The notes beneath the pieces were generated by a model. That model saw only the letters and a list, made by a program, of their open reading frames with translations. It searched no databases and was not told the DNA's origin. DNA of 64,000 nt from assembly GCF_041320275.1 (NCBI RefSeq), contig NZ_CP162023.1, forward strand, positions 1,488,001-1,552,000, written 5' to 3'. The position numbers and the translations under genes are program-made. Source of the DNA: Mumia sp. Pv4-285 (GTDB lineage Bacteria; Actinomycetota; Actinomycetes; Propionibacteriales; Nocardioidaceae). Shown one piece after another: positions 1 to 64,000 of this stretch. Within the stretch, counting starts at the first letter, position 1. Each line of letters starts with the position of its first letter.

Positions 1-483
1 GTGGTCGCGTCCCCAGCGGCGCGCGTCGCTCCAGGCGTCGATGCTGCGCGCGTGGAGCTCGAGGCGGCGCCACGCCACCTCGAGGTCGCGTACGGCGTCG
101 CGGTAGGCGATCACCGTCGCGTAGTCGCGGGCGCGGACCAGCCCTCGCGCGTCGGTGCACTGCCCGGCGACTGTCACGAACCGGGCGGTGGGTGTCCGCA
201 GGACGTCGTCGGCAAGCTGCGACGACGGACGGTCGACATCGCCCTCGCGCATCTCCATCCAGGCGTCGAGGATCTCGTCGTGGCGCCGCTGGGTCGTGCG
301 GTGCAGCCGTGCGAAGTGGGCGCGGGCCCGTCGCCGATAGCCGACCTCCTCGGCCGTGAGCGCCGCGGCGCAGGCGCCGGCAGCGACGACGGCGAGGACG
401 GGACCGATCGTCAGACCGGCGAGCGCGGCGACAGAGAGCCACGCCGCCCAGCTCGGGACCCGGTTGCCACGCTCGGCTCGCAT
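1..483 (-). CDS. Partial hypothetical membrane protein (N-terminal 161 codons)
   Basis: Open to the left edge of the window, so only the first 161 residues are visible and no stop is seen. It starts at ATG 483, seven bases after a TACGCT hexamer (491-496), so it is probably leaderless. Residues about 11-42 form one or two hydrophobic segments (SWAAWLSVAALAGLTIGPVL, then an Ala-rich stretch). A charged helical region rich in Arg, Glu and Trp follows, probably cytoplasmic. I recognise no domain. It is divergent from the TetR gene, with about 100 bp between them. Continuous coding over 483 bases on this strand with typical GC-rich third positions supports a real gene; the function is unknown. 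Confidence 0.6.
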   Translation of the reverse strand, partial: MRAERGNRVPSWAAWLSVAALAGLTIGPVLAVVAAGACAAALTAEEVGYRRRARAHFARLHRTTQRRHDEILDAWMEMREGDVDRPSSQLADDVLRTPTARFVTVAGQCTDARGLVRARDYATVIAYRDAVRDLEVAWRRLELHARSIDAWSDARRWGRDH

Positions 484-542
484 GCGGACCAGCGTACGAC
501 GCCGGGCGGCCGCCCTGGGGTTCTCGAACGAAACGGAGTACG

Positions 543-554
543 CTCATTTATGAG
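543..554. promoter_or_regulatory. Candidate TetR operator, palindrome CTCAT-TT-ATGAG
   Basis: A perfect 5-2-5 inverted repeat that starts inside a TACGCT -10-like hexamer (539-544) and lies 32 bases before the TetR ATG at 587. It is unusually AT-rich for this genome. Position and symmetry suggest an autoregulatory operator of the adjacent TetR protein; this is inference. Confidence 0.45.
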
Positions 555-586
555 TGGAGTTCAAACGGGTGATACGAGGTGACGGC

Positions 587-1231
587 ATGGCGGACACCGG
601 CCGACGTGAGCGCAACAAGCAGGAGAAGCGCGAGCGCATCCTCGACGCCGCCTCGGCGCTCTTCGCCGAGCACGGCTACGCGCGTGTCACGACGCAGCGG
701 GTCGCCGACCGGGCCGACGTCGCCGCGGGCACCCTGTTCCGCTACGCCGCGACGAAGTCGGAGCTGCTGCTCATGGCCACCAACGCCCGGGTCTCCGACG
801 CGCTCGCCGCCGGCGAGGCCGCGGCGCGCGACGAGGACGACGGCGTACGCGCGGTGATCGCGCTGGTCGGCCCGCTGCTCGCGCAGAGCCGGGAGAGCGC
901 CGAGAACACGGCCGTCTACCAGCGCGAGGTGATGTTCGGGGCCGAGGGCGCCTACCGTCGGGAGGCTCTCGCCCTGGTCGAGGGGTTCGTCACCGCCATC
1001 GGCGCCGCCCTGGAGACCGCCTGGTCCCGCGACCACCCCCGAGCCGCTACGCCCGGGTCACGGGCTGCTGCCGAGGCGGTGTTCGCCTCGGTGCACGTGG
1101 CGATCCTCACCGCGGCCCGCCCGGACCTCGTCACCGATCCGCTCGCCGACGACCTGGCCGCCCAGGTCGCCCTCATCGTGCGCGGCTACCTTGCCGCGCC
1201 CACCCCTGCTCGGAAGGGAGCAACGACATGA
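587..1231 (+). CDS. TetR/AcrR family transcriptional regulator
   Basis: A 214-aa one-domain repressor type protein. The N-terminal helix-turn-helix spans roughly residues 12-58 (RERILDAASALFAEHGYARV, then TTQRVADRADVAAGTLFRY); the rest is the variable ligand-binding helical domain. I chose ATG 587 because GAGGTGA (576-582) sits four bases upstream; an in-frame GTG at 554 would also be open but starts inside the operator palindrome. Its stop overlaps the next start (ATGA at 1228), so it is translationally coupled to a 3-hydroxyacyl-CoA dehydrogenase. The ligand may therefore be an acyl-CoA or a related acid. It probably controls its own two-gene operon through the palindrome at 543-554. Confidence 0.88.
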   Translation: MADTGRRERNKQEKRERILDAASALFAEHGYARVTTQRVADRADVAAGTLFRYAATKSELLLMATNARVSDALAAGEAAARDEDDGVRAVIALVGPLLAQSRESAENTAVYQREVMFGAEGAYRREALALVEGFVTAIGAALETAWSRDHPRAATPGSRAAAEAVFASVHVAILTAARPDLVTDPLADDLAAQVALIVRGYLAAPTPARKGATT

Positions 1232-2088
1232 CAGACATCAAGACCGTGACCGTGCTCGGGACCGGAGTCCTCGGCTCGCAGATCGCGTACGCCACCGCGT
1301 ACGCCGGCTTCGACGTCGTCGCGTACGACATCGACGCGACCGCTCTGGACAAGGCGCGCGAGCGCTTCGACGTCCTCGTCGCGACGTACGAGGCGCAGGT
1401 CGAGGGCGCGACGGGCGGGAAAGCGAAGGACGGGCTCGCCCGGATCACGTACTCCGCGGACCTCGCGGAGGCCGTCAAGGACGCCGACCTCGTGATCGAG
1501 GCCGTGCCAGAGAGCCTCGAGATCAAGCGCGCCACCTGGCAGACGGTGGGGGAGTCCGCGCCGGAGCGCGCGATCTTCGCCACGAACTCCTCGACCCTGC
1601 TGCCGAGCGAGTTCATGGAGGCCACGGGCCGGCCCGACCGGTTCCTGGCGCTCCACTTCGCCAACCGCATCTGGGTCCAGAACACCGCCGAGGTGATGGG
1701 CACGGCCAAGACGGACCCGGCGGTCTACGAGACCGTCGTGGAGTTCGCCCGCTCGATCAACATGGTGCCGATCGAGGTCAAGAAGGAGCAGGCCGGCTAC
1801 GTCCTCAACTCGCTCCTGGTCCCGTTGCTCAACGCGGCCTCCGCCCTGTGGGTCGAAGGCGTCGCCGACGTCGAGACCATCGACAAGACCTGGCGCATCG
1901 CGACCGGGGCACCGATGGGTCCGTTCCAGATCTTCGACGTCATCGGCATGGTCACGCCGTACAACATCGCGCGGACCTCCGACGAACCGTCGCAGCAGAA
2001 GTTCGCCGAGATCCTGAAGCGTGACTTCATCGACCAGGGGAAGCTCGGCGTCGCGTCGGGGGAGGGCTTCTACTCGTACCCGCGCTGA
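1228..2088 (+). CDS. 3-hydroxyacyl-CoA (3-hydroxybutyryl-CoA) dehydrogenase
   Basis: A 286-aa single-unit NAD-dependent dehydrogenase. The Rossmann motif GTGVLGSQIA lies at residues 11-20. The family catalytic dyad is visible as His143 (in LHFAN) and Glu155, with the usual 12-residue spacing, and NSST at 120-123 is the conserved Asn/Ser region. It oxidises 3-hydroxyacyl-CoA to 3-ketoacyl-CoA or runs in reverse. The LHFANRIW motif, instead of HFFNP, puts it in a different subfamily from the double enzyme at 34067. The start overlaps the TetR stop by four bases, so its expression follows that regulator. A strong hairpin lies 28 bp beyond its stop. Substrate chain length cannot be read from the sequence. 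Confidence 0.85.
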   Translation: MTDIKTVTVLGTGVLGSQIAYATAYAGFDVVAYDIDATALDKARERFDVLVATYEAQVEGATGGKAKDGLARITYSADLAEAVKDADLVIEAVPESLEIKRATWQTVGESAPERAIFATNSSTLLPSEFMEATGRPDRFLALHFANRIWVQNTAEVMGTAKTDPAVYETVVEFARSINMVPIEVKKEQAGYVLNSLLVPLLNAASALWVEGVADVETIDKTWRIATGAPMGPFQIFDVIGMVTPYNIARTSDEPSQQKFAEILKRDFIDQGKLGVASGEGFYSYPR

Positions 2089-2115
2089 CGCGAGCCACGC
2101 CCGCCGAAAAGTGAA

Positions 2116-2149
2116 GGGCCGCCGACCTGTCGTTGCAGGTCAGCGGCCC
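2116..2149 (-). terminator. Hairpin terminator, mainly of tRNA-Arg
   Basis: The arms are GGGCCGC-C-GACCTG and CAGGTC-A-GCGGCCC: 13 paired positions, one C/A mismatch, and a loop of six. On the minus strand the hairpin is followed by TTCACTTTT, a short U-rich tract, so it best serves the tRNA gene. It also lies 28 bp beyond the dehydrogenase stop and may act in both directions. Confidence 0.75.
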
Positions 2150-2157
2150 GACGCCTG

Positions 2158-2229
2158 TGCCCCCGGTAGGATTCGAACCTACGCTCCCGCCTCCGGAGGG
2201 CGGTGCTCTATCCCCTGAGCTACGGGGGC
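2158..2229 (-). tRNA. tRNA-Arg (anticodon CCG)
   Basis: A full cloverleaf folds on the minus strand. The acceptor stem is GCCCCCG/CGGGGGC and the D-arm stem is GCTC/GAGC. The anticodon stem CCGCC/GGCGG carries loop CTCCGGA, giving anticodon CCG, which reads the Arg codon CGG. The T-arm is GTAGG-TTCGAAT-CCTAC, and the discriminator base is A. The 3' CCA is not encoded. It sits beside argS (arginyl-tRNA synthetase), with only the response regulator between them, a neat enzyme/substrate neighbourhood. Confidence 0.97.
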
Positions 2230-2231
2230 GC

Positions 2232-2251
2232 GCTCGCTGTTTGCAGCGAGC
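2232..2251. other. Short perfect hairpin between tRNA-Arg and the response regulator
   Basis: GCTCGCTG-TTTG-CAGCGAGC, an 8-bp stem with a four-base loop. It abuts the 5' end of the tRNA on the minus strand and precedes the response-regulator promoter on the plus strand. It could be a transcriptional insulator or part of the tRNA leader; no role is demonstrable. Confidence 0.4.
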
Positions 2252-2288
2252 CGGACAACGGTATCGCACGCCGAGTACGGTTGCGCAC

Positions 2289-2690
2289 ATGCCCTTCCCG
2301 AACGGCCGGCCGCCGCGTGTCCTCGTGGTCGACGACACCGACTCGATCCGGCTGCTGCTGCGGACGAACTTCGAGCTGGAGGGGTGGACGGTCCTCGAGG
2401 CCGCCGACGGGCTGGAGTGCCTCGACGTGGTGGTCGACACGCGCCCCGACGTGGTCACGATCGACGTCGTGATGCCCCGCATGGACGGTCTCGACACCGT
2501 CCGGGCGCTGCGCCGCTCGCCGAGCACCCGCGACATCCCTGTGGTCATGGTGACGACGCAGGTCCAGGCGCACGACCTCCAGCGCGGCCAGGACGTCGGA
2601 GTCGACGCGTACGTGACCAAGCCGTTCGACCCGGCGGTCCTCGTCGACACCGTGCGCGAGGTGCTCGTGGGCAACGGCGTCCAGGCGTAG
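2289..2690 (+). CDS. Stand-alone response regulator receiver protein
   Basis: A 133-aa protein that is only a CheY-like receiver domain. The acidic pocket is Asp15/Asp16, the phosphoacceptor is Asp59 (TIDVVMPRMDG), the conserved Thr is around 89-90, and Lys111 is in VTKPFD. No output domain follows, so it must act by protein contact or in a phosphorelay. TACGGT (2276-2281) precedes the ATG by seven bases with no Shine-Dalgarno sequence, so it is probably leaderless. No histidine kinase is adjacent. It lies directly upstream of argS; the functional link, if any, is unknown. Confidence 0.9.
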   Translation: MPFPNGRPPRVLVVDDTDSIRLLLRTNFELEGWTVLEAADGLECLDVVVDTRPDVVTIDVVMPRMDGLDTVRALRRSPSTRDIPVVMVTTQVQAHDLQRGQDVGVDAYVTKPFDPAVLVDTVREVLVGNGVQA

Positions 2691-2725
2691 TCATTGACGT
2701 TGACGGCTCTCGATACGATTCGTAG

Positions 2726-4387
2726 GTGACTCCCGAACAGCTGTCGGACGCGATCGTCGACGCCCTGAAGTCCCTCGCGGCTTCGGGGACCCTTGTCCTG
2801 GCCGAGCTCCCGACGACCGTGGTCGTCGAGCGACCGAAGGTCAAGGAGCACGGCGACTACGCGACGAACGTCGCGCTGCAGCTGGGCAAGAAGGCCGGCA
2901 TGGCCCCGCGCGACCTTGCGGCCGCGCTCGCCGAGCAGCTGGCGAAGTCGCCGGGGATCGGGTCCGTGGAGGTCGCCGGACCAGGGTTCCTCAACGTCCG
3001 GGTCGACACGGGTTCGCAGGGTGCGCTCGCGGGCGAGATCGTCCGCGCCGGCAGCGCGTACGGTCGCTCCGACACCCTCGCGGGCCGGGCGGTGAACCTC
3101 GAGTTCATCTCCGCCAACCCGACCGGTCCGTTGCACCTCGGCCACACGCGGTGGGCGGTGGTCGGCGACGCGATCGCTCGTGTCCTCACCGCTGCGGGCG
3201 CCCACGTCTCGACCGAGTTCTACATCAACGACCGCGGCAGCCAGATGGACAAGTTCGGCGCGTCGCTGATGGCGGTCGCGCGCGGTGAGAGCGTTCCCGA
3301 GGACGGCTACCACGGCGGCTACGTCGTCGACCTGGCCGCCGAGGTGGTCGCGGCGGAGCCCGGCATCCTCGACCTGCCCCTCGTCGAGCAGCTGGCCGCC
3401 TTCCGCGAGAAGGGCTACGAGTTCCAGCTCGCCAAGCAGCAGGCCGACCTCGCCGCCTTCCGGACGCTCTTCGACGTCTGGTTCTCCGAGCGGGCGCTCG
3501 TCGGCTCGGGCGCCGTCGACCGCGCGCTGGAGATCATCGCGGCCGAGGGCCACCTGTACGAGTCCGACGGCGCGACGTGGATGCGTACGACCGACTTCGA
3601 CGACGACAAGGACCGTGTGCTGGTCCGGTCGAACGGCGAGCTCACCTACTTCGCGTCCGACACCGCCTACTACCTCGACAAGCGGGCGCGTGGGTTCGAG
3701 CAGTGCCTCTACCTGCTCGGCGCCGACCACCACGGCTACGTGGGACGGCTCCAGGCGATGGCGGCGTGCGCGGGCGACAAGGCCGGCTACAACCTCCAGG
3801 TGCTCATCGGTCAGCTCGTGAAGATCCTGTCCGACGGCGAGGAGGTCAAGCTGTCGAAGCGTGCCGGCACGCTGGTGACGCTGACGGAGCTCGTCGAGAT
3901 GATCGGCGTCGACGCGCTCCGCTACACGCTGTCGCGGCACCCGGTCGACTCGCCGCTGACTATCGACGTCGCCGAGGTCACCCGGCAGAGCAACGACAAC
4001 CCGGTCTACTACGTCCAGTACGCCCACGCGCGGCTGTCGAGCATCCTGCGCAACGCCGCCGACCTCGGCCTGGTCCCCGCCCCGGACTCCGCCGACCTCA
4101 CGTTGCTCTCGACCGATCGCGAGGGAGCCCTGCTGCGGGCGCTCGCCGAGTTCCCGCGGGTCGTCGCGCGCGCCGCCGAGTACCACGAGCCGCACCGCAT
4201 CGCGCGCTACCTCGAGGACACCGCGTCGGTGTTCCACAAGTTCTACGACGTGTGCCGGGTGCTGCCGCAGGGCGACGAGGAGATCGGCGACATCCACCGC
4301 GCACGGCTGGTTCTCGTCGACGCCACCCGTACGGTCGTCGCCAACGGCCTCGAGCTGCTCGGCGTCTCGGCGCCCGAGCGGATGTGA
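2726..4387 (+). CDS. argS: Arginyl-tRNA synthetase
   Basis: A 553-aa class I aminoacyl-tRNA synthetase that charges tRNA-Arg using ATP. The Arg-specific N-terminal domain comes first, then the HIGH-type motif HLGH near residues 137-140, the KMSKS-type loop KLSKR at 375-379, and the C-terminal anticodon-binding helical domain. Length is normal. The GTG start lies six bases after TACGAT (2714-2719), consistent with a leaderless mRNA. Two TTGACG hexamers in tandem (2694-2705) lie upstream but at non-standard spacing. lysA follows after six bases, so the two are likely co-transcribed, as in corynebacteria and mycobacteria. Confidence 0.97.
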   Translation: MTPEQLSDAIVDALKSLAASGTLVLAELPTTVVVERPKVKEHGDYATNVALQLGKKAGMAPRDLAAALAEQLAKSPGIGSVEVAGPGFLNVRVDTGSQGALAGEIVRAGSAYGRSDTLAGRAVNLEFISANPTGPLHLGHTRWAVVGDAIARVLTAAGAHVSTEFYINDRGSQMDKFGASLMAVARGESVPEDGYHGGYVVDLAAEVVAAEPGILDLPLVEQLAAFREKGYEFQLAKQQADLAAFRTLFDVWFSERALVGSGAVDRALEIIAAEGHLYESDGATWMRTTDFDDDKDRVLVRSNGELTYFASDTAYYLDKRARGFEQCLYLLGADHHGYVGRLQAMAACAGDKAGYNLQVLIGQLVKILSDGEEVKLSKRAGTLVTLTELVEMIGVDALRYTLSRHPVDSPLTIDVAEVTRQSNDNPVYYVQYAHARLSSILRNAADLGLVPAPDSADLTLLSTDREGALLRALAEFPRVVARAAEYHEPHRIARYLEDTASVFHKFYDVCRVLPQGDEEIGDIHRARLVLVDATRTVVANGLELLGVSAPERM

Positions 4388-4393
4388 CCGGCG

Positions 4394-5791
4394 GTGCGCT
4401 CGCACGAGGCCGGGGCCCTTCACGGCCAGGCCGGCAGCCGAGGCCCCGCGTGGCTGCGGGAGCCCGACGACATCAACGCCCTGGTCGGACACCTGTGGTC
4501 GACGCACGTCGAGCGTCGCGCCGACGGTGAGGTCGCCGTCGCGGGCGTGAGCGCCCGCGAGCTGGCCGCCGAGTTCGGCACCCCGCTGTACGTCGTCGAC
4601 GAGGACGACTTCCGCGGGCGCGCCCGGGCGTTCGCTGAGGCGTTCGCCGGCTGGGACGTCTACTACGCGGCCAAGGCGTTCCTGTGCACGGCGGTGGCCC
4701 GCTGGATCGCCGACGAGGGCCTGCGGATGGACGTCTGCACCGGCGGGGAGCTCGCCGTCGCGCTCCGGGCCGGCGTCGACCCGTCCCGGATCGGCCACCA
4801 CGGCAACAACAAGAGCGTCGCGGAGCTCCGTCGGGCGCTCGAGGTGGGCGTCGGCAAGATCATCGTCGACTCGTTCGTGGAGGTCGAGCGCGTTGCGAGC
4901 CTCGCCGCCGAGCTCGGCGTGACGGCTCACGTCATGGTGCGCGTCACGGCCGGCGTCGAGGCGCACACCCACGAATACATCGCCACGGCGCACGAGGACC
5001 AGAAGTTCGGCCTCTCGATCACCGAGGGCGACGCCTTCGAGGCCGTACGCCGGGTGCTGGCCGAGCCGTCCCTGCACCTGCTCGGCCTGCACTCGCACAT
5101 CGGCTCGCAGATCTTCGACACGTCCGGCTTCGAGGTCGCCGCGCACCGTGTGGTCACGCTCCACGCGAGGATCGCCGACGAGCTGGGCTACGTCGCGCCG
5201 GAGCTGGACCTCGGCGGCGGCTACGGCATCGCGTACACGACCCAGGACGACCCCTCCACCCCGCAGCGGCTGGCCGACGGCATGCGCGAGATCGTCGAGC
5301 GCGAGTGCCGCGGGCTCGGCATCGCGGTGCCGCGGCTGTCCATCGAGCCGGGTCGCGCGATCGCCGGCCCGTCGACGTTCACCCTGTACGAGGTCGGCAC
5401 GACCAAGGACGTCGCCCTCGACGGCGGCGCCTCGCGACGCTACGTCGCCGTCGATGGAGGTATGAGCGACAACGTCCGCACGGCGCTGTACGACGCGGAC
5501 TACTCCTGCTCGCTCGCCTCGCGCGCGTCGACCGCGCCGCCGGTCCTCAGCCGCGTCGTCGGCAAGCACTGCGAGTCCGGAGACATCGTCGTCAAGGACG
5601 AGTTCCTCCCGGCCGACGTGGCGCCCGGCGACCTCGTCGCGGTGCCGGGCACGGGAGCGTACTGCCGCTCGCTCGCCTCGAACTACAACCACGTGCCGAG
5701 ACCCGCCGTGGTCGCGGTGAAGGACGGACAGGCGCGGCTGATCGTGCGGCGCGAGACCGAGGACGACCTGCTGCGCCTCGACGTCGACTGA
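4394..5791 (+). CDS. lysA: Diaminopimelate decarboxylase
   Basis: A 465-aa PLP-dependent fold-type III decarboxylase that makes L-lysine from meso-diaminopimelate, the last lysine step. The PLP Lys is Lys94 in YYAAKAF; the family motif HHGNNK follows; the glycine-rich phosphate-binding loop LGGGYG and the substrate loop EPGRAI are present. The catalytic Cys/Glu region CESGD, near the C-terminus, is present. It starts at GTG 4394, six bases after argS, with no clear Shine-Dalgarno sequence, so reinitiation after argS is likely. It heads the aspartate-family amino acid group lysA-hom-thrC-thrB. Confidence 0.97.
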   Translation: MRSHEAGALHGQAGSRGPAWLREPDDINALVGHLWSTHVERRADGEVAVAGVSARELAAEFGTPLYVVDEDDFRGRARAFAEAFAGWDVYYAAKAFLCTAVARWIADEGLRMDVCTGGELAVALRAGVDPSRIGHHGNNKSVAELRRALEVGVGKIIVDSFVEVERVASLAAELGVTAHVMVRVTAGVEAHTHEYIATAHEDQKFGLSITEGDAFEAVRRVLAEPSLHLLGLHSHIGSQIFDTSGFEVAAHRVVTLHARIADELGYVAPELDLGGGYGIAYTTQDDPSTPQRLADGMREIVERECRGLGIAVPRLSIEPGRAIAGPSTFTLYEVGTTKDVALDGGASRRYVAVDGGMSDNVRTALYDADYSCSLASRASTAPPVLSRVVGKHCESGDIVVKDEFLPADVAPGDLVAVPGTGAYCRSLASNYNHVPRPAVVAVKDGQARLIVRRETEDDLLRLDVD

Positions 5792-5853
5792 CGACCACTG
5801 CCCCAGTTCGGACATCGAGGTCCGACATCCCCGACCACGACTAGGCTGGACCG

Positions 5854-7167
5854 GTGACCTCCCACCCGCACGAACCCCGCACGCTGCGCGTCGCGCTGCT
5901 CGGCCACGGTGCCGTCGGCAGCGAGGTGGCACGCCTGCTGACCCGTGATGCCGACGAGCTGGCCCAGCGGGTCGGCTCTCGCCTCGAGCTGGTCGGCGTC
6001 GCCGTCGGCAGCGACCGCGCCGACCGTCAGACGGCCTTCGATCCGGCGCTGCTGACGACCGACGCCGCCGGTCTCGTCCGCCGCGGCGACCTCGACGTCG
6101 TCATCGAGCTCATCGGCGGCATCGAGCCCGCTCGCTCGCTCGTGCTCTCCGCTCTCGAGCACGGCGCCTCGGTCGTCACCGGCAACAAGGCGCTGCTGGC
6201 CGAGGACGGCAGCACGCTGTTCGCCGCCGCGGAGGCCGCCGAGCGCGACCTGTCGTACGAGGCAGCCGTCGCCGGCGCGATCCCGATCGTCCGGCCGCTG
6301 CGCGAGTCGCTGACCGGCGACCACGTCCGGCGTGTGCTGGGCATCGTCAACGGCACCACCAACTTCATCCTCGACGCGATGACGACCACCGGTCAGGGAT
6401 TCGACGAGGCGCTCGCCGAGGCGCAGCGGCTGGGGTTCGCCGAGGCCGATCCGACCGCGGACGTCGAGGGCTTCGACGCCGCAGCCAAGGCCGCCATCCT
6501 CGCGAGCCTCGCGTTCCACACCCGCGTCACCATCGACGACGTGCACCGCGAGGGCATCACCTCGGTCACCCCGGACGAGATCGCGTCGGCCGACGACATG
6601 GGGTGCGTGGTCAAGCTGCTGGCGATCTGCGACCAGAGCGTCGACGGCGGCGCCGTGTCGGCTCGCGTGCATCCGGTGATGATCCCCAAGGAGCACCCGC
6701 TGGCGAGCGTCCGCGGTGCCTACAACGCGGTGTTCGTCGAGAGCGAGTCCGCCGGGCAGCTGATGTTCTACGGGCCGGGCGCCGGCGGGTCGCCGACCGC
6801 GAGCGCGGTGCTGGGCGACCTCGTGTCAGTGGCGCGCAACCGCCTGCTCGGGGTGACCGCGCCCCCGGAGCGGACCCATGCCCGTCGCCGTGTCCTGGGC
6901 ATCGGCGACGCCCGGACCCGCTACCACATCGCCCTCGACGTCGACGACAAGGCGGGTGTGCTCGCCTCCGTCGCCCTGGCCTTCGCCGACAACGAGGTCT
7001 CCATCTCGGGCGTCCGCCAGGACGGCCACGGCGACGACGCCCAGCTCGTCGTCATCACCCACACCGCGACCGACGCCGCCCTCTCGCGGACGGTCCGGCA
7101 GCTCAGCGACCTTCCGATGGTCCGCGAGGTGTCGTCCGTCATGCGCGTCGAAGGAGAAGGACTGTGA
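5854..7167 (+). CDS. hom: Homoserine dehydrogenase
   Basis: A 437-aa NAD(P)H-dependent enzyme reducing aspartate semialdehyde to homoserine, the branch point to threonine and methionine. The Rossmann motif [10 protein letters not shown] is at the N-terminus, [10 protein letters not shown] holds the catalytic-domain Lys, the [11 protein letters not shown] signature follows, and a C-terminal ACT domain (about residues 355-430) suggests threonine feedback. The GTG start lies six bases after TAGGCT (5842-5847), a leaderless arrangement with its own promoter. thrC overlaps its end by four bases. Confidence 0.97.
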
Positions 7168-8243
7168 CCGAGCAGCACGGCGCCCGCCCCTGGCGCGGCG
7201 TGATCGACGAGTACCGTGACCGCCTCCCGATGGTCGGCGACACCCCGGCCGTGACGTTGGGGGAGGGCGGCACACCGCTCGTACGCTCGACGTGGCTGTC
7301 GGAGGTCACGGGCAGCGACGTGTGGCTGAAGGTCGAGGGCAGCAACCCGACCGGGTCGTTCAAGGACCGCGGGATGACCGCCGCGATCACCGTCGCCGTC
7401 GCGGAGGGCGCCAAGGCCGTCGTGTGCGCGTCCACCGGCAACACGTCGGCGTCGATGGCCGCCTACGCGGTCCGCGCCGGCCTCAAGCCCGTCGTGCTCG
7501 TGCCCCAGGGCAAGATCGCCGCCGGCAAGATGGCCCAGGCACTGATGTTCGACTCGCTCGTCGTTCAGGTGCGCGGCAACTTCGACGACTGCCTGGCGAT
7601 GGCCCGCGGGATGGCCGACGCGTACCCGGTCGCGCTCGTCAACTCGGTCAACCCGGTCCGGCTTCAGGGCCAGAAGACCGGCGCGTTCGAGATCGTCGAC
7701 GTCCTCGGCGACGCACCCGACCTGCACGTCATGCCGGTCGGCAACGCCGGCAACATCTCGGCGTACTGGCTCGGCTACGGCGAGTACGCCGCCGACGGTG
7801 TCGCCACGCGCACCCCGGAGATGTGGGGCTTCCAGGCCGCGGGTGCGGCGCCGCTCGTCATCGGTTCACCGGTGCCGGACCCCGAGACCGTCGCCAGCGC
7901 GATCCGGATCGGCAACCCCGCGTCGTGGGACCTGGCCATCGCCGCCCGCGACGAGTCCAGGGGGAGGATCGCGGCCGTCAGCGACGACGAGATCCTGACC
8001 GCGCAGCGAGAGCTCGCCCGTCGTGACGGAGTCTTCGTCGAGCCGGCCTCGGCCGCTGGTGTCGCCGGCCTCCTCAAGGCCGCCGCCGCGGGCGAGGCGC
8101 CACGTGGCGCGACGATCGCCGTGGTCGTCACCGGCAACGGCCTGAAGGACATCGACACGGCACTCGCGCACCTCGGGGTCATCCCGGAGAACGTCATCGA
8201 CGCCGACGTCAGCAAGGCGGCCGAGCTCGCCGGTCTCGCATGA
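7164..8243 (+). CDS. thrC: Threonine synthase
   Basis: A 359-aa PLP enzyme converting O-phosphohomoserine to threonine. The PLP Lys is Lys67 in SFKDRGM, and ASTGNTSAS is the phosphate/substrate loop. GTG 7164 was chosen because it overlaps the hom stop by four bases and has AAGGAG seven bases upstream. This short form (about 350 aa) is usual in actinobacteria. It is coupled at both ends: its stop also overlaps the thrB start (ATGA at 8240). Confidence 0.97.
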
Positions 8244-9175
8244 GCGAGAGCACGACCCGGTTCGTCGACGGGCCGGTCACCGTCGTGACCCCGGCGTCGT
8301 CCGCGAACCTCGGTCCCGGCTTCGACGCCCTCGGTCTCGGACTCACCCTGTACGACGAGGTGACCGCCGAGGTCGTCGGCGGAGACGGCGTCGAGGTCAC
8401 GGTCACCGGTGTGGGTGCCGACGAGGTGCCTCTCGACGAGTCCCACCTGGTGGTCCGCTCGCTGCGCGCGGTCTTCGAGCGGCTCGGCCTCTCGCAGCCG
8501 GGCCTGCGCGTGCACTGCGTCAACCGCATCCCGCACGCCCGCGGCCTCGGATCCAGCTCCGCGGCGATCGTCGGCGGCATCTCCGCTGCCCGTGCCCTGC
8601 TCGCCGTCGACGAGCCGTCGCCGGAGGTCGCGTTCGACGACGCCGCAGCGCTCCGGCTCGCCACCGACATCGAAGGACACCCCGACAACGTCGCGGCCGC
8701 GCTCCTCGGCGGGTTGACGATCGCGTGGATGGACGACCAGGGCGGACGCGCCGTCCGGCTCGAGGCACCGGTCTCCGCCGTGGCGTTCGTCCCGAGCGAG
8801 GGCGTCAAGACGGAGGTCGCGCGCGGACTGCTGCCCGAGTCCGTCCCCCACGCGGACGCGGCACGCAACGCCGGCCGAGCAGCACTGCTCGTCGCCGCGT
8901 TCGGGGCGCATCCCGAGCTTCTCCTCGAAGCGACCGACGACCGGTTGCACCAGCGCTACCGCGCGCCCGCGATGCCGGACTCGTTCGCCCTCGTCGAGGC
9001 GATGCGCGCCGCCGGGGTCCCCGCGATCATCTCCGGCGCGGGGCCGACGGTGCTCGCGTTCGTCACCGACGCGTACGACCAGGCGCGCCTGGTCTCGCAG
9101 GCGCCGGCAGGGTGGGCGGTGCTTCCGCTGCAGGTCGACCAGTGGGGGACACGTCCCGCGGCGACCGCGCGTTAG
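8240..9175 (+). CDS. thrB: Homoserine kinase
   Basis: A 311-aa GHMP-family kinase that phosphorylates homoserine to O-phosphohomoserine, feeding ThrC. The N-terminal [13 protein letters not shown] and the ATP-binding glycine/serine loop [11 protein letters not shown] are visible, as is the C-terminal GAGPTVLAF motif 3. It is translationally coupled to thrC by ATGA and closes the hom-thrC-thrB operon. About 290 bp separate it from the rho start. Confidence 0.97.
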
Positions 9176-9465
9176 GTCACGATTGTGTGACTCGCTGCAC
9201 CCACGTGGAACAGATGGACGGTGACGGATGTTATGGTCGATCAGGTGATCCGAGAGGGTCCGACTCGATCGAACCCCCTCGATCTCCGTTCATCCCCGCA
9301 TCCTCCTGACGTCGCTCGACGCTCAGAGTTCCAGGACCCGCGTGGGAATCGCAATGCTTCGTTCGGCCTCGTGGCACGAGGTCGAGCCTTGGTGGTCCGC
9401 GACATCGTACGGACCGCTGACAACGAGCGGTGCCTGAGCGCCGCCTGACGTGGGAAGGACCTCAC
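9176..9465 (+). promoter_or_regulatory. rho promoter and long structured 5' leader
   Basis: No gene is supported here. Promoter-like elements lie at 9207-9237: TATGGT (9232-9237) as a sigma-70-type -10, and overlapping it GGAAC (9207-9211) with GTT exactly 18 bases later (9230-9232), which matches the SigR/SigH-type ECF pattern. GATCA-GG-TGATC (9239-9250) is a perfect palindrome just downstream. The leader then carries three hairpins: CCTCGT/ACGAGG (9367-9381), GGTCCG/CGGACC (9394-9415) and ACCGCT/AGCGGT (9413-9431). The last two are mutually exclusive. Long leaders that allow Rho to terminate its own mRNA are known in other bacteria; autoregulation here is inference. Confidence 0.5.
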
Positions 9466-11427
9466 GTGACCGAAACACCCACCCTGCTCGGCGGCGCCGG
9501 CGAGCCCGCGGTCGAGACCGCGGCTGCCAAGACCCCGCGTCGACGCGGCACCGGCCTCAACGGGATGGTGCTCCCCGAGCTGCAGCAGATCGCCTCCGGT
9601 CTGGGCATCAAGGGCGTAGGCAAGATGCGCAAGGGCGCCCTGATCGAGGCCATCCAGGCCGCTCAGGGCGGCGGCCCCGCTGCCGGCGGGAGCACCGCGG
9701 CTCCGGCCGCGCAGGCCGCTTCCGCCCCCGCCGCGGCCCCTGCGCCGGCGACGGCCGAGCCCACTCGCGAGCCCGCTCCCCGTGTCGAAGCGCCGCGCGA
9801 GGAGCGCGTGCAGCAGTCGCGCGCGGACCGCGGCGGCGAGCAGCCCCGCGAGAAGGCCGACGCTCCCCGCGAGGACCGCGCGGAGAAGCCCCGCGGTGAC
9901 CGCGGCGAGAAGAAGAACGACAACCGCGGCGACGACCGCGGTGAGAAGAAGGAAAGCCGCGGCGACCGCGGCGAGAAGAAGAACGACAACCGCAACGAGC
10001 GCAACGAGCGTGGCGAGCGCGATGCCAACCGCACCGAGCGCAACGACCGCACCGAGCGCGATGCGCGCACCGAGCGCGGCGACGGCAACCGTGGCGATGC
10101 CAACCGTGGCGATGCCAACCGTGGCGATGCCAACGACGCTGATCGCGACGGTGAGGGCGGCGGTCGCCGCCGCAACCGCAACCGCAACCGCAACCGCAAC
10201 CGCGGCGACCGGGAGCAGCGCAGCGAGCGGCCCGAGCGCGGGTCCCGCGAGTCCGAGCCGATCGTGAGCGAGGACGACGTCCTGATCCCGGCAGCGGGCA
10301 TCCTCGACGTCCTCGACAACTACGCGTTCGTCCGCACGAGTGGCTACCTGCCTGGCGAGAACGACGTCTACGTCTCCCTGTCGATGGTCCGCAAGTGGGG
10401 CCTGCGCAAGGGCGACGCGATCGTCGGCCAGGTGCGCCAGCCCCGTGAGGGCGAGCGCAAGGAGAAGTTCAACCCGCTCGTCAAGATCGAGTCGGTCAAC
10501 GGGATGACGATCGACGAGGCCAAGCAGCGCGTCGAGTTCGCCAAGCTCACCCCGCTCTACGCCTCTGAGCGGCTGCGCCTCGAGACCGAGCCGACCCAGA
10601 TGACCGGCCGGATCATGGACATCGTCGCGCCGATCGGCAAGGGCCAGCGCGGCCTGATCGTGTCGCCGCCCAAGGCCGGCAAGACGATGGTCATGCAGCA
10701 GATCGCCAACGCGATCACCACGAACAACCCCGAGTGCCACCTGATGGTCGTCCTCGTGGACGAGCGTCCGGAGGAGGTCACCGACTTCCAGCGCACGGTC
10801 AAGGGCGAGGTCATCGCCTCGACGTTCGACCGTCCCGCCACCGACCACACGACGGTCGCCGAGCTGGCGATCGAGCGGGCCAAGCGTCTCGTCGAGCTCG
10901 GTCACGACGTGGTCGTCCTGCTCGACGGCATCACCCGCCTCGGCCGGGCCTACAACCTGGCGGCTCCCGCGAGCGGACGCATCCTGTCCGGCGGCGTCGA
11001 CTCGTCGGCGCTGTACCCGCCCAAGAAGTTCTTCGGCGCGGCGCGCAACATCGAGGACGGCGGATCCCTGACGATCCTCGCCACGGCCCTGGTCGAGACC
11101 GGGTCGCGGATGGACGAGGTGATCTTCGAGGAGTTCAAGGGCACCGGCAACATGGAGCTGCGCCTGCGCCGCGAGTTCGCCGACAAGCGCATCTTCCCGG
11201 CGATCGACGTCGAGTCGTCGGGCACCCGCCGCGAGGAGCTGCTGATGAGCCGCGAGGAGCTCGCGATCATCTGGAAGCTCCGGCGCGTGCTGTCGGCGCT
11301 GGACGGTCAGCAGGCCCTCGAGCTGATGCTCGAGAAGCTGAAGTCGACCAAGAGCAACGTCGAGTTCCTCATGCAGATCAACCAGTCGACCCCGTCGACG
11401 GGGCGCCGCGGCAGCGACGACGACTGA
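9466..11427 (+). CDS. rho: Transcription termination factor Rho with a long charged insertion
   Basis: A 653-aa hexameric RNA helicase. The Rho_N segment spans about residues 27-66 ([20 protein letters not shown]). A low-complexity insertion of roughly 200 residues follows, dominated by Arg, Asp, Glu, Asn and Gly with RGEKK, RGDAN and RN repeats. Then come the cold-shock-like RNA-binding domain (about 270-345) and the RecA ATPase core with P-loop PPKAGKT (Lys406) and Walker [12 protein letters not shown]. coli Rho is about 420 aa; such insertions are known in actinobacterial Rho. GTG 9466 was chosen because GGAAGGA lies six bases upstream; an earlier in-frame GTG at 9430 has no ribosome site. 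Confidence 0.96.
9898..9993 (+). repeat. Imperfect 66-bp-spaced coding repeat in the rho insertion
   Basis: A 30-base segment encoding [10 protein letters not shown] occurs at 9898-9927 and again at 9964-9993, identical at the DNA level as far as I can read. A diverged copy (DRGEKKESR) lies between them. It indicates recent intragenic duplication within the disordered insertion. Confidence 0.7.
10090..10134 (+). repeat. Three perfect 15-bp tandem repeats in rho
   Basis: The unit CGTGGCGATGCCAAC (encoding RGDAN) is repeated three times without change at 10090-10104, 10105-10119 and 10120-10134, preceded by a partial unit. The frame is kept because the unit is a multiple of three. It is a likely site of strain-to-strain length variation. 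Confidence 0.9.
10171..10200 (+). repeat. Five perfect 6-bp tandem repeats in rho
   Basis: CGCAAC (encoding Arg-Asn) is repeated five times in frame, giving an [10 protein letters not shown] tract at the end of the charged insertion. It is probably slippage-prone and contributes RNA-binding positive charge. Confidence 0.9.
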
Positions 11428-11444
11428 TCACGAGCACGGCACGG

Positions 11445-11476
11445 AGGCGGCTGAACCCGGGAGGGTCCGGCCGCCT
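11445..11476 (+). terminator. Hairpin after rho
   Basis: AGGCGGC (11445-11451) pairs with GCCGCCT (11470-11476), with a smaller inner stem ACCC/GGGT. It lies 18 bp beyond the rho stop and just before the glutathione peroxidase promoter. There is only a weak T-rich tail. Confidence 0.5.
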
Positions 11477-11500
11477 TCGTCGTGGCCGTACTCTGTCGCC

Positions 11501-11980
11501 ATGACCTCCGCATACGACTTCCGTGCCGTCGACATCGACGGCAACGAGCGCAGCCTGGACGAGTTCCGTGGCAAGGCCGTCCTCGTCGTCAACACCGCGA
11601 GCAAGTGCGGCTTCACGCCGCAGTACGAGGGGCTCGAGGAGCTCTACCGCAAGTACCAGGACGAGGGCCTCGTCGTGCTCGGTTTCCCGTGCGACCAGTT
11701 CCGCAACCAGGAGCCGGGCCACGACGCGGAGATCAAGGAGTTCTGCTCCCTGACGTACGACGTGACGTTCCCGATGTTCTCCAAGATCGACGTGAACGGC
11801 GCCGACGCCCACCCGCTCTACCAGTGGCTGCGGGACCAGAAGTCGGGAGTGCTCGGCGACCGGATCAAGTGGAACTTCACGAAGTTCCTCGTCGACGCCG
11901 ACGGCCAGGTCGTGGACCGCTACGCGCCCACCACGAAGCCCGAGGACATCGCCGGCGACATCGAGAAGCTCCTGACGTGA
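11501..11980 (+). CDS. Glutathione peroxidase family thiol peroxidase
   Basis: A 159-aa thioredoxin-fold peroxidase. The peroxidatic Cys is Cys36 (ASKCGFTPQY), encoded by a normal Cys codon, so it is not a selenoprotein. Cys64 (GFPCDQF) and Cys82 (EFCSLTYDVTF) are further cysteines, Cys82 being at the usual resolving position. Trp/Asn of the catalytic tetrad are in KWNFTKF. Actinobacteria use mycothiol and thioredoxin rather than glutathione, so reduction by thioredoxin is likely. TACTCT (11489-11494) six bases before ATG indicates a leaderless mRNA. A small membrane protein gene overlaps its stop. Confidence 0.93.
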   Translation: MTSAYDFRAVDIDGNERSLDEFRGKAVLVVNTASKCGFTPQYEGLEELYRKYQDEGLVVLGFPCDQFRNQEPGHDAEIKEFCSLTYDVTFPMFSKIDVNGADAHPLYQWLRDQKSGVLGDRIKWNFTKFLVDADGQVVDRYAPTTKPEDIAGDIEKLLT

Positions 11981-12159
11981 ACCCGCTGCTGGTCACGGTG
12001 GTGCTGCTCAACGCACTCGCCGCGGCCTCCGTGCTCTTCGCGCTCACCGAGGCCAACAAAGGGGTCCCGATCTCGGAGCTCGGCGTGTTCCTGACGGTGA
12101 GCGTCGGACTGCTCGGGCTGTCGATCATCCTGGTGGCCGGGTCGATGATCACGGCGTGA
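11977..12159 (+). CDS. Small two-TM membrane protein (60 aa)
   Basis: GTG 11977 overlaps the peroxidase TGA by three bases, suggesting coupling. The product is almost wholly two hydrophobic helices (about residues 3-23 and 36-57) joined by a short loop [12 protein letters not shown] recognise no family. Overlap with the upstream gene, GC-rich codon positions and the clean hydrophobic pattern support a real gene. It may anchor or accompany the peroxidase at the membrane; that is speculation. Confidence 0.6.
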
Positions 12160-12289
12160 CCGGCGCCGTCGTCCACGGGAATGCGCGGCGGGCGATTCGT
12201 GTTTGACAGAACGTCGATGGCACAATGGACAAGGCTCTGGTTCACGCCCCGACCCGCGGGACGACCCAGCGGCCGATCGAGAGGACACC

Positions 12290-12496
12290 ATGAAGAACGA
12301 CATCCACCCCACGTACGTGGCGACCGAGGTCTCCTGCACCTGCGGCAACACGTTCACCACCCGCAGCACCGCGACCGGCGGAGTGATCCGCGTCGAGACC
12401 TGCGCGGCATGCCACCCGTTCTACACGGGCAAGCAGCGCATCCTGGACACGGGCGGCCGCGTCGCCCGCTTCGAGAAGCGCTACGGCAAGAAGTAA
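12290..12496 (+). CDS. rpmE: 50S ribosomal protein L31, zinc-binding form
   Basis: A 68-aa ribosomal protein. Cys16, Cys18, Cys38 and Cys41 (CTC and CAAC) mark the zinc-ribbon (C+) form, which is normally made when zinc is sufficient. The conserved HPFYTGKQ follows. ATG 12290 has GAGAGGA upstream; earlier in-frame starts would add an unrelated tail. Possible promoter elements TTGACA (12203-12208) and CACAAT (12221-12226) lie upstream, but their spacing is short. A strong terminator follows the stop by eight bases. Confidence 0.97.
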
Positions 12497-12504
12497 CGAC
12501 CTCC

Positions 12505-12549
12505 CGGCGCCGGCCACGCTCCCTGCGTGGACCGGCGCCGTTGTCGTGT
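12505..12549 (+). terminator. Strong intrinsic terminator of rpmE
   Basis: Stem CGGCGCCGG-CCACGC / GCGTGG-A-CCGGCGCCG (15 pairs, one bulged A, loop TCCCT), followed by TTGTCGTGT. It is the clearest Rho-independent terminator in the window. A second hairpin GGTCTCG-GCAGG-CGAGACC (12552-12570) comes right after it, before the prfA ribosome site at 12580. Confidence 0.9.
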
Positions 12550-12590
12550 CAGGTCTCGGCAGGCGAGACCAGCGGAACGAGGAGGGGTTG

Positions 12591-13694
12591 ATGAGCACGC
12601 GGTTCGATGCCGTCGAGTCGTTGGTGCGTGAGCACTCCGACCTCGAGACGCAGATGGCCGACCCCTCGGTCCACACCGACCCAGCGCTCGCGAAGCGGCT
12701 GGGCCAGAGGTACGCGGAGCTGACCAACGTCGTCCGCACCTATCGCGACTGGCAGCAGACGGTCGACGACCTCGAGGCGGCCCGCGAGCTCGCCGGTGAG
12801 GACCCCGACTTCGCGGCCGAGGTCGAGACCCTGTCCGTCCGCGAGCACCAGCTCGCCGAACGGCTCGAGCGGCTGCTCGTCCCACGCGACCCCGCCGACT
12901 CCAAGGACGCGATCCTCGAGATCAAGGCAGGCGAGGGCGGCGAGGAGTCGGCCCTGTTCGCGGGCGACCTGCTCCGGATGTATCTGCGGTGGGCTGAGAC
13001 CCAGGGCTGGAAGACCGAGCTGATCGACGAGAACGCCTCGGACCTCGGCGGCTACAAGTCCGTCACGGTGGGAGTGAAGGCGAAGGGCACGCCCGACCCC
13101 GGCGACGCGCCCTACGCGAAGCTCAAGTTCGAGGGTGGGGTCCACCGCGTGCAGCGAGTGCCGGTGACCGAGTCCCAGGGCCGCGTGCACACGTCGGCGG
13201 CCGGCGTCCTGGTGCTGCCCGAGGCGGAGGCGGTCGACGTCGCGATCAACGACAACGACCTCCGCATCGACGTCTTCCGGTCGTCGGGGCCTGGTGGTCA
13301 GAGCGTCAACACGACCGACTCGGCCGTCCGCATCACGCACCTGCCCACCGGCATCGTCGTGAGCTGCCAGAACGAGAAGAGCCAGCTCCAGAACAAGGAG
13401 TCGGCGATGCGCATCCTCCGGTCGCGGCTGCTCCAGGCGGCCCAGGACGCCGCCCACGCCGAGGCGTCCGACGCACGCCGGTCGCAGGTCCGCACGGTCG
13501 ACCGTTCGGAGCGCATCCGCACTTACAACTTCCCCGAGAACCGCATCTCCGACCACCGCGTGGGCTTCAAGGCGTACAACCTCGACCAGGTGATGGACGG
13601 CGCCCTCGACGACGTCGTCACGGCGTGCGTCGAGGCCGATCTCGCTGCCCGTCTCGCCGCGGTCGAGGGCTCTGCGACCGAGGACGGGGCGTGA
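12591..13694 (+). CDS. prfA: Peptide chain release factor 1
   Basis: A 367-aa class I release factor reading UAA/UAG. The tripeptide discriminator region reads PVTESQGR (PxT type, as in RF1 rather than RF2 SPF). The catalytic GGQ is at residues 235-237 ([14 protein letters not shown]). ATG 12591 has AGGAGG five bases upstream; an earlier in-frame GTG at 12546 would fall in the terminator tail. The gene for its methyltransferase, prmC, overlaps its stop by four bases. Confidence 0.97.
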
Positions 13695-14542
13695 CCGACG
13701 TCCGTACGGCGCTGGCGCAGGCCACGCGCCGGTTCGACGCCGCGGGGGTCGCGTCGCCGCGCATCGACGCCGAGCTCCTGCTGGTCCACGTCCTCGGCAC
13801 GTCACGGACCGGGCTCCTGGTCGTGGACGCGCTCGACGACGCGCAGGCGGCGGCGTACGAGTCGCTCGTCGCCCGGCGCGAGACCCGCGAGCCCCTGCAG
13901 CACCTGACCACGACGGCGGCGTTCCGCTACCGGGAGCTGGCGGTCGGGCCCGGCGTGTTCGTGCCACGGCCCGAGACCGAGTCGCTGGTCGACTGGGGGT
14001 TGTCCGTGATCGACGCCCTGGAGGTCTCGCACCCGGTCGTCGTCGACCTCGGGACCGGTTCGGGAGCGATCGCCGGCGCGGTCGCGTCGGAGCGTCCGCA
14101 CGCCCGGGTGCACGCGGTCGAGCTGGGCGAGGCGGCCTTCGCCTACGCCGAGCGCAATCTTTCGGGGCTCGACGTCGACCTTCGGCACGGAGACCTCGCC
14201 GACGCGTTCGCCGACCTCGACGGCACGGTCGACCTGGTGCTCTCCAACCCGCCCTACATCCCGCTGACCGCCTGGGAGTCCGTGGCCGTCGAGGCACGCG
14301 ACCACGACCCGGCCCTCGCGCTCTGGTCGGGCGAGGACGGCCTCGACGCGATGCACGACGTTGCGGCCACCGCCGCGCGGCTGCTGCGTGACGGCGGTGC
14401 CGTCGGTGCGGAGCACGCGGACGTGCAGGGGGAGTCGGCGCCGGCGGTGTTCGTCACGAACGGCGCCTTCGACGAGGTGCGCGACCGGCTGGATCTTGCC
14501 GGCAGGCCACGGTTCGTGACCGCCCGCCGCGTCCGCCGGTGA
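13691..14542 (+). CDS. prmC: Release factor glutamine N5-methyltransferase
   Basis: A 283-aa SAM-dependent enzyme that methylates the Gln of the GGQ motif in release factors. The SAM motif [14 protein letters not shown] and the catalytic NPPY (Asn186-Tyr189, [11 protein letters not shown]) are clear; the N-terminal helical release-factor-binding domain precedes them. GTG 13691 overlaps the prfA stop, so enzyme and substrate are translationally coupled. Confidence 0.96.
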
Positions 14543-14585
14543 GTCCGGCGCTCGTGCCGAGAAGCGGGCTGGCACGATGGCCCCT

Positions 14586-15224
14586 GTGAGTGAACGGTTC
14601 TCCAGCCTCGACCCCGACGAACGCGAGACCGGCCTCGAGGCTGCGCGGGAGGCCCTGCGCGACGGTGCCCTGGTCGTGATGCCGACCGACACGGTGTACG
14701 GCATCGCGGCCGACGCCTTCGAGCCGACCGCGGTCGCCGCGCTCCTGTCGGCGAAGGGACGCGGTCGCCACATGCCACCGCCGGTCCTCGTCGCCTCGAA
14801 CACCACCCTGGACGCCCTCGCCGCGCGGGTCGAGCCGTACGTCCACACGTTGACCGACGCCCTGTGGCCCGGACCTCTCACCGTGATCTGCCGTCAGCAG
14901 GAGTCGCTGGTGTGGGACCTCGGGGAGACCCGGGGGACCGTCGCCATCCGGATGCCCGCCGACGAGACGGCCCTCGACCTGCTGCGTCGTACGGGCCCGC
15001 TCGCCGTCTCCAGCGCCAACCTCACCGGCCATCCGGCCGCCACCACGATCGAGGAGGCGGAGGAGCAGCTCGGCGACAGCGTCGCCGTCTACCTCGACGG
15101 CGGGCCGGCCGGCAGCGGTCTTCCCTCGACGATCGTGGACTGCACCGGCGAGCGTCCGCGGATCGTCCGTACCGGCGCGATCACGGCAACCCGCATCGCC
15201 GAGCTCGGGGTCGAGGTCGACTGA
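14586..15224 (+). CDS. Threonylcarbamoyl-AMP synthase (Sua5/YrdC/TsaC family)
   Basis: A 212-aa YrdC-domain protein that makes threonylcarbamoyl-AMP for the t6A37 tRNA modification. The characteristic VVMPTDTVYGIAADA and the later SSANLTGHP motif are present. GTG 14586 lies seven bases after CACGAT (14573-14578), a leaderless arrangement; an ATG at 14577 overlaps that hexamer and is less likely. It lies between prmC and the wecA-like gene, as in mycobacteria (Rv1301). Confidence 0.93.
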   Translation: MSERFSSLDPDERETGLEAAREALRDGALVVMPTDTVYGIAADAFEPTAVAALLSAKGRGRHMPPPVLVASNTTLDALAARVEPYVHTLTDALWPGPLTVICRQQESLVWDLGETRGTVAIRMPADETALDLLRRTGPLAVSSANLTGHPAATTIEEAEEQLGDSVAVYLDGGPAGSGLPSTIVDCTGERPRIVRTGAITATRIAELGVEVD

Positions 15225-15227
15225 CCC

Positions 15228-16355
15228 GTGCGCGAGTACCTCGTCGTCTTCCTGGTCGCCGTCGCGGTCACCTACCTCCTGGCCGTCCTGGCCCGGGAGG
15301 GCGCGATGAAGGTCGGGGCGTACGCGCCGGTGCGCGACCGCGACGTCCACGCGGTCCCCATCCCGTACCTGGGTGGGCTGGCCATGCTCTTCGGCCTGCT
15401 CGCCGCGTACCTGGTGGCATCGCAGATGCCGTTCCTGTCGCGTTCGGAGGACGCCGTCCTCGCCGATGCGGGCGCGGTGATGGTCGGCGCCTCGGTGATC
15501 ACTCTCGTCGGGGTGATCGACGACGTGTACGAGCTCGACGCCCTGACGAAGTTCGCGGGCCAGGTCCTCGCCGCCGTCATCACGGTCTCGATGGGCGTCC
15601 AGCTCGTCTACCTGCCTCTGCCGGGCTCGACCTGGGCCATCGACCCGATCCAGTCGATCCTCTTCTCGGTCCTCACGATCGTCATCTGCGTCAATGCCGT
15701 GAACTTCGTCGACGGCCTCGACGGCCTGGCTGCAGGCGTCGTCGGCATCGGCGCCATCGCGTTCTTCATCTACGCCTTCGTGCTGGTCGCCGAGAACCGG
15801 CAGACCAACGCGATCGCCTCGGCCATGCTCTGCGCAGCGCTCGCCGGCGTCTGCGTCGGGATCCTGCCGCACAACTTCAACCCTGCACGCATGTTCATCG
15901 GCGACGCGGGCGCGATGCTGATCGGTTTCGTGCTGGCGTGCTCGGCGATCTCGCTGTCCGGCCGGTTCTCGGCGGCGGAGGCGATCCAGGGCCTCGGTGG
16001 CGCGGAAGCGTCCCTCTTCCCTGCGCTGCTGCCTCTGCTGCTGCCCTTCGCGGTCCTGCTGGTGCCCTTCGTCGACCTGCTGATGGCCGTCGTACGCCGG
16101 ACCCGCGCGGGCCGGTCACCGTTCGCACCGGACAAGCTGCACCTGCACCACCGGCTGCTCGAGATCGGGCACTCGCACCGTCGTGCCGTGCTGGCGATGT
16201 ACATGATCGCCGGGGTCGTCGCCTTCGGCGCCGTAGCCCTCGGGCTCGTCGGCGGATGGCGTGCGGTGATCGGGGTACTGGTGATGGTGGGCGTGACGGC
16301 GTTCGTGGTCTTCTGGCTGCCTCGCGTCGGCCGTCCGAGCGGTGCCAATCCGTAG
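15228..16355 (+). CDS. Undecaprenyl-phosphate sugar-1-phosphate transferase (WecA/MraY family)
   Basis: A 375-aa polytopic membrane enzyme (about ten hydrophobic segments) that transfers a sugar phosphate from a UDP-sugar, typically GlcNAc, to decaprenyl/undecaprenyl phosphate. Family Asp motifs are visible: GVIDDVYELD and NFVDGLDGLAAG, plus the cytoplasmic HLHHRLLEIGHSH loop that marks the WecA branch. GTG 15228 is three bases after the previous stop. The M. tuberculosis equivalent at this place is Rv1302, used for arabinogalactan linker synthesis. Which acceptor polymer it serves here is not shown. Confidence 0.92.
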   Translation: MREYLVVFLVAVAVTYLLAVLAREGAMKVGAYAPVRDRDVHAVPIPYLGGLAMLFGLLAAYLVASQMPFLSRSEDAVLADAGAVMVGASVITLVGVIDDVYELDALTKFAGQVLAAVITVSMGVQLVYLPLPGSTWAIDPIQSILFSVLTIVICVNAVNFVDGLDGLAAGVVGIGAIAFFIYAFVLVAENRQTNAIASAMLCAALAGVCVGILPHNFNPARMFIGDAGAMLIGFVLACSAISLSGRFSAAEAIQGLGGAEASLFPALLPLLLPFAVLLVPFVDLLMAVVRRTRAGRSPFAPDKLHLHHRLLEIGHSHRRAVLAMYMIAGVVAFGAVALGLVGGWRAVIGVLVMVGVTAFVVFWLPRVGRPSGANP

Positions 16356-16369
16356 CGCTGCCCCCGGAT

Positions 16370-16399
16370 TTGGGCGCGTCGGAGACCTTGTGCTACTTT
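16370..16399 (+). promoter_or_regulatory. Probable atp operon promoter
   Basis: TTGGGC (16370-16375), an 18-base spacer, then TACTTT (16394-16399), followed by an AT-richer stretch before the first gene of the ATP synthase cluster at 16438. It is a good fit to a housekeeping promoter. Confidence 0.5.
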
Positions 16400-16437
16400 T
16401 CACAAACATCCACCCCGCACGTTTGGACGGCCGCCCC

Positions 16438-16890
16438 ATGACGACCACCCAGCGATCCGATCGCCACAGCGCTCGCACCACGCGCGTGCTCGTCGGCGTC
16501 GCGCTCGCGGCCGGTGCCGTGTGCGTGGTGACGGCCGCTGTCGTCGCTGGATGGCCCGGGGCTCTCGGTGCCCTGATCGGCGCCGGCGTGGTGTTCGCCT
16601 TCTTCGGAGCGACCTTCGCCGTGCTCCGGCCGCTGACCCGTCCGGCCACCGGCGGGACGATGCTCGTCGCGCTGATGCTCTACGGCACCAAGATCCTCCT
16701 CCTGGTGGCTGCCGCGGTCGTCCTGGCGGAGTCCGGTCTCGTCGGAGACGCGATCGACGGGGGAGCTCTCGGCGTCACCGTCATCGTCTGCACGCTCGTC
16801 GTGACGGCCCTCGAGATCGTCGCCGCGACCTCCAGCAGGCGCCCGCTGTACGACCTCGGAACCCCCTCGGACCTGGGGGATGGACGATGA
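16438..16890 (+). CDS. Membrane protein at the head of the atp operon (Rv1303-like)
   Basis: A 150-aa protein with four predicted membrane segments (about residues 15-35, 40-62, 72-95 and 105-128) and a charged N-terminus MTTTQRSDRHSART. It occupies the position of M. tuberculosis Rv1303 between wecA and the atp genes and is probably an AtpI-like assembly or ion-handling factor. ATG 16438 was chosen because it lies downstream of the promoter at 16370-16399; longer in-frame starts run into wecA. The ribosome site is weak. Confidence 0.7.
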   Translation: MTTTQRSDRHSARTTRVLVGVALAAGAVCVVTAAVVAGWPGALGALIGAGVVFAFFGATFAVLRPLTRPATGGTMLVALMLYGTKILLLVAAAVVLAESGLVGDAIDGGALGVTVIVCTLVVTALEIVAATSSRRPLYDLGTPSDLGDGR

Positions 16891-16911
16891 ATCAGACGTG
16901 CTACCGTTCGG

Positions 16912-17121
16912 ATGGCAATGAGCGACTCCTCACCGTCCCCCACCTCCCACGACCCCTGGGTCGCTGTGGGGAGGATCGGCGGTGGGGTTCTGGTCTACGG
17001 AGCCCTCGGCTATCTGTTGGACCTTTGGTGGCACACCTCGTTCATGGTGGTGATCGGCATCGTCCTCGGAGCGGCGCTCGGCATCTACACCGTGTTCGCA
17101 GCGTTGCAGGACAAGTCCTGA
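16912..17121 (+). CDS. atpI: AtpI/AtpZ-type ATP synthase accessory protein
   Basis: A 69-aa protein with two membrane helices in the pattern VAVGRIGGGVLVYGALGYLL...SFMVVIGIVLGAALGIYTVF, typical of small F1F0 accessory proteins that help c-ring assembly or Mg2+ transport. Two ATGs (16912 and 16918) are possible; TACCGT at 16903-16908 makes a local promoter conceivable. It lies between the Rv1303-like gene and atpB. Confidence 0.75.
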   Translation: MAMSDSSPSPTSHDPWVAVGRIGGGVLVYGALGYLLDLWWHTSFMVVIGIVLGAALGIYTVFAALQDKS

Positions 17122-17166
17122 CCACCGAGTCACTCTCCGCCACCATGCCCGACGTACCCGCTACGC

Positions 17167-17180
17167 CCGTGGATCCACGG
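17167..17180. promoter_or_regulatory. 14-bp perfect palindrome in the atpB leader
   Basis: CCGTGGATCCACGG lies in the 88-bp gap between atpI and atpB, 30 bp before the atpB start. It could be a protein-binding operator or a small RNA hairpin that tunes atpB translation; neither is shown. Confidence 0.4.
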
Positions 17181-17209
17181 TGCGACCGTGCCCAAGATGA
17201 GGTGATCGA

Positions 17210-17992
17210 GTGACCACCGAAGGACGGACCGTCCTCGCCGAGTTCCACCCGCCGGGACCCGCCGACTTCGATCTGCCGCCGATCTTCGGCGACGTCACCA
17301 AGCCGATGGTGCTGTACGTGCTGTCGGCCGTGCTGATCTTCGGTCTCTTCTACGCCGCCTCGCGCCGCGCGGCGGTCGTCCCGGGCAAGATGCAGTTCGC
17401 CGGTGAGTACGCGTACAACTTCGTGCGCAACAGCATCGCCCGCGACTCGATCGGGTCGCACGACTTCATGAAGTTCGTCCCGTACCTCACGGCACTGTTC
17501 TTCCTGATCCTCGTGAACAACTTCTACGGGCTCGTCCCGTTGCTGCAGTTCCCGACGTTCTCGCACTCGGGATACGCCTACGCCCTCGCCGCGCTCACCT
17601 GGATCCTCTACAACGGGGTCGGCATCGCGAAGCACGGCTTCCTCGGCTACTTCAAGCTGCAGTCGGTCCCCAGCGGAGTCACCGGCGTGATCCTCGTGCT
17701 GATCGTGCCGCTGGAGTTCATGTCGAACATCCTGGTCCGGCCGGTCACGCTGGCACTTCGACTCTTCGCCAACATGTTCGCCGGCCACCTGCTGCTGATC
17801 CTCTTCACCCTCGGCGGCAGCTACCTGGTGTTCGACTCGGGCAACCTCTGGTACGCCCCGATCGGTGTCATCGCCTGGATCCTCGCCATCGCGGTGAGCT
17901 TCCTCGAGGCGCTGGTCATGTTCCTGCAGGCCTACGTCTTCACCCTGCTGACGGCTCAGTACATCGGCGGCGCGCTCGCCGACGAGCACTGA
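17210..17992 (+). CDS. atpB: F1F0 ATP synthase subunit a
   Basis: A 260-aa integral membrane subunit forming the two proton half-channels next to the c-ring. The essential stator arginine is Arg184 in [10 protein letters not shown], and the C-terminal helix region [22 protein letters not shown] is conserved. GTG 17210 has a GAGGTGA-type ribosome site. First core gene of the complete atpBEFHAGDC cluster. Confidence 0.97.
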
Positions 17993-18092
17993 TCCACCAG
18001 CTCCACGACCGACAACTTCATACCGCCCCCGTAGCGAACCCACCAAGGTTCACCACAGCGACGCACCTCGCGTCACGACGAAAGGAACAGCC

Positions 18093-18296
18093 GTGGACGG
18101 CTCCCTCAACATGATCGGTTACGGCCTGGCTGCGATCGGCCCGGGCGTCGGCATCGGCCTGATCTTCGCCGCGTACATCAACGGCGTCGCACGTCAGCCC
18201 GAGGCGCAGTCGCGCCTGCAGACCATCGCGATCCTCGGCTTCGCGCTCGCCGAGGCGCTGGCGATCATCGGCATCGCGCTCGCGTTCGTCCTCTGA
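18093..18296 (+). CDS. atpE: F1F0 ATP synthase subunit c
   Basis: A 67-aa hairpin of two membrane helices that builds the rotor ring. The ion-binding carboxylate is Glu54 ([11 protein letters not shown]) without the surrounding Na+-type ligands, so it is proton-type. The polar loop [10 protein letters not shown] contacts gamma/epsilon. GTG 18093 has AAAGGA upstream. The 100-bp gap before it has no further gene. Confidence 0.98.
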
Positions 18297-18333
18297 CGCA
18301 CGCCGACGCGTTCCACCGACCATCTTTCGATGA

Positions 18334-18887
<554 letters not shown>

Positions 18888-18888
<1 letters not shown>

Positions 18889-19697
18889 TGCGCGGCGTCT
18901 CGGCGACCTCGCTCGCCCAGGTCCTGGACACCGTCGGCGGCGTGACCGCGGACGGTGCACAGGGCGTCGCCGTGGGCACGGACGTGTTCGCGGTCGTGGG
19001 TGCGCTCGACGCCAACCCGGTGCTTCGCCGGGTCCTGTCCGACCCCGCCACGGAGTCGGACGCGAAGGCAGGTCTCGTCGGCACGCTGTTCGGCGACAAG
19101 ATCGGCTCGGGCGCCGTCGACGTCGTCGTCGCGGCTGCCCGCGGGCGGTGGAGCGCCGGGCGCGACCTGTCCGACGCGCTCGAGCAGGCCGGTGTCCAGG
19201 CGGTCCTCAGCGCCGCCGACAGTGCAGGCTCGCTCGACACGGTCGCCGACACCCTGTTCGCGTTCGCACGCGTCACCACCAGCGACCCCGAGCTGCGTCA
19301 GACGCTCAACGACCGGACCGCGTCGGTCGAGGGGCGTCAGGTGCTGGTCTCCCGTCTCCTCGGCGACCAGGCCGACGACGTCGTGCTCGCGCTGGCTCGC
19401 CAGGCGGTCGCGTCACGCGGGCGCAGCTACGAGACGGCGATCGCCGCGTTCGCGCAGGACGCCATCGCCCGAGAGGGCCGGCTCCAGGCTCGCGTCGTCT
19501 CGGCGTACGCGCTCGGCGACGACGAGAAGCAGCGTTTGGCCGGAGCCTTGGCCCGCAAGTACGGTCGAGACGTGCACGTGGACGTCACCGTGGACCCGAA
19601 CGTGATCGGCGGCATCTCCGTCGAGATCGCCGGCGAGCGGATCGACTCCACGGTCTCGACCCGCCTCGCAGACGCCCGACGGGCCCTCGCCGGCTGA
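18888..19697 (+). CDS. atpH: F1F0 ATP synthase subunit delta (extended)
   Basis: 269 aa, against about 177 in E. coli. The OSCP/delta fold with its C-terminal motif (VTVDPNVIGGISVEI, then STRLADARRALAG) is clear. The additional roughly 90 residues are an actinobacterial-type extension, without the membrane helix of the mycobacterial b-delta fusion. It connects the b dimer to the top of the alpha3beta3 head. The start overlaps the atpF stop by one base. Confidence 0.95.
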
Positions 19698-19763
19698 CGA
19701 TGGCTCCCACAACCCCCTCCCGAGAACTTCCCCAGCACGATCGAGAAGAAGGCAGGCACTGAC

Positions 19764-21401
19764 ATGGCGGAGCTCACGATCCGTCCCGACGAGATTCGCG
19801 ACGCGCTCCAGCAGTTCGTCAGCGACTACAAGCCGCAGGCGACGACCGAGGAGATCGGCACCGTCGCGGAGGCGATGGACGGAATCGCCCGTGTCGAGGG
19901 CCTGCCGTCCGCGATGGCCAACGAGCTGCTCGAGTTCGAGGACGGCACGCTCGGCCTCGCCCTGAACCTCGACGTGCGCGAGATCGGCGTGGTCATCCTC
20001 GGTGACTTCGCCGGCATCGAGGAGGGCCAGCCGGTCAAGCGGACCGGCCAGGTCCTGTCCGTCCCCGTGGGTGACGGATACCTCGGCCGTGTCGTCGACC
20101 CGCTCGGCAACCCGATCGACGGCCTCGGCGAGGTCGAGACCAGCGGGCGTCGTGCGCTCGAGCTCCAGGCGCCCAGCGTCGTCGAGCGCAAGAGCGTGCA
20201 CGAGCCGATGATGACCGGCATCAAGGCCATCGACTCGATGACCCCGATCGGCCGCGGCCAGCGCCAGCTGATCATCGGTGACCGCCAGACCGGCAAGACC
20301 GCCATCGCGATCGACACGATCATCAACCAGAAGCAGGCCTGGGCGAGTGGCGACCCGACGCAGCAGGTCCGCTGCATCTACGTCGCGATCGGCCAGAAGG
20401 GCTCGACCATCGCGTCGGTGCGCTCGGCGCTCGAGGAGGCAGGCGCCCTCGAGTACACCTCGATCGTCGCGGCCCCCGCGTCCGACTCTGCCGGCTTCAA
20501 GTACCTCGCTCCCTACACCGGCTCGGCCATCGGCCAGCAGTGGATGTACGAGGGCAAGCACGTCCTCATCGTGTTCGACGACCTGAGCAAGCAGGCCGAG
20601 GCCTACCGCGCCGTGTCGCTGCTGCTCCGTCGCCCGCCGGGCCGCGAAGCCTACCCGGGTGACGTCTTCTACCTCCACAGCCGGCTGCTCGAGCGTTGCG
20701 CGAAGCTGTCCGACGAGCTGGGTGCCGGCTCGATGACCGGCCTGCCGATCGTCGAGACCAAGGCCAACGACGTCTCGGCCTACATCCCGACCAACGTCAT
20801 CTCGATCACCGACGGTCAGATCTTCTTGCAGTCGGACCTCTTCAACGCCAACCAGCGTCCCGCGGTCGACGTCGGCATCTCGGTGTCGCGCGTCGGCGGC
20901 TCGGCGATGCTGAAGTCGATGAAGGCCGTCACCGGTTCGATCAAGGTCGAGCTCGCCCAGTACCGCGCCATGGAGGCGTTCGCGATGTTCGCGTCCGACC
21001 TCGACGCGGCCTCCAAGCAGCAGCTCGCTCGCGGCGAGCGCCTGATGGCGCTCTTCAAGCAGGGTCAGTACCAGCCGTTCCCGGTCGAGGAGCAGGTCGT
21101 CTCGCTCTGGACCGGTACGACCGGCAAGCTCGACCCGGTGCCGGTGGAGGACGTCTCGCGCTTCGAGTCGGAGTTCCTCGACTACCTGCGTCGCAGCGAG
21201 CCCGGCATCCTCGACTCCATCCGTGAGACGAGCAAGTTCGGCGACGACACCGCATCCTCGCTCGAGTCGGCGTACGACACGTTCACCGACCAGTTCGAGA
21301 CGAGCACCGGCGGTTCGATCAAGCCGGGCAAGGAAGAGCACGAGGCTCTCGCGGACGAGGACGTCTCGCAGGAGCAGATCGTCGCGCAGAAGCGAGGCTG
21401 A
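19764..21401 (+). CDS. atpA: F1F0 ATP synthase subunit alpha
   Basis: 545-aa non-catalytic nucleotide-binding subunit. P-loop GDRQTGKT with Lys178; the alpha signature [20 protein letters not shown] is complete. The C-terminal tail of about 40 residues after the helical domain ([20 protein letters not shown]) is typical of actinobacteria, where it can restrain ATP hydrolysis. ATG 19764 has AAGAAGG upstream. Confidence 0.98.
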
Positions 21402-21407
21402 CCTCTC

Positions 21408-23784
<2,377 letters not shown>

Positions 23785-23815
23785 TCGAGCGACCGCGGAG
23801 AGAAGGAGTCGTCTG

Positions 23816-24211
23816 ATGGCAGGCACACTGCACGTCGAGCTCGTGAGCGCTGATCGGTTGCTGTGGTCGGGCGAGGCCACGTCGCTGCTCGCGCGCACCC
23901 TCGACGGTGACATCGGCATCCTGCCGGGGCACGCCCCGGTGATGTCGCTGCTCGCCGAGGGCGTGGTGGAGATCGACACCGAGGACAACGAGACCTGGGT
24001 CGCCGCTGTCGACTCGGGATTCCTCTCGGTCGCGAAGGATCGCGTGTCGATCCTGTCCGAGAGCGCGGAGATGTCGCACGACATCGACCTCGAGCGGGCG
24101 AAGCAAGATCTGGCGCGGGTCAAGGCTGAAGGCGCTGACGACGTGGAGGCAGCTGACGAGGTACGCCGCCTCGAGGCTCGCATCCGCGCCGTCGAGCTCG
24201 CGTCGTCCTAG
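23816..24211 (+). CDS. atpC: F1F0 ATP synthase subunit epsilon
   Basis: 131 aa. N-terminal beta-sandwich with GDIGILPGHAPVMSLLAEG, and a C-terminal helical hairpin (LERAKQDLARVKAEG...VRRLEARIRAV) that can inhibit ATP hydrolysis. AGAAGGAG lies upstream of ATG 23816. Last subunit gene of the operon. Confidence 0.97.
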   Translation: MAGTLHVELVSADRLLWSGEATSLLARTLDGDIGILPGHAPVMSLLAEGVVEIDTEDNETWVAAVDSGFLSVAKDRVSILSESAEMSHDIDLERAKQDLARVKAEGADDVEAADEVRRLEARIRAVELASS

Positions 24212-24257
24212 GTCGTTCACAGAACGTCGAACGCTACGTCGAGGGAGGAGGGCACAC

Positions 24258-24722
24258 ATGCCGATCTGGTTGTGGGTGCTCGACTCCCTCGGCGTGCTTC
24301 TGCTCCTGGCGGTCCTCGCGGTCCTCGGTCTGGGCGGCCGCCGGCGCTACCTCGCGCGCGGCGGGAGCACCTTCGACCTCAGCGTCAACCGCCGCGTCGA
24401 TCCGCCCCGCGAGGAGGGCGACCCGCGGGGATGGACGCTCGGCGTCGGTCGCTACAACGCGAGCCACCTCGAGTGGTTCCGCACGTTCTCGTTCTCGCCC
24501 CGCCCGGTCCTGCGCTTCGAGCGCGGTCACGTCGAGGTCGAGCGTCGCCGCAAGCCGGTCGGCTCCGAGACGTACGCGCTCCACGCGGGCAACACGATCG
24601 TCGAGTGCTCGCTCGACGACGGCGCTCGCATCCAGCTCGCCCTGAGCCCTCAGGCGCTGACCGGGCTGCTCGCCTGGCTGGAGTCGTCTCCGCCCGGCCG
24701 CGAGGTCAACAACGTCATCTAG
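24258..24722 (+). CDS. DUF2550 membrane-anchored protein
   Basis: 154 aa: one N-terminal membrane helix (about residues 4-26) followed by a cytoplasmic beta-rich domain with GWTLGVGRYNASHLEWFRTFSF, the DUF2550 signature. The family sits next to atpC in many actinobacteria (Rv1312 in M. tuberculosis), but its function is unknown. GGAGGAGGGC upstream of ATG 24258 is a strong ribosome site. Confidence 0.85.
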   Translation: MPIWLWVLDSLGVLLLLAVLAVLGLGGRRRYLARGGSTFDLSVNRRVDPPREEGDPRGWTLGVGRYNASHLEWFRTFSFSPRPVLRFERGHVEVERRRKPVGSETYALHAGNTIVECSLDDGARIQLALSPQALTGLLAWLESSPPGREVNNVI

Positions 24723-24731
24723 GGTGACGCC

Positions 24732-25304
24732 ATGGTCAACCTCACCCGCATCTACACGCGTACCGGCGACGACGGCACGACCCGCCTGGTCGACATGAGC
24801 AAGACGTCGAAGCTCGACCTGCGCCTGGCCGCGTACGCCGACACCGACGAGCTCAACAGCCATCTCGGCTACGCGAGGTCGCTCGGGGCGCTCGACGAGG
24901 ACGTCGATGCGGTGATCGCACGGATCCAGAACGACCTCTTCGACGTCGGCGCTGATCTGGGCGCGCCGGTCGTCGAGAACCCCGAGCACCCGCAGCTGCG
25001 TGTCGAGCCGTCGTACGTGGATCGCCTCGAAGCGTGGTGCGACCACTACAACGCCGCGATCGAGCCGCTGCGGTCGTTCATCCTGCCGGGCGGTACGCCG
25101 TCGGCGTCGGTGCTGCACATCGCGCGGACCGTGTGCCGGCGGTCGGAGCGCAGCGCCTGGGCGGCGATCGAGGAGCACGGCGACTCGATGAACGTGCTGA
25201 CGGCGAAGTACCTCAACCGGCTCTCGGACCTGCTGTTCATCCTCGCCCGCTACTCGAACCGCGAGAACGGCGACGTGCTGTGGGTGCCCGGCGGCGAGAG
25301 GTGA
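24732..25304 (+). CDS. PduO-type cob(I)alamin adenosyltransferase
   Basis: 190 aa, ATP:cob(I)alamin adenosyltransferase. The ATP site YTRTGDDGTTRL is at the N-terminus, with DTDELNSHLGYAR and the cobalamin/ATP region CRRSERSAW later. It makes adenosylcobalamin, the cofactor of the MeaA mutase encoded 420 bp away, and so fits the B12-dependent module of this window. It is nine bases after the DUF2550 stop and converges with the next minus-strand gene. Confidence 0.95.
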   Translation: MVNLTRIYTRTGDDGTTRLVDMSKTSKLDLRLAAYADTDELNSHLGYARSLGALDEDVDAVIARIQNDLFDVGADLGAPVVENPEHPQLRVEPSYVDRLEAWCDHYNAAIEPLRSFILPGGTPSASVLHIARTVCRRSERSAWAAIEEHGDSMNVLTAKYLNRLSDLLFILARYSNRENGDVLWVPGGER

Positions 25305-25311
25305 CTCGCGG

Positions 25312-25611
25312 TCAGGGCTGGTGAGGTGTCTGTCGTGAGGCGACCCAGGCCCTCGCGACGTCCGCCTGTGCCGACCACGCCAGCACCAGCCAGCCGCGTA
25401 CGTCGTGGGTGACGGAGGCGCGGATACCGTCGGCGCGCAGCCGTGCCGCCGTGATCTCGGCGCCGTGCTGGTCCTTGCACCGGGCGACCGGCACGAGCAT
25501 CCCGTACGACGGCAGCGTGATGCGCTTGCCGGGGGAGTGCGCCCAGCGGAGGATGAGCGCGAGCCCGATGATGGCGAGCGCGCTGACCAAGGGTACGAAG
25601 AGGTATCCCAC
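25312..25611 (-). CDS. Small hypothetical protein with one TM helix
   Basis: 99 aa. N-terminal membrane helix (GYLFVPLVSALAIIGLALIL) followed by a soluble part with PSYGMLVPVARCKDQHGAEI and a short domain RLRADGIRASVTHDVRGWLVLAWS resembling a nucleotide- or peptide-binding beta-alpha-beta unit. GTG 25611 was chosen because GGAGGT (25621-25626, minus strand) is nine bases upstream; ATG 25632 is an alternative. It is divergent from meaA with about 115 bp between. I do not recognise the family. Confidence 0.65.
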   Translation of the reverse strand: MGYLFVPLVSALAIIGLALILRWAHSPGKRITLPSYGMLVPVARCKDQHGAEITAARLRADGIRASVTHDVRGWLVLAWSAQADVARAWVASRQTPHQP

Positions 25612-25671
25612 CGTCGAACCACCTCCTGTCATCTCTCCAGTGTGCACCTGCGCGGCCCGAATGTGACCAAC

Positions 25672-25720
25672 GTGACTCCGCTCACGTGCCTGTTACCCGA
25701 CGGTCACAAGGAACTAACCT
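25672..25720 (+). promoter_or_regulatory. meaA promoter with CRP-type box and TTAC palindrome
   Basis: GTGA-CTCCGC-TCAC (25672-25685) is a perfect CRP/GlxR-type core. GTTACCCGACGGTCAC (25692-25707) is a degenerate member of the 16-bp RTTACC-N6-GTAAY palindrome also found at ccr, hbd and the thiolase. TAACCT (25715-25720) is the -10, six bases before the meaA ATG, giving a leaderless start. The box centre is 36.5 bp from the -10. Confidence 0.65.
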
Positions 25721-25726
25721 GTGCGC

Positions 25727-27739
25727 ATGGCCGACTCGACTCACCGCGATCGCCCCTGGGTGATGCGCACCTACGCCGGGCACTCCTCGGCGTCTGACTC
25801 CAACGCGCTCTACCGTCGCAACCTCTCCAAGGGCCAGACCGGGCTCTCGGTGGCGTTCGATCTGCCGACCCAGACCGGCTACGACCCCGATCACCAGCTC
25901 AGCAAGGGCGAGGTGGGCAAGGTCGGTGTCCCGGTGCCGGACCTGGGCGAGATGCGTCGGCTCTTCGACGGCATCCCGCTGAAGACGATGAACACCTCCA
26001 TGACGATCAACGCGACCGCGATGTGGCTGCTCGCGATGTACCAGGTCGTCGCCGAGGAGCAGGCCCGGGACGCCGGTGAGGACCCGGGCGACTGGGTCGG
26101 TGAGCTCACCGGCACGACCCAGAACGACATCATCAAGGAGTACCTCTCGCGCGGGACGTACGTCTTCCCGCCCGAGGCGTCGATCCGGCTGACGACCGAC
26201 ATGATCGCCTACACGGTCGTCAACATGCCGAAGTGGAACCCGCTCAACATCTGCAGCTACCACCTCCAGGAGGCGGGCGCGACGCCGGTCCAGGAGCTCG
26301 CGTACGCCCTCTCGACCGCGATCACCGTCCTCGACGCCGTCCGCGATGCGGGCCAGGTCCCGCCGGAGGAGTTCGAGAAGGTCGTCGGGCGCATCTCGTT
26401 CTTCGTGAACGCCGGCGTCCGCTTCATCGAGGAGACGTGCAAGATGCGCGCCTTCGGCCGGCTGTGGGACGAGATCACCCGCGAACGCTACGGCGTGCAG
26501 GACCCGAAGATGCGTCGCTTCCGTTACGGCGTCCAGGTGAACTCGCTCGGCCTGACCGAGGCACAGCCTGAGAACAACGTGCAGCGGATCGTCCTCGAGA
26601 TGCTCGGCGTGAGCCTGAGCAAGAACGCCCGAGCCCGCGCCATCCAGCTTCCCGCCTGGAACGAGGCCCTCGGCCTGCCGCGGCCCTGGGATCAGCAGTG
26701 GTCGCTGCGGCTGCAGCAGGTCCTGGCGTTCGAGTCCGACCTCCTCGAGTACGGCGACATCTTCGACGGCAGCCACGTCATCGAGGCGAAGGTCGCCGAG
26801 CTCGTTGAAGGTGCCAAGGAGGAGATCGACCGGGTCCAGGCCATGGGCGGCGCGGTCGCCGCTGTCGAGTCCGGATACATGAAGCAGGCGCTGGTGGCGT
26901 CGCACGCGGCTCGTCGCGCGCAGATCGAGGCCGGTGAGCAGCTGGTCGTGGGCGTGAACGCGTACACGGAGTCCGAGGACTCGCCGCTGACCGCCGATCT
27001 CGACGGCGCGATCCAGACGGCGGACCCGCTGGCCGAGGCGAGCGCGATCGAGCGTGTCGTCGTCTGGCGCGGGCAGCGGAGCGAGGCCGAGGTCGCCGAG
27101 GCGCTCGACCGCCTCCGGGCGGACGCGAAGACGGATGCCAACCTGATGCAGGCGACGCTCGCCTGCGTCCGGGCGGGTGCGACGACGGGCGAGTGGGCAG
27201 GCGCGCTGCGCGAGGTCTTCGGCGAGTTCCGTGCGCCGACCGGTGTGACGGGAGTGGTCGGTGTGGCCGAAGCAGGAGCAGAGCTCGCCGGGGTGCGCGA
27301 GCGCGTCCGCCTGACGGGGGAGGAGCTCGGTGGCCGCCTGCGGCTGCTGGTGGGCAAGCCGGGGCTCGACGGCCACTCCAACGGCGCTGAGCAGATCGCA
27401 GTCCGTGCACGCGACGCGGGCTTCGAGGTCGTCTACCAGGGCATCCGTCTGACTCCGACCCAGATCGTCGCCGCCGCCGTGGACGAGGACGTCGACTGCA
27501 TCGGCCTCTCGATCCTGTCCGGCTCGCACATGGAGCTGGTGCCGGAGGTGCTGGCGCAGCTGCGTGCGGCCGGGATCGGAGACGTCCCGGTCGTCGTCGG
27601 CGGGATCATCCCCGAGTCGGATGCGCGGCGCCTTCTCGACGACGGCGTGGCGGCGGTCTACACGCCGAAGGACTACGGCATGACGCAGATCATGGACGAC
27701 ATCGTCAGCGTGATCCGGCGCGCGAACGACCTCGACTGA
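25727..27739 (+). CDS. meaA: Ethylmalonyl-CoA mutase (MeaA/Ecm type)
   Basis: 670-aa adenosylcobalamin-dependent mutase converting (2R)-ethylmalonyl-CoA to (2S)-methylsuccinyl-CoA. An N-terminal TIM-barrel substrate domain (about 1-510) is followed by a B12 domain whose DxHxxG motif reads DGHSNG, with His550 as axial ligand; LSILSGSH and VVVGGIIP follow. I call Ecm rather than methylmalonyl-CoA mutase because the protein is about 60 aa shorter than MutB and its B12 motif is GKPGLDGHSNGAEQIAVRAR, the MeaA form, rather than the MutB QDGHDRGAK form. ATG 25727 lies six bases after TAACCT. Neighbouring PduO and the distant MeaB and Ccr supply cofactor, repair and substrate. Confidence 0.93.
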   Translation: MADSTHRDRPWVMRTYAGHSSASDSNALYRRNLSKGQTGLSVAFDLPTQTGYDPDHQLSKGEVGKVGVPVPDLGEMRRLFDGIPLKTMNTSMTINATAMWLLAMYQVVAEEQARDAGEDPGDWVGELTGTTQNDIIKEYLSRGTYVFPPEASIRLTTDMIAYTVVNMPKWNPLNICSYHLQEAGATPVQELAYALSTAITVLDAVRDAGQVPPEEFEKVVGRISFFVNAGVRFIEETCKMRAFGRLWDEITRERYGVQDPKMRRFRYGVQVNSLGLTEAQPENNVQRIVLEMLGVSLSKNARARAIQLPAWNEALGLPRPWDQQWSLRLQQVLAFESDLLEYGDIFDGSHVIEAKVAELVEGAKEEIDRVQAMGGAVAAVESGYMKQALVASHAARRAQIEAGEQLVVGVNAYTESEDSPLTADLDGAIQTADPLAEASAIERVVVWRGQRSEAEVAEALDRLRADAKTDANLMQATLACVRAGATTGEWAGALREVFGEFRAPTGVTGVVGVAEAGAELAGVRERVRLTGEELGGRLRLLVGKPGLDGHSNGAEQIAVRARDAGFEVVYQGIRLTPTQIVAAAVDEDVDCIGLSILSGSHMELVPEVLAQLRAAGIGDVPVVVGGIIPESDARRLLDDGVAAVYTPKDYGMTQIMDDIVSVIRRANDLD

Positions 27740-27856
27740 CCGTCATCACGGCACCCGAAGGCTAGCCACTCCTTGGTGGTGGGCGCCCGTGCCGCCGACT
27801 AGCGTCGGGGGCACGGACATCGATGGCGGGTGAGTCCCGCAGCTAAGGAGTCAGCC

Positions 27857-28381
27857 ATGGCATCGGAGAAGTTTGCGACGCTGCTCAACGAGCAGGTGGG
27901 TCACGAGTTCGCCGCCCACCAGCAGTACGTCGCGATCGCGTGCTACTACGACGCCCTCACCATGCCGCGCATGGCGGCGCTGTTCTTCAACCAGGCGGTC
28001 GAGGAGCGCGACCACGCGATGATGATGGTGCAGTACCTCCTCGACGCGGGTGTCTCGGTCCGCATCCCAGGCGTCGCGGACCCGATCAACGACTTCAGTG
28101 ACGTTGTCGCCCCGGTCGAGCTGGCCGTGACGCAGGAGAAGCGGGTCACCGACCAGATCAACGAGCTGACCCGCGTCGCCCGCGACGCGAACGACTTCGC
28201 CTCGGACCAGTTCATGCAGTGGTTCATCAAGGAGCAGGTCGAGGAGGTCTCCAAGATGAGCGACCTCCTCGCCGTCGTCTCGCGCTCGTCTGAGGACCTC
28301 GAGGCGATCGAGCACTGGATCGCGCGCGAGGAGCGGGGCGAGGCGGCGGACCCGACGGCGCCTCCGATCGCCGGCGCCTGA
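27857..28381 (+). CDS. Ferritin
   Basis: 174-aa four-helix iron-storage protein. The ferroxidase residues Glu17 (GHEFAAHQQY), Glu50 and His53 (EERDH) are in place; there is no heme-ligand Met pattern, so it is BfrB/Ftn-like. ATG 27857 has AAGGAG seven bases upstream. A TAGCGT hexamer about 60 bp upstream is a possible -10. Only 15 bp separate it from a flavin oxidase that makes H2O2. Confidence 0.93.
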   Translation: MASEKFATLLNEQVGHEFAAHQQYVAIACYYDALTMPRMAALFFNQAVEERDHAMMMVQYLLDAGVSVRIPGVADPINDFSDVVAPVELAVTQEKRVTDQINELTRVARDANDFASDQFMQWFIKEQVEEVSKMSDLLAVVSRSSEDLEAIEHWIAREERGEAADPTAPPIAGA

Positions 28382-28396
28382 GCGAGAGCCGGGCCC

Positions 28397-29332
28397 GTGC
28401 GTGTGCTGGTCGTCGGCGCCGGCGTCACCGGTCTGACGTGCGCCGTGGTGGCCGCTGAGCGCGGCCACCACGTCGACGTGCTCGCGCGTGACCTCCCGCT
28501 CGAGACGACGTCGGCGGTCGCCGCCGCCTGGTGGTACCCGTACCTCGCCGAGCCTGTGGACCGCGTCCTCGGATGGTCTCGGAGGACGTACGAGGTGCTG
28601 GCCGACCTCTCCGACTCCGAGACAGGCGCGGGCGTGACGATGCGGCGCTCGGTCGAGCTGCTCGCCGAGCCGTCTCCGGAACCCTGGTGGTCAGGAGCGG
28701 TGCGCTCGCTCGAGGCGTTGCGGGAGGTCCCGGCCGGCTTCCACGCCGGGCGGGTGTTCGAGGCGCCGGTCGCCCACATGCCGACGTACCTCGACTACCT
28801 CGTACGCCGGCTGGCCTCCTCGGGCGGCACGCTGACGCGTATGGCACTTTCGACGCTCCCCGTCGGTGCCGACGTCGTCGTCAACGCCTCAGGACTCGGG
28901 AGCCGTCTGCTCGCCGGCGACGCGTCGACGACTCCTGTCCGCGGCCAGGTCCTGAGGCTCCCCGCGATCGCCGGGGTCGACGACGTGGTGCTCGCGGACG
29001 ACGCCGACACCACGACCTACGTGATCCCGCGGGGAGACGACGTGATCGTCGGCGGCACGAGCGAGTCCGGGGTGTGGGACCTTGCACCCCGCGACGCCGA
29101 CACGGCCGCCATCCTCACGCGTGCGATCCGCATCGTCCCCGAGCTGGAGGGTGCCCCGGTGCTCGGCGTCCGGGTCGGGCTCCGTCCGGCGAGGCCGATG
29201 GTCCGGCTCGAGCGGGAGGCGCGCACGGACGCGAGTCCCGTGGTCCACTGCTACGGCCACGGTGGTGCGGGGATCACGACGTCGTGGGGCTGCGCCGACG
29301 AGGTCGCCTCGCTGCTGGAGGCGCAAGGCTGA
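28397..29332 (+). CDS. D-amino-acid oxidase family FAD enzyme
   Basis: 311-aa flavoprotein. The FAD Rossmann motif is GAGVTGLT (Gly7-Gly12 glycines), AAAWWYPY is the conserved DAAO active-site segment, and the C-terminal HGGAGITTSWGCADEVA is the family signature. It would oxidise D-amino acids to keto acids, ammonia and H2O2. GTG 28397 is 15 bases after the ferritin stop, so co-transcription is likely. A pair of competing hairpins follows. Confidence 0.92.
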   Translation: MRVLVVGAGVTGLTCAVVAAERGHHVDVLARDLPLETTSAVAAAWWYPYLAEPVDRVLGWSRRTYEVLADLSDSETGAGVTMRRSVELLAEPSPEPWWSGAVRSLEALREVPAGFHAGRVFEAPVAHMPTYLDYLVRRLASSGGTLTRMALSTLPVGADVVVNASGLGSRLLAGDASTTPVRGQVLRLPAIAGVDDVVLADDADTTTYVIPRGDDVIVGGTSESGVWDLAPRDADTAAILTRAIRIVPELEGAPVLGVRVGLRPARPMVRLEREARTDASPVVHCYGHGGAGITTSWGCADEVASLLEAQG

Positions 29333-29347
29333 CCGAGGTCACTCGGT

Positions 29348-29382
29348 GGTGAGCTCCGTGACGGGCTCACCTCGCGGTGAGC
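29348..29382. terminator. Alternating hairpins between convergent genes
   Basis: Three copies of one 7-mer alternate in orientation: GGTGAGC (29348-29354), GCTCACC (29365-29371), GGTGAGC (29376-29382). The middle copy can pair with either neighbour, giving two mutually exclusive hairpins. Lying between the ends of convergent genes, it is probably a bidirectional terminator; there is no T-run. Confidence 0.5.
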
Positions 29383-29954
29383 TCCTTGACCGTGTCGTCG
29401 GTGGTCTCGATCGCCGGGGGAGTCGTCTCGGGCTCCTGGTCGACGATGGGAGCGGCCACGGGGACAGACGCGTCGGCGGTGACCGTCGGAGCCGTGCGCG
29501 CGTACGCGACCGCGCGCGAGGCGCGTGCCGACAGGCTCGGAGCGGCACTCTCGACCCGGGTCCACTCCTGCCGGATCTCCGCGAGGCGGTCGTCGGTGAT
29601 GCGCTCGGACAGGATCGCCTGCTCGAGCTCTCGGCGGAGCGTGCCGTACTCGGCGGCGGCGCGCTGGTGCGCGGCGATGACGTCAGCGGGATCGGCGACC
29701 GTCTGAAGGAGGGCGACAGCGGCAGCGAAGCCGGCGAGCACGCCGGCTGCGACCGTGAGCCACCTGCCGTCGTCGACCGAGGTGGCGGCGAACGCGGACG
29801 CGGCGGAGAGCGCGGCGAGGATGACGGTCGCCGCGCCGAGCGCCCGAGAACGACGGCGTCGGACGCGGGCGGCGAGCTGGTGGGCTTCGTGGCCGACGCT
29901 GATGGCGTCGAGCCACTGGAGAACGGTCGGCTCGTTGCCGCGATAGGTCCACAC
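29367..29954 (-). CDS. SLATT-domain-like two-TM protein
   Basis: 195 aa. Order: a short N-terminal segment, a basic stretch (AARVRRRRSRA), two membrane helices (about 40-58 and 65-84), a helical segment with AAHQRAAAEYGTLRRELEQA, and a Pro/Thr-rich tail. The arrangement and the AxxHxxAAxxYxxLRRE pattern fit SLATT domains, which are predicted pore-forming effectors coupled to SMODS/SLOG nucleotide-signalling modules. No cyclase or SLOG gene is adjacent. GTG 29954 is preceded by TAGCAT with eight bases between; GTG 29975 is an alternative. Assignment from pattern memory only. Confidence 0.6.
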   Translation of the reverse strand: MWTYRGNEPTVLQWLDAISVGHEAHQLAARVRRRRSRALGAATVILAALSAASAFAATSVDDGRWLTVAAGVLAGFAAAVALLQTVADPADVIAAHQRAAAEYGTLRRELEQAILSERITDDRLAEIRQEWTRVESAAPSLSARASRAVAYARTAPTVTADASVPVAAPIVDQEPETTPPAIETTDDTVKELTAR

Positions 29955-30092
29955 GGAGTCGGATGCTAGCGACACCAGCGGCGGAGGGGACGCGATTTGC
30001 GAGGTCGTCCCATGCTGCGGTCAGAGTGGTCGCGGATTCGCTGGGAGCGTACGCCCTTGCGAAGGTGGGTGAATGCGCGTAAGCCTAATTAC

Positions 30093-30617
30093 ATGATTAC
30101 AAACGATGTGGACGAGATCAGAGGATGGTTCACCGGTCGTCTCCCCGAGGGCCTGTTCGACGCGCTTGAGAGCGTGACGGTCGATCGCGAGGAGATCGTC
30201 GTCATCGGTTGTATCGCGCCGCCGAGCCTTGCGGACGGAGTGTCCGAGGCCGAGCGACGCGGCGCGGTGCAGGGTCGCGTGCAGGAGTTCCGCGAGCGGA
30301 CGCGAGAGACTCGGATGGCGGTCGCTCGCGAAGCTCAGCACCGGTTCGGGCGCACGGTGTCGTGGGGCGTCGAGTGTGACGGCGAGCAGGCCCTGTTCAC
30401 GCATCTCGCGTCGCCGGTGATGACCCGCCTGCGCCAGCCCGAGCGTCAGGTCCTCGACACCCTGATCGCGGCAGGCGTCGCACGCAGCCGCAGCGACGCC
30501 TTGGCATGGTGCGTGCGCCTGGTGCAGCGCCACGAGGACACGTGGCTGGACGAGCTGCGCGAGTCCTTGGAGAACGTCCGGCGGGTCCGCGAGCAGGGGC
30601 CCGGTTCCGGAGGCTGA
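30093..30617 (+). CDS. Hypothetical protein with ribbon-helix-helix-like C-terminus
   Basis: 174 aa. The N-terminal half (RGWFTGRLPEGLFDALESVTVDREEIVVIG) resembles no domain I can name. The second half has RLRQPERQVLDTLIAAGVARSRSDALAWCVRLV, spaced like a ribbon-helix-helix or short HTH DNA-binding unit. ATG 30093 lies in an unusually AT-rich patch (TAATTACATGATTA) with no Shine-Dalgarno sequence; the in-frame upstream region is Arg/Trp-rich and unlikely to be translated. It is divergent from the SLATT-like gene and convergent with the macrodomain gene. Function unknown. Confidence 0.65.
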   Translation: MITNDVDEIRGWFTGRLPEGLFDALESVTVDREEIVVIGCIAPPSLADGVSEAERRGAVQGRVQEFRERTRETRMAVAREAQHRFGRTVSWGVECDGEQALFTHLASPVMTRLRQPERQVLDTLIAAGVARSRSDALAWCVRLVQRHEDTWLDELRESLENVRRVREQGPGSGG

Positions 30618-30639
30618 GCGGGCGCCGTGCGCCTCAGCC
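30612..30639. terminator. Hairpin between convergent genes
   Basis: GGCTGAG (30612-30618) pairs with CTCAGCC (30633-30639). It covers the stop codons of both convergent genes, so it probably ends both transcripts. Confidence 0.5.
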
Positions 30640-31143
30640 GACCGCTGCGCGGAGCAGCCGGTCGGGGGCTTCTCCGTACGCGACCATGAGGGCGCGCTCG
30701 ACCGCGCTGTCGGCCGCGTGCAACGTCGTGACGGCGACGGCCACCGCCTCCTCGAGGGGCCACCCGTACGCTCCGGCCGAGATCAGGGGAAACGCCACCA
30801 CGCGCGCTTCGAGCTCGTCGGCGACAGCGAGGCTGCGGGTGTACGCCGAGCGCAGCAGATCAGTCCGGTCCTCGTGCGGCGACCAGACCGGGCCGACCGC
30901 GTGGATGACCCAGCGGGCAGGGAGGCGACCACCCGAGGTGGCGACGGCGTCGCCGGTCGGGAGGCCCTCGGGGTGACTCGTCGCGCGCAGCTCGCGGCAC
31001 GCGTCGAGGATCTCTGGACCTCCGGCCCGGTGGATGGCGCCGTCGACGCCTCCTCCGCCGAGCAACGAGCTGTTGGCGGCATTGACGATCGCGTCGGCCC
31101 GGACCGTCGTGATGTCGCCCTGGACGACCTCGATGCGGAGCAT
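30634..31143 (-). CDS. Macrodomain protein (O-acetyl-ADP-ribose deacetylase type)
   Basis: 169-aa single macrodomain. ADP-ribose-binding motifs: VVQGDITTVRADAIVNAAN with Asn-Asn, LLGGGGVDGAIHRAGG and the phosphate loop PLISAGAYGWPLEEA. It hydrolyses O-acetyl-ADP-ribose or removes ADP-ribose from targets. ATG 31143 has AGGAAG upstream. Nine bases after the TetR stop on the same strand, it is likely in one operon with that regulator. Confidence 0.93.
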   Translation of the reverse strand: MLRIEVVQGDITTVRADAIVNAANSSLLGGGGVDGAIHRAGGPEILDACRELRATSHPEGLPTGDAVATSGGRLPARWVIHAVGPVWSPHEDRTDLLRSAYTRSLAVADELEARVVAFPLISAGAYGWPLEEAVAVAVTTLHAADSAVERALMVAYGEAPDRLLRAAVG

Positions 31144-31152
31144 GCTTCCTGC

Positions 31153-31749
31153 TTACCTGATCGCGCCCCGGAGGGCCACGTCGACGACGGCGTCGGCGAA
31201 GTCGACCTCGAGCGGGCCCGGGCCGAGAAGCCACCGACCGACCAGCGGCCCGAGCAGGCACTCCACGAGCACGTCCAGATCGAGGTCGTCGCGGAGCATG
31301 CCGGCGTCCTGGGAGACCGCGAGCCGGCGCCGCACCGCCGACCTCTGCGGTGTCAGCAGCCGGTCACGGTACTGCTGGGCCACGCCGTCGTCCTGAAGGA
31401 TCTCGACGGTCACGGCGCGCAGGAAGGCGCCGGTCGAGGGTGACGCCATCTCGTCCGCCGACGCGCGGAGGAAGGCCGACAGGTCCGCTTGCAAGTCGCC
31501 GCTGTCAGGGAGGGACGCGTCCGCCCCGCCGGAACGCTCGAGGAGGCTGTCGAAGACGATCGCGCCCCGCGACGGCCACCAACGGTAGATCGTCTGCTTG
31601 CCGACGCCGGCGCGCGCCGCGATCGCCTCGATGGTCAGCCTGGGGTAGGGGACTTCTTCGATCAGCGCTGCAGTGGCGTTCAGCACCGCCGTTCGAGCGC
31701 GCTCGCTGCGGCGTCGCGGTGGCGTGGAATCAGGCTCGCGTTCGGGCAC
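31153..31749 (-). CDS. TetR/AcrR family transcriptional regulator
   Basis: 198 aa. HTH at about residues 17-62 (LTIEAIAARAGVGKQTIYRWW); the C-terminal ligand domain resembles the TetR_C-type found in regulators of dehydrogenases. GTG 31749 lies six bases after TACACT (minus strand, 31756-31761), so it is leaderless. It is divergent from an SDR oxidoreductase, with a perfect inverted repeat between them as the probable shared operator. The macrodomain gene follows in the same operon. Confidence 0.9.
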   Translation of the reverse strand: MPEREPDSTPPRRRSERARTAVLNATAALIEEVPYPRLTIEAIAARAGVGKQTIYRWWPSRGAIVFDSLLERSGGADASLPDSGDLQADLSAFLRASADEMASPSTGAFLRAVTVEILQDDGVAQQYRDRLLTPQRSAVRRRLAVSQDAGMLRDDLDLDVLVECLLGPLVGRWLLGPGPLEVDFADAVVDVALRGAIR

Positions 31750-31773
31750 GCCACTAGTGTACTCTCTGACGAG

Positions 31774-31792
31774 ACGAGACGCACCGTCTCGT
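31774..31792. promoter_or_regulatory. Operator between tetR and SDR genes
   Basis: ACGAGACG-CAC-CGTCTCGT, a perfect 8-3-8 inverted repeat, 19 bp. It lies between the tetR -10 (31756-31761) and the SDR ribosome site (from 31798), where binding would block both divergent promoters. Typical geometry for an autoregulating TetR; inference. Confidence 0.7.
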
Positions 31793-31811
31793 TTAGACGA
31801 GGAGGAACTGT

Positions 31812-32672
31812 ATGACGACTGCCAGGACCTGGTTCATCACGGGAGCGGGACGAGGCCTCGGGCGGGCGTTCGCCGAGGCGGCGCTGGCGGCAGGCGACCA
31901 TGTTGCCGCCACCGTCCGCACGCCCGGCGCTCTCGACGACCTGACCGAGGCGTACGGCAGCGCGCTCGCGGTCGTCGAGCTCGACGTCACCGACCGAAGC
32001 GCCGTACGCGCGGTGGTGGCCGAGGCTCACGGACGGTTCGGCCGGCTCGACGTGATCGTCAACAACGCCGGCTACGGGCAGATCGGCGCGATAGAGGAGC
32101 TCGACGAGGACGAGGTGCGGGCCCAGATCGACACCAACCTCCTGGGCGCGATCTGGGTGTCGCAGGCGGCGTTGCCGTTCCTGCGCGCGCAGGGATCGGG
32201 CCACATCGTGCAGATCTCGACCGTCGGCGCGGTCGGGACGCTGCCGCTGTTCGGCGCCTACAACGCGAGCAAGTGGGCGCTCGAGGGCTTCAGCGGCGCG
32301 ATGGCCGACGAGGTCGCCGGGTTCGGCATCCACGTGACGCTCGCCGAGCTGGGCGGCTTCGCCACGGACTGGGCGGGGTCGAGCATGCGGTTCGCCGCGT
32401 CGCCCGAGCCGGCCTACGGCACCGTCCGTGAGGCGGTGCTCGGGATGCCCGGCTATCCCGACGCTGCCATGGCCGCTGCCGCTGCCGAGGGGGAGTCCAC
32501 TGACGAGCAACCGGAGGTCGCTGCCGCGGCGATCCTGGCGATCGTGGACGAACCGGCACCGCCGCGCCGCGCGATCATCGGTGCGGGAGCGCACGACATG
32601 GTGGCGACTGCGCTGGCGTGGCGGCGGGACGAGTACGCCCGCGACCCCGCCTTCCACTGGCCGAGCGCCTGA
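31812..32672 (+). CDS. Short-chain dehydrogenase/reductase
   Basis: 286-aa classical SDR. Cofactor motif TGAGRGLG (residues 10-17), NNAGYG (84-89), and catalytic Ser136, Tyr150 and Lys154 (YNASK). The segment AVVELDV suggests the adenine-binding Asp of an NAD(P) enzyme. GAGGAGGAAC precedes ATG 31812. Divergent from a TetR gene that probably represses it, a common detoxification arrangement. Substrate unknown. Confidence 0.93.
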   Translation: MTTARTWFITGAGRGLGRAFAEAALAAGDHVAATVRTPGALDDLTEAYGSALAVVELDVTDRSAVRAVVAEAHGRFGRLDVIVNNAGYGQIGAIEELDEDEVRAQIDTNLLGAIWVSQAALPFLRAQGSGHIVQISTVGAVGTLPLFGAYNASKWALEGFSGAMADEVAGFGIHVTLAELGGFATDWAGSSMRFAASPEPAYGTVREAVLGMPGYPDAAMAAAAAEGESTDEQPEVAAAAILAIVDEPAPPRRAIIGAGAHDMVATALAWRRDEYARDPAFHWPSA

Positions 32673-32678
32673 GCGAGG

Positions 32679-33356
32679 TCAGAACAGCCGCAGGCTCGGG
32701 TCGTCGATCCCACGGAGGGCGTCGTAGTCGACCAGACGGCACTCGATCCCGCGGTCGGCGGCGAGCGTACGGGCCTGCGGCTTGATCTCCTGTGCGGCGA
32801 AGATGCCGCGGACCGGGGCGAGCAGCGGGTCGCGGTTCATCAGCTCGAGGTAGCGGGTCAGCTGCTCGACTCCGTCGATCTCGCCGCGCCGCTTGACCTC
32901 GACCGCGACCGAGGCTCCTCTGGCGTCTCGGCAGAGCAGGTCGACGGGGCCGATCGCCGTCATGTACTCCCGCCGGACGAGCGACATCCCGTCGCCGAGG
33001 CTGGTGGGGTGCTCGGCGAGCAGCTCCTGCAGGTGCTTCTCGACGCCGTCCTTCTGGAGCCCGGGGTCGACCCCGAGGTCGTGGCTGGAGTCGTGGAGGA
33101 GCTCCTCGATGAGGATCCGCAGGGTGTCGTCGGTCTTGGTCGCCGACACGGTCCACTCGACGGTGCCCTCGTCGGTCACGCCTTCGCGCATCACGGCGGG
33201 CGGGCTCATCCAGTTGAGCGGCTTGTATGCGCGGTCGTCGGAGTGGATCGACACGGAGCCGTCCGACTTGACGAGGATGAGGCGGGTGGCCATCGGCAGA
33301 TGCGCGGACAGCCGTCCGGCGTAGTCGACCTGGCAACGAGCGATGACGAGGCGCAC
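32679..33356 (-). CDS. nucS: Mismatch-specific endonuclease NucS/EndoMS
   Basis: 225 aa. The N-terminal dimerisation/DNA-binding domain is followed by a RecB-like nuclease with catalytic Asp139 (GPVDLLC), Glu153 and Lys155 (VEVKRR), and Gln165. NucS cuts both strands at mismatches and replaces MutSL in most actinobacteria; here it is presumably the main mismatch-repair enzyme. GTG 33356 lies six bases after TAGCCT on the minus strand, a leaderless start inside the 19-bp gap after the lipoprotein gene. Confidence 0.95.
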
Positions 33357-33375
33357 CCGGACAGGCTAGCGACCG

Positions 33376-33921
33376 TCAGCGCACGCGCTTGAGGACGGTC
33401 CCACGGATCGTGATCGTGTCGCCCGCCAGCTTCCCGCGGGTGGTGACCCCGTCGCCGCCGACGAGGACGATGGTCCTGGTGCCCCTGAGCCGCCACTTGC
33501 CGGACCTGACGTTCTTCACGCCGGCGAAGTCGTCGACGAAGCGGCCGCTCGCCTTGATCCGGAGGACCCACTGCAGCTCTCGGTTGCGCCATCGCCCGAC
33601 GGGGTTCTTCGCGCGGGCGGACGGAGTCGATGCGCCGCTCGTGGACGCTGCCGTCGGGCTCGGAGTCGCGCTGGGGCTCGGGGCCGTCGTGGCGGACGGC
33701 TCCGGCGTCGCGACCGGCTCGGTCGTCGCCGTCGCGGTGGCCGACGGGCTCGGCGCTGCAGACGTCGCCGTCGCGTCGGCATCCGCTTCGTCGTCCGGGG
33801 TGCCGCACGACGCCAGCACGAGGGCGACCAGGGCCGAGCTCGCGGCGAAGGTGACGCGGCGCAGGGCTCGTCGAGGGAGGGCGGCACGGGCGAGAGGTGG
33901 CCGATCGTCCAAGCGCAGCAT
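33376..33921 (-). CDS. Putative lipoprotein with Ser/Thr/Pro/Ala-rich linker
   Basis: 181 aa. Signal peptide with basic n-region and hydrophobic core, lipobox LASC with Cys39 the lipidated residue. A linker of about 60 residues of Ala, Thr, Pro and Ser follows (likely extended, possibly glycosylated), then a small beta-rich C-terminal domain (NPVGRWRNRELQWVLRI, then SGKWRLRGTRTIVLVGG). Leaderless: TAGCAT six bases before ATG. Function unknown. Confidence 0.8.
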   Translation of the reverse strand: MLRLDDRPPLARAALPRRALRRVTFAASSALVALVLASCGTPDDEADADATATSAAPSPSATATATTEPVATPEPSATTAPSPSATPSPTAASTSGASTPSARAKNPVGRWRNRELQWVLRIKASGRFVDDFAGVKNVRSGKWRLRGTRTIVLVGGDGVTTRGKLAGDTITIRGTVLKRVR

Positions 33922-33974
33922 GTCGTCATGCTAGGCGGCGGGCAGGCCATCGGCAGCCCACCGGCGCCGGATTC

Positions 33975-34037
33975 GTGACGTGCGTCACGCCGCTGGCAGT
34001 GATGCGCGGGGCTACCGAGTAGTAACCTGCCGGTAAC
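33975..34037 (+). promoter_or_regulatory. hbd promoter: CRP-type box plus two overlapping TTAC palindromes
   Basis: GTGACG-TG-CGTCAC (33975-33988) is both a perfect palindrome and a perfect GTGA-N6-TCAC box. GCTACCGAGTAGTAAC (34011-34026) and GTAACCTGCCGGTAAC (34022-34037) are two overlapping 16-bp palindromes with centres 11 bp apart, one helical turn. TAACCT (34023-34028) is the likely -10; the first palindrome centre is 4.5 bp upstream of it. Confidence 0.7.
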
Positions 34038-34066
34038 TTACGTCCCCCGAGAAACAGGAGACTTCC

Positions 34067-35848
34067 GTGGCGCGCGAGATCAAGACAGTCGGAGTCGTCG
34101 GCGTCGGCACCATGGGTGCCGGCATCGCGGAGGTGCTGGCCCGCAACGGCATCGCCGTCCTCGCGGTGGATCGCGACGACGCCGCGCTCGAGCACGGCCG
34201 CTCGACGATCGAGCACTCGACCCAGCGCGCCGCGGAGCGCGGCAAGCTGGACGACGCCGACCGTGGCGCGCTGCTCGACCGCATCTCGTACAGCACCGAC
34301 CTCACGAGCCTCGCCGAGGCAGACCTCGTCGTCGAGGCGGTGGTGGAGCAGCTCGACGTCAAGATCGACGTGTTCCAGCAGCTCGACAAGATCGTCCGCG
34401 ACGACGCCGTCCTCGCCTCGAACACGTCGGCACTGTCCGTCACCGAGATCGCCTCCGCCACGCGTCTGCCGAGCCGCGTCGTCGGTCTCCACTTCTTCAA
34501 CCCCGCGCCGGTCCAGGACTTCGTCGAGGTCGTCCGCACGGTCGTCTCCGCGCCGGACGTCGTCGACGACGCGGTCGCGCTCGCCCAGCGGCTCGGCAAG
34601 AGCCCGGTGACCGTTGGCGACAAGGCGGGATTCATCGCGAACGCCCTCCTGTTCGCCTACCTCAACCACGCTGCCTCGATGTACGAGGCCCAGTACGCCA
34701 CCCGCGAGGACATCGACGCCGCCATGCGCCTGGGCTGCGGCTACCCGATGGGACCGCTCGCGCTGCTCGACCTGATCGGCCTCGACACGGCGTACGAGAT
34801 CCTCGAGACGATGTACCTGCAGGACCGCAAGCGGGTCCACGCCCCGTCGCCGATCCTCAAGCAGATGGTCACCGCGGGGCTCCTCGGGAGGAAGTCGGGC
34901 CGCGGTTTCTACACGTACGCCGAGGAGTACTCCTCGACCGTCGTCGACGATGCGGTGACGCCGTCCTCGGAAACCGCGCCGCAGCTGCGCCGTGAGATCG
35001 GCCTGGTCGGGGTCGTCGGCACGGGCACCATGGCGTCGGGCATCGTGGAGGTCTTCGCGAAGGCCGGGTACGACGTGGTCTACGTCGGCCGCACGCCGGA
35101 CAAGCTCGACGGCGTCCGCGCCGCCATCGCGAAGTCCCTCGACAAGGCGATCTCGCGCGGGCGCTCGACCGAGGAGAAGAAGGCCGAGATCCTCGGCCGC
35201 CTCACCGGGAGCACCGAGCGCGAGGCGCTCGCCCCGGTCGACATCGTCGTCGAGGCGATCGCGGAGGACCTCGACGTCAAGGTCGAGCTGTTCAAGGACC
35301 TCGACCGCATCTGCAAGCCCGGCGCCATCCTCGCCACCACGACGTCGTCCCTCCCGGTGATCGCCTGCGCCGCGGTGACCGACCGCCCGCAGGACGTCAT
35401 CGGGATGCACTTCTTCAATCCCGCCCCGGTGATGAAGCTCGTCGAGGTCGTCTCGACGGTGGCCACGGCCGACGACGTGACGGAGACGGTCCAGGCGCTC
35501 TGCGCGAACGTCGGCAAGCACGCCGTCGCGTGCGGCGACCGCGCCGGCTTCATCGTCAACGCGCTGCTCTTCCCGTACCTCAACGACGCCGTCAAGATGC
35601 TCGAGGCGCACTACGCGACCGCCGACGACATCGACGTTGCCATGAAGCTCGGGTGCCGGCTGCCGATGGGCCCGTTCGAGCTGCTCGACGTGGTCGGCAA
35701 CGACGTGTCGCTCGCCATCGAGCAGACGCTCTTCCGCGAGTTCCGCGAGCCCGCGTGGGCCCCGGCGCCGCTCCTGGAGCACCTCGTCACGGCGGGCTAC
35801 CTCGGACGCAAGACGGGGCGCGGGTTCCGCGACTACGCGCGCCGCTGA
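34067..35848 (+). CDS. Double 3-hydroxybutyryl-CoA dehydrogenase (two fused Hbd units)
   Basis: 593 aa made of two complete homologous dehydrogenases (about 1-285 and 303-593). Unit 1 has GVGTMGAGIAE and catalytic LHFFNPAPVQDFVE; unit 2 has GTGTMASGIVE and MHFFNPAPVMKLVE. In unit 2 the third glycine of GxGxxG is Ala. Each has its own C-terminal dimerisation domain ending in GRKSGRGF or GRKTGRGF. It would interconvert acetoacetyl-CoA and 3-hydroxybutyryl-CoA, feeding crotonyl-CoA to Ccr. GTG 34067 has AGGAG nine bases upstream. It shares promoter motifs with meaA, ccr and thiolase. Confidence 0.93.
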   Translation: MAREIKTVGVVGVGTMGAGIAEVLARNGIAVLAVDRDDAALEHGRSTIEHSTQRAAERGKLDDADRGALLDRISYSTDLTSLAEADLVVEAVVEQLDVKIDVFQQLDKIVRDDAVLASNTSALSVTEIASATRLPSRVVGLHFFNPAPVQDFVEVVRTVVSAPDVVDDAVALAQRLGKSPVTVGDKAGFIANALLFAYLNHAASMYEAQYATREDIDAAMRLGCGYPMGPLALLDLIGLDTAYEILETMYLQDRKRVHAPSPILKQMVTAGLLGRKSGRGFYTYAEEYSSTVVDDAVTPSSETAPQLRREIGLVGVVGTGTMASGIVEVFAKAGYDVVYVGRTPDKLDGVRAAIAKSLDKAISRGRSTEEKKAEILGRLTGSTEREALAPVDIVVEAIAEDLDVKVELFKDLDRICKPGAILATTTSSLPVIACAAVTDRPQDVIGMHFFNPAPVMKLVEVVSTVATADDVTETVQALCANVGKHAVACGDRAGFIVNALLFPYLNDAVKMLEAHYATADDIDVAMKLGCRLPMGPFELLDVVGNDVSLAIEQTLFREFREPAWAPAPLLEHLVTAGYLGRKTGRGFRDYARR

Positions 35849-35875
35849 CGCGGAGTCTCCCCGTACGCTTGAGGC

Positions 35876-36157
35876 ATGTCGCGCCGACGTCGTACGCCTC
35901 GTGGTCCCCGCGGCGCTCCCCCTCCGCTGAACGGAGGCAACCAACGGGTCGAGGAGCGTCCGGACGGCGACTGGGTCGTCCGGACGATCAGCGGTTCGTC
36001 GTCGACGAAGACGTACACGTGCCCCGGCTGCTCGCAGGCGATCCGCCCTGCGACGCCGCACGTGGTGGTGTGGCCGCTCGAGCCGAGCCTCCTCAGCGCC
36101 TCCGGGGTCGAGGAGCGGAGGCACTGGCACACGCCGTGCTGGCGCCGCCGGCGCTGA
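35876..36157 (+). CDS. Small conserved protein with Cys/His motif
   Basis: 93 aa, strongly basic at both ends. The centre has YTCPGCSQAI and later ERRHWHTPCW, together a likely Cys/Cys/His/Cys metal-binding knuckle. Small proteins of this pattern, often annotated ATP/GTP-binding without support, are common in actinobacteria. TACGCT (35864-35869) six bases before ATG 35876 gives a leaderless start. Function unknown. Confidence 0.75.
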   Translation: MSRRRRTPRGPRGAPPPLNGGNQRVEERPDGDWVVRTISGSSSTKTYTCPGCSQAIRPATPHVVVWPLEPSLLSASGVEERRHWHTPCWRRRR

Positions 36158-36160
36158 CTG

Positions 36161-36222
36161 CCGCGCCTCACCCGGCGCGGGTGACGCCCGGGCTGCGACC
36201 GCGCAGCGACACTGGTCGCAGC
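36161..36222 (+). terminator. Two consecutive hairpins
   Basis: CCGCGCC/GGCGCGG (36161-36180, loop TCACCC) lies four bases after the preceding stop and is probably its terminator. GCTGCGACC/GGTCGCAGC (36192-36222) is a perfect 9-bp stem with a 13-base loop before the YihY-family gene. Neither has a T-run. Confidence 0.55.
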
Positions 36223-36272
36223 ACCGGCGGACGGCCCCGGTGGGAGGCAGTGGGAAAGCGTGGTGTGAGCCG

Positions 36273-37136
36273 ATGACGTCGTGGGTGCAGCGCGGTCTGG
36301 CTGCCGCGGACACCGCACGGGGCTGGTTCGAACGCTCGTTCCCAGGGCGGTGCATGCACCGGATGTACGAGATCGACGGCCGCAACCGTGCGATCACGCT
36401 CGCCGGCCAGGCGTTCATCGCCCTCGTGCCGTTGATGGTGGTCGTGTCGAGCTGGCTGTCACGCGATGGGACCCAGCAGTTCGCCGACCTGCTCATCGAG
36501 TACTTCGACCTCACGGGCAGCACCGCCGACGCGGTCGACCTCCTCTTCGCCACGCCACCGGAGTCGACCGGTGGTCTCACGATTCTCGGCTTCTTCATCC
36601 TGCTGTTCTCCGTGGGGTCGTTCAGCCGTTCGCTGCAGCGCCTGTACGAGCTTGCGTGGGGCCGGGAACCGAACCCTCGGGTGCGGGCGACGTTCTTCGG
36701 GTTCGGCGCCGTGTTCTTCATGCTCGGCGGTTTCCTGATGGTCGGTTGGATCGGGCACCTGCTCGGTCCGGCCGGGATCGTGGTCCAGCTGGTCGTGTCG
36801 GTTCCGTTCTGGCTGGTGCTGATCCGGCTGGAGCTCGGGGGTCGGGCCGGGCTCGAGGAGCTGCTCCCGGCGGCGATCCTCGCGGCCGTCGTCCAGCTGG
36901 CCGCGGGCTGGTGGACCCACCTGTACGTCCCGCACCTGATCGCGATCGACGCCCAGCGCTACGGTGTGATCGGCGTGGCGTTCGCGATCGTGGCGTGGCT
37001 GGTGATCGTGGCCTACGTGCTCGTGGGCACCGCGGTCGTCGGGCACGAGCTGTCGACCTGGCTCCGCGAGCGGGGGTGGACCGCCCGGGCTCTCGAGCTC
37101 GCCGGCAGGGCGACGCCGAGGAAGGCGCGTCGGTGA
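36273..37136 (+). CDS. YihY/BrkB family inner-membrane protein
   Basis: 287 aa with about six membrane segments. The family pattern (DGRNRAITLAGQAFIALVPL at the N-terminus, then LGFFILLFSVGSFSRSLQRLYELAW) is clear. Despite old names (ribonuclease BN, BrkB) its role is unsettled. ATG 36273 was chosen as the start of the conserved region; GTG 36240 is possible. The C-terminal tail is basic. Confidence 0.85.
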   Translation: MTSWVQRGLAAADTARGWFERSFPGRCMHRMYEIDGRNRAITLAGQAFIALVPLMVVVSSWLSRDGTQQFADLLIEYFDLTGSTADAVDLLFATPPESTGGLTILGFFILLFSVGSFSRSLQRLYELAWGREPNPRVRATFFGFGAVFFMLGGFLMVGWIGHLLGPAGIVVQLVVSVPFWLVLIRLELGGRAGLEELLPAAILAAVVQLAAGWWTHLYVPHLIAIDAQRYGVIGVAFAIVAWLVIVAYVLVGTAVVGHELSTWLRERGWTARALELAGRATPRKARR

Positions 37137-37280
37137 GACGCAGGGGTCCGGGTCCGGGTCCGGCGGGCGCGTCGCGTCCGGCTCCCGCAGGATTGAGGGC
37201 GACGTCACCCGCGAGGGGTGATCCGGAGGCAGCGCCTTCGCGCGAGAGTAGGACGAACATCGTCGCAGAGAGGGGGACCG

Positions 37281-37718
37281 ATGGCGGACAACGTACGCCC
37301 GTCAGGCCCGGTCGATATCGCAGTGCTCGGGTTCCTTGACGACTCGTTGCCGGACGGCAGCGTCGCAGCGGTCGCGGCCGAGGCCATTGCCAGCGGAGCC
37401 GTGCGCCTGCTGGACGCGGTCATCGTCGCCAAGGCCGAGGACGGCAGCGTCACCGTCGTGGACATCGACGACGGCGACGCCGTCCAGGAGGTGCTCGGCG
37501 TTCCGGCCGACGTGCCGGGACTGCTGGGGGAGGACGACATCCTGGCGATCGCCGAGGAGGTGCCGCCCGGTGCGGCCGCGGTGCTCGTCGTGTGGGAGAA
37601 CGTGTGGGCCGCGCGGTTCGCCGCCGCCCTCGACTCCGTGGGTGGAGTGGTGCTGGCCCACGAACGCATCGACCGTGCCGACCTCGACCTGGTGTTCGAC
37701 ACGCTGAGCGAGAGCTGA
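37281..37718 (+). CDS. DUF6325 family protein
   Basis: 145 aa, acidic. The pattern GPVDIAVLGFLDDSLPDGSV...LLDAVIVAKAEDGSVTVVDIDD matches the DUF6325 family, proposed to sit near membranes. AGAGAGGGGG precedes ATG 37281. A SHOCT-domain gene follows after 12 bases, the usual partner in actinobacteria. The function of the pair is unknown. Confidence 0.75.
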   Translation: MADNVRPSGPVDIAVLGFLDDSLPDGSVAAVAAEAIASGAVRLLDAVIVAKAEDGSVTVVDIDDGDAVQEVLGVPADVPGLLGEDDILAIAEEVPPGAAAVLVVWENVWAARFAAALDSVGGVVLAHERIDRADLDLVFDTLSES

Positions 37719-37730
37719 GGAGACAGACAG

Positions 37731-38087
37731 ATGATGGGACGACGGATGGGACGCCCGGGCCTGGTCGGTCTGGCAGCGCGGACGGCGGTCGTGGCGGGAA
37801 CGGCAGGGGCCGTGAGCAACCGCCAGGCTCGCCGCCAGCAGTCGCGCTACGAGCAGGAGTCGCAGTCTCAGGCCTACGAGGAGCAGCAGCAGCAGGCGGC
37901 GATGCAGGCAGCGGCGCAACAGGCGGCCGCAGCTCAGCAGTACGCCCAGCAGGCACCGGCCGCGCCCGCGGCCGCTGCGCCGGTCGACATCGTGGGACAG
38001 CTGGAGCGGCTCGCGGCGCTGCAGCAGCAGGGGATCCTGACCCCGGAAGAGTTCGCGGCAGAGAAGGCGAAGCTCCTCAACAGCTGA
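37731..38087 (+). CDS. SHOCT-domain protein
   Basis: 118 aa. A short N-terminal hydrophobic stretch (GLVGLAARTAVVAGTAGAV), a Gln/Ala-rich low-complexity middle, and a C-terminal SHOCT motif (DIVGQLERLAALQQQGILTPEEFAAEKAKLL). SHOCT is a short oligomerisation or membrane-targeting unit. One base separates it from the SulP gene, so the DUF6325-SHOCT-SulP genes form one operon. Confidence 0.85.
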   Translation: MMGRRMGRPGLVGLAARTAVVAGTAGAVSNRQARRQQSRYEQESQSQAYEEQQQQAAMQAAAQQAAAAQQYAQQAPAAPAAAAPVDIVGQLERLAALQQQGILTPEEFAAEKAKLLNS

Positions 38088-38088
38088 G

Positions 38089-39798
38089 ATGACGACGTCC
38101 CCGAGGCAGCACCTGCTCTTCTCGTCCTTCACCGGATACCAGCGGCGCTGGTTGCGCGGCGACCTGATCGCCGGGCTCACCGTGTGGGCCGTGCTGGTGC
38201 CGGAGTCGCTGGCGTACGCGACGATCGCCGGCGTCCCGCCGGTCGTCGGGCTGTACGCCGCGGCTCCGGCGCTCGTGCTGTACGCCGCCCTCGGCAGCTC
38301 GCGCCACCTCGTCGTGGCGACGATGTCGGGGACCGCGGCGCTCTCGGCGTCGGTGGTCGGCGACGTCGCGAAGGCGGGCACCGCCGACTTCGTCACGACG
38401 ACCACCGCGCTGGCGATCGTCGTCGGCATCCTCGGCATCGTCGCCGGCCTGTGCCGGCTCGGGTTCCTGTCGTCGTTCATCTCCGAGCCGGTGCTCAAGG
38501 GCTTCATCATCGGCCTCGCCCTGACGATCATCGTGGGCCAGGTCCCCGCCATGCTCGGCATCGACAAGCCGGCGGGCAGCTTCTTCGAGAAGCTCTGGGG
38601 GATCATCGTCCATCTCGGGGACGTCCAGGGTCCGACGCTCGCGGTCGGCGCCGTCGCTCTGGTCGCGATCCTCGTGCTCAAGCGCTTCGCGCCGCTCGTC
38701 CCCGCATCGCTGGCCGTGGTGCTCCTCGGCGTGCTCGCGGTCGTCGTCCTGAGCCTGGACGACCACGGAGTCGACATCGTGGGCACGATCCCGTCCGGAC
38801 TCCCGACCGTCGGAGTGCCCGACCTCAGCGTGGCGGACTACCTCCAGCTCGTCGGTCCTGCCATCGGTGTCCTGCTGATCGGGTTCGCCGAGGGACTCGG
38901 GGCGGCGAAGACGTACGCGGCGAAGGAGGGGTACGAGATCGACAGCAACCGCGAGCTCCTCGGACTGGGTGCGTCCAACATCGGCTCGGGCCTCGCCAGC
39001 GGGATGGTCGTCAACGGCAGCCTGTCGAAGACCGCCGTCAACGGCGGTGCCGGCGCACGGTCTCAGATCTCCACCATGACGGTCGCCGTGCTGACGATCG
39101 TCACGCTCCTGTTCCTGACCGGACTCTTCGAGAAGCTTCCCGAGGCGGTCCTGGCGGCCGTCGTGATCGCAGCCGTGATCGAGCTGGTCGACTTCGCCGC
39201 CCTCCGCCGGCTGTACGGAGTGTGGACCGGGCCGCTCGGGCAGATCTACAAGCGCGCCGCTCGCGTGGACTTCATCGCCGCCGTCGGCGCGATGCTCGGC
39301 GTGCTGGTGTTCGACACGCTGCCCGGCCTCTTCATCGGGATCAGCCTGTCGTTGATCACGCTGCTCTACCGCTCGTCGCGCCCCCACGTCGCCGAGCTGG
39401 TGAGGTCTCCGCGCGAGGGTCTGTGGTTGGACGGGGAGCGCCACGACGGGACCAGCGGCGACCCGCGGATCGCGGTGCTGCGGGTCGAGTCCGGGTTGTA
39501 CTTCGCGAACGCCGACTACGTCCGTGACCGCATCCGTCACGCGGCGCACGATCCCGTGCGGGCAGTCGTCCTCGACCTGGAGACCACGCCCAGCATCGAC
39601 GTCAGCGCCGCGTCGATGCTCGTGACGCTGCGGGCCGACCTCGAACGTCGTGGCGTGCTCCTGCTGGTCGCCCAGAGCCTCGGGCAGGTGCGGGACGTGC
39701 TGCGCACCTCTCAGGAGGAAAGCGGACTGCCCGAGGCCCATCCGTCGGTCGACGACGCGGTCGTCGCAGCGCAGGCTGCACTCGACGCCGGGCGATGA
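38089..39798 (+). CDS. SulP family anion transporter
   Basis: 569 aa. Eleven or more membrane segments with the SulP signature (DLIAGLTVWAVLVPESLAYA) and a C-terminal cytoplasmic STAS domain (VVLDLETTPSIDVSAASML). Family substrates are sulfate, bicarbonate or dicarboxylates; the sequence does not decide. Encoded immediately after the SHOCT gene. Confidence 0.92.
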   Translation: MTTSPRQHLLFSSFTGYQRRWLRGDLIAGLTVWAVLVPESLAYATIAGVPPVVGLYAAAPALVLYAALGSSRHLVVATMSGTAALSASVVGDVAKAGTADFVTTTTALAIVVGILGIVAGLCRLGFLSSFISEPVLKGFIIGLALTIIVGQVPAMLGIDKPAGSFFEKLWGIIVHLGDVQGPTLAVGAVALVAILVLKRFAPLVPASLAVVLLGVLAVVVLSLDDHGVDIVGTIPSGLPTVGVPDLSVADYLQLVGPAIGVLLIGFAEGLGAAKTYAAKEGYEIDSNRELLGLGASNIGSGLASGMVVNGSLSKTAVNGGAGARSQISTMTVAVLTIVTLLFLTGLFEKLPEAVLAAVVIAAVIELVDFAALRRLYGVWTGPLGQIYKRAARVDFIAAVGAMLGVLVFDTLPGLFIGISLSLITLLYRSSRPHVAELVRSPREGLWLDGERHDGTSGDPRIAVLRVESGLYFANADYVRDRIRHAAHDPVRAVVLDLETTPSIDVSAASMLVTLRADLERRGVLLLVAQSLGQVRDVLRTSQEESGLPEAHPSVDDAVVAAQAALDAGR

Positions 39799-39806
39799 GA
39801 GCCGGG

Positions 39807-40490
39807 TCAGCCGAGGAGACCGCCCAGACCCTTGCCGAGGTTGGAGAGTCCGAGGACGCTCAGCAGGACGGTCATGATGGCCGCGTTGTGGTCGCTCATG
39901 AAGTTCTTCAAGGCCTCCAACGGCGCCGTCATGCGGTCGCCGAGCGTCAGGAAGGCCAGCACGGGCCCGGCGACGAACGCGCTGCCGATCACGACGAAGA
40001 CGATCACGCAGGTGACCTCCTCGCCGCCGCTCAGCCCGTTCGAGGCGATCGCGACGGCCCCCGTCACCGACAGCGCGAGGTTCTTCGGGTTGACACCCGC
40101 GAGCGCTGCACCGAGGCCTATCGCGACCAGCGGTGAGGTCCGCTCGAGAGAGGCCATCCACTTCGGCTGCTCGGGCTCGGCTCCGGCGCGGGGCCGCTTG
40201 CGCCACGAGTTGGCCGCAAGCAGGAGGAAGAGCACACCGAGCACCAGCTTGATCCACGAGGTGGTCGTCGACGAGCCGGCGGTGTCGACGCCGTCGGGTC
40301 CGGCCACCAGGAGCACGATCACCACGACGGCCGTCAGTCCGAGCACCCACCCGAACGCGAACGCGGGTGCGGTCTGCGTCGCCCGCGCCGACATCAGCAT
40401 CAGGACGGTGGCGATGATCGGGATCGGGCTGATCGCGACGCCGAGCGCGGCGGGAAGCAGGTCTCCGAGGGCGGAGGACAGTCCGGGCAT
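39807..40490 (-). CDS. GAP (Sap/SfLAP) family membrane protein
   Basis: 227 aa, six membrane segments; the pattern ALGVAISPIPIIATVLMLMSARA and NPKNLALSVTGA fits the GAP family related to LysE-type exporters, some members of which are linked to lipid export in mycobacteria. ATG 40490 has AGGAG five bases upstream. Convergent with the SulP gene, eight bases apart. Confidence 0.75.
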   Translation of the reverse strand: MPGLSSALGDLLPAALGVAISPIPIIATVLMLMSARATQTAPAFAFGWVLGLTAVVVIVLLVAGPDGVDTAGSSTTTSWIKLVLGVLFLLLAANSWRKRPRAGAEPEQPKWMASLERTSPLVAIGLGAALAGVNPKNLALSVTGAVAIASNGLSGGEEVTCVIVFVVIGSAFVAGPVLAFLTLGDRMTAPLEALKNFMSDHNAAIMTVLLSVLGLSNLGKGLGGLLG

Positions 40491-40642
40491 CCTTGCTCCT
40501 TGCATCGAGGTGGCGTGGTAACAGCATGACGTTGCGGACCCACGGATCGAATCACCCCGCCGGAGTGATGCCCCCGTGGCCGCCCGCCGACAGATTGAGC
40601 GGTACGCGGCGGGCTGGCCGCCGCCTAAAAGAAGGAGCACCC

Positions 40643-41044
40643 ATGTCCAGCCGCACCGGCACGAGCAACCCATGGGCACAGGGAGTCACGATCTTCGCGG
40701 CGGCGATGCTCGCGATCATCGGGTTCGTCCAGATCTTCCAGGGCATCGCAGCCATCGCCAACGATGATCTGTTCGTGACCACCGAGAACTACGTGTTCTC
40801 GTTCGACACCACGACGTGGGGATGGATCCACCTCGTGCTCGGCATCCTCGCCATCGTGATCGCCTTCGCGATCATGACCGGCAACGCCTTCGCACGCGGT
40901 GCGGGCATCGGGCTCGCGATCCTCTCGATCATCGCGAACTTCCTCTGGCTCCCGTACTACCCGTTCTGGGGGGTGCTGATCATTGCGTTTGACGTCCTCC
41001 TGATCTGGGCACTGGCCAACTACACGCCGGACTTCGAGAGCTGA
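40643..41044 (+). CDS. DUF7144 family membrane protein
   Basis: 133 aa with four membrane helices. The conserved FVTTENYVFSFDTTTWGWIH loop and ANFLWLPYYPFWGVLIIAFD identify the family, common in actinobacteria and of unknown function. GAAGGAG precedes ATG 40643. It is followed after 11 bases by a small soluble protein gene. Confidence 0.8.
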   Translation: MSSRTGTSNPWAQGVTIFAAAMLAIIGFVQIFQGIAAIANDDLFVTTENYVFSFDTTTWGWIHLVLGILAIVIAFAIMTGNAFARGAGIGLAILSIIANFLWLPYYPFWGVLIIAFDVLLIWALANYTPDFES

Positions 41045-41055
41045 CGGAGATCTTG

Positions 41056-41322
41056 ATGACGAGTGCCTCGCCGGGCCGCCGCACCTCCTTCGGAGTCGTG
41101 GTGCGAGCCGACCTCGACGAGGCACTCGTCTCCGCACTGGGCGCGCTGAGGATGCGCGTCGACACGGACGGGCCTGTCGCGCTGCGCGGTGAGTTCCGTG
41201 ACCACGCGGAGCTCCTCGGCGCACTCCAGGCGCTGGAGGCGCTCGGCGTCGAGCTGGTCGAGGTCACTCAGCAGGACGAACCCGGATCGTCAGAGTCCGA
41301 CCGTGGGCGGGACGTCGGCTGA
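41056..41322 (+). CDS. Small protein, paralogue of the gene at 43800-44021
   Basis: 88 aa. The central part VVVRADLDEALVSALGALRM, then DGPVALRGEFRDHAELLGAL and LGVELVEV, aligns with the 73-aa protein encoded at 43800-44021 (shared DGxVxLRGEF, AEL, LExLG, LVxV, Q). The fold is probably a small beta-alpha unit. GGAG lies six bases before ATG 41056. Its 3' end overlaps the convergent membrane-protein gene by 33 bases. Function unknown. Confidence 0.65.
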   Translation: MTSASPGRRTSFGVVVRADLDEALVSALGALRMRVDTDGPVALRGEFRDHAELLGALQALEALGVELVEVTQQDEPGSSESDRGRDVG

Positions 41323-42651
41323 GCCCTCCGTAGCCACTTCGTCGGTGCGGCGCGGTCCTGCGACGAGCTCGACGACCACGATGCCGAGAACGACGAGGAC
41401 CACGATCACCAGCGCGCTGCTTCCGGTCGGATGGTCGATCGAGATGTAGACCAGCGCTCCCAGCGCGACGACGAGCATGCGGGCGAACGTCCGGTAGGTG
41501 CTCACGAAGGTCGAGACCGGACCGCGTCGTACGCCCGACCTCTCACGCAGGCTCGCGAGCGCGCCGGCGGCCCCCGTGCGGATCGTGGCCCCCGCCCCGG
41601 TGCGTGCCATCAGGAAGGCGGCGATCGCGATCGCCAGAGCCACGACGAGGATGGCCCGCAGCGCCGTACGGACGAACAGGACCAGCTGGTCATAGATCAC
41701 CGCCGCAGCATCAGGGGGGAGCACGTCTGCGGGGACGGCGTCGAGGTAGACCGGTCGGACGAGGTTGAGCGCGAGCCCGAGCAGCAGCATCGACACCGCG
41801 ACCGCCAGCGACGCCGTGATCACCGTACGGCGCCGGTCCCGGGCGACCATCACGGCGGTCGCGAGCAGGATCAGGCCGAGGATGGGGAGCACCCGCGCCA
41901 TCGTGTCGAGCCAGGCGAACCACTTCTGGGCCGTGCCGATGTCCTTGGACTGGAAGAGCACGAACGTGGCGTTGACGGTGGGGATGCGCTCGGCGAGCTG
42001 GAAGCCCCGATCGATCAGCAGCTCCTTCGAGGCGTCGATGAACGGAGCGATGTTGATGCTGAGCGCGTCGTCCGACGCCTCGACGCCGTTGCGTGTCTCT
42101 CCGGTCAGCACCGCGACGGCCTGGGCGTGCGCCTCGCGGTTCGCAGTGACCCAGGCGTCCGCGAACACGTCGCTCTCGACGACGCGTGCAACGGTGTCGT
42201 GGATGAAGTTCTCGACCGCGTTGGTCAGAGGGCTCGCCAGTGCCGGGATCAACGGCGCGGCGCGCGGGGGGACGAAGCCCTGCTGAGACAGGGCAGACAA
42301 GGCGTCCTTGGTCGCCTGGTCGAGGTTGAGCCTCGTCACGATGTTGCGCGTGATGATGTCGGTGATCGCGTTCTGGACCGCCGGATCGTCGGCCAGGGGG
42401 GCCACCGTGTCCACGTAGCGGTCGGTGTCGCCGATCTCGTCGTGGGCCCAGGTCGCGACGACGGACAAGGGCGCCATGAGCGCACCGAGCACGACGAGGA
42501 CGGCGACCAGCGGGGTTCGCCACCAGCCGGTCCTGCCGGTCGGCGGCGGAGGTGTCGTCGCGCTTCCCGAGACGGCCACCTGCTCACGCAGCGCGGCGAC
42601 CTCGGCTCGCAGCCGTGTCACCTCGTCGTCGGGGTCTGCTGCCTCGCTCAT
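41290..42651 (-). CDS. Integral membrane protein with large extracytoplasmic domain
   Basis: 453 aa. An N-terminal coiled coil (DDEVTRLRAEVAALREQ) with a Pro/Thr linker, a membrane helix (PLVAVLVVLGALMAPLSVVA), a roughly 170-residue extracytoplasmic region, and then four or five further helices. ATG 42651 overlaps the AI-2E stop (ATGA) and has AAGGAG seven bases upstream, so the two form an operon. I do not recognise the soluble domain. Confidence 0.8.
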   Translation of the reverse strand: MSEAADPDDEVTRLRAEVAALREQVAVSGSATTPPPPTGRTGWWRTPLVAVLVVLGALMAPLSVVATWAHDEIGDTDRYVDTVAPLADDPAVQNAITDIITRNIVTRLNLDQATKDALSALSQQGFVPPRAAPLIPALASPLTNAVENFIHDTVARVVESDVFADAWVTANREAHAQAVAVLTGETRNGVEASDDALSINIAPFIDASKELLIDRGFQLAERIPTVNATFVLFQSKDIGTAQKWFAWLDTMARVLPILGLILLATAVMVARDRRRTVITASLAVAVSMLLLGLALNLVRPVYLDAVPADVLPPDAAAVIYDQLVLFVRTALRAILVVALAIAIAAFLMARTGAGATIRTGAAGALASLRERSGVRRGPVSTFVSTYRTFARMLVVALGALVYISIDHPTGSSALVIVVLVVLGIVVVELVAGPRRTDEVATEGSADVPPTVGL

Positions 42652-43745
42652 GGTGTGTCTCCTTCGGTCGCCGCGCGCGGCACGGCGACCGGCTCGGACG
42701 GAGTGCTGGACAGGAGCGGACCGATCCAGCCGCGGTCGGGGCTGACGTCGATGAAGATCGCCTTGACCAGCAGCGTCAAGGGGACCGCGAGGATCGCGCC
42801 GACGCCCCCGAAGATCGACGCCCAGAAGATGAGCGAGATGAACGTCAGGGTCCCCGACAGTCCCACGGAGCTCCCGACGACCTTGGGCTGGATCAGCGTC
42901 TGGAGGACGAAGTTCACGCCGCAGTAGACAGCGACGACCGCGATCGCGGTGCCGACCCCGTGGTCGAGCAGCGCGATGATCGTCGGCGGGATCACGCCGA
43001 TGATGAAGCCGATGTTGGGGATGTAGTTCGTCAGGAACGCCAGCAGCCCCCACAGCCACGGGTCACGGATGTCGAGTGCGTACAGGGCGACCACGTCGAC
43101 CAGCGCGACCACGAGACCGAAGAGTGTCGAGACGATGAGGTACGAGCGTGTGCCGCGCGCGAAGACACCGAACGCCTCCGCCGTGCGTGACCCGATGGAC
43201 GGGACGCTTCGCAGCTTCGACGTGAAGGACCCGGCGTCCGTGGCGACGAAGAAGAGGAGGACGACGATGAAGAAGATGCTCGTGAGTGCGCCTGCCAGTC
43301 CGCCGATCAGATCGGTCGCCACGCCGACCACGCTGCTCAGGTCCACGTCGCTGATCATGGCTCGGACCTGGCTGCTCCCGATGCCCATCTGCTCGAGCTT
43401 GTCGCCGACATCGTCGACGAAGGCGTTGAACTGGGGCTCGTACTCGGTGAGGGCGGTCGCGAACCGCGCCCCCGCGAGCACCAGCGCGAAACCGAAGCCG
43501 ATGACGATCGCGTACACCGCGATCAGCGAGAGGCCCGTGGCCAGCCACTGGGGGAGACCGCGTCCGACGGTGTAGTCGCGGAGCGGCTGCACGGCGACGA
43601 CGAGGACCAGTGCGAGGATCAGCGGGCCGAGGATCCCGGAGAACTGCCTCAGACCGATGATGGCGACCAGCGCGGCCGCGGTGGTCACGATGATCAGGGG
43701 TTCGCGGGGCAAGGACCGAGGCGTTGCATCGAAATCGTCAGACAC
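42648..43745 (-). CDS. AI-2E family transporter
   Basis: 365 aa, eight membrane segments in the PerM/AI-2E (TqsA) pattern, including LTNYIPNIGFIIGVIPPTIIA and GVGAILAVPLTLLVKAI. Family members export signals or ions; the substrate here is unknown. GTG 43745 lies six bases after TACCGT (43752-43757, minus strand): leaderless. First gene of a two-gene operon with the membrane protein downstream. Confidence 0.88.
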   Translation of the reverse strand: MSDDFDATPRSLPREPLIIVTTAAALVAIIGLRQFSGILGPLILALVLVVAVQPLRDYTVGRGLPQWLATGLSLIAVYAIVIGFGFALVLAGARFATALTEYEPQFNAFVDDVGDKLEQMGIGSSQVRAMISDVDLSSVVGVATDLIGGLAGALTSIFFIVVLLFFVATDAGSFTSKLRSVPSIGSRTAEAFGVFARGTRSYLIVSTLFGLVVALVDVVALYALDIRDPWLWGLLAFLTNYIPNIGFIIGVIPPTIIALLDHGVGTAIAVVAVYCGVNFVLQTLIQPKVVGSSVGLSGTLTFISLIFWASIFGGVGAILAVPLTLLVKAIFIDVSPDRGWIGPLLSSTPSEPVAVPRAATEGDTP

Positions 43746-43799
43746 GTATCGACGGTAGAGCACCCGTGCCCGATCGTGTCTCACCCCAGCGGTGTGACT

Positions 43800-44021
43800 T
43801 CAGGGAATCTGGCGCACCGACACGAGTCCGAGCCCGAGGTCCTCGAGGGAGAAGATCACGTCGTTGAGCTCCGCCAGCCCGGCGAACTCGCCACGGAGCA
43901 CGACACTGCCGTCCGGTCGGGTCGAGGCTGCCAGTCCCATGCCCCGAAGCGTCGACCTCGATCCTTCGGTGAGGACACCGTCGGCCACGATCTCGTAGAC
44001 CACCGCGTGCTCGTCCCCCAT
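43800..44021 (-). CDS. Small protein, paralogue of the gene at 41056-41322
   Basis: 73 aa. DGSVVLRGEFAGLAELNDVI and LEDLGLGLVSVRQ align with the protein at 41056. The N-terminal part VYEIVADGVLTEGSRSTLRGMG matches the same region with more divergence. ATG 44021 has no Shine-Dalgarno sequence; CAGACT six bases upstream allows a leaderless start. It lies 54 bases upstream of the AI-2E start on the same strand. Confidence 0.65.
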   Translation of the reverse strand: MGDEHAVVYEIVADGVLTEGSRSTLRGMGLAASTRPDGSVVLRGEFAGLAELNDVIFSLEDLGLGLVSVRQIP

Positions 44022-44077
44022 GGCACCAGTCTGTTGGGGTGCGTCGGCGGGCGACTCACCCTTGGGGGGCGAGATCG

Positions 44078-46417
44078 TCAGAGCAGACCGATCGCCTCGG
44101 CCTTGAGCACGGCCTCGCGGCGCGACTCCACACCGAGCTTGCGGTAGATCGCGCGGAGATGGGTCTTCAGGGTGTTGCGTGAGATGAAGAGCGCCGCGCA
44201 GATCTCGGCCTGGTCCAACGTGCCCGGAAGGTACTGGAGGATCTCGTCCTCACGGACCGACAGGGCGACGACGAGCCCGACGGAGTCGCGGCGGTGCTCG
44301 CCACGGAGGTCCACGAGGAGGCGGGCGACGAGGTCGGCATGCCGCCCTACCCGCTGGCGCTCGGCGGACAGCAGCTCGACCGCGGTCGCTCCGAGCTCGC
44401 GCCAGGCGCGTCGCCACCCGTGCTGCTCCGTGCTCGCCAGTGCTCGGCGCATCGCCGTCGAGGCGGCAGTGGCGTCTTCGGTGCGGTGTGCGAGAACGGC
44501 GTGCGCGAGGTGCAGGCGGACCTCGATGTCCGGCGCTGGCGTGGGCAATGCGTCCAGGTGGTCGGCCAGCGCCGCCGCAGCCGCGCGAACGTCGCCGCTG
44601 CCGAGCAACGCGATCTCGTGCGAGAGACGCGCGTGACGCGCGACCAGCCGGCTGTGCTGCGCTTCAGCGTTGGCGGAGACGACCTGCGGAGCGGCCGTCC
44701 CGGTCCGCGTGAGGAGCGCCTGCCGCGCCGCGTCGACCTCGCGCCGCGGGAGGACGCCCGCGTGCGCGCCTGCGCGGTGCGGGCCGTGGAGCCCGGCATC
44801 GCTGCTCGGGTCGTACTCGTCGCGCTCGAACGCCACCCACCCGCGGACGAGGAGCACCGAGTCAGGCAGGTCGTCGTCACCCGCGGATGGTTGGTCGGCG
44901 ATCGCCGCTGCCGCCCCCGCGAGGTCGCCCGCTCCCCACGACACCCACGCCTCGACCTCGGCGGAGGCCGTCACGATGCCGGGAAGGCCGACCCCGACCC
45001 GACGCGCCGTCGCGAGGTGCGCTGCGGCGTCCTCGGGAGCACCCGCGAACGCGGCGACGAGGCCGTTCGTGACCGCCCAGGCTGCACGCAACGCCGCTGC
45101 AGGCGACCGGGGCAGGCTGTCGTGCTCGGAGAGGACCGGTTGCGGCGTCCCCAGCGCGGGCCCGACGTCCTCGATGCGGTCGGCGGTGAGCGCCAGGCGA
45201 GCACGGCACAGGCGCGCCAGGGCATCGGCGTGCCTGGTCGCCACGATGCTCGCGGAGACCGGGCCATGGACGTGGTTCAGCTCGTCGTCGGCCACGACCG
45301 TGTCGGCTTCCACGGTTCCCAGCGCCCGAGCAGCCGCGACGAGATGGAGACGACTGTCATCGGTGCCGACGGCGTGCGGGATGGCGGCGACGAGAGAGTC
45401 GACGGCCGCCCAGGAACCGTCGCCCACTGCCACGCATGCCAGTGCGACGGCGTCGTCGGCGGCCAGGTCCCAGTCGTGGGCCTCCACCGCGTGGCGACCG
45501 CTCGGCGCATGCTCGGACTTCTCGGCGTACCAGCGGGCGGTCTCACGGTGCAGCGCTCGGACGACGTCCGGCGTCTCACGGGTCAGCTCGTCGAGCAGGA
45601 CCTGCCTCAGCAGGTGGTGGTAGTGGTAGATGCCCGACTCGTCGTCTCGGGAGACGAACCCCACCCGGTGGGCGACCTCGTCGAGCACGGCGCCGGCGTC
45701 AGCGCGGCCGGCCAGCCGGACAGCGAGCGCGACGTCGAACCGCTCGGGCACCGCCGTCATGCGGAGGAAGTCCCTCAGGTCGTGGTCGAGGGAGTCGAGG
45801 ACCTGGGCGACGAGATAGCTCCCCGTCGGCGAGAAGGCTCCGATGTCGACCGTGCTGCGTCTCACGCGTCCGGCACCGAGGCGGACGCCGGCGGGCCAGC
45901 CGTCGGTCTCGACGTACAGCGAGTGCGCCTCCTCGGGGTTCAGGCGCCGACCTGTGCGTGCCACCACACGGACGAGCTCACCGACCGTGAAGGCAAGATC
46001 GTCGGCACGAAGCTCACTGACCCGGCCTGAGAGTCGTTGGCCGTGGAGAGCGACGAGGGGGTCGACGCGGGTGGCCACCACGAGTGGTGCCTGCGTGCTC
46101 GCGGCTTCACAGGCTGCAAGGAAGTCGTCGCCCCAGCCGTTGCGGTGGCAGTCGTCCACGACGACGGTCCGCCCTCGCTCGAGGGCACGCCTGGCGACGC
46201 TCCAGGCGTCCGGTGCGTCCGCGTCGACCTGGACGACGCCGGTCGCTCGAGACTCGATCCACTGACGCAGGAGGACGGACTTGCCGTAGCCGGCTGGAGC
46301 GGCGACCAGCACGATCGGACGCCGAGCAGCGCGGTCGAGCGCGCCCAGCACCCGCTTGCGGACGATGACGGCGTCGTCGACGAACACCGCCTGACCCTTG
46401 TACGCACGGAGCGCCAC
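44078..46417 (-). CDS. LuxR-family ATP-binding regulator (MalT/LAL type)
   Basis: 779 aa. N-terminal STAND/AAA ATPase with Walker A APAGYGKS, a Walker B-like VVVDDCH, then a long TPR-like helical region, and a C-terminal LuxR HTH (LSVREDEILQYLPGTLDQAEICAALFI...TLKTHLRAIYRKLGV). Such proteins bind an inducer and multimerise to activate transcription. GTG 46417 was chosen for the AAGGGGGA ribosome site; longer in-frame starts exist up to 46549. The HTH is adjacent to the small paralogue gene; targets unknown. Confidence 0.9.
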   Translation of the reverse strand: MALRAYKGQAVFVDDAVIVRKRVLGALDRAARRPIVLVAAPAGYGKSVLLRQWIESRATGVVQVDADAPDAWSVARRALERGRTVVVDDCHRNGWGDDFLAACEAASTQAPLVVATRVDPLVALHGQRLSGRVSELRADDLAFTVGELVRVVARTGRRLNPEEAHSLYVETDGWPAGVRLGAGRVRRSTVDIGAFSPTGSYLVAQVLDSLDHDLRDFLRMTAVPERFDVALAVRLAGRADAGAVLDEVAHRVGFVSRDDESGIYHYHHLLRQVLLDELTRETPDVVRALHRETARWYAEKSEHAPSGRHAVEAHDWDLAADDAVALACVAVGDGSWAAVDSLVAAIPHAVGTDDSRLHLVAAARALGTVEADTVVADDELNHVHGPVSASIVATRHADALARLCRARLALTADRIEDVGPALGTPQPVLSEHDSLPRSPAAALRAAWAVTNGLVAAFAGAPEDAAAHLATARRVGVGLPGIVTASAEVEAWVSWGAGDLAGAAAAIADQPSAGDDDLPDSVLLVRGWVAFERDEYDPSSDAGLHGPHRAGAHAGVLPRREVDAARQALLTRTGTAAPQVVSANAEAQHSRLVARHARLSHEIALLGSGDVRAAAAALADHLDALPTPAPDIEVRLHLAHAVLAHRTEDATAASTAMRRALASTEQHGWRRAWRELGATAVELLSAERQRVGRHADLVARLLVDLRGEHRRDSVGLVVALSVREDEILQYLPGTLDQAEICAALFISRNTLKTHLRAIYRKLGVESRREAVLKAEAIGLL

Positions 46418-46536
46418 CGCTTCCCCCTTGGTGCCTGCGGACGTCCCCACGTACGACCTCGGCACTCGGAGGCTACTCGGAGGACGGAGACCCCGCGACC
46501 GGTTGTCACGGCGTGCCGAACCGTAGGGTTGGTCCG

Positions 46537-47346
46537 GTGAACGACGCACAGGTCATCCGGGGGAGCTCGGTGCTGCCCGCCCGCCGTACCCCGATCACGC
46601 TCCACACCGCCGACGGGCTGGAGCTGGTGGGCGAGCTCGCCGTCCCCGAGGAGCGTGAGCCGGTCGCGACGATGATCTGCCTGCACCCGCTTCCGACGCA
46701 CGGCGGCATGATGGACAGCCACCTCTTCCGCAAGGCCTCGTACCGGCTCCCGGCGCTCGCGGGGATCGCCGTGCTGCGGTTCAACACCCGCGGCACGACC
46801 AGCGCGCAGGGGACCAGCGAGGGGGCGTTCGACAAGGCGGTCGGCGAGCGGTACGACGTCGCGGCCGCGATCGAGGTCGCGGACTTCGAGGACCTGCCGA
46901 ACATCTGGATCGTCGGCTGGTCGTTCGGCACGGACCTGACGCTGAAGTACGGGTTGGACTCGGAGGTCGAGGGGGCGATCCTGCTCTCGCCGCCGCTGCG
47001 GTACTCCGAGGACTCCGACCTCGATGCGTGGGCTGCGTCAGGCAAGCCCGTCGTCGCCCTCGTGCCGGAGCACGACGACTACCTTCGGCCGGCGGAGGCG
47101 CGCGAGCGCTTCGCGCGGGTGCCGCAGGCCGAGGTGATCGGCGTGGACGGCGCGAAGCACCTGTGGGTCGGTGACACGGAGCGCGTGCTCGACGAGATCG
47201 TCGCCCGCCTCGCACCGCAGGTCACAGTCCCGCTGCCACGCACGTGGGACGGGCCCATGGAACGGGCCGACGCCTCGGTGTACCGCGACCGGACAGTCGC
47301 GGCGTTCGAGGACGCCGGCCCGCAGCCAGGTGACCAGGAGACCTGA
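46537..47346 (+). CDS. Alpha/beta hydrolase
   Basis: 269 aa. Early strand MICLHPLPTHGG, RFNTRGTT, nucleophile elbow GWSFGTDL (GxSxG), acid region VPEHDDYLRP and catalytic His in GAKHLWVGD. The family covers esterases and serine hydrolases; substrate unknown. GTG 46537 is seven bases after TAGGGT (46524-46529): leaderless. Divergent from the LuxR regulator. Confidence 0.87.
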   Translation: MNDAQVIRGSSVLPARRTPITLHTADGLELVGELAVPEEREPVATMICLHPLPTHGGMMDSHLFRKASYRLPALAGIAVLRFNTRGTTSAQGTSEGAFDKAVGERYDVAAAIEVADFEDLPNIWIVGWSFGTDLTLKYGLDSEVEGAILLSPPLRYSEDSDLDAWAASGKPVVALVPEHDDYLRPAEARERFARVPQAEVIGVDGAKHLWVGDTERVLDEIVARLAPQVTVPLPRTWDGPMERADASVYRDRTVAAFEDAGPQPGDQET

Positions 47347-47348
47347 GG

Positions 47349-48656
47349 CTACTTGTCGTCCTCCGCGAGGTCGGCGGCAGCCGGTCCGCCGAGCTTCGCG
47401 CGCGGGACGGAGCGGTCGGCCGACGGGCGGTCGACCGGTGCGATCTCGGTGGGCTCCTCGACGGCGATGTCCTCGACGGCGGCCTCGGCCTCGACGACGA
47501 CCTCCTCGACGGCTGCGACGAGCTCGGCCGCGGCCGGCTCGGACGCACCGGCAGGCGCCTGGACCGAGACATCGGCTTCGGCATCGTTGTCGAGTGCGTC
47601 GAGCCCGGCGAAGGAGCCGATGACCTCGCGCAGCTTGGTCAGCTGGCTCTTGACCGCATCACGCTTGGCGACGAGCGTGTCGAGCTCGTGCCGGACCGAC
47701 GAGATCTGCTTCTCGGCGTCAGCGCGGGCCTGCGCCAGCGAGTGCTCGGACTGCGTCCGGGCGGTGTGCATGATCTGCTCGGCCTCGCGTCGTGAGCGGG
47801 CGACCATGCGCTCGGACTCGGCCTTGGTCTCCTCGCGGCGCTTGGTCGCGGCGGCGATCGCCTCGCGAGCACGGCTCTCCGCGGCGGAGGCACGGGACTC
47901 GGCGTCGGCGATCATCTTGGAGGTCTGCTCGGTGGCGACGGCGTGGGACTCGGTCGCCTCCTTGGCCATCCGCTCCCGCTCGAGCGCGAGGACCCGGCGG
48001 GCCTCGGTGAGCTCGCGGTCGGCGGCCGCGCGGACCTGCTCGGCCTCGCGCGTCGCGCTGAGGCGAGCGGAGCTGGCAGCCTGGTTGGCGGCGAGCTCGA
48101 TCTGGTCAGCCTCGCGCTTGGCCTTGGCGAGGACGTCCTCGGCCTCGGCCAGCGCCAGCGCGCGCTCGCTCTCGGCCTCGGCCAGGAGACGCTCGCGCGT
48201 CTCCTCGACGTCGGCGAGCTGGACGGCGCGGAGATCGTCGGCCTCCTTGGCGGCGGCCGCCTTGATGGCACCGGCCTCGGACTCGGCGAGGCGGCGTACG
48301 TCCTCGGCCTCGCGCTTGGCGCGGTCGAGCATCTCGGAGGACTGCTGCTCCGCGAGGCCGAGCAGCTCGGCTGCGCGGCCACCGAGCCCGGCGTAGCTGG
48401 GCTTGCTCGCCTCGGTGAGCTGGCCGCGAAGGCCCGCGATCTCGGCCTCGAGGGCGCCGGCCCTCGACTCGGCCGACTGGGCCGCGGCCTTGGCGCGGGA
48501 GACCTCGGCCCGGTTCTGGGAGAGGAATGCGTCGACAGCGTCCTTGTCGTAGCCGCCGCGGCGGACCAGCGGGAAGCCGGCCCCCGTAGCCGGATTGCCG
48601 GTCGCACGGGCGAACTGGTCGCCGTCGTTGGTCACGCTGTCATGAGGGTCTGACAT
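47349..48656 (-). CDS. DivIVA/Scy-FilP type coiled-coil protein
   Basis: 435 aa. A short N-terminal DivIVA-like segment (FPLVRRGGYDKDAVDAFLSQ) followed by about 290 residues of nearly continuous Ala/Glu/Arg-rich coiled coil, and an acidic C-terminal tail. In Streptomyces, homologous scy/filP genes organise polar growth and lie beside the epimerase-thiolase-meaB genes, which are also near here. ATG 48656 begins the conserved N-terminus. Strong amino-acid bias makes the antisense frames open as well. Confidence 0.85.
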   Translation of the reverse strand: MSDPHDSVTNDGDQFARATGNPATGAGFPLVRRGGYDKDAVDAFLSQNRAEVSRAKAAAQSAESRAGALEAEIAGLRGQLTEASKPSYAGLGGRAAELLGLAEQQSSEMLDRAKREAEDVRRLAESEAGAIKAAAAKEADDLRAVQLADVEETRERLLAEAESERALALAEAEDVLAKAKREADQIELAANQAASSARLSATREAEQVRAAADRELTEARRVLALERERMAKEATESHAVATEQTSKMIADAESRASAAESRAREAIAAATKRREETKAESERMVARSRREAEQIMHTARTQSEHSLAQARADAEKQISSVRHELDTLVAKRDAVKSQLTKLREVIGSFAGLDALDNDAEADVSVQAPAGASEPAAAELVAAVEEVVVEAEAAVEDIAVEEPTEIAPVDRPSADRSVPRAKLGGPAAADLAEDDK

Positions 48657-48675
48657 GGAATGCCTTCGGTCGTAG

Positions 48676-48723
48676 TTCGGGGGGAGGTCGCTCGGCAAAG
48701 CGTAGCGCGACCGACCCCCCGAA
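48676..48723 (-). terminator. Long hairpin terminator of ccr
   Basis: Outer arms TTCGGGGGG (48676-48684) and CCCCCCGAA (48715-48723), inner arms GGTCGC (48686-48691) and GCGACC (48707-48712), 15 pairs in total. It lies just after the ccr stop and before the coiled-coil gene on the same strand, separating the two transcripts. Confidence 0.75.
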
Positions 48724-48731
48724 CTCACCAC

Positions 48732-50069
48732 TCAGATGCCGCGAAAACGGTTGATCTCCGTCAGGTGCTTCGCACGCTTCTCGTCGTTGCGCACGCCGAG
48801 GCCCTCCTCGGGCGAGAGGCAGAGCACACCGACCTTGCCCTGGTGGGCGTTCCGGTGCACGTCGAGGGCGGCCTGGCCGGTCTCGTCGAGGCTGTAGACC
48901 TTGGAGACGGTCGGGTGGACCATGCCCTTGTCGATGAGGCGGTTGGCCTCCCACGCCTCGCGGTAGTTCGCGAAGTGCGAGCTCAGGATGTTCTTGAGGT
49001 TCATCCAGAGGTAGCGGTTGTCGTACTGGTGCATGTAACCCGACGTCGACGCGCAGGTGACGATGGTGCCGCCCTTGCGTGCGACGTAGACGCTGGCGCC
49101 GAACGTCTCGCGACCCGGGTGCTCGAACACGATGTCGGGATCGTCGCCACCGGTGAGCTCGCGGATCTTGGAGCCGAGGCGCTTCCACTCGCGCGGATCC
49201 TGCTCGTGCTCGTCCTTCCAGAACTTGTAGCCCTCGGCCGAGCGGTCGATGACCAGCTCGGCTCCCATCGAGCGTACGATCTCGGCCTTCTCGGGCGAGG
49301 AGACGACGCACACCGGCGTCGCGCCTCCGTTGAGCGCGAACTGCGTGGCGTACGACCCGAGGCCGCCCGAGGCTCCCCAGATCAGGACGGTGTCGCCCTG
49401 CTTCATCGCCGCGCCGTTCTTGGAGACCAGCTGGCGGTACGCGGTGGAGTTCACCAGGCCGGGGCTGGCGGCCTCCTCCCACGAGAGGTGGTCGGGCTTG
49501 GGCATCAGCTGGTTCGCCTTGACGATCGCCAGCTCCGCGAGGCCACCGAAGTTGGTCTCGAAGCCCCAGATGCGCTGCTCGGGGTCCATCATCGTGTCGT
49601 TGTGGCCGTCGGGGCTCTCGAGCTCGACCGACAGGCAGTGGGCGACGACCTCCTGCCCTGCCTTCCAGGCGTTGACACCGGGACCGGTGCGAAGGACGAC
49701 GCCGGCGAGGTCGGAGCCGACCACGTGGTAGGGGAGGTCGTGGCGCTTCGTGTACTCGGAGAGGCGCCCGTACCGCTCGAGGAACCCGAAGGTCGAGACC
49801 GGCTCGAAGATCGAGGTCCAGACGGTGTTGTAGTTGATCGAGCTCGCCATCACCGCGACCAGGGCCTCACCCGGCGCCAGCTCTGGGACTGGTACGTCGT
49901 CGAGGTGCAGGCTCTTGCGAGGGTCCTTGTCGCGGGTGGCCAGCCCCTCGAACATGTCGGTCTCGTCCTTGTGGACGGTGACACCCCGGTAGGTCTCCGG
50001 GATGGCGATGTTCGCGAAGTCCTCGCTCGAGGTGTCTCCCGCCATGATCGCGTCGAGAATGTGCTGCAC
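48732..50069 (-). CDS. ccr: Crotonyl-CoA carboxylase/reductase
   Basis: 445-aa medium-chain dehydrogenase/reductase that reductively carboxylates crotonyl-CoA with NADPH and CO2 to (2S)-ethylmalonyl-CoA. The groES-like domain carries YHVVGSDLAGVVLRTG, the nucleotide site is WGASGGLGSYATQFAL, and FEHPGRETFGASVY, YMHQYDNRYLWMNLK and SSHFANYREA are family hallmarks including the CO2-pocket region. GTG 50069 has GGAGGA five bases upstream. Expressed from a promoter with a CRP-like box and the TTAC palindrome. Product goes to the epimerase and MeaA. Confidence 0.95.
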   Translation of the reverse strand: MQHILDAIMAGDTSSEDFANIAIPETYRGVTVHKDETDMFEGLATRDKDPRKSLHLDDVPVPELAPGEALVAVMASSINYNTVWTSIFEPVSTFGFLERYGRLSEYTKRHDLPYHVVGSDLAGVVLRTGPGVNAWKAGQEVVAHCLSVELESPDGHNDTMMDPEQRIWGFETNFGGLAELAIVKANQLMPKPDHLSWEEAASPGLVNSTAYRQLVSKNGAAMKQGDTVLIWGASGGLGSYATQFALNGGATPVCVVSSPEKAEIVRSMGAELVIDRSAEGYKFWKDEHEQDPREWKRLGSKIRELTGGDDPDIVFEHPGRETFGASVYVARKGGTIVTCASTSGYMHQYDNRYLWMNLKNILSSHFANYREAWEANRLIDKGMVHPTVSKVYSLDETGQAALDVHRNAHQGKVGVLCLSPEEGLGVRNDEKRAKHLTEINRFRGI

Positions 50070-50109
50070 GTCGTCCTCCAGAATTGAGCGGCGCTCTTGC
50101 GTTACGCGG

Positions 50110-50158
50110 ATATTACTCATCGGTAATGGCCGTGGTGTACGAGTGTGACCGATGTCGC
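50110..50158 (-). promoter_or_regulatory. ccr promoter with near-CRP box and TTAC palindrome
   Basis: Read on the minus strand: GCGA-CATCGG-TCAC (50158-50145, one mismatch to GTGA-N6-TCAC), then ATTACCGATGAGTAAT (50127-50112), the best-formed copy of the palindrome, then TAATAT (50115-50110) as -10 overlapping its downstream end. The palindrome centre is 4.5 bp and the box centre 36.5 bp from the first -10 base. Confidence 0.7.
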
Positions 50159-50202
50159 CCCGCGGGGTGCGTCCGGAGCCGTGTGCCCGCATGATTCGTG
50201 AC

Positions 50203-50250
50203 CGGCGGGTATCCGCCGACAGTACCGCCCAGGTTCCCCGCCGGTAGCGT
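50203..50250 (+). promoter_or_regulatory. Hairpin and candidate promoter of pxpABC
   Basis: CGGCGG-GTAT-CCGCCG (50203-50218) is a perfect 6-bp hairpin; TAGCGT (50245-50250) is a possible -10 about 34 bp before pxpA. The hairpin may insulate the divergent ccr promoter or serve as an operator. Confidence 0.35.
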
Positions 50251-50283
50251 GGGTGGCGCGCGGAGCGAGGGGCCAGGAGAGAC

Positions 50284-51042
50284 GTGAACCAGATCGATCT
50301 CAACAGCGACGTCGGTGAGTCGTTCGGACGCTGGGAGCTGGGAGACGACGCTGCGATCCTCCGGCTCGTCACCAGCGCCAACGTCGCGTGCGGGTTCCAT
50401 GCAGGAGATCCGCGGACGCTGCGGCGTACGTGCGAGCTGGCCGCCGCGGGCGCGGTCACCGTGGGTGCGCAGGTCGGCTACCGCGACCTCGCGGGCTTCG
50501 GACGCCGGTTCATCGACGTGGACCCGGTCGAGCTGGCCGACGACGTGGTCTACCAGGTGGGTGGGCTCGACGGCGTCGCGCGGGTCGCCGGGACCGGCGT
50601 CCGCTACGTCAAGCCGCACGGCGCTCTCTACCACGCCACCGTGCACCACGACGGGCAGGCGCGAGCCGTCGCCGAGGCCGTCCGGGCGTACGACCCGTCG
50701 CTCCCGTTGCTCGGTCTGCCGGGCTCGCGGCTGCTGGCGTGGGGCGAGCGCCTGGGGTTGCGAACGGTCCGGGAGGCGTTCGCGGACCGCGCCTACACGC
50801 GGTCGGGGGAGCTGGTGCCGCGTACGCAGTCGGGCAGCGTCCTGCACGACGCCGCGCACGTCGCGGAGCGCGTTCTCCGGATGGTCACCGAAGGAGCGGT
50901 GGAGGCGATCGACGGGACCGACGTCCGCATCACGGCAGAGTCCGTCTGTGTGCACGGCGACACTCCGGGTGCCGTCACGATGGCCCGACGCGTCCGTGAG
51001 GTGCTCGAGGCCGCCGGGGTGACGCTCGGGGCGTTCGTGTGA
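50284..51042 (+). CDS. pxpA: 5-oxoprolinase subunit A
   Basis: 252 aa, LamB/YcsF family. [11 protein letters not shown] and [10 protein letters not shown] form the conserved N-terminal metal/active site; KPHGALYH follows. With PxpB and PxpC it hydrolyses 5-oxoproline to glutamate with ATP. AGGAGAG precedes GTG 50284. First of three overlapping genes. Confidence 0.95.
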
Positions 51043-51674
51043 GGGTCCGGCCCTACGGCGACCGCGCGCTGATCGTGGACCTGGACGACGCCGGGTCGGT
51101 GGTGACGTGGGCCGAGGCGGTGCGAGCGGCGTCGCTGGGGGGTGTGGCGGACGTCGTCCCGGCGGCGCGGACGGTCCTCGTCGTGTCCGAGGACGGGGCG
51201 GACGTGGCCGCACTCGCGACGTCTCTCCGTGGCATCGAGCCCGCGACGGCTGGACCGGGCGCGCCGACGGCGGACGCCGACGAGATCGTGGTGCGCGTCC
51301 GTTACGACGGTCCCGACCTCGCCGAGGTCGCCGACCTCACCGGTCTGGGCGTCCGCGGGGTGGTCGCTGCGCACACGGGCCGGCCGTGGCGGGTCGGCTT
51401 CGGGGGGTTCGCGCCGGGATTCGCCTACCTCGTCGGAGGCGACCCGCGCCTGGAGGTGCCGCGTCGCCCTCAGGCTCGTACGACCGTGCCGGCGGGTGCG
51501 GTCGGGCTCGCGGGGGAGTACTCGGGGATCTACCCGCGCACCTCACCGGGCGGCTGGCAGCTGATCGGGACGACCGACGCGGTGCTCTGGGACCTCGAAC
51601 GCGACCCGCCCGCGCTGCTGCGACCGGGCGCCGTGGTCCGGTTCGTGGAGGAGCAGAGCTTGGAGGAAGGGTGA
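51039..51674 (+). CDS. pxpB: 5-oxoprolinase subunit B (KipI family)
   Basis: 211 aa, AHS1/KipI domain. [12 protein letters not shown] at the N-terminus, GFAPGFAYL and [11 protein letters not shown] near the end. The start overlaps the pxpA stop by four bases, and the stop overlaps pxpC, so all three subunits are coupled. Confidence 0.94.
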
Positions 51675-52525
51675 CGGCGCTCGAGGTGGTGGGCAGTGGC
51701 CCGCTCGCGCTCGTGCAGGACGGCGGCCGGCCGGGGTGGTCGGCGATCGGGGTGGGCCGGTCCGGCGCGGCCGACCGGGCGTCGTACCGGCTGGCGAACC
51801 GACTGCTCGCCAACCCCGAGGGTGCCGCCGCGATCGAGGTGCTGCTCGGCGGGTTCGAGGCGGTCGCGCGCGACGGCGACCTGTGGGTCGCCGTCACCGG
51901 CGCACCCGCGTCCCTGACCGTCGGGTCGCGCGCCGCGGACCCGTATGCCGCGGTCGCGCTGCGCCAGGGCGAGCGGCTGCGACTGGGGACTCCGTCAGCG
52001 GGGCTGCGGTCGTACGTCGCCGTCAGGGGCGGTGTCGACGTGCCGCCGGTGCTCGGCTCGCGGAGCCGAGACGTGCTCGCCGAGATCGGTCCGGCGCCGC
52101 TCGCCGCGGGCGACCGGCTCCCCGTCGGGCCGACACCCACCGCCTACCCGCACGTCGACGCGGTGCCCGCGACGGCCTACGACGACGAGGTCCTGCTGCG
52201 GGTGGTGAGAGGCCCCCGCGACGACTGGGTCGCCGACGCGGACGCGCTCGTGTCGACGACCTGGCACGCCTCCGCGAACAGCGACCGCGTCGGGATGCGG
52301 CTCGACGGTGCGGCGATGTCCCTCGCGGACCCTCGCCGTCAGCTCCCGTCCGAGGGGGCGTGCCGCGGTGCGATCCAGGTGCCGCCGAGCGGGGAGCCGG
52401 TCGTGCTGCTCGCCGACCATCCCGTCACGGGCGGCTATCCGGTGGTCGGCGTCGTCGTGGACGCCGACGTCGACCGCGCGGCACAGGTACGCCCCGGCCA
52501 GCCGCTGCGCCTGCGGTGGGCGTGA
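51671..52525 (+). CDS. pxpC: 5-oxoprolinase subunit C (KipA family)
   Basis: 284 aa, AHS2/KipA domain. VQDGGRPGWSAIGVGRSGAADRAS and AVRGGVDVPPVLGSRS are the conserved parts; the C-terminal VLLADHPVTGGYPVVG is typical. GTG 51671 overlaps the pxpB stop. Convergent with the epimerase gene. Confidence 0.94.
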   Translation: MTALEVVGSGPLALVQDGGRPGWSAIGVGRSGAADRASYRLANRLLANPEGAAAIEVLLGGFEAVARDGDLWVAVTGAPASLTVGSRAADPYAAVALRQGERLRLGTPSAGLRSYVAVRGGVDVPPVLGSRSRDVLAEIGPAPLAAGDRLPVGPTPTAYPHVDAVPATAYDDEVLLRVVRGPRDDWVADADALVSTTWHASANSDRVGMRLDGAAMSLADPRRQLPSEGACRGAIQVPPSGEPVVLLADHPVTGGYPVVGVVVDADVDRAAQVRPGQPLRLRWA

Positions 52526-52547
52526 GCGCCGGGACGGGGCGTACGGG

Positions 52548-52985
52548 TCAGTGCGTGGTGTCGGCGGCGGGCTCGACGAGCTCCACCAGCACCCCGCCGG
52601 CGTCCTTGGGGTGCACGAAGTTGACCCGGCTGTCGGACGTGCCGCGCTTCGGCTGGTCGTACAGGAGACGCATGCCGCGGCTGCGGAGCACGTCACTCAC
52701 AGCGTCGAGGTCGCTCACGCGGTAGGCGAGCTGCTGGATGCCCGGGCCGTTGCGGGTGAGGAACTTCGCGATCGTCGACTGGTCCGAGAGCGGTGCGAGG
52801 AGCTGGATGCGCTGGTCGGTCTCGCCGACGGCGAGCATCGCCTCGCGGACCCCCTGCTCCTCGTTGATCTCCTCGTGCACCGAGTGCAGGCCGAAGACGT
52901 TGGCGTAGAACTCGAGCGCCTCGTCGAGGTCGGGCACCGCGATGCCGACGTGGTCGATGGCGATGAGCAGATGATCGGGAACCAT
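52548..52985 (-). CDS. mce: Methylmalonyl-CoA/ethylmalonyl-CoA epimerase
   Basis: 145-aa VOC-superfamily metalloenzyme. His12 (IDHVGIAV), Gln of GIQQLAYRV and a C-terminal Glu (VLVELVE) are the likely metal ligands. It interconverts the 2R and 2S forms of methylmalonyl- and ethylmalonyl-CoA, placing Ccr product in the form MeaA accepts. ATG 52985 lies seven bases after TAGGGT (minus strand): leaderless; GTG 52994 falls inside that hexamer. Divergent from the thiolase. Confidence 0.93.
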   Translation of the reverse strand: MVPDHLLIAIDHVGIAVPDLDEALEFYANVFGLHSVHEEINEEQGVREAMLAVGETDQRIQLLAPLSDQSTIAKFLTRNGPGIQQLAYRVSDLDAVSDVLRSRGMRLLYDQPKRGTSDSRVNFVHPKDAGGVLVELVEPAADTTH

Positions 52986-53036
52986 GCGAGGCACCCTAGG
53001 ACAGATCAGCGCCCGCGCGGCTCCCCGGGCGCCCCT

Positions 53037-53084
53037 GTGACCTTCCTCACCGCACGCGACGACGATGTTACGGGCGAGTATCGT
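53037..53084 (+). promoter_or_regulatory. Thiolase promoter with CRP-type box and TTAC palindrome
   Basis: GTGA-CCTTCC-TCAC (53037-53050) is a perfect box core. GTTACGGGCGAGTATC (53067-53082) is the palindrome, with TATCGT (53079-53084) as -10 overlapping its right half. Centres are 35.5 and 4.5 bp from the first -10 base. The divergent epimerase promoter is 40 bp away and could share the box. Confidence 0.65.
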
Positions 53085-53152
53085 GCTGGCAAGCCAACCG
53101 CGTTCCGCCGTCCTCGGCCGGCCCCGCGCCTCCCGCGCTCGAAGGAGTTCTC

Positions 53153-54343
53153 ATGTCTCGTCAGTCCGTCATCGTGGCCGGTGCCCGCACCCCGATCGGC
53201 CGACTCCTCGGTGGTCTCAAGTCGCAGTCCGCATCGGACCTGGGCGGCGTCGCGATCAAGGGTGCGCTCGAGAGGGCCGGCATCACCGGCGACCAGGTCG
53301 AGTACGTCATCATGGGCCAGGTCCTCGGCGCCGGCGCCGGTCAGGTGCCCGCCCGCCAGGCCGCGTACAAGGGCGGCATCCCGCTCGACGTCCCGGCGAT
53401 CACCATCAACAAGGTCTGTCTGTCCGGTCTCAACGCGATCGCGACGGCCGACCAGCTGATCCGCGCCGGCGAGTACGACGTCGTCGTCGCCGGCGGGCAG
53501 GAGTCGATGACCCAGGCGCCGCACCTCCTGAAGGGATCGCGCGAGGGATACAAGTACGGCGCACAGACGATCCTCGACCACATGGAGTACGACGGCCTCT
53601 GGGACGCGCTCACCGACCAGGCGATGGGCAAGCTCACCGAGTCGCGCAACGGCGAGGTCGACGCGCTCTCCCGCGAGGACCAGGACGCGTTCGGCGCCCG
53701 CTCGCACCAGCTCGCCGCCGCGGCGCAGAAGAACGGCGTCTTCGACGACGAGATCGTGCCGGTCGAGATCGCCGGACGTCGCGAGACCGTCACCGTGTCC
53801 ACCGACGAGGGCGTCCGTGGCGACACCACCGCCGAGACCCTCGGCAAGCTGCGTCCCGCCTTCGCGAAGGAAGGCACCATCACCGCCGGCACCGCGTCCC
53901 AGATCTCCGACGGCGCCTGCGCGGTCGTCGTCATGGCCAAGGAGAAGGCCGAGGAGCTGGGCCTCACCTGGATCGCCGAGATCGGTGCTGCCGGCTACGT
54001 CGCCGGGCCTGACTCCTCGCTGCAGATGCAGCCGGCCAACGCGATCGTCAAGGCCTGCGAGAAGGAAGGCATCGCACCCTCCGACCTCGACCTGGTCGAG
54101 ATCAACGAGGCGTTCGCCGCCGTCGGCATCGCCAGCCAGCGTGAGCTCGGCATCGATGAGGACAAGGTCAACGTCAACGGCGGCGCGATCTCGCTCGGTC
54201 ACCCGATCGGCATGAGTGGAGCCCGTGTCGTGCTGCACCTGGCGCTCGAGCTCGCCCGGCGCGGTGGCGGCACCGGCGCAGCCGCGCTCTGCGGTGGCGG
54301 CGGCCAGGGCGACGCGCTGATCATCCGCGTCCCGCAGCGCTGA
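53153..54343 (+). CDS. Acetyl-CoA C-acetyltransferase (thiolase)
   Basis: 396-aa degradative/biosynthetic thiolase II. Nucleophile Cys89 (NKVCLSG), His350 ([10 protein letters not shown]) and Cys380 (CGGGGQG). It condenses two acetyl-CoA to acetoacetyl-CoA, entry to the ethylmalonyl-CoA and polyhydroxybutyrate routes, or the reverse. GAAGGAG precedes ATG 53153; the 5' leader is about 60 bases. meaB follows after 38 bp. Confidence 0.95.
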
Positions 54344-54381
54344 CCGCGGCCCGGCGCCGTACGGAGGAGAGTGCCCGCTTG

Positions 54382-55338
54382 ATGGCACGTCGTACGGTCG
54401 CCGTCGACGAGCTCGTGACCCGAGCCGTCGACGGCGACCCCCGCGCGGTGGCACGCCTGATCTCGCTGGTCGAGGACGCGTCAGCGCTCCTGCCGGAGGT
54501 CAGCGCCGCGCTCGCCCCGCACCTCGGTCGCGCCCAGGTCATCGGGCTCACCGGCTCGCCCGGCGTCGGCAAGTCGACGACGACCGGAGCGCTGGTCGCA
54601 TCACTGCGAGCACAGGGTCGCAAGGTCGGCGTGCTGGCGGTGGACCCGACGTCGCCGTTCTCCGGCGGGGCGCTGCTCGGTGACCGCATCCGGATGCAGG
54701 ACCATGCGGGCGACCCCGGCGTGATCATCCGGTCGATGGCCACGCGCGGGCACCTCGGCGGACTCGCCTGGGCGGCGCCGCAGGCTCTGCGCGTCCTCGA
54801 CGCCGCCGGGTGCGACGTGATCCTGGTGGAGACCGTGGGAGTCGGGCAGTCCGAGGTCGAGATCTCGCGGCTCGCCGACACGACGGTCGTCCTCCTCGCG
54901 CCGGGGATGGGCGACGGCATCCAGGCGGCGAAGGCGGGCATCCTCGAGATCGCCGACGTCTACGTCGTCAACAAGGCCGACCGCGACGGCGCGAGCCAGG
55001 TGCGCCGCGAGCTCCGCGGCATGCTCTCTCTCACCCAGCGCCCGGACGGCGGATGGAAGCCGCCGATCGTCCTCACCGTCGCGTACCGGGAGGAGGGCAT
55101 CGACGAGGTGGTCGCCGCCCTCGACGCGCACCTGGGGCACCTGCGCGAGTCCGGAGAGCTCGGGCGTCGCCGGCTGCGGCGGACCCGCGACGAGATCGAG
55201 ACGGTGGCGACGACCGAGCTCCGGCAACGGTTCGAGGCGCTGCACGGCGACCGGCGGCTCGACGCGCTCGCTGCGGATGTCGTGGCCGGTCGCAGCGATC
55301 CCTTCGCCGCCGCGCGCGCCCTGCTCGGGGAGGTCTGA
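54382..55338 (+). CDS. meaB: MeaB-type GTPase, B12-mutase chaperone
   Basis: 318-aa G3E-family P-loop GTPase. Walker A GSPGVGKS with Lys64; VDPTSPFSGGALLGDRIRM and ETVGVGQSE are family hallmarks; NKAD gives guanine specificity. It protects or reactivates adenosylcobalamin mutases, here presumably MeaA and any methylmalonyl-CoA mutase elsewhere. Likely co-transcribed with the thiolase. ATG 54382 was preferred over TTG 54379; GGAGGAGA lies upstream. Confidence 0.94.
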   Translation: MARRTVAVDELVTRAVDGDPRAVARLISLVEDASALLPEVSAALAPHLGRAQVIGLTGSPGVGKSTTTGALVASLRAQGRKVGVLAVDPTSPFSGGALLGDRIRMQDHAGDPGVIIRSMATRGHLGGLAWAAPQALRVLDAAGCDVILVETVGVGQSEVEISRLADTTVVLLAPGMGDGIQAAKAGILEIADVYVVNKADRDGASQVRRELRGMLSLTQRPDGGWKPPIVLTVAYREEGIDEVVAALDAHLGHLRESGELGRRRLRRTRDEIETVATTELRQRFEALHGDRRLDALAADVVAGRSDPFAAARALLGEV

Positions 55339-55481
55339 GCCGCTCCCGAACGGCCGCGGCTGCACGTTGCGGCGAGGTGACCGGAAGCATCGCGGCGCGC
55401 CTGGCCACACGCCCCCGCCGAATCCGCTATAAACGACCGAGAGTGTGCCCCAGCATTCTGCCCCCGAGAAAGGCAGCAGTG

Positions 55482-55637
55482 GTGAAAAAGGCGATTCAGG
55501 TCGTCCTGGTGATCTTCGTGATCTATTTCCTGCTCACGAACCCCACCGGTGCTGCCAACGCGGTCGAGCAGATCTTCAACTGGATCGTCGACGCCCTCGG
55601 CGCGATCGCTTCATTCCTCCAGTCGCTGCTGAACTGA
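55482..55637 (+). CDS. Small membrane protein (51 aa)
   Basis: MKKAIQVVLVIFVIYFLLTN forms one membrane helix; the rest is an amphipathic helix with NAVEQIFNWIVDALGAIA. AAAGG is eight bases before GTG 55482, and TATAAA at 55428-55433 is a possible -10. The stop is ten bases before the PH-domain gene. AT content of the first codons is higher than its surroundings. Function unknown. Confidence 0.65.
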   Translation: MKKAIQVVLVIFVIYFLLTNPTGAANAVEQIFNWIVDALGAIASFLQSLLN

Positions 55638-55647
55638 AGGTCGTCCG

Positions 55648-56175
55648 GTGCTGCGTCAGGCCTTGCGCGTCGTGCCGGACCGCAACATCGGCAAGCACCT
55701 GCTCCTCGACGACGGCGAGCGCGTCAAGGACGTCGTGCGCCACCACTGGGTCTCTTTCGTCGGCCCGTACGCGATCGTGGCGGGTGGCGCGCTGCTGATC
55801 GTGCTGTTCCCGGTCATGCCGATCGATGCCGCGGGGTTCCTCGCGCTCGTCGGCATCGCCGTGATCGGGTACGGCATGTTCCGTGCCGCAGAACGGCACC
55901 TCGACGTCTTCGTGATCACCAACCACCGCGTGCTCAAGATCCGCGGTGTCTTCGAGGTGAAGGTCGCGACGATGCCGATGGCCCGAATCCTCGACATCAC
56001 CGTCGAGCGCACGGTGCTCGGCCGGATCCTCGGCTACGGCCACTTCGTGTTCGAGTCCGCGGCGCAGGCTCAGGGACTGCGCGACATCCGGTTCATCCCG
56101 GACCCGCTCGAGCGCGACCGTACGATCCAGCGCGCGCTCGTCGCGGCCGGCCTCCGCGGCCCCGCACCGCGCTGA
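55648..56175 (+). CDS. Bacterial PH-domain membrane protein
   Basis: 175 aa. Two membrane helices (about 40-58 and 62-76) then a bPH2/DUF304 domain (HLDVFVITNHRVLKIRGVF). Such proteins are membrane-anchored with unknown ligands. GTG 55648 starts ten bases after the small membrane protein, suggesting a two-gene operon. A hairpin follows. Confidence 0.85.
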   Translation: MLRQALRVVPDRNIGKHLLLDDGERVKDVVRHHWVSFVGPYAIVAGGALLIVLFPVMPIDAAGFLALVGIAVIGYGMFRAAERHLDVFVITNHRVLKIRGVFEVKVATMPMARILDITVERTVLGRILGYGHFVFESAAQAQGLRDIRFIPDPLERDRTIQRALVAAGLRGPAPR

Positions 56176-56177
56176 CT

Positions 56178-56207
56178 CCGTCCCGCCCCCGCTCGGGGAC
56201 GGGACGG
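56178..56207. terminator. Hairpin between convergent genes
   Basis: CCGTCCCG pairs with CGGGACGG (8 bp) around an inner CCCC/GGGG stem. It occupies the 39-bp space between the PH-domain gene and pepN, so it can stop both transcripts. Confidence 0.75.
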
Positions 56208-56214
56208 ACGCAGC

Positions 56215-58758
56215 TCAGACCTGGGCGTCCCGCTCCTGGGCGGCCAGGGCGCGCGCGAGGTCGGAGCGCCCCTCGCTGACGTAGCGGCGGGTGGTCGGAT
56301 CGTGGTCCGCCCTGCTCTCGAGCCACGCGTCGACGGCCTCGAGGTCCTCGCTCCGCGGGTTCGCGCGGGGGAAGAAGCTCTCGAGGATCTCCGACGCCCG
56401 CCACACGCCCTTCTCGATGACCGTCTCGGCGACCTCGAGGTAGCGGGCGACGTACGGCGCGAGGAGCTCGCCCTGGCCAGGCTGCTGGAAGGCGCGCGCG
56501 ATGCTGCGCTGGGTCTCGTTCGGGAGGTCGTCCCGGACGACGACCGCGTCCCAGGCGTACTCCTTCGCCGCGGCGTCCGGTCGCGACGCACGCGCACCGG
56601 CGGCCTTCTCCTGCCCCGCGATGGTGTTGTCGCGGGCGAGCTCGGCGTCGATCTCGGCGTCGCCGAACGCACCGGCACGCGCGAGACCACTGACGATGGC
56701 CCACCGCAGGTCGGTGTCGACCGCGAGACCCTCGGGCACGACGGAGCCGTCGAGCAGACCCGTCAGGTAGGCGATGGCGTCGGCCGAGGTGGCCGCACCG
56801 GCGTAGGCCCGGACGAACGCGAGCTGGTGGTCGGAACCCGCGGCGGCAGCGTCGAGGAGCCCTCGCACGCCCTGCTCCCACTGCGTGCCGAGCGCTTCGC
56901 GGTTGTCGGGCGCCGAGAACAGCGCGACCGCCGACCCGCCCTGGCGGAGCAGGGTCTGCACGGCCGTGAGGTCGGACTCCGTGCCGACCCCGGCGAGCAC
57001 GATCGGGACGAACTGCCGCGCGGGCAGCTCGGCGTCGCGCAGCATGTCCCACGCGGCGCCCCAGCAGAGCGCACGCGCCAGCGAGTCGGGGAGGTCGGCG
57101 ATCGAGGTCGTCAGCGTCTCCAGCGACCGCTCGTCCAACCGGATCTTGGCGTACGTGAGGTCGTCGTCGTTGAGGAGGACGAGGTCGGGCTGCTCCTGGC
57201 CGACCAGCGAGTCGACCTCGGTCAGCGCGCCCTCGATGTCGGTCTCGACCCGCGTCCGGCGGACGAGACCGGCGTCGGTGCGGTCGTAGAGGCCGATGGC
57301 GATGCGGTGACGGCGCAGGGTCGGGTACGCGTCGGCCGCGGTCTGCTCGACCGCGAACGACGTGAACGCGCCGTCGGCGTCGACCGCGAACCGCGGGCGC
57401 AGCGTGTTGACGCCCGAGGTCTGCAGCCACTCGTTCGCCCACGAGGTGAGCTCGCGGCCGGACGCCTCCTCGAGCTCGACGAGGAGGTCTCGGAGCTCGG
57501 TGTTGCCGTAGGCGTGCTTGGAGAAGTAGGCGCGGAGGCCGGCGAAGAAGTCCTTCTCACCGACCCACGCGACGAGCTGCTTGAGCGTCGACGCACCCTT
57601 CGCGTACGTGATGCCGTCGAAGTTGGCCTCGACCGCGTGCAGGTCGTAGTTGTCCGCGGCGATCGGATGCGTCGAGGGCAGCTGGTCCTGGCGGTACGCC
57701 CAGTTCTTGCGCTGGTTCGTGAACCCCGTCCAGGCGCCGGTGTACTTGGTGGCGTTGACCTCGGCGTGGTGCGACGCGAACTCGGCGAACGACTCGTTGA
57801 GCCACAGGTCGTCCCACCACTTCATGGTCACGAGGTCGCCGAACCACATGTGCGCCATCTCGTGAAGGATCGTGTTGGCGCGCGACTCGTACGCGGCATG
57901 CGTCTGGCGGCTGCGGAAGATGTACTCGTCGCGGAACGTCACCGCTCCGGCGTTCTCCATCGCGCCCATGTTGTACTCCGGGACGAACGCCTGGTCGTAC
58001 TTGCCGAAGGGGTAGCCCATCTCGAAGACGCCCTCGAAGAAGCCGAAGCCCTGCTTGGTGATCTCGAAGATCTCGTCGGCGTCGACGTGCTCACGCAGGC
58101 TCTTGCGCACCTGGATACCGAGCGGGATCGCGCCGTACTCGCCCTTGTAGGTGTCGGTGATCGTGTCGTACTCACCGGCGATCAGCGCGGTGATGTAGGT
58201 CGACATGCGCTTGGTCTCGGCGAACTCCCAGCGGCTGACGCCGGCGCGGAGGTCGGTGGGCTCGGGCGTGGGGGAGTTCGAGACGACGGTCCACCCGGTG
58301 GGGGCGTCGATCGTGAAGGTGAACGTCGACTTGAGGTCGGGCTGCTCGAAGGTCGTGTAGACGCGACGGGCGTCGGGGACCTCGAACTGCGTGTAGAGGT
58401 AGACGCGGTCGTCGGCCGGGTCGACGAAGCGGTGCAGGCCCTCGCCGGTGCGCGAGTAGGGGAGACGGGTCTCGACCCGGAGCTCGTTCTCGGCGGCGAG
58501 GTCGGTCAGCGCGATGCGGCTGTCCGCGTACGCCGACGCGTCCAGCTCGGCGCCGTTCAGCCAGATCTTCGGGTCGCGCGCGTCGACCAGGTCAGCGAAC
58601 GTCGACGCGCCCGGCTCCTTGCACGAGAAGCGGACGACGGTGGTCGACCCGAACTCGGTGGCGGAGAGAGTGAGGTCGAGGTCGACGGCGTAGTGGTGGA
58701 CGTCGAGGAGCGCAGCCCGCTCCTGCGCTTCGGCACGCGTGAGGTTGGTTCCTGGCAT
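56215..58758 (-). CDS. pepN: Aminopeptidase N
   Basis: 847-aa M1-family zinc metallopeptidase. Exopeptidase motif GAMEN (265-269), zinc site His299, His303 and Glu322 with catalytic Glu300 (HEMAH-18-E). An ERAP1-like C-terminal domain follows. Releases N-terminal amino acids from peptides in the cytoplasm. ATG 58758 is seven bases after CAGGAT (minus strand): leaderless. Equivalent to the M. tuberculosis Rv2467 neighbourhood continued further right. Confidence 0.95.
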   Translation of the reverse strand: MPGTNLTRAEAQERAALLDVHHYAVDLDLTLSATEFGSTTVVRFSCKEPGASTFADLVDARDPKIWLNGAELDASAYADSRIALTDLAAENELRVETRLPYSRTGEGLHRFVDPADDRVYLYTQFEVPDARRVYTTFEQPDLKSTFTFTIDAPTGWTVVSNSPTPEPTDLRAGVSRWEFAETKRMSTYITALIAGEYDTITDTYKGEYGAIPLGIQVRKSLREHVDADEIFEITKQGFGFFEGVFEMGYPFGKYDQAFVPEYNMGAMENAGAVTFRDEYIFRSRQTHAAYESRANTILHEMAHMWFGDLVTMKWWDDLWLNESFAEFASHHAEVNATKYTGAWTGFTNQRKNWAYRQDQLPSTHPIAADNYDLHAVEANFDGITYAKGASTLKQLVAWVGEKDFFAGLRAYFSKHAYGNTELRDLLVELEEASGRELTSWANEWLQTSGVNTLRPRFAVDADGAFTSFAVEQTAADAYPTLRRHRIAIGLYDRTDAGLVRRTRVETDIEGALTEVDSLVGQEQPDLVLLNDDDLTYAKIRLDERSLETLTTSIADLPDSLARALCWGAAWDMLRDAELPARQFVPIVLAGVGTESDLTAVQTLLRQGGSAVALFSAPDNREALGTQWEQGVRGLLDAAAAGSDHQLAFVRAYAGAATSADAIAYLTGLLDGSVVPEGLAVDTDLRWAIVSGLARAGAFGDAEIDAELARDNTIAGQEKAAGARASRPDAAAKEYAWDAVVVRDDLPNETQRSIARAFQQPGQGELLAPYVARYLEVAETVIEKGVWRASEILESFFPRANPRSEDLEAVDAWLESRADHDPTTRRYVSEGRSDLARALAAQERDAQV

Positions 58759-58820
58759 GTGGCCCATCCTGTCACTCGGGCGGTGGGCGGGGCCACGGCG
58801 GTTTCGACGCGCGGCGCTCG

Positions 58821-59624
58821 CTAACCGTCCGACGGCCGCGGCGCCACCTCCCGCGCGTACGCCGCGGGAGGGGTGCCGACCACCTCGGTGAAGCGCCGTA
58901 CGAGATGCGCCTGGTCGCTGAAACCGAGGTCGGCAGCGAGCACGGCCCACTCGACGGCGTCGCCCGACCGGGCGGCGGCCGCGGCGTCGAGCAGCCGGAA
59001 CCGCTGCACGACCCACTTCGGCCCCACCCCGACGTACGTGGCGAACTCCCGCTGGAGCGTGCGCAGGCTGACCCCGGCGTACGAGGCGAGAGCGTCCGCG
59101 CGCGTCACGGTGCGGTCGGTCTCGGCGTGCTCGACGACCGCCCGCACCTCGTACGCCCGGGGGTCGGGCTCAATCCCGACCGCACCCAGGTACGCGGTGA
59201 GCGCCGCCGCCATCTCCTCGTCGGTGGCCTCCGGTGCCAGGATCGTCGCTGCGTACGGGCGGTCGTCGACGCCGAGCACGTCGCCTGCCGGCAGGAGCTG
59301 GTCGTACAGGTCGGCGACGTCGCCGCGGAGGTACGCGTGGAAGCCACCCGGGACGAACGACGCGCCCAGGACGTGGCCGCGCCCGGCCAGGGTGCGCGTG
59401 AACAGCCGTGGGATCACGCCGTGCACGAGCAGCCGCCCCTGCTCCGCGGCCAGGTGCACCCGCGGCTGTGGCACCACTGCCTGCTCGTACGGCTCCTCGA
59501 CCTCCCACCGGACCCGCCAGAGGTAGTCGACACCGTCGAGACCCGACGGCGCATCGATCCGGCGCACGTCGATCGGCTCGGCGCGTCCGACGATCGCCTG
59601 CGGATACCCCTCCGGCTCCTGCAT
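58821..59624 (-). CDS. AraC family transcriptional regulator
   Basis: 267 aa. A beta-rich N-terminal sensor domain and a C-terminal double HTH (DALASYAGVSLRTLQREFATYVG; then ADLGFSDQAHLVRRFTEVVGTPPAAY). ATG 59624 lies six bases after TAGGGT (59631-59636, minus strand), a leaderless start overlapped by a 21-bp palindrome. Divergent from the DUF3224 gene, a possible target. Confidence 0.9.
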   Translation of the reverse strand: MQEPEGYPQAIVGRAEPIDVRRIDAPSGLDGVDYLWRVRWEVEEPYEQAVVPQPRVHLAAEQGRLLVHGVIPRLFTRTLAGRGHVLGASFVPGGFHAYLRGDVADLYDQLLPAGDVLGVDDRPYAATILAPEATDEEMAAALTAYLGAVGIEPDPRAYEVRAVVEHAETDRTVTRADALASYAGVSLRTLQREFATYVGVGPKWVVQRFRLLDAAAAARSGDAVEWAVLAADLGFSDQAHLVRRFTEVVGTPPAAYAREVAPRPSDG

Positions 59625-59645
59625 GCCACCACCCTAGGAGGTGGC
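59625..59645. promoter_or_regulatory. Imperfect palindrome over the araC-type promoter
   Basis: A 21-bp repeat with arms GCCACC and GGTGGC and a CTAG centre, 8 of 10 positions matching, covering the -10 of the AraC gene. Candidate autoregulatory or divergent operator. Confidence 0.4.
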
Positions 59646-59692
59646 GCGTTTGTTCAAGACCGGTCGTGCCGCTCACGACGAGCATCGGTGGC

Positions 59693-60130
59693 ATGACCTA
59701 CGAGAAGCAGGCAGTGGCGACGTTCCAGGTGGCGAGCTGGGAGGAGTCGGTGGTCGAGGACATCGACGGGTCCGGCAGCGAGATGAACGGGGTGTACTAC
59801 CCAGATCGCGGCATCACCCGCGCGACCGTCCGGTACACGTACGCCGGTGACATGGAGGGCGAGGGCGTCGTCCAGTACCTGATGACGTACAAGCCCGGCG
59901 ACGCCCCGATCCTCGCGGTCGAGCGGTTCACGGGATCGATCGGCGGGCACGAGGGCACCTGCGTGATCCTCCACCGTGCCTCCCACGACGCGATGACCGT
60001 CACCGATGCTGCCGAGGTGGTCGAGGGGATGGGCACTGGTGGCCTCGAGACGCTGCGCGGCGAGGGGACGCCCGAGGTCGACGGGCACAGCGACGAGGGC
60101 TACCGGTTCGTCCTGCGGTACACGGTCTGA
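59693..60130 (+). CDS. DUF3224 family protein
   Basis: 145-aa beta-barrel type protein. The pattern ATVRYTYAGDMEGEGVVQYLMTY...GSIGGHEGTCVI fits DUF3224 (related to allene-oxide-cyclase-like barrels). Such proteins are common in actinobacteria; function unknown. No Shine-Dalgarno sequence precedes ATG 59693. Divergent from the AraC regulator. The next 125 bp hold no gene. Confidence 0.8.
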   Translation: MTYEKQAVATFQVASWEESVVEDIDGSGSEMNGVYYPDRGITRATVRYTYAGDMEGEGVVQYLMTYKPGDAPILAVERFTGSIGGHEGTCVILHRASHDAMTVTDAAEVVEGMGTGGLETLRGEGTPEVDGHSDEGYRFVLRYTV

Positions 60131-60255
60131 GCGAGCCCGGGACATCTTCATCGGTCTCGCACTGCTCGCCTTCGCGGTCCGGGTCGCCGTCGTACGCCCG
60201 GCGCCGTGGGAGCCGTCACACGGTTCCTGGGGACCGACTCGGGCAGGATGGGGGC

Positions 60256-61395
60256 ATGGCCCTGCCCTTCGCGCAGTCGCGGCGCTCCACCGTCGGCATC
60301 GAGTGGGAGCTCGCTCTCGTCGACGCCGACACGGGCGACCTCCGGCAGGTCGCCCGTACGGTCCTCGACGCGCTCGCCGGGCCCGACGGCTCGCCCCACC
60401 CGCACGTCCACCAGGAGCTGCTGCTCAACACCGTCGAGATCGTGTCCGGTGTCCACGAGCGGGTCAGCGACGCGGGCAGCGACCTGCGCAGGAGCATCGA
60501 TCTGGTCCGCGGGGTCACGGGGCCGTTGAGGGTCGAGCTGATGTGTGCGGGGACCCACCCGTTCGCCCAGTGGGACCACCAGAAGGTCACCGACAAGGAG
60601 CGCTACAACACGCTCATCGACCGCACCCAGTGGTGGGGGCGCCAGATGCTCATCTACGGCGTCCACGTCCACGTCGGCATCGAGGACCGGGCGAAGGTCC
60701 TGCCGCTGATGCGTGCCGTCCTCGCGTACTTCGGCCACCTCCAGGCACTGTCGGCGTCGTCGCCGTTCTGGGGTGCGAAGGACACCGGGTACGCCTCCAA
60801 CCGCGCGCTGATGTTCCAGCAGCTCCCGACGGCGGGGCTGCCGTTCCGGCTCGACGCATGGTCCGACCTCGAGCAGTACACCGACGACATGCTCCACACC
60901 GGCGTGATCGACGACTTCAGCGAGGTGCGGTGGGACATCCGGCCGTCGCCTCGGTTCGGCACGCTGGAGGTCCGGATCTGCGACGGTACGCCGACGCTCA
61001 CCGAGCTCCTCGCGATCGCTGCGCTCACCCAGTGCCTCGTGGACCACTTCTCGTCCGAGCTCGACGCCGGACGGGAGCTCCCCGACCTGCCGCAGTGGTT
61101 CCTCCAGGAGAACAAGTGGCGCTCCGCCCGGTACGGGATGGACGCGATCCTGATCCTCGACGCCGACGGCGACGAGGAGCTGGTGACCACCGACGTACGC
61201 CGGCTCCTCGAGGTCCTCGCGCCCACGGCCGAGCGGCTCGGGTGCACCGACGAGCTGGCGGACATCGAGACGATCCTCACCGGCGGTGCCTCGTACCAGC
61301 GGCAGCGCGAGGTCGCGCGTCGGCACGACGGTGACCTGCAGCCGGTGGCGTTCGCCCTCGTCGAGGAAATGCACGCCGGTCGCCCGTTGTTGTGA
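60256..61395 (+). CDS. YbdK-type carboxylate-amine ligase (GCS2 family)
   Basis: 379 aa, glutamate-cysteine ligase family 2. STVGIEWELALVD at the N-terminus, AGTHPFAQWDHQ, and the long VHVHVGIEDRAKVLP motif are clear. YbdK proteins have weak gamma-glutamyl-cysteine ligase activity; in mycothiol-using actinobacteria the physiological role is uncertain, with an ergothioneine-type ligase another option. ATG 60256 lies six bases after CAGGAT: leaderless. Confidence 0.9.
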   Translation: MALPFAQSRRSTVGIEWELALVDADTGDLRQVARTVLDALAGPDGSPHPHVHQELLLNTVEIVSGVHERVSDAGSDLRRSIDLVRGVTGPLRVELMCAGTHPFAQWDHQKVTDKERYNTLIDRTQWWGRQMLIYGVHVHVGIEDRAKVLPLMRAVLAYFGHLQALSASSPFWGAKDTGYASNRALMFQQLPTAGLPFRLDAWSDLEQYTDDMLHTGVIDDFSEVRWDIRPSPRFGTLEVRICDGTPTLTELLAIAALTQCLVDHFSSELDAGRELPDLPQWFLQENKWRSARYGMDAILILDADGDEELVTTDVRRLLEVLAPTAERLGCTDELADIETILTGGASYQRQREVARRHDGDLQPVAFALVEEMHAGRPLL

Positions 61396-61452
61396 CGGAG
61401 AAGGCTTCTGCTGCGCCGGCACCCCGCCGGCACCCCCGACCGAGAGGTGAGC

Positions 61453-62058
61453 ATGTCCAAGACCGTCGACATGTGGTTCGATCCGCTGTGCCCGTGGGCC
61501 TGGATGACGTCGCGCTGGCTCCTGGAGGTGGAGCAGGTCCGCGACGTCGAGGTGCGCTTCAACGTGATGAGCCTGTCGGTCCTCAACGAGGGTCGTGACG
61601 ACCTGCCGGAGAAGTACCGCGAGATGCTCGACCGCGGATGGGCGGGCGTGCGCGTCGCCACCGCCGCTGCGCAGAAGCACGGTGACTCCGTGCTGCGCGA
61701 CCTCTACACGGCGATCGGCACCCGGGTGCACCCCGGTGGCCGCGCCCTCGACCGCACGGTGCTCGCCGAGGCGCTGGCCGAGCTCGGTCTCGAGCCCGAC
61801 CTGATCGAGGCTGCCGACAGCGACGCGTACGACGAGGCGCTACGTGCGTCGCACGAGCGCGGGATCAGCCTGGTCGGCGAGGACGTCGGCACCCCGGTCG
61901 TCGCGATCGACGGCGTCGCGTTCTTCGGTCCCGTCGTCACTCCGGCACCCAAGGGCGAGGCCGCCGGCCGGCTCTGGGACGGCTGCCTGCTCGTCGCCGG
62001 CACCGACGGGTTCTTCGAGCTGAAGCGCACCCGCACGCGCGAGCCGATCTTCGACTGA
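61453..62058 (+). CDS. DsbA-like mycothiol-dependent oxidoreductase, CPWA variant
   Basis: 201 aa with a thioredoxin fold interrupted by a helical domain, closely resembling M. tuberculosis Rv2466c ([47 protein letters not shown]). The active site is Cys13-Pro-Trp-Ala: the second Cys of CPWC is Ala16. A monothiol mechanism with mycothiol is therefore expected. AGGTGAG precedes ATG 61453. Neighbours pepN, rpiB and nei match the Rv2464c-Rv2467 order. Confidence 0.88.
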
Positions 62059-62068
62059 CCCGCCAGCT

Positions 62069-62156
62069 CACTCTGCGTCGGTCCCCACGCAGACGTCAGG
62101 CCCCACCGGACGATTCCGGTGGGGCCTGCGCGCTCCGTGGGGGCCAACGCAGAGTG
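62069..62156. repeat. 42-bp imperfect inverted repeat with CGAT loop
   Basis: Left arm 62069-62110, right arm 62115-62156: 35 of 42 positions pair. The inner 14 bp (CAGGCCCCACCGGA/TCCGGTGGGGCCTG) and the outer segment ACTCTGCGT/ACGCAGAGT are perfect. The left arm can also fold alone (TCTGCGT/ACGCAGA). It fills the gap between the DsbA-like gene and the next promoter. A terminator role is likely; its size and symmetry also suggest a mobile REP/MITE-like unit. Confidence 0.8.
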
Positions 62157-62177
62157 GTGCGGCGCTAGCATCGCGGC

Positions 62178-63080
62178 ATGCTGCATCCTCAGGCGCGCGC
62201 CGCGATCCCGCCCGACGACGACACCTCCTTCGACACGATCGACGTGGTAGCCGATCGTGCGGCCGACCGTGAGGCCGCGCTCGCCGACACGATCCGCATC
62301 GACGTCGAGCACGTCGCCGACCTCGACGCCGACGGGGTGCCGGTGCGCCTCTACCGGCCCGAGGAGGACGCGCCCGTCGTGCTCTACGTGCACGGCGGCG
62401 GATGGGTCTTCCACGACCTCGAGACGCACGACGCGTTCTGCCGCTACCTCGCGAACGCGACCGGGTGGGCGCTCCTGGCCGTGGACTACCGGCGCGCGCC
62501 GGAGCACCCGTACCCTGCTCCGCTCGACGACGTCGCGACCGCGCTCGCCTGGCTCCGTGAGCACGGCGAGGAGCACGCGCTCGACACGTCGCTCGTCGCG
62601 GCGGTCGGCGACTCCTCCGGCGCCAACCTGATCGCCGGCCTCTGCCTTCGCGACCGCGGCGCGCTCGCGTACCAGGTCTTGGTCTACCCGCCGCTCGACG
62701 CGCTCGCCGACACGGAGTCCCGCCGGAGCGAGGGAGTGGCCGCGAACGGCTTCGTGGCGGCCGACATGGACTGGTACTGGGACCAGTACGCTCCCGCGGC
62801 CGACGCCAAGTCCCTCCCCGAGGTCTCGCCGTTGCGTGCGGACGACCTCACCGGTCTCCCGCCGGCGCTCGTGATCACCGCAGAGCACGACCTCCTGCGC
62901 GACGAGGGAGAGGCGTACGCGGCACGGCTCGCCGACGCCGGTGTGCCGACCGTCGCGTGGCGCGCCCTCGGGATGACCCACGGGTTCTGGCGCCGACCGT
63001 GGGAGTTCGACGCGTCGCGGTCGGCCGTACGCCTGGTGGCGGGCACGCTGCACGACCTCGCCTCGTCCTGGAGCGGCTGA
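62178..63080 (+). CDS. Alpha/beta hydrolase of the hormone-sensitive lipase family
   Basis: 300 aa. Oxyanion motif HGGGW, DYRRAPEHPYPAPLDD, nucleophile GDSSGANL, acid in AEHDLLRDEG and His in MTHGFW. These are typical of family IV carboxylesterases. ATG 62178 lies six bases after TAGCAT (62166-62171): leaderless. The large inverted repeat ends nine bases before that hexamer. Confidence 0.92.
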   Translation: MLHPQARAAIPPDDDTSFDTIDVVADRAADREAALADTIRIDVEHVADLDADGVPVRLYRPEEDAPVVLYVHGGGWVFHDLETHDAFCRYLANATGWALLAVDYRRAPEHPYPAPLDDVATALAWLREHGEEHALDTSLVAAVGDSSGANLIAGLCLRDRGALAYQVLVYPPLDALADTESRRSEGVAANGFVAADMDWYWDQYAPAADAKSLPEVSPLRADDLTGLPPALVITAEHDLLRDEGEAYAARLADAGVPTVAWRALGMTHGFWRRPWEFDASRSAVRLVAGTLHDLASSWSG

Positions 63081-63114
63081 GCGTCGCGAGACCGGGTGTT
63101 GAGAGACTGACCCC

Positions 63115-63591
63115 ATGCGCGTTCACATCGGCTGCGACCACGCCGGCTTCGAGCTCAAGAACCACCTCGTCACCCACCTGAGGGGACACGGTCACGACGT
63201 CGTCGACCACGGCCCGGCCGAGTACGACGCGCTCGACGACTACCCGCCGTTCTGCATCGCGACCGGTACGGCCGTCGTCGCCGACCCGGACAGCCTCGGC
63301 ATCGTCGTCGGCGGATCCGGCAACGGTGAGCAGATCGCGGCCAACAAGGTCGACGGTGTCCGCGCGGCGCTCGCCTGGTCGGTCGAGACCGCGACGCTGT
63401 CCCGACAGCACAACGACGCGAACGTCGTCGGGATCGGCGCCCGGATGCACACCATCGACGAGGCGACCACGATCGTCGAGGCCTTCCTTTCGACGCCGTT
63501 CAGCGGCGACGACCGCCACGCGCGGCGCGTCGCGCTGGTCAGTGCGTACGAGGAGTCCCGCGGCGCAGCTGGTCGCCGCGAGGACGCCTGA
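63115..63591 (+). CDS. rpiB: Ribose-5-phosphate isomerase B
   Basis: 158 aa, RpiB/LacAB family. VHIGCDHAGFELKNHL, VVGGSGNGEQIAANK (phosphate loop) and RQHNDANVVGIGARM are conserved. Actinobacterial RpiB uses an acidic base (the Glu in GNGEQ region) rather than Cys. It converts ribulose-5-P to ribose-5-P. No Shine-Dalgarno sequence precedes ATG 63115; GAGACT six bases upstream is a weak -10. Confidence 0.95.
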   Translation: MRVHIGCDHAGFELKNHLVTHLRGHGHDVVDHGPAEYDALDDYPPFCIATGTAVVADPDSLGIVVGGSGNGEQIAANKVDGVRAALAWSVETATLSRQHNDANVVGIGARMHTIDEATTIVEAFLSTPFSGDDRHARRVALVSAYEESRGAAGRREDA

Positions 63592-63594
63592 GCC

Positions 63595-64000
63595 GTGCCC
63601 GAGGGGCACACCCTCCACCGGCTCGCGCTCGACCTCGATGCCGCCTTCGCCGGCGACACGACGTGGTCCTCGAGCCCGCAGGGCCGGTTCGTCGACGGAG
63701 CCGCGCGCATCAACGGGCGGTTGATGGAGCGGGCGGAGGCGTACGGGAAGCAGCTCTTCGTCGCTTTCGCGGGGGTCGAGGAGCAGGTTCGGATCCACCT
63801 CGGCCTGATCGGGGGTCTCGCGATCCACGAGTCACCGCCGGGCTCCGGCGGAGTCGGCGACCTCGGTGCCCGCCCGGTCGTGGGCCAGGTGCGGTGGCGT
63901 CTGGAGTCCGCGCGGGCCTGGGCCGACCTGCGCGGCGCCACCGTCTGCACTTTGCTCACGCCGGACGAGAAGGCCGCCTACCTCGCAAGACTGGGCCCCG
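63595..64000 (+). CDS. Partial Fpg/Nei family DNA glycosylase
   Basis: The window ends inside it: 135 codons are visible. The N-terminal catalytic segment PEGHTLHRLA (Pro1 nucleophile after Met removal, Glu2) and YGKQLF identify an endonuclease VIII-type glycosylase for oxidised pyrimidines, as Rv2464c (Nei1) in M. tuberculosis. GTG 63595 follows the rpiB stop by three bases, so the two are probably co-transcribed. The C-terminal helix-two-turn-helix and zinc finger are out of view. Confidence 0.9.
   Translation, partial: MPEGHTLHRLALDLDAAFAGDTTWSSSPQGRFVDGAARINGRLMERAEAYGKQLFVAFAGVEEQVRIHLGLIGGLAIHESPPGSGGVGDLGARPVVGQVRWRLESARAWADLRGATVCTLLTPDEKAAYLARLGP

Follow-up and report, generated by a model that had tools for sequence, protein, structure and literature searches.

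A palindrome and a CRP/GlxR-type box in four promoters of the ethylmalonyl-CoA route in Mumia sp. Pv4-285, and their probable place in a wider lipid-catabolism regulon

In Escherichia coli the fad regulon is controlled by the repressor FadR together with the activator CRP-cAMP, and CRP sites classically occupy class I or class II places. Regulators of ethylmalonyl-CoA or propionyl-CoA genes are CcrR of Methylobacterium and short-chain acyl-CoA regulators of the PccR/RamB/PrpR type, the motif core of the latter being TTTGCAAA-like, and the response regulators MtrA and GlnR use head-to-tail GTNAC repeats. In the excerpts of published work drawn on here, FdmR of Mycobacterium marinum belongs to the TetR family and regulates genes for fatty-acid catabolism, fadE5 among them (PMC9262360, PMC10501769, PMC9301340), FasR (Rv3208) is a TetR protein that senses long-chain acyl-CoA and activates fas-acpS (PMC7382501), and the regulatory signals that govern the catabolism of triacylglycerol and fatty acids in Streptomyces and its kin had not been described as of 2017 (PMC5539140). 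Outside mycobacteria, descriptions of regulators of fatty-acid catabolism are few.

We analysed a stretch of 64,000 nt of the Mumia sp. Pv4-285 genome (NZ_CP162023.1, positions 1,488,001-1,552,000, forward strand), referred to below as the window, in which four dispersed promoters share two sequence elements.

Two elements in four promoters of the window

The promoters precede, or in the case of the epimerase adjoin, the following genes:

25727..27739, + strand, meaA-type acyl-CoA mutase (NCBIfam acid_CoA_mut_N and _C; ORF listed from GTG 25721)
25715..25720, + strand, candidate -10 of meaA, TAACCT, read from the sequence
34067..35848, + strand, hbd, double-domain 3-hydroxybutyryl-CoA dehydrogenase (NCBIfam, two stretches)
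48732..50069, - strand, ccr, crotonyl-CoA carboxylase/reductase (TIGR01751, 601.9 bits against a cut-off of 378.55)
52548..52985, - strand, methylmalonyl-CoA epimerase (TIGR03081; start by gene finder)
53153..54343, + strand, acetyl-CoA acetyltransferase (thiolase; NCBIfam)
54382..55338, + strand, meaB, 3' of the thiolase gene (TIGR00750; start by gene finder)

The epimerase gene is divergent from the thiolase gene, and the palindrome-bearing intergenic site is common to both. The meaA mRNA is probably leaderless, since ATG 25727 lies only 6 nt past the candidate -10; this ATG is conserved in a Mumia relative (L031), and the GTG at 25721 is not.

An earlier note on this DNA had placed a GTGA-N6-TCAC box at each promoter, perfect in three cases and with one mismatch at ccr, and re-reading of the sequence returned exactly these positions:

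25672..25685, no strand, CRP/GlxR-type box upstream of meaA, exact, GTGACTCCGCTCAC
33975..33988, no strand, CRP/GlxR-type box upstream of hbd, exact, GTGACGTGCGTCAC
53037..53050, no strand, CRP/GlxR-type box upstream of thiolase, exact, GTGACCTTCCTCAC
50145..50158, no strand, CRP-type box of ccr, one mismatch, GTGACCGATGTCGC

These are matches to the core of the dyad TGTGA-N6-TCACA. The three exact copies are the only ones in the 64 kb, where about 0.5 is expected from base composition; at one mismatch or fewer the pattern occurs at 33 places in the window. The note had further described a 16-bp palindrome at five positions (25692, 34011, 34022, 50112 and 53067), all of which stand, and had written it as RTTACC-N6-GTAAY, which is 17 bp long and has to be corrected to RTTACC-N4-GGTAAY (16 bp):

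25692..25707, no strand, meaA palindrome, GTTACCCGACGGTCAC, 15.6 bits, one mismatch
34011..34026, no strand, first hbd palindrome, 19.8 bits, two mismatches; overlaps -10 TAACCT 34023-34028
34022..34037, no strand, second hbd palindrome, 16.5 bits, one mismatch; overlaps a second -10-like TAACTT 34034-34039
50112..50127, no strand, ccr palindrome, 21.4 bits, one mismatch; overlaps -10 TAATAT, minus strand, 50115-50110
53067..53082, no strand, thiolase palindrome, 14.0 bits, three mismatches; overlaps -10 TATCGT 53079-53084
50198..50213, no strand, candidate extra palindrome-like site in the ccr/pxpA gap, 13.0 bits
50233..50248, no strand, candidate extra palindrome-like site in the ccr/pxpA gap, 11.2 bits

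No copy in the window is perfect, and the thiolase copy is weak by consensus alone, since the window contains 23 matches at three mismatches or fewer. The bit scores come from a matrix of 56 sites of relatives, which is independent only for hbd and thiolase because its training set included the orthologous Mumia meaA and ccr sites and no hbd or thiolase site. With this matrix all seven matches of at least 11 bits in the window are those listed above, within these promoter regions, and the remaining matches of at least 8 bits are all coding and score 10.0 bits or lower. The sites in the four promoters are not due to chance. At 16 bp the site is too short for genome-wide E-values from a covariance model, of which the best was 2.13. 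TAGCGT on the + strand, together with the candidate site at 50233..50248, is a possible pxpA promoter.

The distances given previously were re-derived by hand and agree: box centres lie 36.5 (meaA), 41.5 (hbd), 36.5 (ccr) and 35.5 bp (thiolase) from the first base of the -10, and palindrome centres lie 15.5 bp from it in meaA and 4.5 bp in hbd, ccr and thiolase, a repetition that is partly built into the motif as the right half-site includes the first -10 bases. Among 132 palindrome promoters, TANNNT hexamers (-10s predicted from sequence) start 4.5 bp (48 cases) or 15.5-17.5 bp (25 cases) downstream of the palindrome centre. Whereas the palindrome shifts by one turn, the CRP box stays at a steady distance from the -10; this distance is 40.5-43.5 bp in 22 and 35.5-36.5 bp in 7 of 31 scored promoters, four of which are the window's own. 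The two distance groups are half a turn apart, which is odd for a helix-phased activator and counts against the explanation we prefer below.

Occurrence in relatives and targets of the palindrome

The meaA surroundings of 80 relatives amount to 1.57 Mb, of which 8.3% is non-coding, and there all 60 matches to the palindrome at one mismatch or fewer are non-coding, so that it is not as frequent inside genes as in promoters, the outcome that would have spoken against the earlier proposal; five permuted control palindromes jointly gave a single such match. At two mismatches or fewer, the 107 non-coding matches in these loci belong to meaA (63), hbd (23), ccr (11), thiolase/epimerase (4) and other or no genes (6). 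The palindrome is found at this stringency upstream of meaA in 60 of 78 relatives and of ccr in all six genomes examined of the genus. A second matrix, trained on meaA promoters alone, matched 11/14 ccr, 5/9 thiolase and 29/57 hbd promoters in Nocardioidaceae (hbd being assigned by synteny with NucS) versus 5/268 control promoters, one of the five being itself an hbd promoter. A site of at least 13 bits is present at thiolase in 5/9 relatives and absent from hbd in 28/57 and from meaA in 18/78.

Exact palindromes number 76 in 100 Nocardioidaceae genomes versus 2 for the reversed pattern. At one mismatch or fewer the counts are 21 versus 0 in three genomes and 64 versus 7 in nine, the control pattern matching in four of these nine and three times in one of them (G013). 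In other families, 20 genomes with ccr have a site with two mismatches or fewer within 160 bp upstream of the gene in only four cases. One further exact site lies just past 160 bp before ccr of another family (L248).

Seventy exact sites were read, of which 66 are non-coding. Their targets include a DUF4442 thioesterase (14), etfB (10), etfD (5), fatty acyl-CoA reductase (5), lipase (4) and FadA (4); thioesterase, etfB and etfD together account for 29 sites versus 9 for meaA, ccr and hbd. Exact copies precede relatives of etfB, etfD and fadA in other families of the class, and in two genomes relatives of etfD are preceded by two whole palindromes 25 bp apart. The motif is enriched in families f5 and f19, neither of which has a genome among the ccr matches listed. 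Single matches were seen before genes for GAPDH and pyruvate kinase.

In Mumia sp. Pv4-285 itself, the sole exact palindrome precedes etfB (etfBA), and further targets are etfD, a HpcH/HpaI lyase and acyl-CoA dehydrogenase pair, an AMP-ligase, a lipase, an aldehyde dehydrogenase, a thioesterase, and acyl-CoA dehydrogenase and thiolase relatives. Three of the eight sites with one mismatch or fewer outside the window either fall within a gene or have no lipid gene next to them (C1:157066, 3178260, 3325727), and the 71 sites at two mismatches or fewer compare with 36 for the control, which thus matches about half. The sites, their conservation, their position in promoters, the content of the regulon and the presence of a CRP are established by computation.

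This CRP is the strongest of 11 HTH_Crp_2 matches in the genome, three of which exceed the cut-off (60.9 bits at C1:340645, L318, and 29.2 and 27.6 bits for the other two). Its best structural matches are chains 3d0s (E 1.3e-78), which we take to be the CRP of Mycobacterium tuberculosis, and 3r6s (E 3.3e-77), presumably GlxR. CRP-like boxes accompany the palindrome in 40/134 promoters versus 18/428 controls, counts that are not independent, since they include genomes related to one another and take each divergent gap from both sides, and a CRP box of 8/10 is absent from 94/134 palindrome promoters. The earlier proposal that two factors control the ethylmalonyl-CoA route is supported by one strong CRP and by the enrichment of boxes beside palindromes; its term "pathway-specific" is too narrow in view of the sites at acyl-CoA oxidation, ETF, EtfD, lipase and thioesterase genes.

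The putative regulator and competing readings

We consider it likely that the palindrome is the operator of one dimeric repressor of acyl-CoA catabolism, layered on activation by CRP, and that the ethylmalonyl-CoA genes are part of a wider lipid-catabolism regulon. In this view a single dimeric protein that binds DNA and governs the breakdown of fatty acids and acyl-CoAs would occupy RTTACC-N4-GGTAAY at the -10, or a helical turn further upstream, and block RNA polymerase until released by an acyl-CoA or a related signal, and the genome's CRP would bind the GTGA-N6-TCAC box and activate according to carbon status. We infer this binding, acyl-CoA as the signal, the assignment of all sites to one regulator and its TetR identity; that it represses rather than activates is the most likely sense, as a protein bound at this position would obstruct RNA polymerase. 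As members of the wider regulon, meaA, hbd, ccr and thiolase-meaB would be switched on, and acetyl-CoA assimilation with them, together with the beta-oxidation that makes acetyl-CoA. With slightly more doubt than belief, we also suggest that one ancient, undescribed regulator of beta-oxidation reads this operator across much of Actinomycetes, from Mumia to a Mycobacteriaceae-like family, controlling the EtfBA/EtfD electron outlet, the thioesterase, thiolases and lipases, and that ethylmalonyl-CoA genes were recruited in lineages using that route, with CRP as a second input.

An activator or dual regulator is unlikely: the palindrome's two positions with respect to the -10 differ by one turn, the more distant, in the spacer, being that of meaA in Nocardioides and Mumia, and TetR-type activators such as FasR exist (excerpts of PMC7382501), but in the commoner class, the 48 promoters with the hexamer at 4.5 bp, the right half-site extends into the -10, which would be covered by a bound activator. 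That same overlap, and the presence of T at position six of the -10 in 48 of the 125 sites whose right half contains TA, would suit an extended promoter element, such as the -10 region of an alternative sigma factor; against this highly improbable reading speak the second class with the palindrome one turn upstream of a separate -10, the paired whole copies before etfD relatives and the conservation of both halves, although the sites behind the last point had been chosen for their resemblance to the palindrome.

A reading of the sites as direct repeats, GTNAC-N6-GTNAC, for a response regulator of the OmpR family (MtrA or GlnR) is also very unlikely. GTTAC-N6-GTAAC fits both a repeat and a dyad, and such a site is found near glnR here and in a relative of the genus. 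Across 57 sites the third bases are complementary (T 0.89 versus A 0.91) and the rarer letters mirror too (G 0.09 versus C 0.09), which favours a dyad, a symmetry partly built in because the sites were picked by the palindrome at two mismatches or fewer; this choice admitted repeats with one mismatch, yet GTAAC occurs on the left in 1/57 and GTTAC on the right in 0/57. The targets, moreover, concern lipid catabolism and not cell wall or nitrogen; targets in acyl-CoA metabolism, like the dyad symmetry and the overlap with the core promoter, agree with the operator of a TetR-type acyl-CoA repressor. The narrower reading of the earlier note, a regulator dedicated to the ethylmalonyl-CoA pathway, accounts for the site at all four pathway promoters of the window and for the near absence of other targets within 10 kb of meaA in relatives; it is hardly credible against the exact copy before etfB, the 29 to 9 sites among exact copies and the enrichment in f5 and f19.

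The regulator of the palindrome had been called not evident in the window, and this holds, as neither TetR gene there (587-1231, 31153-31686) has a palindrome of at least 11 bits nearby. A copy before a regulator gene, which had been named as expected support, was not found in convincing form by the matrix scan around TetR genes of the genome: 2-3 kb around all 60 contained a single palindrome of at least 12 bits (C1:1430372, 12.8 bits), over the start codon of a neighbouring gene. This does not exclude a TetR protein, as autoregulation is common and not obligatory. Several candidates were rejected. In many Nocardioides the hbd intergenic region is shared with the gene at 32679-33356, which looked like the regulator but is NucS; the TetR genes near sites (L139/L297) are weak candidates; and the TetR gene that three Aeromicrobium loci carry near meaA (in L067 the two are immediate divergent neighbours, in L040 and L075 roughly 1.7 kb separate them, and L157 and L179 probably duplicate L067 and L040) shares at most 42% local identity with the TetR genes of Mumia sp. 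Pv4-285 at 50 loci. A FasR homologue is present, but the published 25-mer, as given in excerpts of PMC7382501, differs from the palindrome. The Rv0158 motif and the MftR operator, in the excerpts consulted, do not match it, a text search of the MadR paper returned no match for the motif words, and in the listed entries and excerpts of the non-subscription papers searched, the palindrome was not found as a lipid-gene motif.

Comparison with known systems

One 16-bp sequence predicts jointly switched lipid-catabolism genes of a large bacterial group and so defines a testable regulon, for whose regulator the etfB or hbd palindrome is a ready-made bait; it would tie an acetyl-CoA assimilation route to the beta-oxidation feeding it. 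The TTTGCAAA-like core of RamB, PrpR and PccR sites is absent from the RTTACC-N4-GGTAAY consensus. FasR has a close homologue here (L268; best PDB match 6o6p, E 1.2e-53), and its crystal 25-mer, in the excerpts of PMC7382501, lacks RTTACC-N4-GGTAAY. FdmR, according to the excerpts cited above, regulates fatty-acid catabolism genes, as proposed for the palindrome's regulator, and may or may not be its reader. The CRP resembles GlxR and mycobacterial CRP, the HTH stretch QLVGASRETVNKALADF being identical in the two alignments shown, whereas the boxes are mostly centred 35.5-43.5 bp upstream of the -10 and not at the classical class I or class II places. The fad system of E. coli differs in that FadR belongs to the GntR family and has another operator, in contrast to RTTACC-N4-GGTAAY and the ethylmalonyl-CoA assimilation route here; the likeness lies in acyl-CoA catabolism being placed under a dedicated regulator and CRP, with acetyl-CoA assimilation tied in.

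Palindrome and box in the window

Two motifs were claimed to link the meaA, hbd, ccr and thiolase-meaB promoters, a palindrome (25692, 34011, 34022, 50112 and 53067) and a CRP/GlxR-type box (25672, 33975, 50145 and 53037). All nine sites and every distance quoted for them proved correct when the sequence was re-read and the distances re-derived by hand, the gene names were borne out as well, and the observation is stronger than the earlier note knew. The palindrome is real, and only its spelling has to be changed: RTTACC-N4-GGTAAY, 16 bp long, fits better and keeps a mirrored C/G pair missing from the original string. GTGA-N6-TCAC has three exact copies in the 64-kb window, all of them upstream of a named gene; at up to one mismatch there are 33 places. 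The palindromes deviate from the consensus by one (meaA), two and one (hbd), one (ccr) and three positions (thiolase), and because 23 places in the window match at up to three mismatches, the thiolase copy could not be trusted on consensus mismatches alone. This was settled with a symmetrised weight matrix built from 56 sites of relatives. Because orthologous meaA and ccr sites from the genus were in its training set, whereas hbd and thiolase sites were absent from it, the matrix gives an independent test for hbd and thiolase only. The five palindromes score 21.4, 19.8, 16.5, 15.6 and 14.0 bits. Two further sites (50198-50248) lie in the gap separating ccr from the divergently oriented pxpABC-like genes:

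50198: palindrome-like site in the ccr/pxpA gap, 13.0 bits by the 56-site matrix
50233: palindrome-like site in the ccr/pxpA gap, 11.2 bits by the 56-site matrix

The remaining three window matches of at least 8 bits are all coding and reach at most 10.0 bits. Since the second gap site extends into a -10-like TAGCGT, pxpA may be a member of the regulon.

The host genome comprises 4.65 Mb, and its meaA is 97% identical to that of Mumia xiangluensis. Between meaA and hbd, a SLATT_4-domain protein (29367-29954) and a Macro-domain protein (30634-31143) are encoded close together (29367-31143); they might form a small insert for defence or nucleotide signalling. The hbd gene (34067-35848) encodes a 593-aa fusion of two hydroxybutyryl-CoA dehydrogenase domains; in several Nocardioides relatives the product is about 389 aa long.

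Conservation and extent of the probable regulon

Of 80 named relatives from which meaA loci with flanks of up to 10 kb were taken, 78 were used, and 60 of these carry the palindrome at up to two mismatches within 230 bp of meaA, compared with 12 of 1496 stretches drawn at random from these loci; as relatives share ancestry, such fractions are not probabilities. Over these 1.57 Mb, of which 8.3% is non-coding, all five exact and all 55 one-mismatch matches are non-coding, as are 47 of the two-mismatch matches (12 coding), and five permuted palindromes combined gave one match at up to one mismatch. Of the 107 non-coding matches, 63 lie upstream of meaA, 23 upstream of hbd, 11 upstream of ccr and 4 upstream of a thiolase or epimerase gene, the other six having a different neighbour or none. 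In a stricter test, a matrix trained on meaA promoters only found sites of at least 13 bits at ccr in 11 of 14 relatives, at thiolase in 5 of 9 and at hbd in 29 of 57, against 5 of 268 control genes with an intergenic gap of at least 120 bp; another hbd is among those five. At 14 bits it gave 104 non-coding and 4 coding matches, the window counted in; ten column-permuted matrices gave 0-9 and 0-32, respectively. No site of at least 13 bits was found in 18 of 78 meaA and 28 of 57 hbd promoters, which are real misses, and in 20 genomes from other families only four ccr genes have a site at up to two mismatches within 160 bp.

The 100 Nocardioidaceae genomes contain 76 exact copies of the motif (reversed-pattern control, 2), and 66 of 70 sites read are non-coding. 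Recurring neighbours of these 70 are genes for a DUF4442 thioesterase (14), etfB (10), etfD, an epimerase-fold protein and a fatty acyl-CoA reductase (5 each), lipase and FadA-type thiolase (4 each), and meaA, ccr and hbd (3 each); neighbours seen once, off the lipid theme or ambiguous by Pfam, include PorA-like, AI-2E-type and luciferase-like genes. At up to one mismatch, counts were 21 versus 0 in three genomes and 64 versus 7 in nine. Among 58 one-mismatch contexts, which partly overlap the exact set, 6 are coding and 26 lie beside a relative of a listed target; the remainder bring in GMC oxidoreductases, a wax-ester synthase, ABC transporter genes and a large acyl-CoA dehydrogenase, plus isolated matches (GAPDH, pyruvate kinase, others) that may be due to chance.

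Across the class, 126 of 296 genomes contain an exact copy. Enrichment over the control is seen in family f5, which looks like Mycobacteriaceae (47 versus 1, 27 genomes), f19 (25 versus 1, 20 genomes), f34 (11 versus 0, 6 genomes) and f18 (13 versus 1); in f23 (6 versus 10) and f32 (1 versus 3) the exact motif is at control level. We read 51 sites (30 plus 20 loci and L248), of which 48 are non-coding and 27 adjoin relatives of the following genes: etfB (8), acyl-CoA dehydrogenase (6; 26-31% identity), fadA (5), etfD (3), DUF4442 (2), ccr (2, including a 62-aa fragment) and aldehyde dehydrogenase (1). The likeness of f5 to Mycobacteriaceae is judged in part from an EtfD relative with at least 837 aa. 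In three f17 loci (L396, L397, L399) the exact palindrome was scored as coding; it is located near the 3' terminus of a long predicted gene, with frames of 1494, 1494 and 1389 bases. At L247 (579-2971) it follows two genes resembling ferredoxin reductase and desaturase by eye; a TetR gene divergent from this pair shows 69% identity over 141 aa to the own-genome TetR at C1:2755908.

In the host genome itself, 71 sites at up to two mismatches compare with 36 for the reversed pattern, and roughly half may therefore be due to chance. We read 22 contexts outside the window, drawn from 50 of the 71 matches: eight at up to one mismatch and 14 two-mismatch sites picked by eye. Among the matches listed, five of the eight adjoin lipid genes, namely the sole exact copy (122 bp upstream of etfB) and single sites at genes for an EtfD-like iron-sulphur protein with a CCG domain, a secretory lipase, a DUF4442 thioesterase and an aldehyde dehydrogenase; the other three are off-theme, C1:157066 being intragenic and C1:3178260 and C1:3325727 having no lipid neighbour. 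Of the 14 two-mismatch sites, one lies upstream of an AMP-forming ligase gene and another upstream of an HpcH/HpaI lyase gene with an acyl-CoA dehydrogenase gene behind it; several more are coding or without lipid neighbour. A second scan including the last base of the -10 gave 46 matches versus 9. Three of eight more stretches from it carry a site of at least 18 bits, and two of these sites precede acyl-CoA dehydrogenase and thiolase relatives (BLAST). A palindrome-like site between glnR and its neighbour, present here and in a genus relative (L143 3233, L355 2499), may instead be a box for GlnR or MtrA. The earlier note's two-factor outline stands, while its restriction to the ethylmalonyl-CoA route is too narrow, with sites also at etfB, etfD, thioesterase and lipase genes; the regulon very probably comprises lipid and acyl-CoA catabolism.

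Promoter anatomy

In 132 distinct promoters, a TANNNT hexamer starts 4.5 bp from the palindrome centre in 48 cases and 15.5-17.5 bp from it in 25, with 10 in the left half-site and 13 elsewhere. The TA of the 4.5-bp class belongs to the motif itself; the T at the sixth place, found in 48 of 125, does not. Of 134 promoters, 40 have a CRP-like box (at least 8/10) no more than 70 bp upstream of the palindrome, versus 18 of 428 controls. Box and -10 occur together in 31 promoters, including the four of the window. The distance from box centre to -10 measures 40.5-43.5 bp in 22 of these, 35.5-36.5 bp in 7 and has other values in 2, the first two groups differing by half a turn. This spacing is the same whichever class the palindrome falls in, so the box keeps its distance to the -10 and the palindrome shifts by one turn. 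Judged from the layout, both palindrome places would hinder RNA polymerase.

The meaA mRNA is probably leaderless, because an ATG (25727) lies six bases after the -10 and the listed GTG start is not kept in L031, from a Mumia relative. Seven Nocardioides-type meaA promoters (L066, L073, L077, L084, L088, L090, L093) carry an altered CRP-like box, TGTG[CG]A[CG]NACC[CA]CACA, at about the same distance to the -10, and a TGTCGGA-N-type box lies upstream of meaA in L078, L092 and L103. Before etfD relatives of two f5 genomes, two full palindromes are exactly 25 bp apart (L413 1717-1757, L415 2425-2465), an arrangement that would suggest cooperative binding.

Candidate regulators

Most likely, the palindrome is the operator of a lipid-catabolism regulator, combined with CRP activation. 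That one factor reads it we hold with high confidence, and that the boxes bind CRP is likely. The genome has a single strong CRP match (C1:340645, 225 aa, 60.9 bits, HTH_Crp_2) and two more barely above the cut-off. The PDB chains nearest to its product are of the mycobacterial CRP and GlxR type, and the stretch QLVGASRETVNKALADF is identical in both alignments.

Repression by the palindrome's regulator is a fairly likely mode of action, probably as an acyl-CoA-responsive repressor, and we lean slightly towards the TetR family. Sixty TetR genes are encoded, one of them in the window; a matrix scan of 2-3 kb around all 60 returned just one site of at least 12 bits (12.8 bits, over the start codon of the neighbouring gene). 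The gene beside hbd (32679-33356) is ruled out as the regulator, being NucS. A FasR homologue is encoded in the genome; the 25-mer given for FasR in PMC7382501 is without the RTTACC-N4-GGTAAY motif. The best functional match in the literature, as described in citing papers, is FdmR of M. marinum.
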